This document shows positions 1 through 64,000 of a stretch of 64,000 nucleotides of DNA, one piece after another. Within the stretch, counting starts at the first letter, position 1; the number at the start of each line of letters is the position of its first letter. The position numbers and the translations under genes are program-made. Below the pieces are notes generated by a model. That model saw only the letters and a program-made list of their open reading frames with translations. It ran no database searches and was not told where the DNA came from. Source of the DNA: Bactericera cockerelli (Eukaryota > Arthropoda > Insecta > Hemiptera > Triozidae); NCBI GenBank assembly GCA_024516035.1, contig CM044957.1, positions 3,445,017 to 3,509,016 of the forward strand. Reading direction: 5' to 3'.

Positions 1-1830
1 TAAAAATAATTTGTTCTTTAAAAAAAATTAATTACCTACCATATTTCTAAGTTTTTTTAGTATTATTTAAATTTGTATTGTTGTTAGACTTGTTTTGTAA
101 AAAAAAAGTTAATATAATAAATAACATAGAGACTTGGATCAGACGAGTTCAGATAGTTTGTGTGAGAAAAATCAATCAAGTAAAATACCCGAATGAAAAT
201 TGGAACTATGTTCCAAAAATCTATATTTATTTCTAAAATTACAGGTAGTCATCTACTAAGATGATCAGAACCCCATCAATTACTAGTGAGTTCATTTGTT
301 AAAACTGATTTTGGGACTAATATTAATTGTATTGAAGTTCCTATTCTAAGAGCCATTTTAAAACTAAATGTACAAATAAAGACTATAAAAATAACAGGGA
401 AAAATAACAAAATTTAGGATTTTGTAAATGTACATAAATGTCATAATGGTTGATCGTTACATCGTGCCACTTAACTGTGTACTGTGCCTACTTGGTGTTC
501 ATTTAAATTACTATAGCATATGAAATTTTTCGATCCAATATAAAAATTATTAACTAATTGTTCAGATAGAAGGTACACTTTCACAAGTAGACCAATATGA
601 ACCGGTTCATATTGTAACTATATTTTTAATGTAAATGTTTTTACTGTTGTTATTTGTAAACAGGATTCTTTTCGTTAATACAAGCCCGATTACCGGGATT
701 ATATTATTTATTATTGAAAATATCGCTTCGAATTCTTGTAAACATTAATGGGCAGTCTACTAAAGAGGAGATTTTGGCAAGAAATCAAATCAATCATTCA
801 CAGCTAATTCCAGTTCAGGTAAAATACTTATGTTATGCTAAAAGAAAAGTACAACCGGCAAAAAACAACATGAAGGTATTAAAAGTTATGTTAAGAGGGA
901 AAGGAGGTGGCGTGTCAATATGATTCTAAACAAATAATAAGTAGGCAAGCACAGTTAAATTATTTCACACGTTCATGGACACTTTGGACATGAATGCTAT
1001 ATCATTCACAAATCTAAGGGGCATACACAAATCTATGTTCGGAACAAAAGGAGAAACAATTCTAGCCTTGTCTCGAGACGCTGCTATAACATTCATGGGA
1101 GATACAACCCCTGGATTTTTAAATGCTATAGCAGTCATGTCCATATGAGTTGACTTTGCATTTAGAAAAATAAGAATGCTATAGCAGTCTTGTCCATATG
1201 AGTTGACATTGCATTTAGAAAAATGTGAATGCTATAGTGGTCATGTCCATGAACGTGTTAAACATCACAAGGAATATTTTAGTGGGTTTTATTTATTTTA
1301 TAGGTCACATTTTAAATTTGAAAACGAGCTGAATTTCATTTATTCAATCATATATTATAATCTGGTAAAATCTGAAAACTGAATAATTCTTGAGGCTGGG
1401 CGAGATTAAGTGGGTAGCAAGCAGCGTGTGCAGACAATGGACGGCACAATGCCAGTTGCAATAGACACAAAAGAAAAGAGATAAAACTCCTTTTAGGAGC
1501 AGAGGATATCTCTGTGTATTCAGAGAGGAAATGCGGCAGCTGTGATGGGCACAGTGCCTCGTTCCTCAGACTTGGAGGGAATATTTTATAATAATTTGTA
1601 AAAATTCTGTAAATACATGATTCACGAAGTTGCAATAAGACATTTAAAAGTGACTTTAAACAACAAAAACGTACTTGAACCACAATAATGGAGCAAAAAT
1701 CATCTTCAAGGAATAATTTATTGAATGCTGTAGGACAAAGCCAAAGGGATATTCAAATCAAAACTCATTGATTCAGAAACAAGAAGCAAACATGTTGAGA
1801 CAAACTGTGCATGTCACACACTTAGAACTT
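1..1830. other. AT-rich non-coding flank
   Basis: I see no convincing exon here. Between about 1110 and 1255 a unit of roughly 55 bp, containing TGCTATAGCAGTC and CATATGAGTTGAC, occurs about two and a half times. Related TGCTATA-type pieces occur near 990 and 1080. The two short open frames in this stretch have no recognisable family features. Confidence 0.5.
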
Positions 1831-1831
1831 A

Positions 1832-2260
1832 GAGCAAAGCTTGTCAACTACTGAAAATGTTACCAGGAGAATACAAGCTTGCCAACTACTGAAAATGTTA
1901 CCAGGAGAATACAAGCTTGTCAACTACTGAATATGTTACCAGGAGAATACAAGCTTGTCAACTACTGAAAATGTTACCAGGAGCCCGTTCCAGAAACACT
2001 CTCCACTCTCATAATTTCCAAATCTCCATTATTTCAACTGTCACACAACGCACTCTGATATGCGTTCAAATTAACCGATCAAATTGCGTTGTGTGACAGT
2101 TAAAATAATGGAGATTTGGAAATTGTGAGAGTGGAGAGTGTTTCTGGAAGGGACCACAGGGGAATACAAGCTTAGCAACAACTGACAATATTACCGGGGG
2201 AAATACAAGCTTGCCTACTTACTACTTACAATACTACCAGGGAAATACTTGGCCAGAGAA
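1832..2260. repeat. 38-bp tandem repeat, interrupted
   Basis: About four close copies of a 38-bp unit containing ACAAGCTTGTCAACTACTG run from 1832 to 1985, and two diverged copies follow at 2160-2250. A hairpin element at 1988-2149 splits the array. Confidence 0.85.
1988..2149. mobile_element. Palindromic MITE-like hairpin
   Basis: The two ends are near-perfect inverted copies of about 68 bp, starting TTCCAGAAACACTCTCCACT and ending with its complement. A loop of about 25-30 bp separates them. The element lies inside the 38-bp tandem array, which fits insertion. I cannot define a clean target duplication: the flanks CCAGGAGC and CCACAGGG are only partly alike. Confidence 0.75.
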
Positions 2261-2499
2261 GGGAAAGCTAGGCCATAAGTAGTTGCCATGAGAGGCAGAG
2301 AGATGAAGAGTGAAGGAGTGTGTTTAGGTTGTGTTTTGACAGAGAAAAGAAGAGTGGAGTGTTAATACGACAGATATGAGTGAGAAGTATAAATGTTTTG
2401 TTGTAAAAATTATGAAGAAAATTGATAACTGGATCAATGATCTTACACACCTGATTATCTTTATTCGATCCGAGAGAAAGAATTCTACGACTGTAGGTC

Positions 2500-3135
2500 A
2501 ATATTACTCTACAATATATTGGGTAGGATCAATAGTTACTCTACAATAGTATTGGCTAGGATCAAATAGTTACTCTACAATAGTATTGGCTAGGATCAAA
2601 TAGTTACTCTACAATAGTATTGGCTAGGATCAAATAGTTACTCTACAATAGTATTGGCTAGGATCAAATAGTTACTCTACAAAGTATTGGCTAGATCAAA
2701 TAGTTACTCTACAATATATGCTAGACAAATGTTACTCTACAATAGTATTGGCTAGGATCAAATAGTTACTCTACAAATAGGCTAGGATCAAATAGTTACT
2801 CTACAATAGTATTGGCTAGGATCAAATAGTTACTCTACAAATAGTATTGGCTAGGATCAAATAGTTACTCTACAAAGTATTGGCTAGGATCAAATAGTTA
2901 CTCTACAATAGTATTGGCTAGGATCAAATAGTTACTCTACAATAGTAATTGGCATTAGGATCAAATAGTTACTCTACAAGTATTGGCTAGGATCAAATAT
3001 TACTCTACAATAGTCATGTGGCTAGATCAAATAGTTTTACTCTAGTCAAAGTATAATAATAGGCTAGGATTCAAATAGTTACTCTACAATATATTGGCTA
3101 GGATAAAATAGTTACTCTACAATATTTGGCTAGGA
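2500..3135. repeat. 34-bp tandem repeat, about 18 copies
   Basis: The unit contains AGTTACTCTACAATAGTATT followed by GGCTAGGATCAA and is repeated head to tail. Many copies carry small deletions (CTACAAAGTATT, CTACAATATATG), so unit length varies from about 25 to 36 bp. There is no coding potential. Confidence 0.9.
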
Positions 3136-4800
3136 TCATAGTTACTTAATGTAGTATAAATTACATGAGCTAGGTTACAAATAAATGGTATAACTTCGGG
3201 TACGGACTGAACTTCAGCCTAAACTCCCATGAGGAATGGAGATCAGTAGAAAAGAAGACATTGAATCAGTGGGGATCTCAAAATACAATTTTGTGGCATA
3301 AATTACATATTTTACTGTAAAAAATCAATTTTTTTTTTTTAAAAAATCATACGTATGTAGATGTAAGTATTTAAAAATTTACAGTAGAATTTTTGGCCTA
3401 TTTTTACTGTAATAAAATTAAATATCCGGTATATAGCGTTTTATTGAGTGAATGAATGCTATTAGCACTAAACATCTATTCCAGGATATCCTGAGAACAG
3501 AGAACAAGAGACCAAACACCTAAAAAATTTCAGTATAAATGGGTGATATAGTTAATTCAAATGTAGAGAGTAAAGTTAAGCTTTAAAAGCTTTGGTCCCA
3601 ATAGTTCGAAATACAAATCACAACAGATCATTGAATTATTAAAAATATTTCATTTGACATTGTTCAAAAATCAAAAATTTAGTGTGAATAATATTGTTTG
3701 ATAGTTTTTCTAAAATAAAACGGACTAGACAATGTAATAAGAGTAAAATAATTAACACACACATATAACAATAATGACTTTACCAATTATGTAGAACATG
3801 GAGAAAAAAACAAGTTTAAAACAACTGGCTAAGTTAAATCTTGGGAGCAGTACATATTTCAAAATGTTCAATTATTATTGTGTTTCTAAGCAGTCTTTCG
3901 ATGTCACAAAAGTACATCATTAATCTTACTTAAATAATATTCTAAATTAGGTAGGTATGTACTGAAATGATCCCAAATTTTAACATCACTACAAAAGTCA
4001 AACTATAATCTCCTATTTGTTAATTAAGAAAAATCTAAGATAGATTGTTAAAAACTTTATTTCAAAGCTAAGTATGATGAACTTTAACTAGAGCTATCAT
4101 CGGTAGAGATAATTCGAATTTATGTACTAGAACACATCAAAAATAATACCAAAATTCATAAAGAAAACAAAATGTAAATAGGAGAATTCGACGAAAAAGT
4201 ACAGAGAGGGTAATACTATTTTATTCTATAGGAAGGTAAAGAATGGTAGAGCTTGGCAAGGCTTGAATTGACAAAACCGGTGATCCAAGAGCAAAAATAT
4301 TCCTGAAACAAAAGATCACGCTCGCAATACAGCCCTGCCTGAATCTTGGGAGCCCTGCCAGAAGGAAAATAGTTAGACGAGATTTATATTATTGAGAAAA
4401 AAAAATTAAAAAAGTCTGTACAGAATATTTTAATCTCGAGATCCATTACTTCTGAGAATATCTTAATATGAAAAAAAAAATATAATATGCGAAAAAAAAA
4501 ATATAATAATAATATGGAAAAAAATGTGTTTTTAAAATGCTAGATACAGTAGAACTTGGATATAAAACTGCTCAAGGGACCAAAATGGATATAAGAGAAT
4601 TCAAGGGACCGAATTTTTTCTCTTATATTCGAATGATTTATAGAGAGAAAATAGGTTTAAATCTAGAAAATACCTAGAAAAAAAGTCTATGAATTTAACT
4701 CGAATGTGTTTATATTGTTACTAAACTTATGAATGGATGAATCAATAATGACCGCGATCAGATTCTCTTGCTAGCTACTAGCTGAGAGTGAGCATGGACT
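3136..4800. other. AT-rich stretch without recognised features
   Basis: I see only AT-rich unique-looking sequence with short A and T runs. No exon, SINE head or inverted repeat could be supported. Confidence 0.4.
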
Positions 4801-4834
4801 TTTCTTGACACCAGTCACAGCGCAGCATGGAGCT

Positions 4835-5850
4835 CTGTGATTGGTGGAATGTTTTGTATGGAGCTCTGTGATTGGTGGAGAGTTTTGTATGGAGCCCTGT
4901 GATTGGTGGAAAGTTTTGTATGGAGCTCTGTTATTGGTGGAGAGTTTTGTAATGAGCCCTGTGATTGCTGAAAAGTTTTGTATGGAGCCCTGTGATGGGT
5001 GGAATGTTTTGTATGGAGCACTGTGATTGGTGGAGAGTTTTGTATGGAGCACTGTGATTGGTGGAAAGTTTTGTATGGAGCTCTGTGATTGGTGGAGAGT
5101 TTTGTATGGAGCCCTGTGATTGGTGGAAAGTTTTGTATGGAGCTCTGTGATTGGTGGAGAGTTTTGTATGGAGCCCTGTGATTGCTGGGAAGTTTTGTAT
5201 GGAGCCCTGTGATGGGTGGAATGTTTTGTATGGAGCACTGTGATTGGTGGAGAGTTTTGTATGGAGCACTGTGATTGGTGGAAAGTTTTGAATGGAGCCC
5301 TGTGATTGGTGGAATGTTTTGTATGGAGCACTGTGATTGGTGGAATGTTTTGTATGGAGCCCTGTGATTGGTGGAAAGTTTTGTATGGAGCCCTGTGATT
5401 GGTGGAGAGTTTTGTATGGAGCTCTGTGATAGGTGGAGAGTTTTGTATGGAGCCCTGTGATTGGTGGAAAGTTTTGTATGGAGCCCTGTGATTGGTGGAA
5501 AGTTTTGTATGGAGCCCTGTGATTGGTGGAAAGTTTTGTATGGAGCCCTGTGATTGGTGGAAAGTTTATATGGAGCACTGTGATTGGTGGATAGTTTTGT
5601 ATGGAGCTCTGTGATTGGTGGAGAGTTTTGAATGGAGCCTTGTGATTGGTGGAAAGTTTTGTATGGAGCCCTGTGATTGGTGGAAAGGTTTGTATGGAGC
5701 CCTGTGATTGGTGGAAAGTTTTGTATGGAGCCCTGTGATTGGTGGAAAGTTTTGTATGGAGCACTGTGATTGGTGGAAAGTTTTGTTTGGAGCACTGTGA
5801 TTGGTGGAAAGCTTTGTATGGAGCTCTGTGATTGGTGGAAAGTCCTAGCC
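4835..5850. repeat. 31-bp minisatellite with inverted CCAAT motif, about 32 copies
   Basis: The unit reads roughly TGGAGCCCTGTGATTGGTGG followed by AAAGTTTTGTA, and copies are highly similar. Variants alternate GCCC/GCTC/GCAC and AAAG/GAGA/GAAT. Each copy holds GATTGGTGG, whose complement is a CCAAT box. The length is 1 modulo 3 and the unit has no minus-strand stop, so long frames (up to 352 codons) run through it as artefacts. Confidence 0.95.
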
Positions 5851-5879
5851 TGCTTTGGGCTGCTAGCTAGCATGAGTGT

Positions 5880-6870
5880 CTGGACCTGGACATTGAAAAA
5901 TTACATTGCTAAGTACTAAATCAGGATATAGTGGCTATATCATCCATCAATAAGGAAACTGCGGGTTCAGTAGATATGTATCGGGTACTTACTACATACA
6001 AATCGTACTAAGAGAAGACTATAAAATGGAGGCCGGCCTAGAACCTCCCTCGTCTAAGAATTGAGGAAGTAGCAAAACTCTGCGACCCCTCCGGGCCGGG
6101 ACTACACATCACTTACACTTTTCCACTTTCTTATACTTAACAAATACATTTCGCATGAGACGGTTTATTCTCTCCTTTAGGTGGTGTGAGTGTGAGAGAG
6201 AGAGAGAAACAGTAGTGTGGGTGAGAGAGAGGTAGAGATAGACGTTGTTATTGAAATAAAGGGATTTTTTTGTTGTTGGTAAAATGTTATCTTGATCATA
6301 AAAAAATTTTTATTTAACAAATGGGATGTATGCGTAGGTGGCACAATTTATGTAGGAACCATACAAGTAGGTCTCACATAAATTGTATAATAACTTAATA
6401 TCTGTTTTTCTTTATTCTTAATACTGCCAACACTAAAATTGTAAATGAAAATACCCACTCCCCAGTTAAAACTATTTGTCATCAATCTAAAACTTGAGTT
6501 GGGAAATAAATAATTTAAATGCCAAGTTCAAAATGTAATACTTATTTAGATCAATAAGCTATCACCATCAGCAACAAAGCCATCCACAACCTTGCTTGCG
6601 CCAAACAAAAGCGAAAACTCAGAAAACCACATGAGAAAAGCAAGAGAAAGCGCTGTGTTATTCCAAAACTACGGCGCGACACTACACAGCTGCGTGAGCG
6701 ATTGAGAGAGAGAAAGTAACTTTTTCAGTGAGACTGGGGAGGAAGGGAGAGAGAGATGAGTAGGGAGATTTAAAAATAATGGCAGAATTTCATTTGAATT
6801 TGATTAAAATAAATTTACTGGCTTATAAAAATTGTTCAAACTACAAAAAATCTAATTGAGGCCTAGTGAG
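5880..6870. other. Intergenic stretch with GA-rich microsatellite tracts
   Basis: Short GAGAGA tracts occur near 6195-6235, 6700-6715 and 6745-6755. Otherwise the sequence is AT-rich. No exon is supported. Confidence 0.4.
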
Positions 6871-6881
6871 ATAACTCGGCC

Positions 6882-7030
6882 GACCTCGGTAGCTTGATCA
6901 ATAGGACAGAGGTTTTGTAACCTCAAGGTCGGTGTTTCGAGTCCCAAGTCTGTCAAATATTTAATAGTAACTGGCAAATATTTAGTAAGGCGAGTTTGAG
7001 TAACACAAGTATGATAACTTACAAGGTAAA
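6882..7030 (+). mobile_element. SINE, family C (tRNA-derived)
   Basis: The head CGACCTCGGTAGCTTGATCA and a B-box-like GTTTCGAGTCC are followed by the family tail GCGAGTTTGAGTA. This copy is diverged from those at 34104 and 54741. Confidence 0.7.
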
Positions 7031-7084
7031 CCCTCAGCTATTAGGTGGGTAAGAAAAGGGATATTAATAATCGCCTTATTATTG

Positions 7085-7258
7085 GCGATATTTCATACTG
7101 CTCGATTATGACTAATGAGTCCCAGCAGTAAGCCCAAGACGTATTATTATGTGGTCAAAATCCCAAAAGGGAGGATAACTTGTCCTGGCTGGGTTTTAAA
7201 CCCGCGACCTGTGGTTTACGAGACAGACGCCTTGACCACTGAGCTACCGGGGCAGACA
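7085..7258 (-). mobile_element. SINE, family B (tRNA-derived)
   Basis: Read on the minus strand, the copy begins with GGTAGCTCAGTGGTCAAGGC (A-box-like). It continues with a B-box-like region and ends in the family tail with the ATAATACGTCTTGGGCTTAC motif. Confidence 0.8.
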
Positions 7259-7514
7259 ACGGATAAAATACAAGAAAGAATGTTTAGAGGCCCTGAAAAA
7301 GTTACTCACTCAAGACGAGAAGTAAATTAATATAAAAGAGTAAGTCAACGCGAAGCTTCAAATTACGAGTGAGGAAGTAAAACTAAACTCAGAAAAACAC
7401 AACGCTTTCGCATACTTTTCTGTTCAGCATTTGAGTTTTGGTCCGGTCCTGCGTTGTATCCTCTGAGCGTGAGAAGCCAACACCATTGGATACCACCGTC
7501 CCTCCTTTGTCCTG

Positions 7515-7690
7515 CCAGCCTCCGTGGTGTGACGGTTGAGACTACTACCCGTTGTCCAGATATTCTGAGTTCGATCCCGGGTTGGCAGAATATTCTGACG
7601 AAAATTCGGGTTCCTCCGTTCCAAAATATTCTCTGAAAGTCCATATACATAATCTTCGCGCGTGAGATATGTACAACTGGGCTTTTCTCA
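7515..7690 (+). mobile_element. SINE, family E (tRNA-derived)
   Basis: The head CCAGCCTCCGTGGTGTGACG and GAGTTCGATCCCGGGTTGG (B box) match the copies at 39930, 54378 and 63896. The tail with AAAATTC and GTTCC is also shared. Confidence 0.7.
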
Positions 7691-7799
7691 TGGACACCGA
7701 CTTGCACCACCATTATTGTCTTCGTCTTTATGATGTATGACATCCATTTTTATCCACATCTCGCACATTACCAAAACGTTCTGGAATGGTCTTCAAGAA

Positions 7800-7998
7800 A
7801 TAATAGTAATATTGCCTTGTTTATAGTGTCCGATTAGGACTAAGTCGCATTATTCCAGCAGTAAGCTCAAGACGTATTATTATGTGATTAAAATCCCGAA
7901 TAGGAGGATGACTTGATTTTTCCCAGCTGGATTTCGAACCCACGACCTGTGAGTTACCAGTCAGACAGACGCCTTCACCACTCAAGGTATCGGGACAG
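7800..7998 (-). mobile_element. SINE, family B
   Basis: An inverted copy with the tail near 7860 (GTAAGCTCAAGACGTATTAT) and a tRNA-like head near 7930-7998. It carries several substitutions relative to the copy at 23527. Confidence 0.75.
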
Positions 7999-8361
7999 AA
8001 GAAACGACGATTTCCTTTGAAAAATACCACTCTGCCACGAATTTATCAATTTACTTTTTTTGTCTTAATAAATCAAACCTTTATAAATCAAAGTGCAAGC
8101 GATAATAATTGGTTGCATATTTTTGTCACAATTTTGAGTGTTAATCGTAATTACCAAGTTGGCGCAACCCATTTCTCAGCAACTATTGATTTCTTTTGGA
8201 AATTGCCATTTCAAGTATACCAAGATATGTTGGGTGGGAGGCATCAGTGACCCCTCTCGTATGACCAATCAAATACACTGCGATATTTCCAAGATACCTG
8301 AGATAATTAATTGCCGGTCCTACTTCTAGTCATGCTCTAGCTAGAGCTCTAGGCCGAATTA

Positions 8362-8700
8362 ATGAACGCTGGTATCGATGTTGCAGTAGTTTTGGATTTC
8401 TCTATCGATATTGAATTAGTAATCGATCTATCTTTCGATATACTAGCAGTTTTGGATTTATCTATCGATATTCCAGTAGTAATCGATCTCTCTATCGATA
8501 TCCCAGTAGTTTTGGATTTCTCTATCGATATTCCAGTAGTAATCGATTTCTCTACCGATATTCATTTAGTAATCGAACTCTCTTCAATAATCGAACTCTC
8601 TATTGATATCCAGTAGCTTTTGATCTATCTATCGAAATATTCCATTGGGTATCGATCTCTCCTCAATAATCGAACTCTCTATCGATATTCCAGTAGTACT
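8362..8700. repeat. ATCGAT-rich degenerate tandem array
   Basis: Alternating units of about 27-33 bp contain TCTATCGATATTCCAGTAGT and related variants. The palindrome TATCGATA appears about five times. The array overlaps the 3' end of the putative last exon of the TTLL4-like gene: the exon end, GATCTCGAGTACTACTGGAA on the minus strand, is itself a diverged unit. Confidence 0.8.
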
Positions 8701-8878
8701 CGAGATCGAGATAGTCGACGCACTGTTCCTCCTCGGGCTGCACCGTGGTGAGCGAGGCATAGGAGAGCAGGGAGGATGGCACAGGGAGGCGCAGTGACAT
8801 CAGGAGACCTATGAGCTTGGCGCACAAGCGACGTAGCGGAATGAACGAGGGAGCAATGTGCCGGGGAACCAGAAATGC
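8663..8878 (-). CDS. TTLL4: TTLL4-like gene, putative terminal exon
   Basis: A polypyrimidine tract and CCAG acceptor precede 8878. One frame is open for 71 codons (AFLVPRHIAPSF ... LPVPSSLLSYASL ... EEEQCVDYLDLE) to a TGA at 8663. It has G/C-biased third positions like the other exons. The preceding exon at 11646 ends in phase 1, however, while this frame needs phase 0, so a small exon would have to lie between. The phase-compatible alternative frame stops at 8679 but looks less coding. The 3' part overlaps the ATCGAT array. Confidence 0.5.
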   Translation of the reverse strand, partial: AFLVPRHIAPSFIPLRRLCAKLIGLLMSLRLPVPSSLLSYASLTTVQPEEEQCVDYLDLEYYWNIDREFDY

Positions 8879-8879
8879 C

Positions 8880-10415
8880 TGGAGGGGAGGGAGAGCAAGT
8901 GATTGAGGAGCTTTGTGGTGTCCAGTGTGTTCAAGTGTTCATTGCCAACTGACCTTACCTTTTGATTGTGAAATCTCGAGTGATTTTTTTTTCTTTTTAT
9001 TTGTTGGAATGGTAAAATAAGTTTGATTTAAGTTTATAAATGGTGTTTTTATACCTAAATAAAGTTCAAATATAAATACGTATCTGTGTTACCACCCATC
9101 AAATATAAAATATGTACCTTGTTTCCAAATGGAAAAATAAATTATTGGACTCTTTAGCCTCACTTTGGCATTATCAAGAAGATATTAAATTAAATTACAG
9201 AAACCCAATGTTGTGGTCTCTAGAACTCGTATTATTTTGAAATGCAAACAATCGAAAGATTAGCCTTTCAGGGAAAATCGAACTTTGGACTCGACACATT
9301 CACTGAGATAAATGTCTTTTAAAAATTGTGTTTACAGAAGTCGTACGTAGAACTTGTGTTTTTTTACATAATACAGCAGTAGACTCTGTGTTGACAATAT
9401 TTTTTTAACACATCGATACATCACTACTTACTACTATTAACTTACCATTCAATCCTTTTGTTTACAATGTATTTTATTTTTTAATCCTTTTTTCCCAAGG
9501 TTTATTTGGACACATTGTTTAAATGTACTACAAGTATTCCCAAGTGAGCAATAGAAATACCATTAATTTGATTCATTCAAAATTTAACCATTAAAAAAGA
9601 ACCTAGCGAATTGATGAGACTTTTTAAGATGGCTTAACTCGATCTAAAACTAAACTTTTTTCCTACTAGGATGGAATCACACTCTTACATGATAATATTA
9701 ATATTTAAAGTGGAGCCTTTTTTTCTTTTCTTTTTTTCAACAAGATACCCTTTTTATTGGTTATGTATAAATCATATAAGAACAATATAAATAAAGAAAA
9801 TATAATAGTAAATATGAATTATTGAGATGCTGTGACCCTTCTTGGGGTTATGGTGCATCTCAATATAACAATGGGTTCGTTCATTTTATTGGCTATTCTA
9901 GGAACTATATTGAAAAACTTTATGTTGTAAAAGTTTCGAGCTGTTAATTTGTTCGTTAAATGAAATACACATCTGTCAAATTCTTGTTAAAATTTTAAAG
10001 CATCATTTTTTTCAATGAAAAATATAATTACACTGTACAATTAACGAGACGTACGATGTCATATGAACCTCCCGTTTGGCGCCGAGTAAGGATACCAAAG
10101 AGGGGAAATTTGGTTTTTTACATGTGACATTTTACATTGAGTCAGGCACTTACTTGTGTGGGTTTGAAGTTGACTTGCGAGATATCCAGATGTACGCCGC
10201 GTTTACAATGATCTTCTAGAATTTTGATACCTAAGAGAGAGGTAGGGTACAGTATTAGGTACATGAAGCAAAATTTTATATTGTACAGCAAACTTATCCT
10301 GCAACTTTTGTGTGTGTTTTTTTTTTTTTTTTTTTTTTTTGATACATTTACAATCTACAAAATAAAGTAGAATAAAATATATTTGTGATGGTTAATCTGA
10401 TGAGAATAAATGACA
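8880..10415. other. AT-rich intron, no recognised features
   Basis: This is intronic or downstream sequence of the TTLL4-like gene with T-rich runs near 9710-9740. A small TTLL4 exon may be hidden here or further upstream, but I could not identify one with confidence. Confidence 0.35.
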
Positions 10416-11360
10416 TGGGTCATTTTCATTTATCTTGGGCATATCAAGTCCGCAACCTTTCTCCTTTAATAAATGTGAAAATAATAGGGATATATGACTA
10501 AAATCTATTTGATCACATAGGAAACAATTTTTTTTATAAATTACAATAATAAATTGTCTTTTAAACTAATGTGGAGACTCAAAATTGCCAGTTATGTAAG
10601 TAACGTTCATGATATTTTAGGTGTCCCTTAGTCTAAGATTTTACTGTGTATGATAGAAAAAAATGCATTTCTCCCCATTATTTTCACCAAAATCCAATAT
10701 AAATGAGAAAAATACAGTTTATTTAGGATGTGACCATTAGTTTGCATAAAAATAATAATGTTCACCTCATTCTACAGACGTGTAAAGTTGTGTCCCTACA
10801 AAGAAAAAAAAAATCTCCGTCATGAATGTTACCCCCAGAAAAATGTAAACCATTTTGAAAAACCCTTAGAATGAGAAGCTAGCAGCTGCCGCCATTTTGC
10901 TTCATACAGATGACATTGTTTTTGTTTTGAAATTTCCTGTCAGTTGGATTTTGGATGCAGTACAGTGAGGGACAATGGTGGGTCTAATTTTTTTTGACAA
11001 GAATGTTACGCGGTTTTTTAAATAAATTGTAATGATTCTTTAATATATAATGTATTTCTTTAATTCTTCTGCATGTCCTCTTTCCAATCAAATATTTTTT
11101 TTTGTAAAGTGAATATTCTTTTATTGAGAAAAGATTGTTTTAGTGGCGTGTTACTCATGAACGTTACCGTCATGAACGTTACCTGGTACGTTAAGTTTTT
11201 GTAATTTTGTGTGAAGAGGTAGCTGCTAGAAATATTCTAAATGAAATCTTTTGCTCAAAGGTATTTGTCTTAGTCTTCTGAGCCTAAAAATTGTTTAGGA
11301 AAAAGGTAACGTTCATGACTTGAAAAAATCCAATTCCCCAAGATAAATGAAAATGACCCA
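10416..11360. mobile_element. Non-autonomous TIR element, about 945 bp
   Basis: The ends are inverted copies of about 25 bp containing GGGTCATTTTCATTTATCTT. Inside, the motif GTAACGTTCATGA or its complement occurs about five times (near 10600, 10822, 11150, 11170 and 11305) in both orientations. An A/T-rich interior without a transposase frame suggests a non-autonomous DNA element. The superfamily is not determined. Confidence 0.65.
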
Positions 11361-11448
11361 CATGAAGGAGAAGTTGCCCAATCACAGCACAGCAACTTAT
11401 GAAATGATAATCCAGTCATTTGGACCGATTTATAAAATAGCAATTTAA

Positions 11449-11632
11449 GGCGCTAGTTTGGTTATTAAGGTCGCGTAGGGATCCGTTGGTTTGAATCCCA
11501 TCCAATGCAATATTTTTTCATTATTTATTTGAGTTTGTGACTACACAATAATAAGACTCTGTGGGTTAGGTGGTAGAAAATGCTTTGAGCATTAGCCTCG
11601 CCTGGTGGTTACCTTCCACTTGAGACTATTAC
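11449..11632 (+). mobile_element. SINE, family A, abutting a splice donor
   Basis: The copy starts inside the degraded tRNA-like head, continues with GGATCCGTTGGTTTGAATCC (B box), and ends with the family tail CCTCGCCTGGTGGTTACCTT. Its 3' end lies about 10-15 bp from the donor of the exon at 11646. Confidence 0.75.
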
Positions 11633-11645
11633 TAGTAGAGCTCAC

Positions 11646-11767
11646 CTTTAGACCGGTCGGAATGATGAGCGAACTCCCAAGCGTCGAACAGCATGTTGTA
11701 GTAGCGGGGGCCCTCGAACCACTGGAAGTATTTGTGGGAGGTGGTGGTGGGGAACACCTTCACAAAC
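11646..11767 (-). CDS. TTLL4: TTLL4-like gene, exon (SHKYFQWFEGPRYYN)
   Basis: The acceptor CTCCAG precedes 11767 and the donor GTGAGC follows 11646. It encodes FVKVFPTTTSHKYFQWFEGP and RYYNMLFDAWEFAHHSDRSK, matching the C-terminal TTLL4 segment after the catalytic domain. It enters in phase 2 (completing TC|G) and leaves in phase 1, which agrees with the preceding exon. Confidence 0.9.
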
Positions 11768-11891
11768 CTGGAGGAGTGTTTCAACACAAGGCGAACAATA
11801 AATAAATAACTCGGCTATGGCCACTTATAATAAAATAACTATACTTAATTCATATATTTTTGCAGGAGGGATACTTTGTCAAGTAACGTCA

Positions 11892-12096
11892 TAATTGAGA
11901 AAAAGATAAACACTTGTCTTCACTCGACAGAAATTTGAAATATGAACAGTTATAACAACATGAGTTGTCTTGAAAATGCCTACAGGAGTAGGCGAAACAT
12001 GTCGACTCTGTGAACTTTTATACTTGTTTCCTTAATAATTATAACTGTTTCAACTTTCTGTCGAGTGAAGACAAGTGTTTATCTTTTTCTCAATTA
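11892..12096. mobile_element. MITE-like inverted repeat element
   Basis: The ends, starting TAATTGAGAAAAAGATAAAC and ending with its complement, are inverted copies of about 60 bp around a core with CCTACAGGAGTAGGCG. The flanking bases fit a TA target duplication. There is no coding frame. Confidence 0.7.
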
Positions 12097-12349
12097 TACT
12101 TACCTAATTCAATTGAAACATTTCTTTTACAATCACTACACTTTATCCCATAAAAGAAATAAGACTTGTTTGACTGCTGGAGTAAAGGGATTTTTCAGTC
12201 TTACCTCGGCAGTATAAACAAGGTATATTTTAAAATTCTAAATTCTAAATACTCTCTTTTCAAATGATCAATTCTAAATTCTTGGAATACACCCGTCAAT
12301 TCTTGTAAAAAAGTGTATTATTTGTGTATTTATATCACAATTTTTGGTC

Positions 12350-12935
12350 GTTTCATTTCAAGGTCATTAGAGGTCAAGGTCGTTCAATTCCAAGTTTATT
12401 CCATGTCAAGGTCATTATAGGTCAAGATAGTTTCATTTTAAGGTCATTCTATGTCAAAGTTATTCTAGTTAAAGGTCAAGGTCATTTCAATTCAAGGTCA
12501 TTCAAAAGATTAACCTTGAATCTAATTCAAGGTCGTTCCACTTAGAGGTTATTCTAGGTCAAGGTTGTTCCACTTCAAGGTCATTATTAGTCAGGGTCGT
12601 TTCTTTTCAAGGTCATTCAATATCAAGGTTATTCTAGTTCATTGGATTTCAAGGTCATTTTAGTTCAAGGTCGTTCCATTTCAAGGTCATTTTTGGTCAA
12701 GGTCGTTTCATTTCAAGGTCTTTATATGTCAAGGTGATTTCATGTCAAGGTCATTCAATATCAAGGCTATTCTAGTTTAAGGTCGTTTCTTTTAAGGTCA
12801 AGATCGTTCAATTTCAAGGTCATTTCATTTAAAGGTCATTCTAGTTCATTCAATTCCAAGGTCATTATTGGTCAAGGTCGTTTCATTTGAAGGTCAATAA
12901 AGGTCAATGTCGATTCATTTCAAGGTCATTATAAG
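12350..12935. repeat. Degenerate array rich in TCAAGGTCA
   Basis: Irregular units of about 15-30 bp are built from TTTCAAGGTCATT, GGTCAAGGTCGTTCC and TTCTAGGTC. I count at least 13 matches to TNAAGGTCA and about as many AAGGTCG variants, nearly all in one orientation. The array ends about 10-30 bp downstream (in gene direction) of the splice donor at 12944. Confidence 0.85.
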
Positions 12936-12943
12936 TTACTTAC

Positions 12944-13029
12944 GAGCCTAGCTGGGTGAGCTCATCCTCGTAGACCACGAGATGTCGGACGTCATCAGGC
13001 GTGAGCTTCTCCGCTATCGAGTGCAAGTA
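12944..13029 (-). CDS. TTLL4: TTLL4-like gene, exon (86 bp)
   Basis: The exon encodes YLHSIAEKLTPDDVRHLVVY EDELTQLGS-type sequence (YLHSIAEKL then TPDDVRHLVVYEDELTQLGS). The acceptor TTCGCAG and donor GTAAGT are good. It enters in phase 0 and leaves in phase 2. A helical, acidic segment after the catalytic core is expected for this family. Confidence 0.88.
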
Positions 13030-13324
13030 CTGCGAACACAAGGAAGAGATAATTATATTTGACTAAGCATTGGTAGGTGATGTGGTTTGGTTTTGTTTTT
13101 CTTTTCTTCATCTTCTTTTTATTTTTTTGCATTATAATCATGCTAATGCATTATGCCAAAAAAATCACAAACAGTGTAAGGCATATGTTGAGGCAACACT
13201 GCACACCAACTCACTAAAATCTTCCTCTCCCTCTGGCGTCGGCCTTGTAAAGTAAACAATCTAGCACATAGATCTATGCTCTGTGTCTCGGATCCCACCC
13301 ACTGCTTGGACTTTTCCTGATATA

Positions 13325-13472
13325 AGTTATCATATTTGTGTTAATCGCTTTCGTGATATCACAACTACTCAAACTCGCTTTACTAAATCTACGCTGAAAC
13401 CGGGACTTGAACCACCGACCTCCAGGTTACAAGTCCGCCGCCTTATCAATCAAGCTACTGAGGTCGGTCGCT
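13325..13472 (-). mobile_element. SINE, family C
   Basis: An inverted, well-preserved copy. The head CGACCTCAGTAGCTTGATTG ends near 13470 and the tail TGTGATATCACGAAAGCGA lies near 13330. Confidence 0.85.
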
Positions 13473-13521
13473 TCCTCATTTATTGACTATGTGAACACAT
13501 GATATTACGACTCTAAAGGCC

Positions 13522-16500
13522 AAATTATGAAACAGGATTAGATTCAATTTATTCGAAAGTGCAATTTATTCGAAAATACCTTGTTTAAAAATTTCTAAAT
13601 TTGATGACTTGTTATGTGAACAAATTTTTGAACTGAGCTGTGTTAAGCTTAATTTTGCTACGAATTACTTGGTTTGTTGTATCTATAGATCACCTCAGTC
13701 ATGTCTTTCTTCTTTTTTAAGTAAATTTGAAACTTTTCTGGATAGAGTTTTTGAAGTTTTTGGTCAGAGTGTTCTTCTTCTTATTTTTGGCGATCTTAAC
13801 GTAGATGGTTTGAACGATAGTACCAATGATTATAGAAGACTGAAATCGTTGTTTGATACTTATGGTCTGGTTAATCATGTTCGGGAACCTACTAGGATAA
13901 ATGCCCAACTGGACTATGCTATTACCAACTTTTACCGCGATGTCACATGTCAGGTTAAAGATTACTCCCTATCTGACCACAAGTGTCAAATACTAAATGT
14001 GAAAACAATATTTAAACCTAGCAGAACTATTCAGGTCAAGAGAAATATAAATGATACTAGCTTAAGTCAATTGTTTTCCTTAATCACCGAAGCAAACTGG
14101 GATGATGTTTATCAAATAGCGGGCTCTGAACAAAAGTGGAAGGTCTTTTTAAGTATTTTTGAACTTTACTTCAATATTTCATGCCCAGAAAAAAGAGTTA
14201 TTACAAAAACTAAGAACTACAAAGTTGACTATAAGAATTATCCTAACTTGGAAATTATGAGACAGGATATGTTGTGCGCAAAGTCAGAATTACGCAGTAA
14301 TAACTCTTCTGCAAATAAGGCTAATTTTAAATTTTTAAAGGGAAGATTTTTGTCTGAACTTAAGAAAATTAAATCGCAGGATCTAACTAATAAAATAAGA
14401 AATGCTGGGGATAACTTATCTAAGACGTCCTGGGAAATAGTGGATCAAGTTTCACATTATAAAAAGAAAAAAAAGATGGCTTGCAATAACATTAGCCTTC
14501 AAGTGGAGGACAACCTAGTGACTGACCCGGACGTCTTGTGTAACGTTTTTAATAATCATTTTCTCAATATTCCTACACCTTGTTCTTCTGCTACCCCATC
14601 AAATACAGCTGCGGAACCTGATATACCACAATCTATATTTTTCTTACCTGTTACTGAGACTGAACTCTTCAGAATCGTACGGGACTTACCTAATAAGGTT
14701 TCGGCTGGAATTGATGGGGTTTCATATAAGGTAATAAAGTTTTGTATTTTACCCCTTTTGAGCATTCTAACATACCTTTATAATGAATCTTTTAATGATG
14801 GAATTTTTCCAGATCCTTTGAAAGTTGGTCTTATCAAACCATTGTACAAAAGCAAGGGTGAATCTTCAAATTGCAAAAATTATCGCCCGATAACACTTAC
14901 TCCCTCTTTTGGCAAAATTTTTGAAAAGCTCATTTATGAGAGATTACTATCTTTTTTTTCTAAATATAATATACTGAATAACTTCCAGCATGGTTTTAGG
15001 CATAAACGATCGACAGGCACCGCTTTAGCAATTTATATTCAAGAAGTTCTTGAAAAGTTGGATCAAAAGCACCATGTTTCTGGGTGTTTCCTTGATCTAA
15101 CACGGGCTTTCGATTGTGTCAAACATGATTTGCTTCTAAAAAAACTTTGGGGCTACGGAATTAGGGGTAATTCACACAATCTCTTGAGCTCATACCTCAC
15201 AAATCGCGTTCAAATTGTTGAACTAGTAAATCTTTCATCTGTCAATGGAGAATCTTTAAACTTGCCTGATATTTCAAATTTCAAACAATTTTCCGACACT
15301 TTGTATGAGTCCAAGCATCGATCTAATCCTCAAAGGGTAAACTTTGGTGTCCCTCAAGGCTCCATATTAGGGCCTCTCTTTTTTATTGTATACGTAAATA
15401 ATTTTCCCTTGCTTTTCGATACATTGCTTAATCTTTTAGCTATTGCATTTGCGGATGATACCTCACTTCTCCTCAGTGAAAGATCTTGTGAGGATCTTGT
15501 CAGTAGATGTGAAGCAACTTTGCTAGAGGTGAATTCCTATATGTCATCTCTTAATATGGTTTTAAATATCGAGAAAAGTGAAATTCTTAAGTTTACCTTG
15601 CGAAACAGTGTTGACTTCCGCCTTAGTCTGGGCGGGAACGAGCTGCATGCAGTTCATTCTGTCAAGTTGCTGGGTGTTCACATTGATGAGCATCTTAGAT
15701 GGGATGTTCATATTGAACATCTTTGCTCTAGACTGTCCTCTAGTACCTATTTACTGTGGAGATTGTCTGACTATCTTCCTCAAGATGTTCTTCTGAATGT
15801 TTATTATGGAGTTTTTTACTCTTTGTTGAGCTATGGTATTGAAATTTGGGGATCAGCGCCCCATACCTACACTGAACGTATTCTTATTTTGCAGAAAAAA
15901 GCGATTAGATATACTTTCAAACTACAACGCTTTCAATCAGTACGTCTAATTTTTAAGGAGAAGGGCTTACTCACTATCTATTCCCTTTATATATATAAAG
16001 TCATCACACTTGCACTCAGAGATGATCTTAAACAACACAAGTGTGTTAAAGATATCACATCTTATAACCTCAGAAATAAAAATGACTTTCAAAGAGATAC
16101 GTTTCATTTCCATAAAACTTCCACAGGACCATTCACTATGGGCAAAATTTTCTTCAATGCATTACCATCTGAAATAAAATCTTGTTTAACAAAATCGAAG
16201 ACATACTTCCTAAAACAATTAAAAGACTATCTATTATTACATCCATTTTACTCCATAAATGAATATTTAGAGGAACACTGATGTCACTTACCTTTAATCT
16301 TATTTTCTAAGAATTGCAAAATATTTTTATATTATTATTATTATTAGAATTACTTTACGCACATATAGTTTCATTTTCACTGTGCCTGTCTATAATTTAA
16401 ATTTAAATTGACGATATTCATAATTTTTGTAAAAAAAAATGAAAACGAATAAATAAAAAATAAAACAAATAAAATAAATTCAATCGCAGTGGACACTATT

Positions 16501-16603
16501 AGCCGATTCAGGCTACAGTGCACTGTGAATGGTTGAAATTCCCACTAGAGGGCGTTAAGGGATAGTGTCCACATAGATTAAATCTAATCCTGTTTCATAA
16601 TTT
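13522..16603. mobile_element. Small TIR element carrying a nested retrotransposon
   Basis: A perfect 23-bp inverted repeat, containing TATGAAACAGGATTAGATT, lies at 13522-13544 and 16581-16603. Next to the right end there is a second internal inverted pair (GTGGACACTAT near 16489 and ATAGTGTCCAC near 16562). Without the retrotransposon, the element would be only about 150 bp. The 7-bp sequence ATTCAAT occurs at 13542 and 16478 on either side of the inserted element and is a candidate target duplication. Fragments of the same family lie at 28190-28262 and near 31283-31310. Confidence 0.75.
13609..16281 (+). CDS. Non-LTR retrotransposon ORF2, 5'-truncated endonuclease plus reverse transcriptase
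   Basis: The open frame of 890 codons has no internal stop. Residues about 1-130 are the C-terminal half of an APE-type endonuclease (FGDLNVDGLND and LSDHKCQIL). Reverse transcriptase follows: NYRPITLTPSFGKIFEKLI, GFRHKRSTGTAL, FLDLTRAFDCVKHDLL, GVPQGSILGPLFFIVYVNNF and the catalytic box AFADDTSLLL, which has Phe in place of the usual Tyr of YADD. The endonuclease N-terminus is missing, as expected for 5' truncation. In-frame codons continue upstream of the first ATG-like start. An A-rich tail with AATAAA-like units ends near 16478. The type is Jockey/CR1-like, with the clade uncertain. The intact frame suggests a recent insertion. Confidence 0.93.
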   Translation: MLCEQIFELSCVKLNFATNYLVCCIYRSPQSCLSSFLSKFETFLDRVFEVFGQSVLLLIFGDLNVDGLNDSTNDYRRLKSLFDTYGLVNHVREPTRINAQLDYAITNFYRDVTCQVKDYSLSDHKCQILNVKTIFKPSRTIQVKRNINDTSLSQLFSLITEANWDDVYQIAGSEQKWKVFLSIFELYFNISCPEKRVITKTKNYKVDYKNYPNLEIMRQDMLCAKSELRSNNSSANKANFKFLKGRFLSELKKIKSQDLTNKIRNAGDNLSKTSWEIVDQVSHYKKKKKMACNNISLQVEDNLVTDPDVLCNVFNNHFLNIPTPCSSATPSNTAAEPDIPQSIFFLPVTETELFRIVRDLPNKVSAGIDGVSYKVIKFCILPLLSILTYLYNESFNDGIFPDPLKVGLIKPLYKSKGESSNCKNYRPITLTPSFGKIFEKLIYERLLSFFSKYNILNNFQHGFRHKRSTGTALAIYIQEVLEKLDQKHHVSGCFLDLTRAFDCVKHDLLLKKLWGYGIRGNSHNLLSSYLTNRVQIVELVNLSSVNGESLNLPDISNFKQFSDTLYESKHRSNPQRVNFGVPQGSILGPLFFIVYVNNFPLLFDTLLNLLAIAFADDTSLLLSERSCEDLVSRCEATLLEVNSYMSSLNMVLNIEKSEILKFTLRNSVDFRLSLGGNELHAVHSVKLLGVHIDEHLRWDVHIEHLCSRLSSSTYLLWRLSDYLPQDVLLNVYYGVFYSLLSYGIEIWGSAPHTYTERILILQKKAIRYTFKLQRFQSVRLIFKEKGLLTIYSLYIYKVITLALRDDLKQHKCVKDITSYNLRNKNDFQRDTFHFHKTSTGPFTMGKIFFNALPSEIKSCLTKSKTYFLKQLKDYLLLHPFYSINEYLEEH

Positions 16604-16619
16604 TGTTTTAAGGGTTAGG

Positions 16620-16825
16620 AGGTAGAAAATGCTTTAAACATTAACGTTAACTTGTATTTGATAGGTGGGTGGAAGACATTGCCATAGGCAATAACCCCGC
16701 CCTTTAATTAGGACATATGTATTTATCTATTTATTTCCATTTTGTTGTTTATATTGTTTCTATTTTTTAAATAATAATTATTTGTATTGTACATAATATG
16801 TCTTTGTATCTAATAAAGCATTTCA
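16620..16825 (+). mobile_element. 3' tail of a dispersed retroelement
   Basis: The sequence GGCAATAACCCCGCCCTTTA followed by GGACATAT and an AATAAAG-containing end recurs at 33597, 40900 and, inverted, 58945. It looks like the 3' untranslated end of a non-LTR element. Confidence 0.6.
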
Positions 16826-16874
16826 TAATAATAATAATAACTTCCACTAAAGATGATAATACACAGTTCAAACG

Positions 16875-16942
16875 TCAAATACAACTCATATACACGGCTA
16901 CAACTCATATACACGGCTACAACTCATATACACGGCTACATT
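16875..16942. repeat. Short 19-bp tandem repeat, three copies
   Basis: Three copies of ACAACTCATATACACGGCT lie about 25 bp downstream (in gene direction) of the donor at 16965. Confidence 0.85.
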
Positions 16943-16964
16943 GTGCCAAAATAAACCATCTCAC

Positions 16965-17084
16965 CTGCTCGCGAGAGTCAGACTGGACGAAGCTGACGTG
17001 TTTATCTCGCTCCTCATTGGACAGAAGAGGCGTGTACATTCTCTTGTCGTACAGGATATTGCTCACACCCAGGCCAAACTCTTT
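16965..17084 (-). CDS. TTLL4: TTLL4-like gene, exon (120 bp)
   Basis: The exon encodes KEFGLGVSNILYDKRMYTPL and LSNEERDKHVSFVQSDSREQ. The acceptor GTTGCAG and donor GTGAGA flank it, and it is phase 0 at both ends. It follows the catalytic domain and probably forms the linker to the C-terminal segment. Confidence 0.92.
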
Positions 17085-17475
17085 CTGCAACACACATATG
17101 GATATTACTAATAATAATAACTTTTTATTGACAAGAATAATATTAAGAAAGGTCGTGTGATTGAGTGAGGCAATCTCTGCCATCAAAACCATATTACTAA
17201 TTGATCAAACTGAAACAAATTAAAATGAAAAGGTTCTAAAAATAAAATAATTTTGTTTTAACTTGCCAAAGCCAAGAGTGTGATTTCCTAGGGTTGAAAA
17301 CACAAGGAAATCACAAATCAAGGTTCTCCCTCGATTTTAAAATAAAACAAGGTTCTAAAAATAAAATAAAATCGTTTTGTTTTAACTGGCCAGCGCCAAG
17401 AGTGATTTCCCAGGGATGAAAGATTGAAAACCAATCAACGCATTGACCACCGAGCTACCCGGACGGACCACATAC

Positions 17476-17601
17476 CTGATGGGTGGCGGAGATTTTCTCC
17501 GGCAGATGGAAGCCCACAATGTTGAACAGGTCTTGAACCAGCGGACCCTTGACTGCGAGGTCCAGGGGGGAGGAAGAGTGGAGGGAGGGGGAGATGTTCA
17601 C
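17476..17601 (-). CDS. TTLL4: TTLL4-like gene, exon with LLE|VNISPSLHSSSPLD
   Basis: The exon begins VNISPSLHSSSPLDLAVKGP and continues LVQDLFNIVGFHLPEKISAT HQ. It completes the LLEVN signature whose Glu and Asn bind the catalytic metals in TTLL enzymes. The acceptor CCCCAG and donor GTATGT are good, and it is phase 0 at both ends. A short tRNA-like SINE head (GACCACCGAGCTACCCGGAC at about 17444-17463) lies just beyond the donor. Confidence 0.96.
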
Positions 17602-17754
17602 CTGGGGACAGACCACAAACCGATTAAATCCTCCGTGTCTTGCGCTGACAATCTAAATAAAGCACCACTTACTTACTTACCTACAGAAAATACCTAAATA
17701 CACATGGGTTTAACTCGTTAAATTATATAAAAAAAATGTGAAGGGAGATTAATA

Positions 17755-17910
17755 ATAATAATAATACTCTTTAGTGGAAGGTAAGCACCAGACGAGGTTA
17801 ATGCTTAAAGCATTTTCTACCACCGAACCCGGAATCTTACTATTATGTGGTCACACAGACAAATATATGAGGAAAATTAATGCATTGGGTGGGATTCGAA
17901 CTATTCAGGT
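17755..17910 (-). mobile_element. SINE, family A, truncated
   Basis: An inverted copy of the tail (AGTGGAAGGTAAGCACCAGA) extends to the B-box-like GGGATTCGAAC. The tRNA-like head is missing. Confidence 0.75.
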
Positions 17911-18121
17911 AGTCTTCATTGAATATGAATAGAAAAATCGACTGTTTTACACTGAAGTCGTGCAAAATCGAACATTTTTTGTGTGTTAAATTGAGCTTTT
18001 TACATGACCTTATTGGTAAACCCTCGAGTCCCAGACAAGTAACTGATAGACAATGAAGAACAGGCAACATGGAGAAGACCAGCGAATCTTATCAATCTTA
18101 GGTGGTAGTTGGTTTAAGTAT

Positions 18122-18235
18122 TTAACACTTAGACGACCGGGTGTACCACCGGTGGTACACAATGTCGGAGAGCCGTATTATCGCCGGTCCCACAAGAGAA
18201 TTCACGAAAAACCATGCCGGTCGTCTAAGTGTTAA
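18122..18235. mobile_element. piggyBac-like MITE, 114 bp
   Basis: TTAA lies at both ends. Between them are inverted ends starting CACTTAGACGACCGG and ending CCGGTCGTCTAAGTG. The TTAA target site and terminal repeats fit a non-autonomous piggyBac-type element. Confidence 0.75.
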
Positions 18236-18369
18236 AATAAATAAAACTTTAATAAATAAATGCTATGTTCTTGTTATTATATCACAAGTTTCATGGGTAC
18301 CACAAAATTATAGAACTTTTCTTTTTCTTTTAAATTGTTATGCATTATTTTCTCATAATTCCACCACAG

Positions 18370-18735
18370 GTTGCTGTTCACATCAAAGCAGCTACTCATT
18401 TTTCCTCAGGAGGTATGTGTGGACCCAATACACAAGGTCGGAGACAAAAAATCCAATCGGCCACATTGACTAATTGACTATGTATAATTAAAAAAAAACT
18501 TTCAGATGAAAAAATTGAAGAAAAAAAAAGCAGCTACTCAGAAGGTATGTGTTGACCCCAAACAAAAGTACAGCTGAAAAAATCCACTCGGACTATGTAT
18601 AATTCAAAAAGACTTTCTAATGAAAATTTAAAAAAAAGTCCCCCACTAATTTTCAAAAAAAAAACAACAAAAAAAAGTCCCCCACTAATTTTCAACAAAA
18701 AAAAAGCCCCCCGCCAGGATTCGAACCCACGCCCG
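18370..18735 (-). mobile_element. SINE, family G copies, abutting a donor
   Basis: Two partial copies share CAGCTACTCA and GGTATGTGT with the copies at 22800, 46985 and 57360. The second ends in the B-box-like AGGATTCGAACCCACGCC, which lies directly beside the donor of the exon at 18741. A-rich runs with several AAAAGTCCCCCAC repeats separate the parts. Confidence 0.6.
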
Positions 18736-18740
18736 CTCAC

Positions 18741-18960
18741 CTCCAACAGCCAGGGCTTGAGCTTGCTGTCTAGCAGAATGTCTATTCCGAACAGCTCGTA
18801 CGAGCAGTAGCGCGACTGCTGGTTTGTTCTGGTCAGCTGGCTGATGGAGTGCTCGCCGCATATCATGGTCTTGATGATCACGTCGACTATACTGTCCTGC
18901 AGGGAAGCCACGTCTACCTTGTGCTCTGACTCCAGGTAGCTCCACAGTGACTTGAGTGTC
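18741..18960 (-). CDS. TTLL4: TTLL4-like gene, exon with SYELFGIDILLD
   Basis: The exon encodes TLKSLWSYLESEHKVDVASL, QDSIVDVIIKTMICGEHSIS, QLTRTNQQSRYCSYELFGID and ILLDSKLKPWLLE, the distal catalytic core of TTLL enzymes. The donor GTGAGC is beside 18741. The acceptor at 18961-18963 is the nearest of about 20 tandem copies of the same acceptor. It takes phase 2 from the exon at 22412 (TG|G gives Trp) and leaves in phase 0. Only this innermost acceptor keeps the frame open. Confidence 0.95.
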
Positions 18961-20485
18961 CTGCAACACATAAGTATTTACTATACTGTCCTGCAGGTCT
19001 ACCTTGTGCTCTGACTCCAGGTAGCTCCACAGTGACTTGAGTGTCCTGCAACACATAAGTATTTACTATACTGTCCTGCAGGTCTACCTTGTGCTCTGAC
19101 TCCAGGGAGCTCCACAGTGACTTGAGTATCCTGCAACACATAAGTATTTACTATACTGTCCTGCACGTTTACCTTGTGCTCTGACTCCAGGTAGCTCCAC
19201 AGTGACTTGAGTGTCCTGCAACACATAAGTATTTACTATACTGTCCTGCAGGTAGCTCCACAGTGACTTGAGTGTCCTGCAACACATAAGTATTTACTAT
19301 ACTGTCCTGCAGGTAGCTCCACAGTGACTTGAGTGTCCTGCAACACATAAGTATTTACTATACTTTCCTGCAGGGAGGCCACGTCTACCTTGTGCTCTGA
19401 CTCCAGGTAGCTCCACAGTGACTTGAGTGTCCTGCAACACATAAGTATTTACTATACTGTCCTGCAGGTAGCTCCACAGTGACTTGAGTGTCCTGCAACA
19501 CATAAGTATTTACTATACTGTCCTGCAGGTAGCTCCACAGTGACTTGAGTGTCCTGCAACACATAAGTATTTACTATACTGTCCTGTAGGTAGCTCCACA
19601 GTGACTTGAGTGTCCTGCAACACATAAGTATTTACTATACTGTCCTGCACGTCTACCTTGTGCTCTGACTCCAGGTAGCTCCACAGTGACTTGAGTGTCC
19701 TGCAACACATAAGTATTTACTATACTGTCCTGCACGTCTACCTTGTGCTCTGACTCCAGGTAGCTCCACAGTGACTTGAGTGTCCTGCAACACATAAGTA
19801 TTTACTATACTGTCCTGCACGTCTACCTTGTGCTCTGACTCCAGGTAGCTCCACAGTGACTTGAGTGTCCTGCAACACATAAGTATTTACTATACTGTCC
19901 TGCACGTCTACCTTGTGCTCTGACTCCAGGTAGCTCCACAGTGACTTGAGTGTCCTGCAACACATAAGTATTTACTATACTGTCCTGCACGTCTACCTTG
20001 TGCTCTGACTCCAGGTAGCTCCACAGTGACTTGAGTGTCCTGCAACACATAAGTATTTACTATACTGTCCTGCACGTTTACCTTGTGCTCTGACTCCAGG
20101 TAGCTCCACAGTGACTTGAGTGTCATGCAACACATAAGTATTTACTATACTGTCCTGCAGGTAGCTCCACAGTGACTTGAGTGTCCTGCAACACATAAGT
20201 ATTTACTATACTGTCTGCAGGTAGCCTCCACAGTGACTTGAGTGTCCTGCAACACATAAGTATTTACTATACTGTCCTGCAGGTAGCTCCACAGTGACTT
20301 GAGTGTCCTGCAACACATAAGTATTTACTATACTGTCCTGCACGTCTACCTTGTGCTCTGACTCCAGGTAGCTCCACAGTGACTTGAGTGTCCTGCAACA
20401 CATAAGTATTTACTATACTGTCCTGCACGTCTACCTTGTGCTCTGACTCCAGGTAGCTCCACAGTGACTTGAGTGTCCTGCAACA
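18961..20485. repeat. 85/61-bp minisatellite made of a splice acceptor and exon start
   Basis: About 20 units each contain (minus strand) the intron end AAATACTTATGTGTTGCAG followed by the first exon bases GACACTCAAGTCACTGTGGA, up to GACAGTATAGT. Long units are 85 bp. Short units of 61 bp lack 24 bp between two AG|GTAG-like points, and a few carry an extra 12 bp as in the real exon. The most upstream copy, at 20470-20485, is preceded by unrelated intron sequence and is probably the ancestral acceptor. Confidence 0.97.
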
Positions 20486-20599
20486 TGGTTTTATTTCTCG
20501 TCTTTGACAGTAGTAATTAAATGATATAAATAATATGCTTTAAAAGGTAACTAAGTACTATTTTAGAGGTAACTGAAAGTCAATAGTCCTCATGAGGGT

Positions 20600-22411
20600 A
20601 TCATACTCACCACTTGTGGCCCAGTGACAAGCCTCTGCATCTTCACTCCGAGTGTAGCCACAGCACTCAGCTTGTACTACTTAATAGTCCTCATGAGGCA
20701 ACACGGTATTATTCTCACCACTTGGGGGTCTTGGGGCCCTGACAAGCGTCGGCATCTTCATTCTGGGTGTAGCTAGCACTCAGCTTGTACTACTCAATAG
20801 TCCTCATGAGGGAACTCACTATCTTACTCACCACTTGTGGCCCTGGCAAGCTTCGGCATCTTCATTCTGGGTGTAGCCAGCACTTAGCTTGTACTACTCA
20901 ATAGTCCTCATGAGGGAACTCACTATCTTACTCACCACTTGTGACCCTGGCAAGCCTCTGCATCTTCATTCTGGGTGTAGCTAGCACTCAGCTTGTACTA
21001 CTCAATAGTCCTCATAAGGGCACTCACTATCTTACTCACCACTTGTGACCCTGGCAAGCTTCGGCATCTTCATTCTGGGTGTAGCTAGCACTCAGCTTGT
21101 ACTACTCAATAGTCCTCATGAGGGAACTCACTATATTACTCACCACTTGTGGCCCAGTGACAAGCCTCTGCATCTTCACTCCGAGTGTAGCCAGCACTCA
21201 GCTTGTACTACTCAATAGTCCTCATAAGGGCACTCACTATCTTACTCACCACTTGTGACCCTGGCAAGCCTCTGCATCTTCATTCTGGGTGTAGCTAGCA
21301 CTCAGCTTGTACTACTCAATAGTCCTCATGAGGGAAGAACTCACTATCTTACTCACCACTTGTGGCCCTGGCAAGCCTCTGCATCTTCATTCTGGGTGTA
21401 GCCAGCACTCAGCTTGTACTACTCAATAGTCCTCACGAGGCAACTCACTATCTTACTCACCACTTGTGGCCCTGGCAAGCCTCTGCATCTTCATTCTGGG
21501 TGTAGCTAGGCACTCAGCTTGTACTACTCAATAGTCCTCATGAGGGAAGAACTCACTATCTTACTCACCACTTGTGGCCCTGGCAAGCCTCTGCATCTTC
21601 ATTCTGGGTGTAGCCAGCACTCAGCTTGTACTACTCAATAGTCCTCATGAGGGAAGAACTCACTATCTTACTCACCACTTGTGGCCCTGGCAAGCCTCTG
21701 CATCTTCATTCTGGGTGTAGCTAGCACTCAGTTTGTACTACTCAATAGTCCTCATGAGGAAACTCACTATCTTACTCACCACTTGTGGCCCTGGCAAGCT
21801 TCGGCATCCTCATTCTGGGTGTAGCTAGCACTCAGTTTGTACTACTCAATAGTCCTCATAAGGGCACTCACTATCTTACTCACCACTTGTGGCCCTGGCA
21901 AGCTTCGGCATCTTCATTCTGGGTGTAGCTAGCACTCAGCTTGTACTACTCAATAGTCCTCATAAGGGCACTCACTATCTTACTCACCACTTGTGGCCCT
22001 GGCAAGCCTCTGCATCTTCATTCTGGGTGTAGCTAGCACTCAGCTTGTACTACTCAATAGTCCTCATGAGGGAACTCACTATCTTACTCACCACTTGTGG
22101 CCCTGGCAAGCTTCGGCATCTTCATTCTGGGTGTAGCTAGGCACTCAGCTTGTACTACTCAATAGTCCTCATGAGGGAAGAACTCACTATCTTACTCACC
22201 ACTTGTGGCCCTGGCAAGCTTCGGCATCTTCATTCTGGGTGTAGCTAGGCACTCAGCTTGTACTACTCAATAGTCCTCATGAGGGCACTCACTATCTTAC
22301 TCACCACTTGTGGCCCTGGCAAGCTTCGGCATCTTCATTCTGGGTGTAGCTAGCGCTCAGCTTGTACTACTCAATAGTCCTCATGAGGGAAGAACTCACT
22401 ATCTTACTCAC
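20600..22411. repeat. 103-110-bp minisatellite made of an exon end and splice donor
   Basis: About 17 units each carry (minus strand) roughly 65 bp of the 3' end of the exon at 22412 (KLSASYTQNEDAEACQGHKW), the donor GTGAGTAAGATAGTGAG, and about 35 bp of intron (CCTCATGAGGACTATTGAGT). Two variants of the exon part, CTTCGGC and CCTCTGC, alternate along the array. Read past the donor, each copy meets an in-frame TGA at once. Confidence 0.97.
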
Positions 22412-22538
22412 CACTTGTGCCCCTGGCAAGCCTCTGCATCTTCATTCTGGGTGTAGCTAGCACTCAGCTTGTTGATGCTATAGTTGGTCAGGTGCATGTA
22501 TCTGTCCTGCAGGGTTTCACTGTGCGCGCTGTACTTCA
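22412..22538 (-). CDS. TTLL4: TTLL4-like gene, exon with MHLTNYSIN
   Basis: The exon encodes KYSAHSETLQDRYMHLTNYS then INKLSASYTQNEDAEACQGH K. HLTNYS is a hallmark of the TTL domain. It enters in phase 1 and leaves in phase 2, matching both neighbours. Its last 65 bp and donor are the seed of the array at 20600-22411. Confidence 0.96.
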
Positions 22539-22689
22539 CTGTAAACATAGGGAGAACATTATAAGAGCTGTATCTCTCCGCATACGAGGCACGAGATTCA
22601 AGCTAACCTCGTGTGGTTTTGATGACGGAGCTGGGCTCTCACTAATTGAAGACTAAATTATTTTGTATTATTTTATTTGTGGTGAAGCA

Positions 22690-22958
22690 CAAGGCCTCTT
22701 CACATTTTTTGTGGGTAGCGCAGCATTACTAAGAGCCTCCTTTCGAATTATTCTATTACATTAATTTCTTTTTACTCTGGTAATGCCGCCACTGGTCGTT
22801 ACTCATACAAGTAACTACTCATTTTTCCTCACGAGGTATCAGTGGACCCCGAACATCCAAGTACAAAGCAGAAAAATTCCTGCCCCGCTGGGAATCGAAC
22901 CCAGGTCAACGTGTGTGCATTGCCTAGCGCGCTAACTCACTCTGCCACGGTGACTTTG
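22690..22958 (-). mobile_element. SINE, family G
   Basis: The minus strand reads GGCAGAGTGAGTTAGCGCGC (A-box-like), then GGGTTCGATTCCCAGCGGGG (B box), then a tail with CCTCGTGAGGAAAAATGAG. The adjacent 22690-22760 part carries the GTGGGTAGCGCAG motif seen at 35580 and 46915. Confidence 0.75.
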
Positions 22959-23196
22959 AAGACTAAATTATATGAAGAGAATGTTCTTAAATGTGTAATG
23001 TTTTTAATTTAAAGTAGAAATAATGTGATATTAAAGGAAATCACGCTTGAGACATTGCTCAAAAAATATAATTTTTAAAAAAATAGGGAGAACATTTTGT
23101 AAATGTAAATTATGTTTTAGTTGTTGCTGTAGCCAGCTTAAACGTTAAGCTAGAAACGCCCAATTCCAACAAGCGCTATAAACCAGAACTATTGAG

Positions 23197-23470
23197 CGCG
23201 TGACAAGTTCAGTGGTTAAGCACTCGCATGCCATGCGGGTTCGATCCCCCGTGCCGACAAAAAATAATTTGGTTACAGTTGTTTGTAAGGGATACGTTCC
23301 GTTGCGTTCGTGTTGACCCAACACCTAAGTGGGAAGTATTGTATCACTTCTCGCCCATCAGAGGGGAGGCATACTACGGGATGAACAGGCTACAACACAG
23401 ACCACAAGCGTCTTTAGTAGCACCTTGTTTCATGACTACGAAATGAAAAAGGCTGTGAAAAACTCACCTT
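23197..23470 (+). mobile_element. SINE, family D (tRNA-derived)
   Basis: The head CAGTGGTTAAGCACTCGCAT and GGTTCGATCCCCCGTGCCG (B box) are followed by the long tail TGGGAAGTATTGTATCACTT ... CTACAACACAGACCACAAGC, ending in an A run. Confidence 0.85.
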
Positions 23471-23526
23471 GAAAAAAAAAAAAAAAAAATAGGGCATCAG
23501 CCAAAGCCATTGAGATGCCATTCATC

Positions 23527-23722
23527 TTACCGGTAGCTCAGTGGTAAAGGCAGCGGTCTGGTAATCCAGATGTCGCGGGTTCGAAACCCAGCCGGGACAT
23601 GACATGTTATCCTCCCATTTGGGATTTTTACCACTTAATAATACGTCTTGGGCGCTTACTGCTGGAATAATGAGACTTAATAGTCCTAATCGGGCAGTAT
23701 AAATAAGGCGATATTATTACTA
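23527..23722 (+). mobile_element. SINE, family B, abutting a donor
   Basis: The head CCGGTAGCTCAGTGGTAAAG, B box GGTTCGAAACCCAGCCGGG, and tail CGGGCAGTATAAATAAGGCG are all present. The tail ends within about 10 bp of the donor at 23730. Confidence 0.88.
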
Positions 23723-23730
23723 TTACTTAC

Positions 23731-23938
23731 CGGAAGCGAAGCGCACGAGTCCGTTGTCGTAGAGGTAGACTCGCAGGGGGTGGAAGCTGGTCACCAGCAC
23801 GTAGAGGCGGAGGTCGAACTTGGTGTCGTTGATCAGGTAGGGATCATCCAGGTACTTCTGCACCACCAGGGGCATCTTGCGCGGGATCTGGCTCCACTTG
23901 TGAACCACCTTGATGCCCACGCCTCGCGCGGAGGCGGG
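23731..23938 (-). CDS. TTLL4: TTLL4-like gene, exon with ATP-binding loop
   Basis: The exon encodes PASARGVGIKVVHKWSQIPR, KMPLVVQKYLDDPYLINDTK and FDLRLYVLVTSFHPLRVYLY DNGLVRFAS. Together with the preceding exon it forms IVKPPASARGVGIKV, the ATP-grasp loop. FDLRLYVLVTS is the core strand that carries substrate-binding residues. The acceptor CACAG and donor GTAAGT flank it, with phases 0 and 1. Confidence 0.97.
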
Positions 23939-24259
23939 CTGTGACCACCAGAGGGGAAGATCAGGTTTAAAAAAACGTCCAGAAATATGAAAAACATTCA
24001 GATATGAAAAAAAATTGAAATCGGAACAATTTTTGTTTTTACAAAAACGAAAAAAACGAACACAATACTTCTGAATTCTAATAGTAGACATATTTCGTAA
24101 AATTGAAATCGGAACAATTTTTTTTTATTACAAAAACGAAAAAAACGAACACAATACTTCCGAATTCTAATATTAGAAATTTCTCGGAATAGTAGTCAAT
24201 CAATCAAACTGGTTTCGTTTCGTCGTAAAGGGTCCATGGACGAAGCCACTCCACCATAG

Positions 24260-24440
24260 TCTATTATTATATTTCTGGTCCCTCTTATTTTGATTTAAGC
24301 TTAGTCAACGGTCTTTATTTTCAATGTCATAACTTTGTAATTTACTTTTTGTTTTATTCCCTCAGTATTAGATTAATTTTAAGTATTGACTTTGTAAGAT
24401 GCCCTCGGGCTCTATTTACAATAAAACTATTCTATTCTAT
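24260..24440 (+). mobile_element. 3' tail of a non-LTR element (tentative)
   Basis: The sequence TAAGATGCCCTCGGGCTCTA followed by AATAAAACTATTCTATTCTA resembles a polyadenylated retroelement end with a target-like TCTATTC repeat. I see no coding part. Confidence 0.4.
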
Positions 24441-24549
24441 TCTCTCAATTACAAACAACTATACTCAAATAAATAAAGACGTGCTTTGTTAAACTGTTGG
24501 CATAATGGGACTACCTGTCTTGCGCTGACAGTCTAAATAAACACTTTTT

Positions 24550-24808
24550 TTAAGTGGGGTTTAACGTCGCTTTCAACTGCCATGGTCATATCACGACGGG
24601 GGTTTTACCCTCCATTCGCAGGAAACTCACAAACCTGCTACTCACATTGACCTCACCCAGCCTGAGTGGGGCCGGGAAAAGCCAGCGTCACGAGAATTAG
24701 AATTAGAATGGTCACCCATCCAAGTCTTAACCTCGCTGGATGTCGCTTAACTTCGGTGTTCTGAAGGGAACCGGTGTATTCAACATGCCATCAACGCTGG
24801 CTAAAAAA
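24550..24808 (-). mobile_element. 5S rRNA-derived SINE (SINE3-like)
   Basis: On the minus strand the head reads ACACCGGTTCCCTTCAGAAC then ACCGAAGTTAAGCGACATCC and TTGGATGGGTGACCATTC, which follows 5S rRNA through its internal promoter region. The tail GGGTGAGGTCAATGTGAGTA ... GCAGTTGAAAGCGACGTTAA is shared with the copies at 30009, 45672 and 61210. Confidence 0.85.
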
Positions 24809-25180
24809 TAAACACTACTTATACTTCTAGAGTAAACCTTCTCTTTTCTAAAAAATAGTAGTATATTTACATAATCTTTTCAAAAAAGAACACTCATATA
24901 ATATTGTATGATCTTGAAATGGTTTGTATAAATTGCAATATTGATGTTACCCACTTAAAAATGTGACATACCAACACAAATAACTAGCTTTTTCTTTTCT
25001 ACATATCTAAAAAATATATATATCTTTACTACAATTATTGCCAGGTCGTTAGAATGTATCCTTTTTTATTCTCATACATTACCAAAAAGTTCTGGAATGG
25101 TATTCATCGTCAAGAAACGGCGATTTTCTTTGAAAAATCCCACTTTACCACAAGTTTATCAATTTATTTGTTGTCTTAAT

Positions 25181-25378
25181 GACCCGGTAGCTCAGTGGTA
25201 AAGGCGGCACTCTATGAATCCAGAGGTTCCAGATGTCATGGGTTCGAAACCCAGCCTGGACAAGACAAGTTTTCCTCCCATTTGGGATTTTTACCACGTA
25301 ATAATACGTCTTGGGCTTACTGCTGGAATAATGGGACTTAATAGTCCTTATCGGGCAGTATAAATAAGGCGACATTAT
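25181..25378 (+). mobile_element. SINE, family B
   Basis: A full copy from CCGGTAGCTCAGTGGTAAAG to the tail GGGCAGTATAAATAAGGCGA. It carries the CACTCTATGAATCCAGAGG variant of the tRNA-like part. Confidence 0.88.
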
Positions 25379-25471
25379 TATAATTTCTAATTCACCAACT
25401 TTTGAAGATCAAAGTACAAGCGACATCAGAACTGACCGAGCCCAGGGTCTGAACATGGCAAGTCTACTCAC

Positions 25472-25574
25472 GGGCTTGACTATCCACTTGATGTTGCCGC
25501 AGTTCCTCTCCCAGGAGGCGCGCAGTAGCTTATCATCCCCGGGCAACACATAGGTGCGGGGGGAGAAGCCAAAC
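25472..25574 (-). CDS. TTLL4: TTLL4-like gene, exon (NCGNIKWIVKP)
   Basis: The exon encodes FGFSPRTYVLPGDDKLLRAS WERNCGNIKWIVKP. The acceptor CGCAG and donor GTGAGT flank it. It completes GA|G from the previous exon and ends in phase 0 directly before PASARG. The WIVKP motif contributes the ATP-binding lysine. Confidence 0.96.
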
Positions 25575-25721
25575 CTGCGAGGAAAAATATTGTAATTAAT
25601 ATCATTTACTTATCCTAATTAATTATTTATTGAATTAAATTAACGAGTAAGAAACACTCACTTTACAAAAAATGTGTATCGTAAAGTTACAGAAAAATAG
25701 TTACAATCACGAAATACATTC

Positions 25722-25895
25722 ATAACTTTTTTTATAGATCATCACAAAACTGACCTTGGTAAATATGCACCATTACAAAGATGTGCCAAATTTTGGAACC
25801 TGACAAATGATGAAGGTGTAGATATTTTCTGTGATAAAGTCCCCAGTATTCTAGAATTATATAACACTATGAATAACTTGTTACCATTTGTATTT
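25722..25895 (+). pseudogene. Fragment of a reverse transcriptase C-terminus
   Basis: The plus strand encodes DLGKYAPLQRCAKFWNLTND then EGVDIFCDKVPSILELYN and ...LLPFVF before a stop, followed by an AT-rich tail and GGGTCCCCATGGGAACCGTC. A second copy, inverted, lies at 56995-57245. It is probably the 3' end of a non-LTR element other than the one at 13609. Confidence 0.65.
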
Positions 25896-26136
25896 TAATA
25901 TTATTATTATTATTTTTTTTTTTTTAATAATTTTAATGTTTTTAATGTTAAATTTTTGTATTTCATTACTTTGTATATTGGGTCCCCATGGGAACCGTCA
26001 ATTATAATAAAAAAATAAAAAATAAAAATAAAAAAATAAAACAAGTCTGCGAAAAAGTGAAAAAACAGTAATAATTACTGTTTATTAGGGAAGTACATCA
26101 AAACCTAAAAGAAAGAGACTCTTCAAAACTTAATTC

Positions 26137-27597
26137 CATTGCCCAAAAACAGGCTGTCCTTGCGACCTATCTGGAATGGCAATTTCTTCCAAGCAACAAT
26201 GATGAGTTTGTACGGATACTCACTCTTGTATGGATACTCATGCCAGGCCAACACTTTCGTAATGTTACATGTAACAAATTCGCCAATCTGAACTGGATCC
26301 GAGCACAGACGCGAACACTGAGCACAACGATCAGTGGAGAAACATGTGAATGGTACAGTAACACGCTCATGTTACACGTTACATTACGGATACTCACTCC
26401 TGCATGGATACTCACTTCTGCATGGATACTCACTCTTTCTCCCCGTACTTCATCATGCACTTGAGCAGGTTCTTCCACAGCCTGTCCTTGCGGCCTATCT
26501 GGATACTCACTTCTGCATGGATACTCACTTCTGCATGGATACTCACTTCTGCATGGATACTCACTCTTTCTCCCCGTACTTCATCATGCACTTGAGCAGG
26601 TTCTTCCACAGCCTGTCCTTGCGGCCTATCTGGATACTCACTTCTGCATGGATACTCACTTCTGCATGGATACTCACTCTTTCTCCCCGTACTTCATCAT
26701 GCACTTGAGCAGGTTCTTCCACAGCCTGTCCTTGCGGCCTATCTGGATACTCACTCCTGCATGGATACTCACTCCTGCATGGATACTCACTTCTGCATGG
26801 ATACTCACTTCTGCATGGATACTCACTTCTGCATGGATACTCACTCTTTCTCCCCGTACTTCATCATGCACTTGAGCAGGTTCTTCCACAGCCTGTCCTT
26901 GCGGCCTATCTGGATACTCACTCCTGCATGGATACTCACTCCTGCATGGATACTCACTCCTGCATGGATACTCACTTCTGCATGGATACTCACTCCTGCA
27001 TGGATACTCACTCTTTCTCCCCGTACTTCATCATGCACTTGAGCAGGTTCTTCCACAGCCTGTCCTTGCGACCTATCTGGATACTCACTTCTGCATGGAT
27101 ACTCACTTCTGCATGGATACTCACTCCTGCATGGATACTCACTCTTTCTCCCCGTACTTCATCATGCACTTGAGCAGGTTCTTCCACAGCCTGTCCTTGC
27201 GGCTTATCTGGATACTCACTTCTGCATGGATACTCACTCCTGCATGGATACTCACTCCTGCATGGATACTCACTTCTGTATGGATACTCACTTCTGTATG
27301 GATACTCACTCCTGCATGGATACTCACTTCTGCATGGATACTCACTTCTGTATGGATACTCACTCCTGCATGGATACTCACTTCTGCATGGATACTCACT
27401 CCTGTATGGATACTCACTTCTGCACGGATACTCACTTCTGCATGGATACTCACTTCTGTATGGATACTCACTCCTGCATGGATACTCACTTCTGCATGGA
27501 TACTCACTTCTGTATGGATACTCACTCCTGCATGGATACTCACTTCTGCATGGATACTCACTCCTGCATGGATACTCACTTCTGCATGGATACTCAC
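26137..27597. repeat. Hierarchical array of exon ends and donor-like 18-mers
   Basis: Six copies of about 65-70 bp of the end of the exon at 27598 (QIGRKDRLWKNLLKCMMKYG EKE plus GTGAGTATCC on the minus strand) are separated by variable runs of an 18-bp unit, TGCAGAAGTGAGTATCCA. A degenerate seventh copy lies at 26150-26175. The 18-mer itself contains the donor GTGAGT. I count roughly 45 or more such units, mostly between 27200 and 27597. Confidence 0.96.
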
Positions 27598-27766
27598 TCT
27601 TTCTCTCCATACTTCATCATGCACTTGAGCAGGTTCTTCCACAGCCTGTCCTTGCGACCTATCTGGAACGTGCCGGGGAAGTGGTTGATCTTCTGGGACT
27701 CCTTGAGCGTGCGGAAGCTCAGACTCTTCATGTGCTTCCCCCAGGTCCCCACCCACTCGCTCGACT
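27598..27766 (-). CDS. TTLL4: TTLL4-like gene, exon (GRKDRLWKNL)
   Basis: The exon encodes SSEWVGTWGKHMKSLSFRTL, KESQKINHFPGTFQIGRKDR and LWKNLLKCMMKYGEKE. WGKHMK and NHFPG...GRKDRL are conserved in TTLL4/5 enzymes. The acceptor TTTCAG is followed by an exon of 169 bp (phase 1 in, phase 2 out), consistent with both neighbours. Its 3' end seeds the array next to it. Confidence 0.97.
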
Positions 27767-27829
27767 CTGAAACACACCGGATGGTAACTGACCAGTGGTT
27801 GCGGGCACTGTAGATCTCGATTTAAAAAA

Positions 27830-28080
27830 ATAAAATACGAAAAGAGCCAACTTTGAAATAAAGTTGGCTGGAGACCATCATACCCTCTTCCAGCTGTAGC
27901 CAAGCTGGCTACAACAACAACAACAACATCGCTTTATCTCGCTGTATCTTTAATAGTCTCGCTTTATCGCTGGGGCACGATAAACAGGGAGAATATCAGT
28001 GTCTCGCTAGAAGACTATAAACAGAGAACAGACTAGGTAACCCTAACAAGCAGGGCTAGCTTGCAGTTTGGAAATGTAAA
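27830..28080 (+). mobile_element. Dispersed repeat K
   Basis: The sequence shares AGTTGGCTGGAGACCATCAT, AGCCAAGCTGGCTACAACAA and GACTATAAACAGAGAACAGA with copies at 37940, 42105 and, inverted, 59115. It includes a small hairpin, AGCCAACTTTGAAATAAAGTTGGCT in two half-parts. The class is not determined. Confidence 0.6.
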
Positions 28081-28261
28081 AGAGGCTGTTGGTAATGCTG
28101 CGCTACTCACAAAATTTGTGAAGAAGCCTTGTTCTTCACCACAAAGAAATCATACCTTTTTTTTTACTTTGAAAAGAGTTTAAACGAGTTAAGTGGACAC
28201 TGTCCCTAAACTCGAGCTATAGTGCGCTGTGATTGGTTGAAAACTCCGACTTAAGGGCGTG

Positions 28262-29414
28262 TCATTCGGAGGGGCGAGGCAGGAGGACAAGTAGGAGGGA
28301 GAAGGCAAGGGGGGAGGGGTAGGCGGGGGAAGTAGGAGGGAGGGGTTAGACTCACGATGAGAAGGAGGAGACTGCAGGGAGAGTAGGAGGTAGGGGCAGT
28401 ACAAGTTGGAGGGAGGAGGAATAAGGGAGGGAGGAAGACCCACGCTGAGAAGGAAACTGCAGGACACGAGGAATAGTGGGAGGGAGGAGGAAAGATGTTG
28501 GGAGGGAGAAGCAGGGGAAGTACAAGTAGGAGGGATGCGTGGGAAGGGGAGAGATAGTAAAGGAGGGAGAGAGGAAGGAAGACTCACGCTGAGAAGAAAA
28601 GAACTGCAGGACCAGATTGGGAGGATTGGGAGGGACGAGATAGGAGGACATGTAGAGAGGAGGAGGGGAAGGGAGGAGAAGTACAAGTAGGAGGGATGCG
28701 CGGGAGAGGGGGGGGGGAGCAAGGGAGGGAGAAAGGTAGACTGACGCTGAGAAGAAGAAAACTGCAGGACCAGAGGAGGAGGTGGGAGGGGAAGTACAAG
28801 GAAGAGCGATGCGTGGGAGGGGGGAGAGATAGTAAGGGAGGGAGAAAGGAAGACTCACGCTGAGAAGAAGAGAACTGCAGGACCAGATTGGGAGGATTGG
28901 GAGGGACGAGATAGGAGGACATGTAGAGAGGAGGAGGGGAAGGGAGGAGAAGTACAAGTAGGAGGGATGCGCGGGAGAGGGGGGGGGGAGCAAGGGAGGG
29001 AGAAAGGAAGACTCACGCTGAGAAGAAGAAAACTGCAGGACCAGAGGAGGAGGTGGGAGGGGAAGTACAAGGAGGAGCGATACGTGGGAGGGGGAGATAT
29101 AGTAAGGGAGGGAGAAAGGAAGACTCACGCTGAGAAGAAGAGAACTGCAGGACCAGATTGGGAGGATTGGGAGGGACGAGATAGGAGGACATGTAGAGGG
29201 GAGGAGGAGGAGGAGGGAGGAGAAGTACAAGTAAGAGGGATGCCCGGGAGAGGGGGGGGGGAGCAAGGGAGGGAGAGGAAGGAAGACTCACGCTGAGAAG
29301 AAGAAAACTGCAGGACCAGATTGGGAGGATTGGGAGGGACGAGATAGGAGGACATGTAGAGAGGAGGAGACGACATCAGAGGAGGAGGAGGAGGCGGGGG
29401 CGGGGGGGACTCAC
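28262..29414. repeat. Purine-rich minisatellite starting at a splice donor
   Basis: About seven to eight irregular units of roughly 90-165 bp are rich in GGGAGGG and AGGAGG. Each contains GACTCACGCTGAGAAG followed by a piece with AACTGCAGGACCAGA. On the minus strand the first reads CTTCTCAGCGTGAGTC, a donor-like copy of the true junction CGTGCGCA|GTGAGTCC at 29415. The pyrimidine-rich minus strand gives long Pro/Ser-rich frames that are artefacts. Confidence 0.88.
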
Positions 29415-29525
29415 TGCGCACGAGGCGGAACCCGGAGTTGAGGATTGTCCGCCGCACCACCACGGGGGTGATGGGACTCAGCTTCCACTTGAGATGCTTG
29501 GCGGTGTGCGTGGGGAACAGGCGGG
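29415..29525 (-). CDS. TTLL4: TTLL4-like gene, exon (RLFPTHTAKHLKWKL)
   Basis: The exon encodes RLFPTHTAKHLKWKLSPITP then VVVRRTILNSGFRLVR, the start of the TTL domain. The acceptor GTTGCAG and donor GTGAGT flank it. It enters and leaves in phase 1, consistent with the exons at 30704 and 27598. Confidence 0.95.
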
Positions 29526-29708
29526 CTGCAACAGAGAGGCGACGAGGTGGTGAGGTGATTATTACTATTATTTAACACTCTATTGGTCAACTACATACAT
29601 TCAACAAAATAGGACATGATAAAACAAAACACTATAGAATATATTATAGTGAACCAAGGGGCGAGGTTAAAGCCTGTGGCTTTCTCTTCCACCGAACCCC
29701 ATGTGCTG

Positions 29709-29932
29709 TGTGCTGGTAGTCAAGTGGTTAACGCGCTCGTCTGGTAAGCCAGGTAGCGTAGGGATTTGTTAGTTCGAATTCCACCCAGTGCATGAATTTT
29801 TCCTCATTCATTTGAGTTTGTGACCACATAATAATACGAATCTGAGGGTTGAGTGGTAGAAAATGCTTTGAGCATTCACCTCGCCTGATGGTTACCTTCC
29901 ACTAAAGTGTTATTATTATTATTATTAGATAA
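29709..29932 (+). mobile_element. SINE, family A, full copy
   Basis: The head CTGGTAGTCAAGTGGTTAAC is followed by GTTAGTTCGAATTCCACCC (B box), then GTGACCACATAATAATACGA and TGGTTACCTTCCACTAAAGT. An ATT microsatellite ends the element. Confidence 0.88.
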
Positions 29933-30008
29933 TTCTAAAAAAGATAAGGTCAATTGAGTGAAAATATTCGTTGAATTGAGCGAAATTAGTTCGTATGAAA
30001 TACAATAA

Positions 30009-30235
30009 TGCCAGCGTCGATGGCGCGTTGAATGCACCGGTTCTCGTTGGATCACCGAAGTTAAGCAACGTCCAGCGAGGTGAAGACTTCGTGATGCTGG
30101 CATTCCGGCCCAACCCAGGCTGGGTGAGGTTAATGTGGGTAGCAGGTTTGTGAGTTTCCTGCGAATGGAGGGTAATACCCCCGTCGTGATATGACCATGC
30201 AGTTGAAAGCGACGTTAAACCCAAAAAAAAAAGAA
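30009..30235 (+). mobile_element. 5S rRNA-derived SINE, best-preserved copy
   Basis: The head reads GCCAGCGTCGATGGCGCGTT, then CACCGGTTCTCGTTGGATCA and CCGAAGTTAAGCAACGTCCA, closely following 5S rRNA. The region around the last internal promoter box is shortened, but the closing stem TGCTGGC remains. The shared tail runs to GTTGAAAGCGACGTTAAACC and an A run. Confidence 0.88.
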
Positions 30236-30462
30236 AAAAAAAGAAATACAATAAGATCTCAAATCTTTTTTACTTTTATTATATCTCCTGATTCCAACAC
30301 TCTTTTTTTTTACTTCAAAGTCTACAAAACTGCTAGTTCAAGATGGACAAACAAATTTTTCTACATAATGTCTGCACAACTGCCAGTTCAAACTGAACAA
30401 ACTTGTGTTTTTGCCAGTTGGAGAAGATATCTTTTTTTAACGAAGAAAAAGGTAAGTGTGCC

Positions 30463-30627
30463 CCGGAACCGCTTTCGCATTACTTCAGGGCACTTTACCT
30501 TTACATCCATGCCATTCCGGAAACGGAAAATTTCGGTCAGAAATTTCCACTCCGGCTGGGATTCGAACCCGCAACCTCCGGGTCAGTAACCAATGCTCTT
30601 GACCACTGAGCCACGGAGGTCGGCAGG
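30463..30627 (-). mobile_element. SINE, family H (tRNA-derived)
   Basis: The minus strand reads CCTCCGTGGCTCAGTGGTCA then CGGGTTCGAATCCCAGCCGG, with the tail GGTAAAGTGCCCTGAAGTAA. A related copy lies at 56500-56705. Confidence 0.75.
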
Positions 30628-30703
30628 AGAAGATATCTTACTTTGATCGTCATGGCTACAGAAGCGAATGTAGGGGTGTTTTCACCTGTTGGAGATATCT
30701 TAC
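30628..30703. repeat. Two-copy duplication of an exon end and donor
   Basis: The sequence GATATCTTACTTTGATCGTC followed by ATGGCTACAGAAGCGRATGT is present at 30634 and again at 30693. The second copy is the true 3' end and donor of the exon at 30704; the first is a displaced partial copy. Confidence 0.9.
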
Positions 30704-30825
30704 TTTGATCGTCATGGCTACAGAAGCGGATGTAGGGCGGAACGTTGCTAAACAGGCTCAGTCTTAGTCCAGGGTGCAGATTGGGGCACTCTATGGGTTT
30801 GGGACGGCATACTTTGGTTTCTAGT
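30704..30825 (-). CDS. TTLL4: TTLL4-like gene, exon (LRLSLFSNVPPYIRFCS)
   Basis: The exon encodes LETKVCRPKPIECPNLHPGL then RLSLFSNVPPYIRFCSHDDQ. LFSNVPP is typical of the region just before the TTL domain in TTLL4. The acceptor TTTCAG and donor GTAAGA flank it. Phase 2 in and phase 1 out match both neighbours. Confidence 0.93.
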
Positions 30826-30949
30826 CTGAAATAGAGAACATTGCATTGGTGGTCTTAGAAGCCAAATAAAAATGGCTTAGGATGGGTCCTCTGTATACAT
30901 TTTTTTTTTAAATAAAATAAAACAAATTATTTATTATTATTATGGTCAA

Positions 30950-31035
30950 GTGGTTAAGGTGCTATTCTGGTAATCCAGGTAGCGTAGCGATCCGTTGGTT
31001 CGAATCCCATTCAAAGCACGAGTTTATCCTCATTT
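30950..31035 (+). mobile_element. SINE, family A, head fragment
   Basis: GGTCAAGTGGTTAAGGTGCT and TCCGTTGGTTCGAATCCCAT are present, but the copy ends shortly after the B box. Near 31283-31310 there is also an end fragment of the TIR family described at 13522. Confidence 0.7.
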
Positions 31036-31499
31036 GTGAAAAATATCTTTTACCTTGACAATAACTGTCTCTTTGCCATCAAATATCAATATGGATAAGG
31101 TGTTTTACTTGTAATAATAATAAATATAAAAAAATATATTATATGACTGTAGAGGTCCTATCTAAGCCGGGCTTTGTAGCTGTATATTAACTCTGTGACG
31201 TAGCGGAGCTGTGGCCAGCCTTTGTGACGGATCTTATAGCTATCCGTCAGTTGATAAAAATGTAAGGGTCGGCTTCGATTTACTAATCCTGTTTCATAAT
31301 ACGGCCCTTAGTCATCATATTTGTGTTCATCACGATGTGAGGTGCTATGTTAAACTGTTGGCATAATGGGACTCCGTGTCTTGCGCTGACAATCTAAATA
31401 AAGCACCACTTACTTACTTACCTACAAAAAATACCTAAATACACATGGGTTTAACCCGTTCAATTGTAAAAAAAATTTGAAGGGGCATTAAAAATAATA

Positions 31500-31715
31500 A
31501 TACTCTTGAATGGAAGGTAAGCACCAGGCACCAGGCGAAGTTAATGCTTAAAGCATTTTCTACCACCTAACCCTCAGAGTCTTATTATTATGTGGTCACA
31601 AACTCAAATTAATGAGGAAAAATTCATGTACTCGGTGGGATTCGAACCAACGGATCCCTACGCTACTTGGAGTACCAGACTAGCGCGTTAACCACTTGAC
31701 TACCAGTGCAGACAT
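31500..31715 (-). mobile_element. SINE, family A, full inverted copy
   Basis: The tail is at 31500-31590 and the head GTTAACCACTTGACTACCAG is at about 31685-31705, with a few small duplications (GCACCAGGCACCAGGC). Confidence 0.88.
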
Positions 31716-32339
31716 TCTTCACCAGAAAGAAATCATTTTCATTTTTCAAGGTTTATGGATTTTTTTATTTCTTTCACTCTTGCTGATACAGCACATCGTT
31801 TCCGAAGCCATTTCACTGCTTTTTCCAGAGCCAGAACTAAGGGTTTGAGGGTAATGCCAGCAGGTGCCCCCTTTTCAATCGCCCAACAGGGTGGATTGAG
31901 AGATCTCTTACATTCTTACAAACAAAAAGAAGAAGAAGAAGAAGAAGAAGAAAAAAAAAAGAACTTGGTTTAACCTGCCAAGGTAACAACAAATGAGTTG
32001 CTAACATGCGACCCATTCTGTGTTGCACTTATTAATATTACATCCATACGAGGAATACTTTCATGCACATCAGTATTCACTTGGTATTTCTGAATTCGAA
32101 GTTTGCAGGTTTATTTTCTCACGATGTATGATGATTTATCATCTGTCGTTTCTGAAAACTATTGCTTCAACTGTAGTTATTTTTGGACTTGAAAATTCAA
32201 ATCTAACTAAAATAACATTTGTACAAGACATAAAATAACATTTCTGTATTCAAAACTTGGTCCCAAAAATGAGGTCTGCAATATCAATGTTGAAGTTAAT
32301 GAACCACTAGTTAATTAACTCAGTGGTTAACTAGTAATT

Positions 32340-32615
32340 AACCATTGAGCGCGCGATTACCTTGCCATGCGGAAGGTCACGGGTTCGATCCCCCGCGCCG
32401 ACAAAAATTTGTATTCATAATTTGGTTAAAATTGTTTGTAAGGGTCACCTGCCGGTGCGCTCGTGATCCAGCACCTAATTGGGAAGTATTGTGTCACTTC
32501 TCGCCAATCAGAGGGGAGGCATACTACGGGATGGGCAGGCTACAACACAGACCACAAGTGTCTACAGTAGCTCCTGTTTCATGGCTACGAAATAAAAATG
32601 GCTGTGAAACACTCA
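32340..32615 (+). mobile_element. SINE, family D, full copy
   Basis: The tRNA-like head at 32345 has GGTCACGGGTTCGATCCCCC. The tail has TTGGGAAGTATTGTGTCACT and ACAACACAGACCACAAGTGT, and the end is A-rich. The head region is preceded by ACCACTAGTTAATTAACTCA-type palindromic sequence. Confidence 0.88.
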
Positions 32616-32635
32616 TTAAAAAAAACTCAAATTTA

Positions 32636-32800
32636 ATTCGAATCCCACCCAGTGAATGATTTTCTCCTCATTCATTTGAGTCTATGACCACATAATAATA
32701 AGACTCTGAGGGTTAGGTAATAGAAAATGCTTTGAGCATCAACCTCGCCTGGTGGTTACCTTACACTAAAGAGCGTTCTTATTATTTTTTGATTGTATTC
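32636..32800 (+). mobile_element. SINE, family A, tail portion
   Basis: The copy starts within the B box (TTCGAATCCCACCCAGTGAA) and carries the complete tail. It lies directly after the family D copy. Confidence 0.8.
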
Positions 32801-33016
32801 AATAGATCTTGTCTACCTTTCTTTTTTATGTAGACATACAGAAAATAGCAACCACTAATATGAGTTTACTTTAGGAGGGGAATGCGGATAAGTTAACAAA
32901 CAACAGGTGCCGCGCCCCGAAACAGGCTAGTGAATACTAGCTACATTAACTCACATTTTTCATAATTGCTACAGAGAGATCATGTCTAGGAAATAAAGAA
33001 AGGCTGTGAAACACTC

Positions 33017-33268
33017 ATATCGCCGCTGCAAAACACAACTGTCGTATCTGCAAATTTTGCCATTTTCAGTTAAGAAGCGCGCATAGTGGTTCGTGCTTGC
33101 TGAGAATCGTTGAAACTCACATACGACTAACCTTAAAACTTGAATACTTCGGGAAGGAGTTGAGATACAGATACGACAGTTCGTGACGTGAAAAAGGAAG
33201 TTTCAAACCACTATGTGCGCTTCCTGAAAATTTGCAGATACGACAGTTTGTGTTTGCAGCGGCGATAT
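33017..33268. mobile_element. MITE-like inverted repeat beside a donor
   Basis: The ends ATATCGCCGCTGCAAAACAC and the complement GTGTTTGCAGCGGCGATAT enclose a further inverted pair containing CTGTCGTATCTGCAAATTTT. The right end lies about 20 bp from the donor at 33289. Confidence 0.75.
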
Positions 33269-33289
33269 AAAAAAGACACTCATACTCAC

Positions 33290-33542
33290 TGACTACAGAA
33301 GAGCACAGGCTCCACCTCCATCTCCTCATCCTGCGCCTGCCGCCAGCACTTCCTCAGGGGAGGGGAGGGCTTGGGGGTGACGGGAGGGGGAGGGGACGGA
33401 GGGGTGGGACTTGGGCACGAGGGGGCGTGGTCTCTTCTCACTGAGCAGCGGAGGGGAGGGCAGGGGGGAGGAGGAGGGACAGGGGGCGGGATCACAGGGC
33501 GGCGGGATGATCAGACTGGGCGGAGCTTTGCCGAGCGATTTC
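33290..33542 (-). CDS. TTLL4: TTLL4-like gene, Pro-rich exon with a frame conflict
   Basis: The acceptor CCCCCCAG lies before 33542 and the donor CA|GTGAGT after 33290. The 5' part fits the incoming phase and reads KSLGKAPPSLIIPPPCDPAP. The 3' part, needed to join the next exon in phase (CA|A), reads RKCWRQAQDEEMEVEPVLFC S in the frame one base further on. The exon is one base too long for a single frame. The change must fall in the C-rich middle, so an extra base in a homopolymer or a small unrecognised intron would explain it. Confidence 0.7.
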
Positions 33543-33596
33543 CTGGGGGGAGGAGAGAACGGGATTTAGCCACAAAGGCAGAAAAACGAACAAGTT

Positions 33597-33760
33597 GGGT
33601 GGAAGAGATTGCCACAGGCAATAACCCCGCCCTTTAGGTAGGACATTACTGTTATTTTCATTATTACTTATTTATTTTGTTATTTGTTTGTTTTTTCTTA
33701 ATTTTATACTATTACCATTGTACTCTGTCCTCCTAATAAAGCATACTATAGTAATAATAG
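33597..33760 (+). mobile_element. 3' tail of the dispersed retroelement seen at 16620
   Basis: It contains GGAAGAGATTGCCACAGGCA, AATAACCCCGCCCTTTAGGT and a final AATAAAGCATACTATAGTAA. Confidence 0.6.
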
Positions 33761-33784
33761 TCTAGTGCATTGTTCATTGATCTA

Positions 33785-33932
33785 TGGATCGGATCCAACC
33801 AATGCTGGGAGGTATGAGTTGGGGACCCCATAAGATCCAAATTCAGGGCCGAAAAAATCTGACTCCACCGGGATTCGAACCCAGGTCACCATGCGTGCAA
33901 GCCTAGTGCGCTACCCCCACCCGTGGCCTACT
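33785..33932 (-). mobile_element. SINE, family G
   Basis: An inverted copy with CACCGGGATTCGAACCCAGG (B box) and a tail with GGTATGAGTTGGGGACCCCA. Confidence 0.75.
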
Positions 33933-34103
33933 TAACTATAAATAAATAATTTATGAACACAGTGTATATTGTTCCCTCATTTTACATTTTTACCCCTCAC
34001 AATAATAAACCTAATGTAAATTTAATTTAAATTGTGAAAAATGTAATTTAAATTTAAAATGAAAAGATGAGGTAAGACATAAATCCAATTCAATTACCTG
34101 AAT

Positions 34104-34240
34104 TACCGACCTCAGTAGCTTGAACGATAAGGCGGCGGACTTGTAACCTGGAGGTCGGTGGTTCAAATCCCGAGTTAAGCACAGATTTAGTGAAGCGAGC
34201 TTGAGTAGTTGTGACATCACAAAAATGATTAACACAAATA
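34104..34240 (+). mobile_element. SINE, family C, full copy
   Basis: It runs from ACCGACCTCAGTAGCTTGAA, through GGTCGGTGGTTCAAATCCCG, to the tail GCGAGCTTGAGTAGTTGTGA and GATTAACACAAATATGA. Confidence 0.88.
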
Positions 34241-34257
34241 TGATTTTTTTTTTTTTT

Positions 34258-34714
34258 TTTTTTCACAGCCTTTTTTTTTCGTATACAAGAAACAGGAGCT
34301 ACTGTAGACGCTTCTGGTCTGTGTTGCAGCCTCCCCATCTCGTAGTATGCCTCCCCTCTGATGGGCGAGAAGTGACACAGTACTTCCCATTTAGGTGCTG
34401 GGTCAACACGAGCGCACCGGAAGGTATCCCTTACAAACAACTGTAACCAAATTAGTTAGTTTTAGTTATCATATTTGTGTTAATCACTTTCGTGATGTCA
34501 CAGCTACTCAAACTCGCTTTACTAAATCTACGCTGAAACCGGGACTTGAACCACCGACCTCCGGGTTACAAGTGCGCCGCCTTATCGATCAAGCTACTGA
34601 GGTCGGTTACAACTATAACCAAATTATGAATACAAATTTTTGTCGGCGCGGGGGTTCGAACCCGGGACCTTCCGCATGGCAAGCGAGTGCTTAACCACTG
34701 AGCCATTCGTGTGC
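34258..34714 (-). mobile_element. SINE, family D, interrupted by family C
   Basis: The tail lies at 34258-34454 and the tRNA-like head at 34609-34714 (minus strand CCTTGCCATGCGG reading from CACGAATGGCTCAGTGG). The middle is occupied by an inverted family C SINE. Confidence 0.85.
34455..34608 (-). mobile_element. SINE, family C, inserted in family D
   Basis: It is flanked by an 18-bp direct repeat, ACAACTGTAACCAAATTA at 34437-34454 and ACAACTATAACCAAATTA at 34609-34626, with one mismatch. Confidence 0.9.
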
Positions 34715-34738
34715 GCTCTATGATAACTTAACAGTTAC

Positions 34739-34959
34739 CTGAACTCTTTGTCCGCGGGGGGCGGGGTGTTGCCCTGATAGAAGCGGGTGCTATTCCTGAG
34801 CACCCGGGTGTTCTCTGGCTCGAAGTCCCCCGGGGGCGGCCCGTGGGCGGGGTGACTGGGCGGGTGGGCGGGGCCATTGCATAGCGGGGAGGCGGGGGAC
34901 TCCGCACTCCCGTGGAGGTCTTCTGTACTCTGCACTACCGGGATCTTGGGCAGGACGAA
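34739..34959 (-). CDS. TTLL4: TTLL4-like gene, exon in N-terminal low-complexity region
   Basis: The exon encodes FVLPKIPVVQSTEDLHGSAE, SPASPLCNGPAHPPSHPAHG and PPPGDFEPENTRVLRNSTRF YQGN..., rich in Pro, His and Ser. The acceptor TTCTCAG and donor AG|GTAACT flank it, with phases 0 and 2. Its high GC content compared with the introns supports coding. Confidence 0.85.
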
Positions 34960-37720
34960 CTGAGAACCGAATGACTTTCAAATTAGAAAAAAACTTACTA
35001 AAATTGTGTTCGTTTCTATAAAAAATGTTTTTTTTTTTTAATTGTGTTTTGACTTCAACACGACTTGCGCAATAGTGTGAATAAGCCTTTATCTATCGGT
35101 CATTTTTTTTACCGGATGAGAGTATCAAAAGTGAGAACCTGTGTTGGTGAGTCTTACTTACTAAAATAATTTTTAATTGAATTGAAATTACATTGCTTAT
35201 ACTGGCGAGCTAAGACCAAGGGCCGACCCTGAAGTAATGTATCACACGGTTCCAGTATCTTATACGTCTTCTGTGGATAGGTCTTGCTTATTTTCACATT
35301 TAATAGACAATTTGTACATACATTTAAAAAAAAAAATACTTCTTACTTAAAAGACACAGGACGACACAAATATTGTCGTCAGTCTCACTTTTAATTTGAA
35401 AAAATGCTCCGATCACGCTGGCGTCATGAACACGTTGAATTTCGAGTCTAATTTGTACAAAGTTCACATGCTTTTTTCTTTATTTATATATTTTACAGTC
35501 TTTTACACTTTTTTTATACACAAAACAATCCACATAGTATTATATCAACAAGAAAACACTTCAAAATATAATAATGCTTTTTCTTTGTGTTATTATGTCA
35601 CAATTTTCGTGGGTAGCGCAGAATCATAGGACTTTACCACACTTCAAAATATACACTACGAAAGTTATTATATCACAATTTTCGTGGGTAGCGCAGAATC
35701 ATAGGACTTTACCACATCACTTCAAAATATAGACAACGAAAGTTAAACAGAACAAAGGAGTAGTTATTTACAGTTGTTTTGTAATCCGAGGCGAAGTTAA
35801 GTGCCACGTGTTTTTCTGTTAGCTACTACATCTAAAACGGTGGTACATATAAACAATTTTCGTACAAGATATTAAAATCCATGCCATCCATAATCCGTAC
35901 TAACAAACAAATGATATTTTCCAATCATTTTACTTCCACATAAATTCCATTGGAAAGCTCTCCGTTAGCATTCTATTCTTATCTTGAAATCTTAGTAGGG
36001 GCGGCTCAAGGAATTCGACAAAAGAGATGCACGTGATCATTTTTTTTTTTTTTATGGACATAACATCATTTAGAACACATTAAAGTACTCCAAACAACAA
36101 TACTAATGTCCTAACAAGGTATTACTCAACAATTTTGATCAATCTTTATTTACAATTTTTTATAAACAGGTACAGTAATATGTTATAATAAAATTAATGA
36201 AAGATAAACAAAGTTTGATCAAGGGTGGTGATAATATTACTACAATTATTATAAACAATATAAACTAAACTATCATCTTCTTCTTTCACTTTGCCTTTTC
36301 CCAAACCTACCGAGCACCTAAATAGGAAGTAGAGTGTGTCACTTCTCGCCCATCAGAGGGGAGGCATACTACGGGATGGGCAAGCTACAACACAGACCAC
36401 AAGCGTCAACAGTAGCTCCTGTTTCATGGCTACGAAATTAAAAAGGCTGTGTAAATAAAAACAAATAAAGGCTGTGATAATCCGTCGTCGACTGAGAGGT
36501 ACTAAAACCTTTTATGTTAGACAGTGTGCTACCAACTAGACTTTCTTTTCTCCTCTCAACCATACGATGAGAATTATTCAGAACATCTATTTTTTTTACC
36601 TAATTGTTAGTAATTGTGAATTTAGATATTTTTATCATTCTCTTTAAATTTTAATTATTTCGTGTATTAATGTATAATGGACTCTGCTCGTAAATATCAG
36701 CCTGAAAATGGCAGTGTAAATAGTAAAAATAATATCAGCTTAAAAATGGCTGTGTGAATAAAAACAAAAAATAATATCAGCTTTAAAACGGCAGGGTAAA
36801 TAAAAAACAAAAATAATATATCAGCTGAAAAATGGCAGTATAAATAAAAATGAAAACAACCCCAAAGAAAACAGACACAAGCCACCATAGAAGAAATCTC
36901 TCACGACATGCAAGCCTCAAATTGACACGATTTCCAATAACTCGCTATTCTGAACTCTTCCATCACTCGCGTCTAAGTATCTCCTATCTACCCCCCTCGC
37001 TCATAGTCAGGAACTTTTTTACATAAAAAAGTATAACAAGTAATGAAAAAAGTTTTCATGTAGCAGAGAGTATCTACTCAACTAACAAAAATCTGGTGTG
37101 CCACCACACGACTTTCCTTATCACTCGAAAAGAAGTCCAATTTCACCACTAATGACTACTCAACGGTAACATTTAGCTAAAACTCAATGTCGAATTCGTA
37201 ATCAGCACCTCAAAATCAGTGAAGTTGATTTCAACCGAAAGTTTCGTGGTTCGTGAGGTGTACAGAATCTCCATACCAATTTTCAAGTCTCTAGATCTCT
37301 CACCGTTGTCGAGATATCGTGTTTACAGACAGACGCACTGACCAATAGCCGAAAACAACTTTTTTTCTGGTATCCTGAGGTGAAAAACTGGGTAGGTCAA
37401 ATTTTCGACGAATACAATACTTCTTTATTAAAGGATAAGGAAAGTAATAAAGAAAGTAGGACAATTTGTGCAGAGTATTTCTTTACACGAGTGCGGTACC
37501 AAACAGAATTTTCTTTTCTATGTTCAAAATCTGTTCAACATTGGTAGTAGTCATTTGAGTGAATTTCCTTCACATGCGAATGAAAAAGGTCGATTGCCTT
37601 AGAATATAAATGAGGCAAATTTTTAGTGGCCCGGTTCGTAAATCTAAAATCAGAAATATTTTGGTGTTGTATCCAGCTTGGCTACAAATTTAAAAAAAAA
37701 ATCGCCATTATTTATAATAA
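34960..37720. other. Large intron with repeat J duplication and SINE tail
   Basis: At 35575-35735 a 67-bp segment containing TCGTGGGTAGCGCAGAATCA and TAGGACTTTACCAC is repeated twice in tandem. A family D SINE tail lies at 36300-36458. Near 36690-36850 there are four related AATATCAGCTTAAAAATGGC-type copies of about 45 bp. The rest is AT-rich without recognised features. Confidence 0.6.
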
Positions 37721-37721
37721 T

Positions 37722-37925
37722 AATAACACTTTAGTGAAAGGTAACCACCAAGCGAGGTTAATGCTCAAAGCATTTTCTACTACCTATCCCTCAGAGTCTT
37801 ATTATTATGTGGTCACAAACTCAAATTAATGAGGAAATCAGACACTGGGTGGGATTCGAACCAACGGATCCCTACGCTATCTGGATTACCAGACTATCGC
37901 GTTAACCACTTGACTACCTGTGCAC
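37722..37925 (-). mobile_element. SINE, family A, full inverted copy
   Basis: The tail starts at AGTGAAAGGTAACCACCAAG. The head ends GTTAACCACTTGACTACCTG. Confidence 0.88.
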
Positions 37926-37939
37926 ATTACTTTACTGAG

Positions 37940-38170
37940 TAATGTCGCTAGAGGACTATAAGCAGAGAACAAACTAGCCAACCCTTCCAAGCCAGGCTAG
38001 CTTGCAGTTTCCTAAGGGTTTGATGGCTTATAAAGAAAAGTCCAAGTCCTCATGATGGTTGATCGTACATAGAAATATGTGGTTTAGGACAAGCCAACTT
38101 TGAAATAAAGTTGGCTGGAGACCAACACTCACCTCTCCAGACGTAGCCAAGCTGGCTACAACAACTACAA
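37940..38170 (+). mobile_element. Dispersed repeat K, abutting a donor
   Basis: It has GAGGACTATAAGCAGAGAAC, GTCCTCATGATGGTTGATCG and GTAGCCAAGCTGGCTACAAC. It ends about 18 bp before the donor at 38188. Confidence 0.65.
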
Positions 38171-38188
38171 CTTTACTGAGTGACTCAC

Positions 38189-38425
38189 CCTGCGGGGTCT
38201 CAGCTGACGCACCGAGCTCCTCGCCTGGTCCTCCCTCAGGCTGGGCGTGCAAGCTCCGCCCATGTACTCTCTAGCCCCGCCCCTCAGCAGGGCGTCACTC
38301 CCCCGCGGGCTGTAGTGGTTGCGGCCCACCTGCCTCAGCTGTCTCCTCAGCTCCTCCATCTCCATCGAGTAGGCAACACTGTTCCTCGCCTCCTCACACT
38401 GCTTGCTCACGTGTTGTGACTCCGC
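38189..38425 (-). CDS. TTLL4: TTLL4-like gene, exon with coiled-coil-like segment
   Basis: The exon encodes AESQHVSKQCEEARNSVAYS, MEMEELRRQLRQVGRNHYSP and RGSDALLRGGAREYMGGACT PSLREDQARSSVRQLRPRR. The heptad-like MEMEELRRQLRQV could form a short coiled coil. The acceptor CCACAG and donor GTGAGT flank it, and it is phase 0 at both ends. Confidence 0.87.
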
Positions 38426-38486
38426 CTGTGGTCGTTACAATACAATACAATACAATGAAATAATAATAATAATAATATCACCTTAT

Positions 38487-38670
38487 TTATCCTGCCCGAT
38501 TGAGACTATTAAAGTCCCATTATTCCAGCAGTAAGCCCAAGACATATTATGTGGTAAAAATCTTAAATGGGAGGATAACTTGTCATGTCCCGGCTCGGTT
38601 TCGAACCTACGACATCTGGAATCTCTGGATTCACAGAGTGCCGCCTTTACCACTGAGCTACCAGGACAAA
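38487..38670 (-). mobile_element. SINE, family B, inverted copy
   Basis: The tail lies at 38490 (TATTTATCCTGCCCGATTGA). The head complement, TTTACCACTGAGCTACCAGG, lies at about 38647-38666. Confidence 0.85.
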
Positions 38671-39454
38671 TACTACAATACAATACAGGGTGTAGTGGTT
38701 GCGACTCCACCTGCTTATTTCAGGATATGGTACAAGATTAATTTTGGTACCTATGGTATGAACATAAACATCAGATATTGGGATATTAAAGATACGGAAA
38801 AGTCCTATTATTCTGCGCTACCCACTAGAGTTGTGATATAATAAAACAAAAAACACATTATATAATTAATAGTTAGCTTCCTAGGAGCAAGGGAGAGACT
38901 AATATTAAATGTGAGCGGATTGATTTCACTCTGAGTCACCGACTTTATGACTTAACTTCTTCTTCTTCTTTTACTCTGCCTTATCCCGCTCAAGCAGGGT
39001 CGACGTTGTTCAACCTCATGGTTGAGATTGGTTGGTTTTGGCACATTTTTTTTACGGCTGGGTGCCCTTCCTAACGATTTAATTTGATTTAACGTCCTGG
39101 ATTAGGACGGGGGTTTTACCCTCCATTCGCTGGGAATCGTACCAGCTACCCACATTGACCTCACCCACTTTGTGACTTCTTACTTACTTACTGTGAAACA
39201 ATGGGACATGGTTCACATAACTTCTAGTTGTTAATATTCCACATGAGTACTAGAAAACTTCAATTTTATTAATTTCTTTTGTAGTGTATTTCAAGTATCA
39301 TATAACATTATGTGCAGTAAAGCATTATTGTAGTCAATTGTTTGAAGATTTACCTTGGATATCATATTTTTAACAGTATTCACAAAGCATAACTTTTGTT
39401 TCACGAAGAATGAATCCCAGAAATGACTAAACTAAGGAAAATGTAATTTGTCAA

Positions 39455-39890
39455 CACGAGCACCCCGGAAGGTGTCCCTTACACACAACAGTAACAAATT
39501 TATAAATACAAATATTGTGGACTCTTGGATTTGAACCCGAAGTCTTCGGTATGGTAAGCAAGTATCTTACTACTGACCTAATTATGTGCTCTATTATGTA
39601 TTATCACAACTATTTGGAGTGTAGAATTAGCTCAGTGGTAAGATACTCTCTTGCCATGCGGAAGATCACAAATTCAATCCCTAGAGCCTCTAAAAAAATA
39701 TTTAAAATTTGGTTACAGTTGATTGTAAGAGATAACTTCCGATAAGCTTGTGTAGACCAAGCACCTGAGTGGGAAGTAATGTGTCACTCCTTACCCATCA
39801 GAGGGGCGGCATACAATGGAATGGACAAGATACAACATAGACCACAAGAGTCTAAAGTAACTGCTGTTTCATGACTATGAAACAAATAAC
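39455..39890. mobile_element. Two diverged family D SINEs, head to head
   Basis: An inverted fragment at 39455-39590 (CACCCCGGAAGGTGTCCCTT) is followed by a plus-strand copy at 39617-39890 (TTAGCTCAGTGGTAAGATAC and CAACATAGACCACAAGAGTC). Both carry many substitutions. Confidence 0.75.
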
Positions 39891-39929
39891 CACTCTTTAC
39901 ATAAAAAAAAATTCCCTCATCTTTTGTAC

Positions 39930-40170
39930 ATTACCAGCCTCTGTGGCGTAACGGTTATGAATACTGCCCATAGTCCAGAGGTTTCTAGTTCGACTCCCGG
40001 TTGGGGCAGACTTTTCGAAGAAAATTCTGTTCCCTCTAAACACATGAGGCTGACATTTCCGGCCCTACCCAGGCTGGGTGAGGTTAATGTGGGTAGCTGG
40101 TACGATTTCCAGCGAATGGAGGGTAAAACCCCCGTTTTGATTATCTATCTCAAATCAAAACGTTAAATCC
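39930..40170 (+). mobile_element. SINE, family E joined to the 5S-SINE tail
   Basis: The head CCAGCCTCTGTGGCGTAACG and TAGTTCGACTCCCGGTTGG continue into GGCCCTACCCAGGCTGGGTG and AATGTGGGTAGCTGGTACGA. The tail type is shared with the 5S-derived SINEs, so one tail is used by two promoter heads. Confidence 0.8.
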
Positions 40171-40194
40171 GAATAGAATCAGCTGGTCAGAATA

Positions 40195-40335
40195 GATCTA
40201 TTTATTGGAAGAGAATGCCGAAGGCATTATCACCACCCTTGATCAGGCTTTGTTTATATTTATTTCTAACTTGTTACAATGTTCATTGTATATAAAAGAT
40301 TTAAATAAAGCTTGATCCAAATGTTTATAAATAAA
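40195..40335 (+). mobile_element. 3' tail of a dispersed retroelement
   Basis: The sequence GAAGGCATTATCACCACCCT and TGATCAGGCTTTG ends with AATAAAGCTTGATCC. A related inverted copy lies near 36150-36290. Confidence 0.5.
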
Positions 40336-40406
40336 TCTATTTAGGTCACAGTGTTAATTGTAAGGGTATCACTGAAAACCCTGCAACCAGGTTAGATAGG
40401 TAATAA

Positions 40407-40511
40407 TATTTTGTGCATTACCTTGTGTATTGTTACCTTGTGTATTGTTACCTTGTGTATTGTTACCTTGTGTATTGTTACCTTGTGTATTGTTACCTTG
40501 TGTATTGTGTT
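40407..40511. repeat. 15-bp in-frame donor repeat, about six copies
   Basis: On the minus strand the unit is ATACACAAGGTAACA. Each copy repeats the exon end (TIHK) and the donor AAG|GTAACA. Because 15 is a multiple of 3 and no stop occurs, each later donor would add VTIHK to the protein. Confidence 0.93.
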
Positions 40512-40796
40512 GCTGTTTGTGAACAGCGGGCGGTTGCTGCTCCTCAACATCCGAGGCTCCGACACGCCTCCCGACACAGAGGCTTTCCACCTCGAAGCAC
40601 TGTCCAAACACTCGGACTTGGACCGCTTCCTGTTGATGGCGAGGCTGGTGGCCCGGTCACACTTTGGACAGCACACCTCCCGCCCCAGGCTGTCCATGCA
40701 GTAGGGTGTGGGAGAGAGGGGGTTGTAGCCCCCCCTGCCCCCTCCCCTGTGGTAGGTGGGCGTGGCCACGTCCGAAGAGGCCATGACGGAGACCCG
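40497..40796 (-). CDS. TTLL4: TTLL4-like gene, most 5' confident exon
   Basis: The exon encodes RVSV then MASSDVATPTYHRGGGRGGY, NPLSPTPYCMDSLGREVCCP and KCDRATSLAINRKRSKSECL DSASRWKASVSGG...TNSNTIHK. Two Cys pairs (VCCPKC) are visible. The acceptor GTTCCAG and the first donor AAG|GTAACA give exactly 100 codons, phase 0 at both ends. The ATG at 40784 could be the start if the upstream exon is non-coding. The frame is also open upstream to the acceptor. Confidence 0.85.
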
Positions 40797-40899
40797 CTGG
40801 AACAGAGAGGGTTAATGTGAGTTAGTCTAAATATATTATTATTATGTAATACTTTATTGGAAAACTACATAAGGAAAACTCCTCAGAAGTTAGACTTAG

Positions 40900-41065
40900 C
40901 TTAAAGGGTTGGGTGGAAGAGATTGCCTAAGGCAAGAACCCCGCCCTTTAGTTAGGACATATATTATGTATATTTTTTCTTATATTATATTGTATTCTAA
41001 TTTGTAATTATTTGTGTTGTATATAATATGTCCTATTAATAAAGTGTAAATAAATAAAGTAAATA
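40900..41065 (+). mobile_element. 3' tail of the dispersed retroelement seen at 16620
   Basis: It has GGGTGGAAGAGATTGCCTAA, GAACCCCGCCCTTTAGTTAG and a terminal TCCTATTAATAAAGTG. Confidence 0.6.
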
Positions 41066-41069
41066 AAAT

Positions 41070-44000
41070 AGAAGATGTATTGTTTATAATATCATTCTTG
41101 TACAAATAAATAAAAATATTCAATTCAATAAAAAAGTACATATTACAGGACATGAAATTTAATAGAATTCAATACAATATGTAGTGAACAAAGGGGGGAG
41201 GTTAAAGACTTGCGACTTTCTCCTCCATAAAACCCTAATATAGTTTTACTTTTTAATCTGCCATTAAACCCTCTTTGTGGTAAATAAAATCATCTTTTAT
41301 CACATAATGCCAGTGGCAAAAACAAGCTGTACAAAATAGAAGCCCATTAAATAGGGTGATTAAAAATCAATCATTAGTGTGATATTGATAAGTACACCCT
41401 TAAAAGACATTTATATAAGAAAAAGATAAGAGATAACAAAAAATCATGATGATCAACACCCCCTGTAATTGACTTGAAAAAAAAACGAAAAATAAATAAA
41501 TGAAATACTAAATATAAATACATAACTGTCTAGGTCCACCCTTACAGACATAACTTAGTTCATTCTGTACATAAATTAGTCCCATACAAACTTACAAAGA
41601 ATGGGTTAATTACTAGTCATCTAATACAGGAGTTCTGTTGTTGAATTAGGAAATACCAAAATAAATTATTCCTTGCAAACTTTTATACCCAGTATAAATT
41701 TGCTACCAAGAGTCAAACATGCATATTAAAACTCTATCTAAGTATTACTCACAATTTATTTACCTTCATACTCTATAAAATGTGTCATTGAAAATTGACA
41801 GTATGAAAATACCATGAGCATAATATTACGTGTTACAATCATTTGATGTAGGTGATTTGCAAAGCCCTTTTAATTCAAAGTGATCTGTATTGACAGTGAA
41901 ACAAAATTCTTTGTATTTTGTATTCTTTAAAATTAAGTGTTCAGTCATTTTAGTTTTGAAATTAACTACCTTGCCTGAACAGTTTCTACACTGTAGTTTG
42001 AATCTGACATCAACTCAAATCTTGTGATAAAAAAAATAAGTAGTTACTTGTCTGAGCAATAACCAGTGGCAGCATTAGTAGAGGGAAAAGAAAATTGTCT
42101 GGCTAAACAGAGAGAAGACCAGTGTCTTGTTAGAGGACTTTAAACTGAGAATGGACTAGCCAATCCTAACAAGCCAGGCTAGCTTGCAGTTTCCAAAGCC
42201 TTATAAAAAAAGCCCTTCTCATGATGGTTAATCACAGAAATATGTGGTTCAGATTGAGCCAACTTTTCTCTTAAGTTTGGCTGGAGACAATCAATCCCCC
42301 CCAGTTGAAGCCTAGCTGGTTACAACAACAACAATAAAAAAATGAGTATTAAGAAAAGTAAAGGAGACTCTTAGGGATGCAGTGCTACCAACAATTTTTT
42401 GAAGAGGCTTGTGCTTGATACACAACAAATAAATCATACTTCCACTTAACTTTCAACTCATTTCCACTTATTTGCATAACCTACATATAAAAAAACAGGG
42501 AAGAAGCATAACATACACAGAAAAACAGAATAATTATTGCTTCAAGATCTTCAGAAAAATATGAAAGCTAGTCTTTTTATTGTGTTACAAAATATAAGAG
42601 ATAAAGGGACCATGTCTTGGCAGAAAGTCAAAACAGCAAAGCACAGCCTTCTCTTTACACTACCTACACTAAACAAACATTTATCCAACCACTCCTAACC
42701 CAAACAAAACTGCAATATACAGAGTTTGTCAAAACTACAGTGAAGTACATAAGAAACCTTTTTATGTTGTTTCATTTTTCAGAATTGAAAATAAAAATAT
42801 CTCAAAGATGCTCTACAACAACATGTAGGCTGGACCCATATTGCATATCTTGATATAAAGACTCCTGATTAACTATCTTAGTTTCGGGACCAACAAAGTA
42901 GTGTGGGGACATTTTATGTGGGGTCAGCTGTCAGGAAATGGTGCCACAGAAGGGCAAAACACCACACCTTCCTGGGGTTTAAACAAAAAGATTTTCCTCC
43001 TTATTTTTTTTAAAAAAAGGCTGGACTCAACCACTGATGACACATGTGACCTCTGTGATCTAGAACCATCTCACCTTTGTAATTTTATTAGAGAGTGCAA
43101 GTTGTGTTGATAATGGCAAGAGTAAATATAGAAGCTCATCTACACCAGCCTTACAAGTCCTTAAAGGATGGCTACATGAGGAGATAAAGAAGAAGGTAGA
43201 TATTGCAGTGATAAGTAGAGTCCTGAACATACATTACTTTAATGTCAAAGATTTGAAAATGAGAGAAGGAGACATAAGAAGAAGAATTATATGCTGACAT
43301 TATAGGTAGTAGATAAAAAGGTAGAAAGTGAGAATAAGAGGCTGAAAATATTTAGTTTTACAAGAGATGTTAAGAGAAAGAAATTGAGAGATGAGAGAGC
43401 TTGGGCCCTTGATGTTATCCCAAGGTGAGCTAAAAAAAGCACATTTCAGGTCTTGATAAAATAATGAGTTGGAAAAGTCCATTTCAAATATTTTTTCTCT
43501 ATCTATCTTCTAGAAAACAGAAACATGTGAACTTAACATTTTTACTTCTTATTTAAATATGTTATATTGGCTGATTAAAAAGTCTTTTTATTCCAAAAGT
43601 TGTTTGGGAATTATTACTCTTCACTTCTTTCACTCTATTTTTTTCAAATCTTCTTGGGGTCAGCATTGATTAAATTGAGTATTGTTCTCCACTTGTTTCT
43701 GTCTAGGGCATCCTCCCTCTTCTAACCCTACACACTCAAGTCTTCCTCTACACTATCTCTTCATCTGACCTTCTGTCTTTTCCCAACTCAAGTTTCTCAA
43801 ATATTCCCGTTCACATAGTTTTCATCTTCTCTAAATGTTTCTAAACTATCTCAGTCTACTTTCTTGATTTTATCTTCCTAGATAGAAATGCTGTGAAAGC
43901 CACCTTCCTGCCCTCTAGCAGGTTGCCAAGATGACAAAGGGTACCTACTATATGTCTGTGTCAAAATAACAATGAAGATGAAAATGCAAACCAGGTTAAA

Positions 44001-44729
44001 CATTATAATGCATTCTTTATTATAATGTGGTCTAAGGGCTGACTTTTATGGTAAAATAAGATTATAACAAAGATAAGCTATACTGTCCTTCAAGTAAGAG
44101 GTTTAGTAGAAGTTTAGCTTAGGCAGCATACTTGATAGGGCAATTTTCAGCCAAATTGAAGTTTCACTTTCTGGGGGGGGGGGGGGGGGAAATACAAGAA
44201 CTCTACTTAAAGGATTTTTTTTTTTTGTTATCTTGAAACATTCAGGGCACAATTAATAGACATTTTTCTAATAGCTCTGTGGCACTAAGTCATGGATTGC
44301 GTACTGTGTAAGATAGGGAAAATCAACACTTACCAACGACTTAAGTTATTGATGTTGTCTATTAATTCTGCCCTCAGTGCCACTTATCTTGAAATATCCC
44401 GTGCAAAATTAATAGACAAAATTGAGTTCTTAAATCACAACTTAGCACTGTACACAAAATCTAGACTTAGTGCCACAGAGGTATTGAAAAATCATCTTTT
44501 GATTCTCCCCTCAGTGTCAATTATCCTGTAAACCATAACAGATATCCCAAAAGTTCTCATTTTTCTCAGGTACATATTAGAATGGGACGGACAGTCATTG
44601 GTTAAATTACTAGGGCACAATCAGTGACGAGTAGACATGCTTGTACCTTTCCATTATCATATTTTTTATATTATTATTCTTAATAAGAAAAAATTGAATT
44701 AATTATTCGGTGAGAATCTTATACATTAC
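41070..44729. other. Upstream or intronic region of the TTLL4-like gene, mostly unassigned
   Basis: A copy of dispersed repeat K lies at 42105-42330 (AAGTTTGGCTGGAGACAATC, AAGCCTAGCTGGTTACAACA). A 16-17 base G run lies near 44174. At 44245-44525 there is sequence with AATTAATAGAC and its complement in inverted array, which recurs at 48835-48965. The rest is AT-rich without clear coding. Confidence 0.45.
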
Positions 44730-44878
44730 CTAATCCAGGGGCTGGTGATAGTACTGATTGTCCTGACTCCCAAGTGGGAGAGATGAACTTGATATAAGGC
44801 AGGGGGTCAGGCACAATCGATGATAGGGATTCTAGAACTGCTTCACTCTCATGCTGGTCAAATGAACAGAAATTTCGA
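44730..44878 (-). CDS. Candidate upstream coding exon
   Basis: The minus strand has an acceptor TGTCTGTAG, an open frame RNFCSFDQHESEAVLESLSS, IVPDPLPYIKFISPTWESGQ and SVLSPAPGL, and a donor G|GTAATG. The codon pattern and composition look coding, and it lies upstream of the TTLL4 exon at 40796. It ends in phase 1 whereas the exon at 40796 reads in phase 0, so another exon would be needed between them. It could also belong to an unrelated gene. Confidence 0.45.
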
Positions 44879-45671
44879 CTACAGACACACTATGGTTTCT
44901 AGTTAATTGACACATAAAAATAGATGGTAAAATACGTTAATTTCAACTAATGAAACAACTATTAAAGTTTCAAAAGCTCTGATAAAAAGAAAATTCACTT
45001 CCGTGACTTCCGTCTTCAATTCTTTACGTTCCCATTTTTCCATTGACCCATTCTTCTTCTTCAACACTTCAACCCAGACCTCCTTTTCCTCTTTTTCAAA
45101 ACAAACAGAAATCTTGACTTCATTTTTAAAATCGATTATCGAATCGAGGAGATTTATCGAGTTTTCAACTCGGAATATTTGGATCCAAAATACAGGGTGG
45201 GGCTTGCAGAATTATTTTTTTGAAATGTCGAAAAAAGCGGCATTTTACCATAGATTTAGGGTTTTCATGAAATTGTATGGTTTGATCAGTAATCAAAGAC
45301 GAAAATCGCTAAAATTACATTGCGAGCATAGGGAATTCGGTTTTTTTGCCCTTACGGGCTCACGGCAACGCTGTGAGCCTTGGCTTCAGCTGTGATTACA
45401 CAGGGAAAATAGGGAGTTGTTTAACTATTATTTTAAATCTATGCATTTTACTTAGGTTCAGGTACTTAGGTTCGTAGTTACATGACTTTTGTTAATGGAA
45501 AATTAGAAATTTCGGTGTGCGGTCACACAGCACAATGGTCTTTCAGCATAAAATATCGGTAATCGAGTTCATTCAGCATAAAATTTCAAAAATCGTGTTC
45601 TTACAGCACAAAAATTTCTAATATCGAGGTCGCAAAGCACAATTTTTCTTTCGATACCGGGGAACATGGTA

Positions 45672-45925
45672 ATATGTGTCACTGATATTGAGCAACTCCT
45701 AGCGAGCTTAGGGTATTGGATGGGAGACAAATCAAATTCGAACCCTCGTAATACCTGGCTAATCCCGGCCCAACCCAAACTGGATTAGGTTAGCTGGTTG
45801 CACTGAGAATGATCTCAGTGGCTGCTTGGCAAGTTTTCAGCGAAGAGAGGGTAAAACATCCATCTCGATATGACCTTGAATGGTAACACGTGGTCATCTG
45901 ACGAGGGATTTATACCCACTAAAAA
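45672..45925 (+). mobile_element. 5S rRNA-derived SINE, diverged copy
   Basis: TTGAGCAACTCCTAGCGAGC and TATTGGATGGGAGACAAATC match the 3' half of the 5S-like head. The tail includes CCGGCCCAACCCAAACTGGA and GATATGACCTTGAATGG. Confidence 0.7.
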
Positions 45926-46154
45926 CTCACCCAAAAGTTTCTGGTTGGTAAAGTTTTTTCCCTTGGCTGGCATCGTATTTGAATTTTTTAAAGTTCTGTT
46001 CGTAGTACGCCCCTAGATGAAAAACGGATGCTCTTTTTTTAGATTTCTTAATGTATTTTAAAATAATCACAAGGCGTAAAATCTGCGGATGAAGCTATCC
46101 CAGGAATATTACCTTTTAAATAAATTAAAAGCCAGGGAAACTTTTATAAAAATA

Positions 46155-46330
46155 ACACTTTTTAGTGGAAGCTATAACCACCAGACGTGGTTAATGCTCA
46201 AAGCATTTTCTACCACCTAACCCTCAGAGTCTTGTTATTATGTGGTCACAAACTCAAGAAATTCAACTGATCCCTGCGCTACCTGGATTACCAGACTAGT
46301 GGCGCGTTAACCACATGACTACCAGTAATA
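46155..46330 (-). mobile_element. SINE, family A, inverted copy with internal deletion
   Basis: The tail lies at 46160-46260. The head end, GTTAACCACATGACTACCAG, lies at about 46307. The segment between tail and B box is shortened. Confidence 0.8.
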
Positions 46331-46387
46331 ATGACGAAATTTTTTCGCGTAGGTAATAATATATGCCGAAGAATAGCTGAGTATAGT

Positions 46388-46575
46388 AATAGGTATTCGT
46401 TGCCAGCCTCCGTGGTTCTGGTGTCAGATAATAATAATATACTAGCTTGCCATATGGATGGACCCTTGTTCGAATCCCCAAACCCACAAAAAGATTGTAA
46501 TAAATTTTTTGTTACAGTCAACGGTTACAGTTCTTTTTGTAGAGGACAGCACCTTCCGGTGCGCTCGTGTTAACT
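46388..46575 (+). mobile_element. Chimeric SINE with E-like head and D-like body
   Basis: TTGCCAGCCTCCGTGGTTCT is followed by a microsatellite, then ACTAGCTTGCCATATGG and CACCTTCCGGTGCGCTCGTG of family D. Confidence 0.6.
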
Positions 46576-46884
46576 CGTAATGATAGCAACTTCCATAACT
46601 CCATACATTGAAAAAGGTTTGAACTTTGAACTCATTTGAATTCATACCCAAATGATATTTTGAAAAAATTAAGAAAACACCTAACTGCTACTTGACAGGA
46701 TATTATTGGAAATATTCGTGATTTCGTGTGTGATAAATACACTCCAAGGCAGAAATAACAGGACACTTGTTGTTTTTGCATTTGACTCCATGTATATCCT
46801 GATAGACTAAATTTGCCTTACTTTTTTGTGATTAAAATTTTCTAGGTATTTTTCGTTTGATAGAAAAGTAACAGTATGATGATG

Positions 46885-47162
46885 CTTTTTCTTTGTGTTA
46901 TTATGTCACAATTTTAGTGGGTAGCGCAGAATCATAGGACTTTACCACTTTAATTTACAATATCTTGTATTATTTTTTTGCCTAAGATTCTGCCACTGGT
47001 CGCTGCTTTACATTAAAGCAGCTACTCATTTTTCCTCACGAGGTATGAGTGGACCCGAACATCCAAGTACAGAGCAGAAAAAATCCTCCCCCGCTGGGAA
47101 TCGAACCCAGGTCACCATGTGTGCAATGCCTAGGGCGCTAACTCGCTCTGCCACAGTGACTA
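46885..47162. mobile_element. Repeat J followed by inverted SINE family G
   Basis: GTGGGTAGCGCAGAATCATA lies at 46918. From 46985 the sequence is an inverted family G SINE with CTGGGAATCGAACCCAGGTC and CACGAGGTATGAGTGGACCC. The two are found together again at 57250-57462. Confidence 0.75.
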
Positions 47163-47164
47163 CT

Positions 47165-48240
47165 ATAGAAAAGTAACAGTATGGAGAATAATACTAAACA
47201 GAAAAAAACATTTTAAACTAAATTTGGTCATTTTTTTCTCGATAGAAAACAAAGCGTATGATTTTTTTTTTTCATTTAGTAAAACTTATTAGGTAGGTAC
47301 CTGAAAAGTTAAACATGTACAAAAGGTACATGTCTTCTGACACAATGTCTTCTGTTCAGTATCTCCATACTGTTCGTTCTCTATCAAAGCAATAATAGAT
47401 TGAAAATTTTAACTTCAATTTTAAAATGCAGTCAAATGGAAAAACATCAATTGTCCGATTAATTCTGTCGGTGAGTATATTTATTATGTGTTTCATTCTT
47501 TTTGTTCACATTCACTACCTTTTTATTTATTGAAATATCAATTATTTTTAAATATTATTATCGTTACTCGATTCTGTGATAATCGTCCATAGTAATCGCA
47601 TAGCGTTAATCGTCAGACCACGAGTCTTCTACAGTGTTGCATTGAAATCAGCTAATACACAACCTCGATTTTTTTTCACGGAACATTCATTTTCCGTCTG
47701 CTGCTTCTTGGAACAGAAGAGAAAATTTTAATAAGAAAATGAAATTAATATACCTACATTCCTATATATTATAAGTACAAAATAACTTTTAAAAAAATGT
47801 CGCGCCATTGTTCAATACTTGTTTGACGCACGACCTTAACCCATAGATGTAAAATGCCTTAACCCTAAATACAATGTTGCCAAATGGGATTCAGAATCAC
47901 AGCTGATTCAAATGATTTTTCTTCTGTTGGAGTTGGAATGTAAACAAAAGATTTGAATTTTAAATTTTCGAAAATTTAACATCAACAAATGAACAATACG
48001 AATTATAAATTCACTGTATTTAATAAAGAAGTATTTATCTTTACCTTTTTTTATATTTAATTTATTTTCTTAACTATGTATTCGTTCTATTAGTTTTAAA
48101 CTTCATTTATAATCTTTTGGGCTTGAGAGCGTGTTGTTTCCATATGGGAATACACTTTTGAAGGAGGAAGAGGGGTCTTATCCAGTAGAGATAAAGCATA
48201 GCTAGAGCTGCAAGCTGGCAAAGGATCGCAGTCTTCCTTG
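47165..48240. other. Region upstream of the acid phosphatase first exon
   Basis: The sequence is AT-rich with no recognised repeat head. It presumably contains the promoter of the acid phosphatase gene, but no TATA box or initiator could be supported. Confidence 0.4.
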
Positions 48241-48291
48241 GAGGTAGCCCCCTAACAGAAGTGTTTGTCTCCATGCTCCTCTGAGTTCAGC

Positions 48292-48378
48292 ATGCTTTCC
48301 TTCAACCTGGTCCTCGTGTTTTGTGTTGTGCTGTCTCTGTCCACCTTTGTCCAAGGAGAACTTGTGTTTGTCTCAATA
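48292..48378 (+). CDS. Acid phosphatase, exon 1 (signal peptide)
   Basis: The ATG at 48292 opens MLSFNLVLVFCVVLSLSTFV QGELVFVSI, with a hydrophobic core and likely cleavage after VQG. The donor GTAAGT follows at 48379. The exon is 29 codons and ends in phase 0; the next exon supplies LFRHGDRTP, so the join reads ELVFVSILFRHGD as expected for the family. A short upstream frame (ATG at 48273, stop within four codons) precedes it. Confidence 0.9.
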
Positions 48379-48402
48379 GTAAGTGTTTCTTTTTTGTTTT
48401 AT

Positions 48403-48626
48403 GCTCAGTTCTACGGATCTTGGAAAACACCTGAAAAACATGAAACCGGGGATTGGGATTTTTTTCACGGTATTTTTTTTTGGTAATATATGCCTGAGGC
48501 ATATATTACATATTTTGATAAGCAAAACCCTCAATTTTAATGCTCTATCGCTAATTTGTCAAATCCTTTTCGAACTAACATTTCCAATCCCCGGTTTCGT
48601 GTTTTTCAAGATCCGTAGAATCGAGC
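48403..48626. mobile_element. MITE-like inverted repeat in intron 1
   Basis: The inverted ends (CTACGGATCTTG, AAACCGGGGATTGG and their complements) enclose a central palindrome, GTAATATATGCC and GGCATATATTAC around GAG. The element starts about 25 bp from the exon 1 donor. Confidence 0.7.
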
Positions 48627-48649
48627 TTTAGGCTCAAGTTCATAGTTGC

Positions 48650-51500
48650 TAATAAGCAGTGAAATAAATCACCTTTACTTACTATCAAATGGCTAATTAT
48701 GGTGCAAACAACCTGTATAATGACAAGGTTAAAGCACTTACAAGAATGAAAAAGAAGAAGAAGAAAAAAAAAAAAAAAAAAAAAAGGCTAATATGCTGAC
48801 TATGCACTCCACTGCTAGTCTAGTAAAAGGGTTAAATTAATAGACATTTTTGTAATATCTCTGTTTAGCTAAGTCTACATTTTGCTTATTGTCTTAGATG
48901 GGGAAAACCGATGCTAAGTCATGACTTAAGTTCTCAATTTTGTCTGTTAATTTTGCCCTAGGTCTATAATACAGATAAGTAGGCTGTCGCAACAAAGACC
49001 CGGGACCTGGACCTAGATTCAAACAATTTCTGGGATTCCATTGAAGCTGCTTTTACATTAATTTAATAACATGGTTAGATTATTCTGCATAGTACCTGAG
49101 CTAACCTATAGTCTGGGGCTCTGTTGTGGTTGTGCACTAGAGAGAAAATGTTCAAAGTCAAATTGACCTCTGTATAAGAGAAAATTTACCTCTGTATTAA
49201 GGCTATATTGTTAAGAAATAATAGGTACTCTATAAAGAAAGGTACCTAGGCTTGGTTAATGCTAAAAGCATCTTCAGTAAATGTCAATTTTAGAGAGCAA
49301 GCCTAATCATGGCTAAGATGAGGTATATTTCACTTTCTAATGTGTTCAGGAGACTGATTCTGATGTGTACCTAAATTAAAGAAGTCCATTTTCTAGGTAG
49401 TTTCATGTTCACTTATTTTGCCCCTCAGAACCTTGATTTTTAATTATCTTTAAATAATATCAAATAAGTTCTCAGACTTGACCCCCCTAATCAATGTGTA
49501 ATTAACCCAAAAACAACATCTTTAACTTAGATCTCTGAATTTTTTTAATATCAGAAAAAATTCTGCTCTAAACCAAGACCATGTGTCAAATAAAAATAAA
49601 GTATTATCTTTCTATCATGTAGGTACCAGTCACATGAGTCACAACTCACAACAGATGTTATATTCCTTAGTGTCATTGCTCTGTGACACTCAACAAGTCA
49701 ACAATTTATATTATTTCTAGTTTTTGTACCACATGTCAATCTATACAGTAAATAAAAAATTAATTGAAAAACACAATAATGTAATTTTAACATCCTCATT
49801 TAATTGAGTACCCATGTGACCAAAAAATAATAATAAAACTGAGGTTTAGATGGTAGAAAATACTTTGAGCATTTACCTTGCCTTCTACTAAATAAATATG
49901 TAGTCAGGTATTAAAGTACATACCTATCTATATGACTGTATAATAGTAATACAAATTATGTGAAACCCTTCATATCAAGCTCATTGATTAGTTTAATTCA
50001 AAGCAATAATACCTAATTTATGTGTAAAATGATTTTTTTGTCCACCATATTTCTAAACCCTCCACTTCTCTTTGGAAAATTAATGTTATTCAATTAATCA
50101 CATTCTTTAGGGAGGTTTATCAATAAAATTAATCTCTGACTAGCACTAATCAGTTGATTAGTGCTGTTGGTGTGTTTATCAATAATTTTTTGAACAATGT
50201 ATTTGGAAGTAAACCATTGATCAAATAAAATCAAGTGATTACTGTTCTGATTATTATTTTTTTTTTTTCTTCAATTGTGAGCATTCATCACCATTGAGTA
50301 GCAATGTGTGTTCAATGGTCACCAAACTTGATATGTTCCTCAAGTTTATTCAAGGAGGCTTATAATTAACAAGGGCCCCTAGAACTAAGTTAATGAAAGT
50401 CTGATGTTTCCACTTCTTTACTGACTTTACTCAAGGTGGAAAAGTGAAAAATACAGACGTTATGCTTTAAGTATGCTTTTACACCATCAGCTCAGGTGGG
50501 CTAAGTCCAATTCCATAGAGATGCCCGTCTCCAAATACAAGTTTACTATATCCTATTTATTCTGTAATAACATTTTGGTATTATACACAATAATCCTTGC
50601 ATTGCAAGCTTGAAACCCATCAGGTGAACATTTAAAAGGTAAATATTTCTTTTTGATGTGCCTGTATGAGCAGTTGAGCACTATAAGCAGGCACTGTATT
50701 CCCCACTTTGATTACATGTAATTATTACTTTCCTTAACTTATTAATACTTTCTCTCACCTATAAGATAAAAGAAAGTATTGTTTTTCTTTACATTGTATT
50801 CTCTCATGTCACATAAATGTGTGTAAAGACCTTTACAAGTGGGTGAGCTGTTTTGATAACAAGAAACACTTTGACCTTTTGTTCAAATCAGATTACCTTT
50901 CCGTACGTACAGCTACACCTATCAAATTTTGTTGCAATCAATTGAGTAATCTCTAGATATTTGTTTTAATCTAAGAGAACCTTACCCTGGTTTGTTTGTT
51001 CGTAGTTTTGATAATTAACACTATTAACATAATTATTTACCTATGAATTAATTAGGAAAATGTGGTTAGTTCGTCACGTTTTTTATTTGTTGGTTTAGAG
51101 ATGAAATACAGGGTGTTACAATATGATCAGCATACAATTTATTGTATTTTTTGTTTGTTTGAGAAAAGACTTTTATTTACAAGTAACAATTACAAAGAAA
51201 GAGACAAAATTGATAACAAAAAAGAAAACAAGTTGGATGGGTGAAAATTCAAATTCAAACTCACGATAGCCCCACTCAGGCTCAGTGTGGGCATGGATGT
51301 AAATGGGAATTACCCTTTTTTTAAATAAACCATACAAGAAAATGCTTTGGGTCCATGTTTTTTTTTTTTAAATGTATATTTCATTGCTGGGTCTGGCTGG
51401 GGGACTATAAAGAGGGAGTAGACCAGCATTGGCTTGGTTCTGAGGGCCCTTGTCAAGTGCTGATTTATTCCTCCACTGTCTGGCTACCATCGTTCACGAT
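48650..51500. other. Intron 1, mostly unassigned
   Basis: At 48835-48965 there is a copy of the AATTAATAGACA repeat also found at 44245. At 49810-49890 there is a diverged family A SINE tail, and at 51400-51490 a fragment of repeat K. The remaining sequence is AT-rich without features I can support. Confidence 0.45.
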
Positions 51501-51522
51501 GACGTATAAATAACAATTAATA

Positions 51523-52585
51523 TACAGGGTGATTCAGAAAAGTACCGTCAAACGTTAACCACATATTCTATGGGCTAGTTAAGGAGGGGTCAACTCTATA
51601 AAAGAAAGTGCGCAAATGCTTCCTAACGGAGGTACACGCCCCTTAAGGTGTTTTTAAACAATCGAAATTTTCATTTTACGGCTTACCTATTTGGGATATC
51701 GCAATGTGGTAAAAAAATCACTCTCAATACTAGATAGCACCTTTCTTTTGGCACAAAATTTAACACCATTCCAATGTCAGGGGCGGTCTCAGGAGGGTCA
51801 GATGGTAGAAAAAAGGTTCTAACTTTTTAGTCGTTCCTTGTAATTGAATTTGGTTTTCACCCTTTTAAAACGTCTGTCATTGTCTACAAAAATGTTCTGA
51901 ATAATTTTTTTCTCAAACCAACACAAACGCTTGAAAATCGAAATTGAAGGGCTTGAGCCAAAATAAGATTTACAGCAAATGTTCCACATGGGCTCCTCTG
52001 GCTTCAATGCAGACCTCCATACGCCTTCGAAAAGATTGACGAACACGTTAAAATATTCCAGGTGTATTTCTTTGTTAAATAATGAATTGGCTGAAAATTC
52101 TTGTTCTAAAATTGTATGCTAGTTGCATAGGTTTCAAAATTTAATGCGGTTTTAAAATCTTCAATTTCAATTTTCAAGCGTTTGTGTTGGTTTGAGAAAA
52201 AAATTATTCAGAACATTTTTGTAGACAATGACAGACATTTTAATAGGGTGAAAACCAAATTCAATTACAAGCAATGACTAAAAAGTTAGAACCTTTTTTC
52301 TACCATCTGACCCTCCTGAGACCGCCCCTGACATTGGAATGGTGTTAAATTTTGTGCCAAAAGAAAGGTGCTATCTAGTATTGAGAGTGATTTTTTTACC
52401 ACATTGCGATATCCCAAATAGGTAAGCCGTACAATGAAAATTTCGATTGTTTAAAAACACCTTAAGGGGCGTGTACCTCCGTTAGGAGGCATTTGCGCAC
52501 TTTCTTTTATAGAGTTGACCCCTCCTTAACTAGCCCATAGAATATGTGGTTAACGTTTGACGGTACTTTTCTGAATCACCCTGTA
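51523..52585. mobile_element. DNA transposon relic with about 430-bp inverted arms
   Basis: The element begins CAGGGTGATTCAGAAAAGTA and ends with the complement, flanked by TA. The two arms of about 430 bp are nearly identical in opposite orientation, around a loop of about 200 bp. The loop encodes on the minus strand VRQSFRRRMEVCIEARGAHV EHLL before a stop. This resembles the C-terminal end of a transposase-type protein, which is an inference. Confidence 0.85.
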
Positions 52586-53002
52586 TAGACTCGTAACTAT
52601 AAAATCCCTGTCTGAGCATCTTAGGCCATGTAAGGGAGAGGTATTCTAATGACTATTGAACGTTATTGTTTTTTTTTTTTTTTTTATTAATATTATGGGA
52701 AATGGTGAAATGAAACAAAAAGATAAGAGAAGAGATAAAATTAATAGCCCACCAGAATTAATGACTTATCATCCTTATCAACTGCAACATGGTGTCACAA
52801 AGACATGACAGTGTTTGTACAAATAGATGATAACTGCAGTTTCTTCGATACCTCTGCTCTATGACAGAGAGAGGAGGGTTCAAATCTAGGTGGAAACAAT
52901 TAATTTTAACTTTGAAAAATACCCCATAGTTCTGTTGCTACGTTTCACTGTACAAACACGTACAATATAGCAGGTAGGCATTCCTGTAAGATAAATGAGC
53001 GC

Positions 53003-53345
53003 ATTGGCTGGCTTGCCACGAGGAAGGTCCCGGGTTCGAATCCCAGAGTCGACGAAAAAAATTGTTTTCAAAACTTGGTTGCAGTTGTTTGTAAGAGATA
53101 ACTTCCGGTGCACTCATGTTGACCCAGTACCTAAATGGGAAGTATTTTATTCTCTAACTTTTTGTTAAATGGTTATATTGGATTCTTTCCGTTAATAAAA
53201 GTGCCTTTGAGCACCATTACCATACCATAGTATTGTGTCACTACTCGCCCATCAGAGGGGAGGCATACTCCGGGATGGGCAAGCTACAAGATAGACCACA
53301 AGCGTCTGCAGTAGCTGTAGTTTCATGGCTACGAAATAATAAGGT
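53003..53345 (+). mobile_element. SINE, family D, with an insertion
   Basis: The head GGCTTGCCACGAGGAAGGTC and GGTTCGAATCCCAGAGTCG is followed by the tail, which is split at about 53145-53232 by an unrelated 88-bp segment flanked by GTATT. Confidence 0.75.
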
Positions 53346-53635
53346 TTTAGTGGGAATGGCGCACTGTTTCAAGCGTTCGAAACCCGCACTTCGTCTTGAA
53401 TAATTTTCTGGTCCAATAAAATAACAGTAGCGAAGCACTGTTGAAACAGTTAGTTGTATAGAAAACATTGCAAATAACTTGTGATTATAGTAATTACTAC
53501 ACAGTTCATCATCATCATAGGGTAGCGTCATCGTGAACGATTGTAGCCAGACAGTGGAGGAATGACTCAGCACTTCTACTACTGTCTTTAAAAGGAAGCT
53601 AATAATTGACAAGGGCCCCCAGAACCAAGCCAATG

Positions 53636-53790
53636 CTGGTCTACTCCCTGTTTATAGTTCCCCAGCCAGACTACTGGTCTACTCTCTGTTTATACTCCCC
53701 CAGCCACACTTCTGGTCTACTCCCTGTTTGTAGTCCCCCAGCCACACTTCTGGTCTACTCCCTGTTTATAGTCCCCCAGACAGACTGGCC
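53636..53790. repeat. 38-bp tandem repeat from repeat K, four copies
   Basis: Each unit contains TGGTCTACTCCCTGTTTATA and GTCCCCCAGCCACAC. The same phrase (GACTATAAACAGGGAG) occurs once in dispersed repeat K, which is the likely source. Confidence 0.85.
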
Positions 53791-54127
53791 CAACTATACA
53801 GTTGTAAAAAATAATTCCTATTATCACCTCATACAATTGTGATTACCTATCTCATCCATTTATCTAATGTCTACTTTTGTGTAACTGTGAACAGTTATAT
53901 TACTTATGTCTTTAAATACCTTGTCACAATGTCACATGTAAGGTATTCTAATTCATTGTTAGTTCAATATACATTATCAGTATCAGAATAAACAGAACTA
54001 CATACTACAATTACTACATGACTTTATAAACACTAAACAGTATTTTCAATGTGAATATTTTTTTTTTAATCATGTGTACGAATTGGATAGTTAAATTTGT
54101 AATTATCTGGTATGTAATTATAATTTA

Positions 54128-54450
54128 GGCCCTACCCAAGGTGGGTGAGGTTAATGTGGCTAGCTGGTACGATTCTCAGCGAATGGAGGGTAAAACCCCT
54201 GTCCAAATCAGGACGTTAAATCAAAATAATAGAATCGTTGGTGTTAGGAAGGGCATCCAGCCGTAAAAAATGTGCCACAACCTACCAAACGCAACCATGA
54301 GGTTGAACAATGCCGACCCCAAGTAGTTTGGGAAAAGGCAAAGTAAAAGAAGAAGAATTATAATTCCTGTCCGTGCCAGCCTCCGTGACGTGACGGTTGT
54401 GGCTACTGCCCGTAGTCCAGAGGTTCCGGGTTCGATCCCGAGTTGGAAAG
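54128..54450 (+). mobile_element. 5S-SINE tail and family E head fragments
   Basis: At 54128-54235 the tail GGGTGAGGTTAATGTGGCTA is present without its head. At 54378-54450 there is a family E head (CCAGCCTCCGTGACGTGACG) with B box GGTTCGATCCCGAGTTGG. Confidence 0.7.
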
Positions 54451-54539
54451 TTTAAGTGGAATAGGAGAGTTTGTATTTACCTAGCTGATAGTGTTCTTTT
54501 TCGATCACTTTCTACTTTCTATTACTTTATTATTATTTT

Positions 54540-54665
54540 TTATCATTTGTGTTAATCACTTTCCTGATACAACAACCACTCAAACTCGCTTTACTAAATC
54601 TATGCTGAGACCGGGACTCGAACCACCGACCTCCAGGTTACAAGTCCGTCAACCTATCGATGAAG
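54540..54665 (-). mobile_element. SINE, family C, inverted copy
   Basis: The tail TCATTTGTGTTAATCACTTT and the body CTCGAACCACCGACCTCCAG are present. The outer end of the head is lost. Confidence 0.8.
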
Positions 54666-54671
54666 CTATAA

Positions 54672-54978
54672 TAATAACTCTCTTTAGTGGAAGGTAACCA
54701 CCAGGCGAGGATAATCCTCAAAACATTTTCTATCACCTACCGACCTCAGTAGCTTGATCGATAAGGCGGCGGACTTGAAACCTGGAGGTCGGTGGTTTCG
54801 AGTCACAGTTTCAGAGTACCATATTTAGTAAATCGAGTTTGAGTAGTTGTGATATCACGAAAGTGATTAACACAGATATGATAACTTTTTCATTTTCTAC
54901 CACCTAACCCTCAAATCTCTAGGCTACCTGAATTACCAGACTAGCGCGTTAATCACTTGACTACCAGTGCCGAAGCTA
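54672..54978 (-). mobile_element. SINE, family A, interrupted by family C
   Basis: The tail part lies at 54672-54740 and the remainder at 54891-54978, ending CACTTGACTACCAGTGC. The two parts join into one diverged family A copy when the intervening 150 bp are removed. Confidence 0.85.
54741..54890 (+). mobile_element. SINE, family C, inserted in family A
   Basis: It is flanked by a 17-bp direct repeat, CATTTTCTATCACCTAC at 54724-54740 and CATTTTCTACCACCTAA at 54891-54907. The full copy runs from CGACCTCAGTAGCTTGATCG to GATTAACACAGATATGATAA. Confidence 0.9.
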
Positions 54979-55072
54979 CTGAGCTCGATACTTTGTATGC
55001 TAAGATTGCTGAGCTACCCTCTTAAGTTGTGACATAATAACACAAAAAAACCCTCGCCTCGTTTCTTTTCAG

Positions 55073-55218
55073 CTGTTCCGACATGGCGACCGCACCCCCA
55101 TCCACTTCTACCAGAATGACCCCTACAAGAACGCATCCTACTGGCCCACGGGTCCTGGCCAGCTTACCAACACGGGCAAGCTGCAGCACTTTGAGTTGGG
55201 ACAGTGGTTCGGAAAGAG
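55073..55218 (+). CDS. Acid phosphatase, exon 2 (RHGDRTP)
   Basis: The exon encodes [40 protein letters not shown] and ELGQWFGKR. The His of RHGDRTP is the catalytic nucleophile of histidine acid phosphatases. The acceptor TTTTCAG and donor AG|GTGAGC flank it, with phases 0 and 2. NAS is a possible glycosylation site. Confidence 0.96.
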
Positions 55219-55567
55219 GTGAGCCATAGTATTAAGATCAGTATGATAAAATAAAAAGCCGTGTTTTTCTTTTGGATAAATTTTTTTTCCAGGTTCAGTA
55301 TTTCCAAATATTTCCATTTTATTCCAAATATTTCCAGTTTAGCTTCCTCACTATTCGTGAAAGAAAAATGCGTTTCGGCACTTTAAAGATAAACAATGGA
55401 CTTAACCTATAAAAGAAATGGAAGCAAGAATTTTATAAATCCATTTTGGTTAACCAAACTGGAAGAAGATTTTTCCTTTTCCAAAAGAAAAACGACTTTC
55501 TTCCAGTTCGTCCATTTTATTCCACTTTGGTTCGAAAGAAAAATACAACTATACTTTCACCTTATCT

Positions 55568-55768
55568 GTCCCGGTAGCTCAGTGGTAAAGGCGGCACTGT
55601 GTGAATCCAAAGACTCCAGAGTTCGTGGGTTCGAAACCCATCCGGAACATGACAAGTTATCCTCCCATTTGGGATTTTTACCACATAATAATATGTCTTG
55701 GGCTTACTGCTGGAATAATGAGACTTAAATAGTCCTAATGGAGTAGTATAAATAAGGCGATACTATTA
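55568..55768 (+). mobile_element. SINE, family B
   Basis: A full copy with head TCCCGGTAGCTCAGTGGTAA, B box GGTTCGAAACCCATCCGG, and tail ATAATATGTCTTGGGCTTAC. An inverted tail fragment of the same family lies at 56012-56085. Confidence 0.88.
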
Positions 55769-55787
55769 TTAATAATATAACTCTTTT

Positions 55788-55985
55788 GTGGAAGGTAACC
55801 ACCAGGCGAGGTTAATGATCAAAGCATTTTCTACCACCTAACCCTCAGAGTCTTATTATTATGTGGTCACAAACTCTAATAAATTAATGATGAAAAATTC
55901 ATGCACTGGGTGAGAATCGAACCAACGGATCCCTGCGCTACCTGGATTACCAGACTAGCGCGTTAACCACTTGACTACCAGTGCT
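55788..55985 (-). mobile_element. SINE, family A, full inverted copy
   Basis: The tail GTGGAAGGTAACCACCAGGC, the B-box complement and the head end CACTTGACTACCAGTGC are all present. Confidence 0.88.
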
Positions 55986-56499
55986 CATAAATAATAATAT
56001 AACATTATTATTTATACTGCCCGATTAGTGCTAATGAGTCCCATTATTATAGTCCCATTATTTTTATAGCAGTAAGCCCAGAAATAATATCCGATCAAAT
56101 TTGAAAAAAAGGAGACCAAATTGCACCCATGACGTGAACTTTTACTTTACTCACTCGAACTCGTTACTTGAAGATGGGTGGAAAATAATATTTCAAATAT
56201 TTTGAAATCGGAGTTCTTTTTTAATATAAAAACGAACACATTACTTTCGATATCTAATATTAGCTATTTTCGGAAGAAAAAGGTTAACACTCATTAATAC
56301 TTTTTTTTTACTTGTGTTATTTTTTCATCACTGTTTTCACGTAGCAATAATGCTGCAATTACGTAAACATGAGGGACACTGCATACAACCTAAAGACCTA
56401 TATCCAGATTATCCAGGCCCTCCCTACATCTTTGTTTAAATTGTTCCAAAGTGAGATCCAGATCCAAATTTGCACAGTTACAATAATTATTAAATTCTG

Positions 56500-56705
56500 G
56501 AACCGCTTTCGCATTACTTCAAAGCACTTTATCTTTATAATAATAATAGAAAATCTTATAAGGGCAAAGCTTTATAAGTAAAGCTATTAAGCCCAGAACT
56601 TTACACCCATGACATTCCTGAAACGAAAAAGCTCGGTCAGAATTTTCCGCTTCGGCTGGGATTCGAACCCGCAACCTCCGGGTCAGTAACCAATGCTCTG
56701 ATGGC
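56500..56705 (-). mobile_element. SINE, family H, abutting an acceptor
   Basis: It matches 30463-30627 over TTTCGCATTACTTC and GGGATTCGAACCCGCAACCT, with about 45 bp of extra sequence near 56535. The copy is cut off within the tRNA-like head, about 10 bp before the acceptor of exon 3. Confidence 0.75.
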
Positions 56706-56715
56706 CCCTCCCCAG

Positions 56716-56907
56716 GTACCGACACCTCATAGGGGACAGCTACTCCAAAGAGAACCTCTACGTGGTGAGCACAGATGTGGACAGGACTCTGATGAGCGCG
56801 GAGGCTAACCTGGCCGGGCTGTTCCCCCTGAGGGGAAACAGGTGTGGGACCCAGCCATCAAGTGGCAACCCATCCCCGTGCACACCATACCGGAGAAGAT
56901 GGACAAG
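56716..56907 (+). CDS. Acid phosphatase, exon 3, with a one-base frame break
   Basis: The exon starts [20 protein letters not shown] and [21 protein letters not shown], then requires a frame change to read [33 protein letters not shown] and WQPIPVHT are strongly conserved. The exon is 192 bp, where the flanking phases (2 in, 0 out) need 193. One base is therefore missing, near 56836-56842 (GGGGAAACAGG). Confidence 0.92.
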
Positions 56908-56994
56908 GTATTTTTTTTTATTATACAAAACCATCAACAATTAATTAAGAACAAGGGGGAAAAAATATATAAATATTTTTTTTTAATTTACGGT

Positions 56995-57245
56995 TCCCAT
57001 GGGGACCCAATATACAAAGTAATGAATTACAAAAATTTAACATTCAAAACATTAAAATTATTTTAAAAAAAAAATTAAAATACAAATGGTAACAAATTAT
57101 TAATAGCATTATATGTATAATTCTAGAATACTGGGGACTTTATCACATAAAATATCTATACCTTCCTCATTAGTCAGGTTCCAAAATTTGGTACATTTTT
57201 GTAATGGTGCATATTTGCCAAGGTTAGTTTTGTGAGATCTATTAA
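56995..57245 (-). pseudogene. Reverse transcriptase C-terminal fragment, inverted
   Basis: The minus strand encodes NLGKYAPLQKCTKFWNLTNE-type sequence, then EGIDILCDKVPSILELY, followed by an AT-rich tail containing GGGTCCCCATGGGAACCGTA. It is a second copy of the element at 25722. Confidence 0.65.
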
Positions 57246-57249
57246 AATG

Positions 57250-57462
57250 TGTTTCTTTGTGTTATTATATCACAATTTTAGTGGGTAGCGCAGAATTATA
57301 GGACTTTACCATATTTTTGTTATCCTAATATCTTATTTTTGCCTTTAATTCCGCCACTGGTCGCTGCTCACATTTAGGCAGCTACTCATTTTTCCTCACG
57401 AGGTATGTCACCGTGCGTGCAATGCCTAGCGCTCTAACTTACTCGACTACGGTGATTACTAA
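57250..57462. mobile_element. Repeat J followed by inverted SINE family G
   Basis: GTGGGTAGCGCAGAATTATA at 57280 is followed by CTACTCATTTTTCCTCACGA and then directly by the tRNA-like head. The B-box part is deleted compared with 46985. Confidence 0.75.
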
Positions 57463-57884
57463 CTTAAAAATATATACAAAAAAATAGGACAAAATTATTA
57501 TTTATATTTACAATTAATTGTCTTGTAATCTGTGACGAAGTTACTGCCTTAGGCAATCTCTGCCACTTAATCATACTCTTTAGTGAAAGCTAACCACGAG
57601 GCCAGGTCAATGCTCAAAGCATTTTCTACCACCTCTAACTCTTCGAGAAAACTGGTCAAATTTATCTCTGTACAAGGGAAAACAACTTCTGTAAGAGAAA
57701 CCTGGATACAAGAGAACGATTTCCAGATCAAGTTTACCTCTCTTTAAGGGAAAATAACCTCTTTACAAGAGAAACCTGGATATTCTAGAATAAAATTCCA
57801 GTCCCGTGAGTTCTCTTATATCCCAGGTTCGACTGTCATAGTTAGTGTTCCTCTTAGATCCTGTTTATAAAATAATTAGAGAGA

Positions 57885-58040
57885 AAACCGTCCTCCGTAG
57901 CCTGATCGATAAGGCGGCGGACTTGTAACCTGCAAGTCGGTGGTTCAAGTTCCAAGCTAAGCAAAGATTTAGCTAAGCGAGTTTGAGTAGTTGTGATATC
58001 ACGAAAGTAATTAATATAAATAATTATGATAACTTATTTT
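57885..58040 (+). mobile_element. SINE, family C
   Basis: The copy runs from CCTGATCGATAAGGCGGCGG, through GGTGGTTCAAGTTCC, to GTTGTGATATCACGAAAGTA. Confidence 0.85.
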
Positions 58041-58147
58041 AACTTTAATAATTAGAGAGAAAAAAAAAAAATATATATCAACTGTATGACATTATTTTAT
58101 ATCTCGAACTCATCGGAGTAAAAATCCCCTACTCGGTAGTTACTTGT

Positions 58148-58342
58148 CTGTCCCGGTAGCTCAGTGGTAAAGACGGCACTCTGTGTATCCACAGGTTCCA
58201 GAGGTGTCGTTCGTTCGAAACCCAGCCAGGACATGACAAGTTATCTTCCCATTTGGGATTTTACCACATAATAACATGTCTTGGGCCTACTGCTGGAATA
58301 ATGGGACTTTAATAGTCCTAATCGGGCAGTATAAATAAGGCT
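58148..58342 (+). mobile_element. SINE, family B
   Basis: The copy has TGTCCCGGTAGCTCAGTGGT, GTTCGAAACCCAGCCAGGAC and GGGCAGTATAAATAAGGC. Confidence 0.88.
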
Positions 58343-58561
58343 GTCCATGTTCTACTTCTCACTTTTCTGTTTAAACTGATTAAAATAGAGAGGTTAGTTG
58401 ATGCCATGGATAATCAGAACTATTACCTGCTGATGAGAGCAAATAAGCTCGAGCAAATAACAGCTGTCCAGGTATGCTCTGATATTCATGTTCATCTAGT
58501 ACAACTTCTCACTTTTCTGTTTAAACTGAAAACTGATTATTATTATCTACTCCACTCCCAG

Positions 58562-58870
58562 GTGCTCGCCATGAAGAAGCCGTGTCCCCAATACGAGGCC
58601 GAGAAGGCGGCCTACCTAGCTTCCCCCGAGCTCCGGCAGTATCGCGCCAAGTACGCCCCCTCTTCCACTATGTGAGCCAGCACGCGGGCGAGGCTATCAC
58701 GAGCATCACCGACCTGGAGTTCCTGCACAACACCCTGTACATAGAAGACGTGTTCAACTACACGCTGCCCGCCTGGACGAGGCCGGTGTTCCCGCGGCCC
58801 ATGAGCGAGGTGGCCGCGTTCAGCTTCTCTGTGGCCGCAGCCACGCCCACCATGAAGCGGCTGAAAGGAG
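58562..58870 (+). CDS. Acid phosphatase, exon 4, with a one-base frame break
   Basis: The exon encodes VLAMKKPCPQYEAEKAAYLA and SPELRQYRAKYAP. One frame further on it continues LFHYVSQHAGEAITSITDLE, FLHNTLYIEDVFNYTLPAWT and RPVFPRPMSEVAAFSFSVAA ATPTMKRLKGG. The break lies in a run of C near 58655-58661, where one C is missing (309 bp present, 310 needed). The acceptor CCCAG and donor G|GTGATT flank it, with phases 0 and 1. NYT is a possible glycosylation site. Confidence 0.93.
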
Positions 58871-58944
58871 GTGATTACCTATCCGTGTTTTTTTTTTTTT
58901 TTTTTTTTTTTTTGATATACATATCTCAGGTTGTTAGCTAGCTT

Positions 58945-59500
58945 TACACTTTATTGATAGGACATATTATATACAACACAAATAATTACAAATTAGAATA
59001 CAATAACATAGAAGAAAAAAAATAAAGAAAAAATAAATAAATATATACATAATATATGTGCTAACTAAAGGGCGGGGTTATTGCCTTAGGCAATCTCTTC
59101 CACCCAACCCTTACAAGATAGTTGTTGTAACTATCTTGGCTTCAGCCGGGCGGTGATGGTCTTTGTTCAACTTAAGATGAAAAGTTGGCTCATTCTGAAG
59201 CACATACTCGTATATCTGTGTGCGATCAACCATTATGAGAATTTATATAAATTCACTGAATGAAGTGTTTGTGTTATAGTTCAATAAAAATTAAAACATT
59301 AACTCGCACTATCTCAGAATTTCAACAAAAAAAATTATGAGAATTTGGGCTTATTCTTTATAAGCCATTATACCCTTGGGAACTACAAGCCAGCCTAGAT
59401 TTTTGGTGTTGGCTAGTCAGTTCTCTGTTTATAGTCCTCTAGCGAGATACTGATCTTCTCCCTGTTTATCGTGCCCCAGCCAGACAATACCTCGTATTTA
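58945..59500 (-). mobile_element. Retroelement tail and dispersed repeat K, both inverted
   Basis: At 58945-59110 there is the complement of the tail at 16620 (AAAGGGCGGGGTTATTGCCT). At 59115-59500 there is a copy of repeat K (GTTGTAACTATCTTGGCTTC, TTCTCTGTTTATAGTCCTCT), with an insertion near 59250-59335. Confidence 0.6.
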
Positions 59501-59821
59501 GCTTTTTTTTAATAGACGGGTGCTACCCAATGATACATAAAAAATTCCCTACACAAAAGAAATACAATATTTAAAACATAGTATGATAAAATAACTTAAA
59601 AAAAGAAAAAACCTAAAAATAATTATTGAAACTAAGTAAAAGCGATCAGAAAACTATTGGTGTGGCGATTTGAAATCAAAAAGAAAAAAAAAAAAAAAAA
59701 AATTCAATTTATTATTATTTTATTTGACAAATGGTCTTGGCATATAACTATGAATAATCAATTATCTAATCGTCTACTTGTCTCTTTTGTCTAATACGTT
59801 ATATCTAATCCTTGTTGCCAG

Positions 59822-60027
59822 GTCCCCTACTAGACGACATCGTGAAACACATGGTTGCCAAGTCCAAACAGAAACTGAAGAAGAAGAAGATGTGGATCTA
59901 CTCAGCTCACGACACCACTGTAGCCAACCTACTCAACACTCTGGATGTTTTCGACATACACTGCCCGCCCTATGCCTCCGCAGTGATGATAGAACTGCAC
60001 CTGGATGAGGGAATGTACTTTGTTAGA
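59822..60027 (+). CDS. Acid phosphatase, exon 5 (HD motif)
   Basis: The exon encodes PLLDDIVKHMVAKSKQKLKK, KKMWIYSAHDTTVANLLNTL and DVFDIHCPPYASAVMIELHL DEGMYFVR. The Asp of SAHDTTV is the proton donor of the family. The acceptor TTGCCAG and donor GTAAGT flank it, 206 bp, with phases 1 and 0. Its end and donor resemble the units of the array that follows. Confidence 0.96.
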
Positions 60028-61135
60028 GTAAGTGAGTGAGGTAGAGGAGAACCAGTTCTTTGTGAATGTAAGTGACTCAGTGAGTGAGTGAGGTAGAGAA
60101 TCACTTCTTTGTGAATGTAAGTGAGTGAGTCAGAGAACCAGTTCTTTGTGAATGATAGTGACTCAGTGAGTGAGTGAGGTAGAGAATCAGTTCTTTGTGA
60201 ATGTAAGTGAGTGAGTCAAAGAACCAGTTCTTTGTAAATGTAAGTGACTCAGTGAGTGAGTGAGGCAGAGAACCAGTTCTTTGTGAATGTAACTGAGTGA
60301 GTCAGAGAACCAGTTCTTTGTGACTGTAAGTGACTCAGTGAGTGAGTGAGGCAGAGAACCAGTTCTTTGTAAATGTAAGTGACTCAGTGAGTGAGTGAGG
60401 CAGAGAACCAGTTCTTTGTAAATGTAAGTGACTCAGTGAGTGAGTGAGGCAGAGAACCAGTTCTTTGTAAATGTAAGTGACTCAGTGAGTGAGTGAGGCA
60501 GAGAACCAGTTCTTTGTAAATGTAAGTGACTCAGTAAGTGAGTGAGGCAGAGAACCAGTTCTTTGTTAATGTAAGTGACTCAGTGAGTGAGTGAGGCAGA
60601 GAACCAGTTCTTTGTAAATGTAAGTGACTCAGTGAGTGAGTGAGGCAGAGAACCAGTTCTTTGTAAATGTAAGTGACTCAGTGAGTGAGTGAGGCAGAGA
60701 ACCAGTTCTTTGTAAATGTAAGTGACTCAGTGAGTGAGTGAGGCAGAGAACCAGTTCTTTGTAAATGTAAGTGACTCAGTGAGTGAGGCAGAGAACCAGT
60801 TCTTTGTAAATGTAAGTGACTCAGTAAGTGAGTGAGGCAGAGAACCAGTTCTTTGTTAATGTAAGTGACTCAGTGAGTGAGTGAGGCAGAGAACCAGTTC
60901 TTTGTGAATGTAAGTGACTCAGTGAGTGAGTGAGGCAGAGAACCAGTTCTTTGTGAATGTAAGTGACTCAGTAAGTGAGTGAGGCAGAGAACCAGTTCTT
61001 TGTGAATGTAAGTGACTCAGTGAGTGAGGGAGTCAGAGAACCAGTTCTTTGTTAATGTAAGTGACTCAGTGTGAGTGAATGAGTTAGAGAACCTGTTCTT
61101 TGTGAATGTAAGTGACTCAGTGAGTGAAATGGTTA
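60028..61135. repeat. 49-bp minisatellite starting at a splice donor, about 20 copies
   Basis: The unit is GTAAGTGACTCAGTGAGTGA followed by GTGAGGCAGAGAACCAGTTC and TTTGTAAAT. The true junction TACTTTGTTAGA|GTAAGTGA corresponds to the unit junction TTCTTTGTAAAT|GTAAGTGA. Early copies vary between about 36 and 52 bp, while later ones are regular. Confidence 0.95.
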
Positions 61136-61209
61136 GTAAGTGAGTTGAATAATGTATAAAATAAATATTGTTTATATAGTAATCATCATAAACAACCGTC
61201 AATATCCAT

Positions 61210-61425
61210 TGCTAGACAAAGGTTACCTCCAGTTACGTAACGTCCAGCGAGTTTAGGGCTTGGATGACCAACCATTCAAATTCGAACCCTATTTCCGGCC
61301 CCACTCAGGCTGGGTGTGAGGTTAATTTGAGAACCTTGTTTTTTGAGTTTCCTACGAATGAAAGATAAAACCCCCCTCGTGATTTGACCGTGCAGTTGAA
61401 AGTGACTCTAAATCCAAATTAAATA
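61210..61425 (+). mobile_element. 5S rRNA-derived SINE, 5'-truncated
   Basis: Only the end of the 5S-like head is left (TAACGTCCAGCGAGTTTAGG, TTGGATGACCAACCATTC), followed by the shared tail to GTGACTCTAAATCC. Confidence 0.75.
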
Positions 61426-61515
61426 ATAATTAGAATCCGAATAAAAGTCTTAAAAGCCAAATGAAAATCTTAGAAGCCAAATCTATCCATCTTCCATTAT
61501 ATTAAAGTGGTGTTT

Positions 61516-61728
61516 TGTGCACTGGTAGTCAAGTGGTTAACGCGCTAGTCTGGCAATCCAGGTAGCGTGGGGATCCGTTGGTTCGAATCCCACCCAGTGC
61601 ATGAATTTTTCCTCATTCATTTGAGTTTGTGACTACACAATATTAAAACTCTGAAGGTTAGGTGGTAGAAAATACTTTGATCATTAACCTCGCCTGGTGG
61701 TTACCTTCCACTAAAGAGTTATTATTTT
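61516..61728 (+). mobile_element. SINE, family A, full copy
   Basis: The copy runs from CACTGGTAGTCAAGTGGTTA, through GTTGGTTCGAATCCCACCCA, to GGTTACCTTCCACTAAAGAG. Confidence 0.9.
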
Positions 61729-62029
61729 TCAACTTTTTAGTTATATGCACCACTTAGAAGCCAAATAAAAATGGCTTAAAATGGGTCCTCTGTGCACAAA
61801 AAAAGAAATGAAAAATAAAATAAATGATTTATTATTTTTATTTGGGTATTGAATTGTTTTCTTCCTTTTGAAGGATTTATTCAAAAATATAGACGGGTAA
61901 GAATTACCAAGTCATATATTTTGTTAGGCTGCTAGATTGAGAAACTTTCGAACTAATTAGTATATTTGCTGTTTTCAAAATGGCCGCTTATTATTATTAT
62001 TCATCGACATTTTCGTATCTAATCCCCAG

Positions 62030-62234
62030 ATCCTGTACAGGAACTCGACCAGTGTCCCCCCCTATCGCCTCACCATCCCTGGCTGTGACTTCGACTGCCC
62101 ACTGGACCAGTTCCTGTCCCTCACCGCCCCCGTCACCATCTCGGACTCCCAGTGGGAGGAGGAGTGCCACGCCCATCACCGCTTCCTTAACTTCGTGTCC
62201 ACCGTGGAGGCGGAAACCTCCCTCTCTACCTTAG
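62030..62234 (+). CDS. Acid phosphatase, exon 6
   Basis: The exon encodes ILYRNSTSVPPYRLTIPGCD, FDCPLDQFLSLTAPVTISDS and QWEEECHAHHRFLNFVSTVE AETSLSTL. LYRN and PGC...CPL are conserved in the C-terminal part, and the Cys residues would pair. The acceptor CCCCAG and donor TTAG|GTAAGT flank it, with phases 0 and 1. Its last 19 bp and donor form the repeat unit of the next array. Confidence 0.94.
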
Positions 62235-63376
62235 GTAAGTAGTAACCTCCCTCTCTACCTTGGGTAAGTAGTAACCTCCCTCTCTACCTTAGGTAAGTAG
62301 TAACCTCCCTCTCTACCTTAGGTAAGCAGTAACCTCCCTCTCTACCTTAGGTAAGCAGTAACCTCCCTCTCTACCTTAGGTAAGCAGTAACCTCCCTCTC
62401 TACCTTAGGTAAGCAGTAACCTCCCTCTCTACCTTAGGTAAGCAGTAACCTCCCTCTCTACCTTAGGTAAGCAGTAACCTCCCTCTCTACCTTAGGTAAG
62501 TAGTAACCTCCCTCTCTACCTTGGGTAAGTAGTAACCTTCCTCTCTACCTTAGGTAAGTAGTAACCTCCCTCTCTACCTTGGGTAAGTAGTAACCTTCCT
62601 CTCTACCTTAGGTAAGTAGTAACCTCCCTCTCTACCTTAGGTAAGCAGTAACCTCCTTCTCTACCTTGGGTAAGTAGTAACCTCCCTCTCTACCTTAGGT
62701 AAGTAGTAACCTCCCTCTCTACCTTAGGTAAGCAGTAACCTCCCTCTCTACCTTAGGTAAGTAGTAACCTCCCTCTCTACCTTAGGTAAGCAGTAACCTC
62801 CCTCTCTACCTTAGGTAAGCAGTAACCTCCCTCTCTACCTTAGGTAAGCAGTAACCTCCCTCTCTACCTTGGGTAAGTAGTAACCTCCCTCTCTACCTTA
62901 GGTAAGCAGTAACCTCCCTCTCTACCTTGGGTAAGTAGTAACCTCCCTCTCTACCTTAGGTAAGCAGTAACCTCCCTCTCTACCTTAGGTAAGCAGTAAC
63001 CTCCCTCTCTACCTTGGGTAAGTAGTAACCTCCCTCTCTACCTTAGGTAAGCAGTAACCTCCCTCTCTACCTTAGGTAAGCAGTAACCTCCCTCTCTACC
63101 TTAGGTAAGCAGTAACCTCCCTCTCTACCTTGGGTAAGTAGTAACCTCCCTCTCTACCTTGGGTAAGTAGTAACCTCCCTCTCTACCTTAGGTAAGCAGT
63201 AACCTCCCTCTCTACCTTAGGTAAGCAGTAACCTCCCTCTCTACCTTAGGTAAGCAGTAACCTCCCTCTCTACCTTGGGTAAGTAGTAACCTCCCTCTCT
63301 ACCTTAGGTAAGCAGTAACCTCCCTCTCTACCTTAGGTAAGCAGTAACCTCCCTCTCTACCTTAGGTAAGCAGTAT
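62216..63376. repeat. 29-bp minisatellite of exon end and donor, about 40 copies
   Basis: The unit TAACCTCCCTCTCTACCTTA followed by GGTAAGCAG repeats the last bases of exon 6 (ACCTCCCTCTCTACCTTAG) and its donor GTAAG. The variants TTAGGTAAGCAG, TTAGGTAAGTAG and TTGGGTAAGTAG are interspersed. Each unit also contains GCAG or GTAG, which is acceptor-like, after a pyrimidine-rich stretch of the previous unit. Confidence 0.97.
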
Positions 63377-63624
63377 GGCGTATGGCCCAGAGGTTTAATA
63401 ATAATATCGTCTAATTTATACTTATTATTATTATTACGTGTCCAGATTCGACGCCTTTATTTTCAAATTAGTACAGTTAAAAAGATTAACAGAAAGATGT
63501 AAAAAAAATAAACAATTTTACAAAGAAATATGGTATGTCTGATAGATTATACCTATAAAAAAAACACTTCTAATAATTATTTGTACTAGTCTCTTTGATT
63601 GAGAAGGAAAGTACAGTTCAAAAC

Positions 63625-63775
63625 AGTACAAGCATAGTCCGATTAAGACTATTAAGTATAATTATGTGGTAAAAATCCCAAACGGGTGGGTAACATGTCA
63701 TGTCCCTGCAGGGTTTCGAACCCGCAACCTCTGGATTACCTCACCGCCGCCTTTACCACACAGCTACCGGGACAG
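63625..63775 (-). mobile_element. SINE, family B, inverted copy
   Basis: The copy has the tail at 63630, CAGGGTTTCGAACCCGCAAC in the body, and the head end ACACAGCTACCGGGACAGAA. A short family D fragment follows at 63800-63870. Confidence 0.8.
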
Positions 63776-63895
63776 AATTAAGTACTAGCTTGTCAGGTCC
63801 CGGCTCCGATCGTCCGAACCAACAAAAAAAATGTATTCTGAATTTGGTTATAGTTGATTGTAAGTGACTGCTACTCAGAGTACTCAGTTGCTTGT

Positions 63896-64000
63896 AAGTG
63901 GCATGACGGTTGTGACTACTGCCCGTCGTTCGATTCCCGTTTGGAGCAGACTTTTCTCACAGAAATTTCTCTTCCCTCCGACACGTGAGGCTGGCATTTT
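63896..64000 (+). mobile_element. SINE, family E, cut by the window end
   Basis: GTGGCATGACGGTTGTGACT, CGTTCGATTCCCGTTTGGAG and GACACGTGAGGCTGGCATTT match the copies at 39930 and 7515. Confidence 0.75.

Follow-up and report, generated by a model that had tools for sequence, protein, structure and literature searches.

Why should tandem arrays in two genes of one insect begin at the edges of coding exons? This question is raised by a 64-kb window (i.e., the whole stretch of DNA analyzed here) of Bactericera cockerelli, which carries two genes on opposite strands, one TTLL4-like (minus) and one for an acid phosphatase (plus). An earlier note had named eight places where arrays appeared to be built from splice junctions of these genes, had proposed that splice sites, transcription or R-loops might promote the amplification, and had known of no named element class with this behavior. 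The analyses below support local amplification seeded at exon edges in both genes. The edge-containing arrays are probably exon-edge minisatellites of the same kind as the structures called mirages and exon stuttering, i.e., local duplications that are tolerated outside the protein. The window was picked for its look, so its array density is not a genome average.

The exon edges were placed as follows. Beginning at exon a (further 5' exons may be absent from the model), 15 TTLL4 exons form one continuous reading frame of 781 codons with a stop solely at the final codon. Exon c (30704..30825, minus strand, as are all TTLL4 features) is part of this joined frame, and exons e (27598..27766), g (22412..22538) and h (18741..18960) have both homologue matches and frame. 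Exon a (40497..40796) was placed by its open frame and splice signals, and terminal exon m (8663..8878), which ends in a TGA stop, by frame and acceptor; the former has no displayed homologue match and the latter none. The majority of TTLL4 exons match homologues in the homologue search, the top match being Timema podura (66%). Six acid phosphatase exons have homologue matches, including exon 5 (59822..60027, plus strand) and exon 6 (62030..62234, plus strand); the top protein matches at 74% and psyllids come next at 65-68%. In the homologue alignment these exons show two frame breaks, which point to errors in the bases or to a pseudogene. The window also contains a retroelement ORF with one close relative (87%), two 5S-like and three tRNA-like Rfam matches, and three tRNA-like genes predicted by ARAGORN.

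At the donor of exon a, about six copies of a 15-bp unit occupy 40411..40518; in this unit, GTAA is preceded by 11 terminal exon bases (CAATACACAAG). The donor of exon c is duplicated (30620..30743) as two tandem copies with a period of 62 bp, and copy 2 is split by a SINE-like insert with a 14-bp direct repeat on both sides. The exon e donor array (26143..27675) combines an 18-bp donor unit with six larger units, which include at least 60 bp of the exon 3' end. Counting the exon, the exon g donor array (20595..22478) has 18 copies of a 104-bp unit made of approximately 66 bp of exon and 38 bp of intron. The exon h acceptor array (18881..20496) has 21 copies, again counting the exon, of 85-bp and 61-bp units that comprise the intron end, the AG and the initial exon bases; 97% of the intron between exons g and h is made of edge arrays. 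One further family, 8370..8712, consists of about seven copies of a 30/60-bp unit and takes in the final 50 coding bp of TTLL4 along with the stop codon. This coding-end array was not among the junction arrays named previously.

The acid phosphatase gene contains the array with the highest copy number. It lies at the exon 6 donor (62204..63381, plus strand) and has 40 copies, counting the exon, of a 29-bp unit in which 20 terminal exon bases are followed by nine initial intron bases. At the exon 5 donor (60016..61137, plus strand), 21-24 copies of a unit of approximately 49 bp form a weaker case: the family begins 12 bp within the exon, and these 12 bases are diverged. Their in-register identity is 8/12 in six displayed copies and averages 7.5 across 24, the window background for at least 8/12 identity being 0.006. 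A local-alignment test of the same tail gave P 0.01-0.06, and this donor had no near copies when 30-bp windows centred on the edge were searched. The sequence weakly suggests that the exon 5 array is exon-derived.

The proposed exon origin is thus strong at six of the eight places (40407, 30628, 26137, 20600, 18961 and 62216) and weak at 60028, and it is not supported at 28262. The last is a C-rich array near exon d (28263..29379, minus strand) with a period of about 112-271 bp. An exon origin is not supported here because the family begins 35 bp into the intron, past the exon d donor, and its similarity to the exon tail does not exceed its similarity to other parts of exons (P 0.25-0.62).

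Could ordinary intronic minisatellites have met exon edges by chance? Numerous arrays do occur elsewhere in the window, and a permutation test of interval overlap, run on the TRF arrays when the exon table was one exon short, showed no enrichment (5/20 overlapping a junction versus 4.45 expected, P 0.47; if gaps of up to 30 bp are allowed, 7 versus 5.14, P 0.21). This null is poor, however, because randomly placed arrays of 1-2 kb cover entire exons, which no actual array does. We therefore replaced it, post hoc and with the data already seen, by a source-segment test that places the repeated unit, not the whole array, at random, with unit lengths entered manually from TRF periods and spacings. 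Local families containing an edge then numbered 8/23 in the two genes, against 1.2-1.4 expected (P ~1.5e-5). The 23 are 26 genic families minus three judged to be dispersed SINE/TE copies (23522, 29716 and 54667), and they count as genic the coding-end family, which begins 8 bp ahead of the drawn genic span. Retaining the dispersed families gave P 0.00009-0.00014; a strict version, which omitted the coding-end family and scored phosphatase exon 5 as a miss, gave 6/22 (P 0.0005-0.0012). Within this window, the comparison with random placement is favorable in one form and negative in the other. Among the 33 duplicate families of the whole window, eight include exon sequence (12-80 bp); all eight extend to an exon edge and none of the eight is exon-internal. 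Since the exon bases in the units run to the true edge, and given the unit-based placement, we regard chance contact as very unlikely.

A second possibility is that splice sites themselves drive amplification, whether by way of transcription, of R-loops or of the splicing machinery, and that the coding-end array is coincidental. Seven of the eight exon-containing families lie at splice junctions, and two more arrays begin just past donors and contain no exon bases: that of exon k (12338..12940, minus strand) starts 3 bp past its donor, and that of exon j (16873..16946, minus strand; three copies of a 19-bp unit) 18 bp past. The 7-to-1 split is nevertheless uninformative, because the gene models contain 40 splice edges for each coding end, and the eighth family has no splice site. 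A splice junction as seed is supported for seven families (one of them weakly) and not for 8370-8712. Also against this explanation, the seven splice-edge arrays disagree in the sign of their transcript-strand G-C skew (three negative, four positive), a count that omits the coding-end array and array d (which is negative too). These seven arrays thus have no common R-loop-prone composition. We consider a splice-site cause unlikely, and the causes suggested in the earlier note are not borne out. Because the eighth family sits at the coding end and stop codon, the common factor may instead be the coding edge.

GC-rich edges as seeds are not supported either. GC content is 38% in the window, 36% in non-array introns and 58% in exons, and exon-side GC is not higher at array edges (0.514, n=7) than at array-free edges (0.573, n=33; P 0.08). 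Near copies of 30-bp edge-centred windows were found for 5/19 donors and 1/19 acceptors; one exon was identified after this search, which brings the totals to 20 donors and 20 acceptors. On these totals the donor excess is not significant (6/20 versus 1/20, P 0.09); alternative counts give P 0.18 (5 versus 1) and, with array d included, P 0.044 (7 versus 1). An excess of donors would be expected if surplus donors were better tolerated.

Might the arrays instead be under selection, as alternative or recursive splice sites or for control of intron length? At phosphatase exon 6, the 29-bp unit joins a run rich in pyrimidines to AG and GTAAG; we take this combination to resemble a recursive splice site, and the reading frames of arrays a and c stay open across all 28 codons examined. 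In contrast, if the first donor is skipped, a stop follows after one codon in e, one in g, three in phosphatase exon 5 and two in phosphatase exon 6. Only three of the eight unit lengths (15, 18 and 30 bp) are divisible by three, the others being 62, 104, 85, 49 and 29 bp, and no unit is matched in any other array: in the 64-kb window, 8/8 edge units match solely their own array and exon. Selection on the arrays is accordingly even less probable than chance contact.

The reading to which we give the least credence is an assembly artefact. The two phosphatase frame breaks hint at base errors or a pseudogene. However, the copies bear distinct variants in irregular order, and the exon c duplication carries the SINE-like insert with its direct repeat within its second copy.

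We therefore return to exon-edge minisatellites tolerated outside the protein. A short segment across a coding-exon edge would gain a tandem copy when replication or repair goes wrong at that site. Slippage and unequal exchange, both local, may amplify it, and the copies would then multiply and be homogenized through unequal exchange and gene conversion. Selection would retain solely events that place surplus copies outside the mature protein, so copies would accumulate in the intron next to a donor or acceptor, or past the stop codon in the 3' UTR, and the authentic edge would stay in place at one end of the array, as its first or last copy. Splicing presumably uses the donor or acceptor nearest the exon, and the array would be removed with the intron. 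Homologue alignments continue across edges d-e, g-h and phosphatase 5-6; therefore, the copies appear intronic. Constraint at the phosphatase exon edges would be doubtful if that gene is decaying.

Tolerance alone is insufficient, since large arrays are rarer in deep intron, and a mutational or persistence bias at the edges is needed. All seven local genic families spanning at least 500 bp lie no more than 35 bp from a splice junction (the three dispersed-repeat families omitted). Beyond both genes, large arrays occur at 2498-3143 and 4816-5849, and no exon was recognized at either. Outward growth with the youngest copies nearest the exon was ruled against in three arrays, in which divergence from the exon copy shows no gradient with distance (Spearman P 0.69, 0.22 and 0.81). 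Variable exon-derived sites fall at third codon positions in 9/13 cases in array g, 2/2 in e, 0/4 in h and 1/3 in phosphatase exon 6; the pooled share is 12/22 (P 0.03), and the bias is missing in array h. Exchange between exon and array may also occur. If so, the arrays might serve as a reserve of mostly synonymous variants.

Mirages of amphioxus reportedly go back to Canestro et al. 2002, as later papers cite it. In two such papers (PMC3087553, PMC3902484), mirages are tandem repeats whose unit crosses a donor or acceptor, with the authentic exon edge at one end; cited unit lengths are 10-72 bp for Adh3 and, for globins, 150-160 bp, and length instability (polymorphism and somatic) is reported together with regular splicing. 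The arrays described here are likewise minisatellite-type tandem repeats (exon c has two copies only) whose units span exon-intron boundaries of the host gene, at six edges strongly and one weakly. Unit lengths are of similar order (15-104 bp) and donors and acceptors are both affected. They differ in having an insect host, up to 40 copies and one family across a coding end, all seen in a single assembly.

In exon stuttering, described from the dot chromosomes of chicken (Hron et al. 2026, PMC12954441), an exon edge with its donor or acceptor is copied through the adjacent intron. The source lies no more than 1 base from the exon border in >90% of cases, exon parts are 20-187 bp, copies number 1-44, and intron-only stuttering is also present; 190 of 5,572 dot-chromosome introns (3.4%) are affected (PMC12954441). 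Differences in intron length among individuals also belong to the chicken phenomenon. These authors tie stuttering to GC-rich genes, a proposed association that does not strictly define it, and call it novel, and the main text of their paper does not contain the word "mirage" (PMC12954441). Here, too, an exon-edge fragment with its splice site is repeated in the neighboring intron, the source reaches the exon border in 8/8 families (one being the coding end), and copies are local for all eight units within the window. Compared with the chicken frequency, 6 of the 20 introns with a donor in this window carry exon-edge copies (one weakly, and by a different method). As to the GC link, exons of 58% GC lie here in a 38% GC window, with array edges no GC-richer than others. 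The supposed lack of a named element class does not hold, as mirages and stuttering share this anatomy.

Introner-like elements are splice-signal-bearing sequences that multiply so that one sequence occupies many loci; by contrast, 0/8 edge units were found elsewhere in the window. Tandem duplication that crosses an intron-exon boundary or copies a proto-splice site is also described as a route of intron gain (PMC4974935 and PMC2891723, the latter on Drosophila), but new introns result there and many copies within an intron here. Partial exons with splice sites within introns are mentioned for amphioxus VCBP genes, and the word "mirage" is absent from the text of an amphioxus huntingtin paper. 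The matches listed, from a search thin on subscription papers, included no insect report of exon-edge arrays.

The exon-edge arrays of this insect are probably a further case of the known mirage and exon-stuttering structure, one structure treated in two separate literatures. Its occurrence in an insect, and in an AT-rich window, speaks against any need for dot chromosomes or for a high GC content overall, and the array at the coding end speaks against a splice-site trigger. Taken jointly, and only tentatively, these observations might mean that exon-edge amplification is general in animals and arose independently in lancelets, birds and insects; that it requires just a boundary where coding sequence under constraint meets free DNA, not splice sites or GC-rich chromosomes; that whole introns can be built from copies of their own edges, as in the intron between exons g and h; and that exchange between exon and intronic copies is ongoing. 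This combined reading is possible, though we hold it to be doubtful as a whole. In addition, the 40 near-identical serial donors of phosphatase exon 6 offer a natural test of donor choice, in which by frame the first donor avoids an early stop, and exon-edge arrays provide a concrete route to rapid intron growth.

In the 64-kb window (GC content 38.4%), the minus strand encodes a TTLL4-like tubulin glutamylase and the plus strand a histidine acid phosphatase. TTLL4 exons were compared with homologues one at a time by tblastn; the first homologue of the protein was from Timema podura (66%), and Pfam TTL matched two frames among those scanned. The 15 exons join into a single open frame of 781 codons, uninterrupted until the stop at its final codon. 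Exons a, b and m, for which the exon-by-exon tblastn found no homologue match, were positioned from reading frame and splice signals, and their third-position GC in the frame used is 0.83, 0.83 and 0.68, respectively (weak for m). In the phosphatase gene, homologue matches were obtained for six exons, and exon 5 contains a His_Phos_2 domain. Relative to aligned homologues, the frame is broken twice within exons, near 56824 and 58657 (plus strand), which may reflect either assembly base errors or a pseudogene or decaying gene.

The window also contains mobile element-like sequences. An uninterrupted 916-codon reverse transcriptase ORF (13531-16281, plus strand; Pfam RVT_1, E 4.8e-27; nearest protein 87% identical) lies in TTLL4 intron j-k and is likely a young non-LTR retroelement. 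5S rRNA-like sequences at 24680-24801 (minus) and 30010-30102 (plus), with scores above the Rfam gathering score, are perhaps 5S-derived SINEs, and tRNA-like Rfam matches occur at 55568, 55902 and 61519.

TRF listed 64 rows of tandem repeats in the whole window. An independent scan, based on 30-bp windows that recur within 2.5 kb with 24 or more of 30 bases identical, yielded 33 duplicate families, eight of which hold exon bases. These families adjoin the donors of TTLL4 exons a (22 bp of exon), c (40 bp), e (78 bp) and g (67 bp), the acceptor of exon h (80 bp), the donors of phosphatase exons 5 (12 bp) and 6 (31 bp), and the TTLL4 coding end (50 bp), where the array at 8370-8712 includes the stop codon. 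All eight reach the exon edge, none is exon-internal, and each edge unit, when matched against the whole window, was restricted to its own array and exon. With windows centred on the edge, near copies were seen for five donors and one acceptor out of 19 each, a tally that predates the discovery of exon m', which raises both totals to 20.

The earlier note had placed exon-edge arrays at 40407, 30628, 28262, 26137, 20600, 18961, 60028 and 62216. Seven of these stand, one of them, phosphatase exon 5, weakly: no near copy of its donor was found in the strict edge-centred test, and its 12-bp exon tail has 8 in-register matches in six printed copies (mean 7.5 over 24). The array at 28262, after TTLL4 exon d, is not confirmed, as the duplicate-family scan and a similarity test detected neither exon bases nor exon similarity. 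This C-rich array (28263-29379, minus strand) has several donor-like GTGAGTC copies, and its region contains 7 GTRAG motifs. A two-segment intron duplication without exon bases (58344-58536, plus strand) ends 25 bp before the phosphatase exon 4 acceptor. Outside both genes, no exon was recognised at the large arrays 2498-3143 and 4816-5849 (34-bp and 31-bp units); thus, some large arrays here are untied to known edges.

Interval permutation within the window detected no enrichment at junctions: 5 of 20 arrays overlapped one versus 4.45 expected (P 0.47), and 7 did so versus 5.14 when a tolerance of 30 bp was allowed (P 0.21). This is a poor null model, since randomly placed 1-2 kb arrays span entire exons. 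In a source-segment test, the repeated unit was instead placed in array-collapsed noncoding sequence; an edge was contained in 8 of 23 local families versus 1.2-1.4 expected (P ~1.5e-5), or in 6 of 22 with the six strict families only (P 0.0005-0.0012), in a test picked after the data were seen, with hand-entered unit lengths and three dispersed-repeat families left out. For all seven local genic families that span at least 500 bp, the nearest splice junction is no more than 35 bp away. Since the window was picked by its reader for edge arrays, these figures do not represent a genome-wide rate.

Edge and edge-adjacent arrays, including d, j and k, make up 18% of the 42,588 bases in the 19 introns complete within the window. 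TTLL4 intron g-h (3,451 bp) is 97% array: repeats of its own donor edge come first, and repeats of its own acceptor edge after them. Arrays e, g, phosphatase 5 and phosphatase 6 contain 49, 50, 83 and 40 GTRAG motifs, respectively, the authentic one included, and skipping the first donor would lead to a stop after 1, 1, 3 and 2 codons. Because of these early stops, an intact protein should require the exon-proximal donor in these four cases. In arrays a and c, the frame stays open through the 28 codons examined.

In the three arrays tested, difference from the exon copy followed no gradient, as copy exchange would predict. Third positions account for 9 of 13 variable sites in the exon-derived parts of array g, 2 of 2 in e, 0 of 4 in h and 1 of 3 in phosphatase 6 (codon positions determined by hand), or 12 of 22 when pooled (P 0.03, sites treated as independent). 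This lean is a hint that variants originate in the constrained exon or pass through it, although array h counts against this. In the exon c duplication, copy 2 holds a SINE-like insert between a 14-bp direct repeat; the tools gave no match to the insert, which is tRNA-like by reading of its sequence. From its position, the duplication seems to predate the insertion and is unlikely to be an artefact of assembly.

The coding-end family has no splice site, which suggests that one is not required for edge amplification. On the transcript strand, G-C skew is positive in some splice-edge arrays and negative in others, and GC content is no higher at edges with arrays than at other edges. The proposal that splice sites, transcription or R-loops drive amplification is therefore not supported. 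What the eight edges share is constrained coding sequence on one side and free sequence on the other, which favours a model of slippage or repair errors filtered by selection. Local slippage or repair errors would duplicate an edge segment, unequal exchange would act on the copies, and selection would leave only copies outside the protein. In splice-site choice generally, surplus donors are expected to be better tolerated than surplus acceptors; the donor excess is in this direction, but is not significant. Deep intron sequence is equally free, yet large arrays are less frequent there than at edges in this window, which could reflect either mutation biased towards edges or quicker destruction of deep arrays by inserting transposons.

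The earlier note knew of no named class for arrays of this kind, but two names exist. Amphioxus mirages are described as tandem duplications across intron-exon boundaries (PMC3087553, PMC3902484). Chicken exon stuttering has the same anatomy: the source is reported to lie no more than 1 base from the exon border in >90% of cases, and dot chromosomes are strongly enriched for it (PMC12954441). The same paper mentions, as data not shown, that GC-rich gerbil genes have a comparable pattern; the word mirage does not occur in its main text. A Drosophila study in which tandem duplication gives rise to new introns is related, although arrays of this kind are not described in its abstract (PMC2891723). 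No insect exon-edge arrays were found among the matches listed in the open-access literature. The exon-edge arrays described here are real and add a case to a kind already described but little known; the host group is one for which no report was found in the open-access literature searched, and the coding end is a useful variant.
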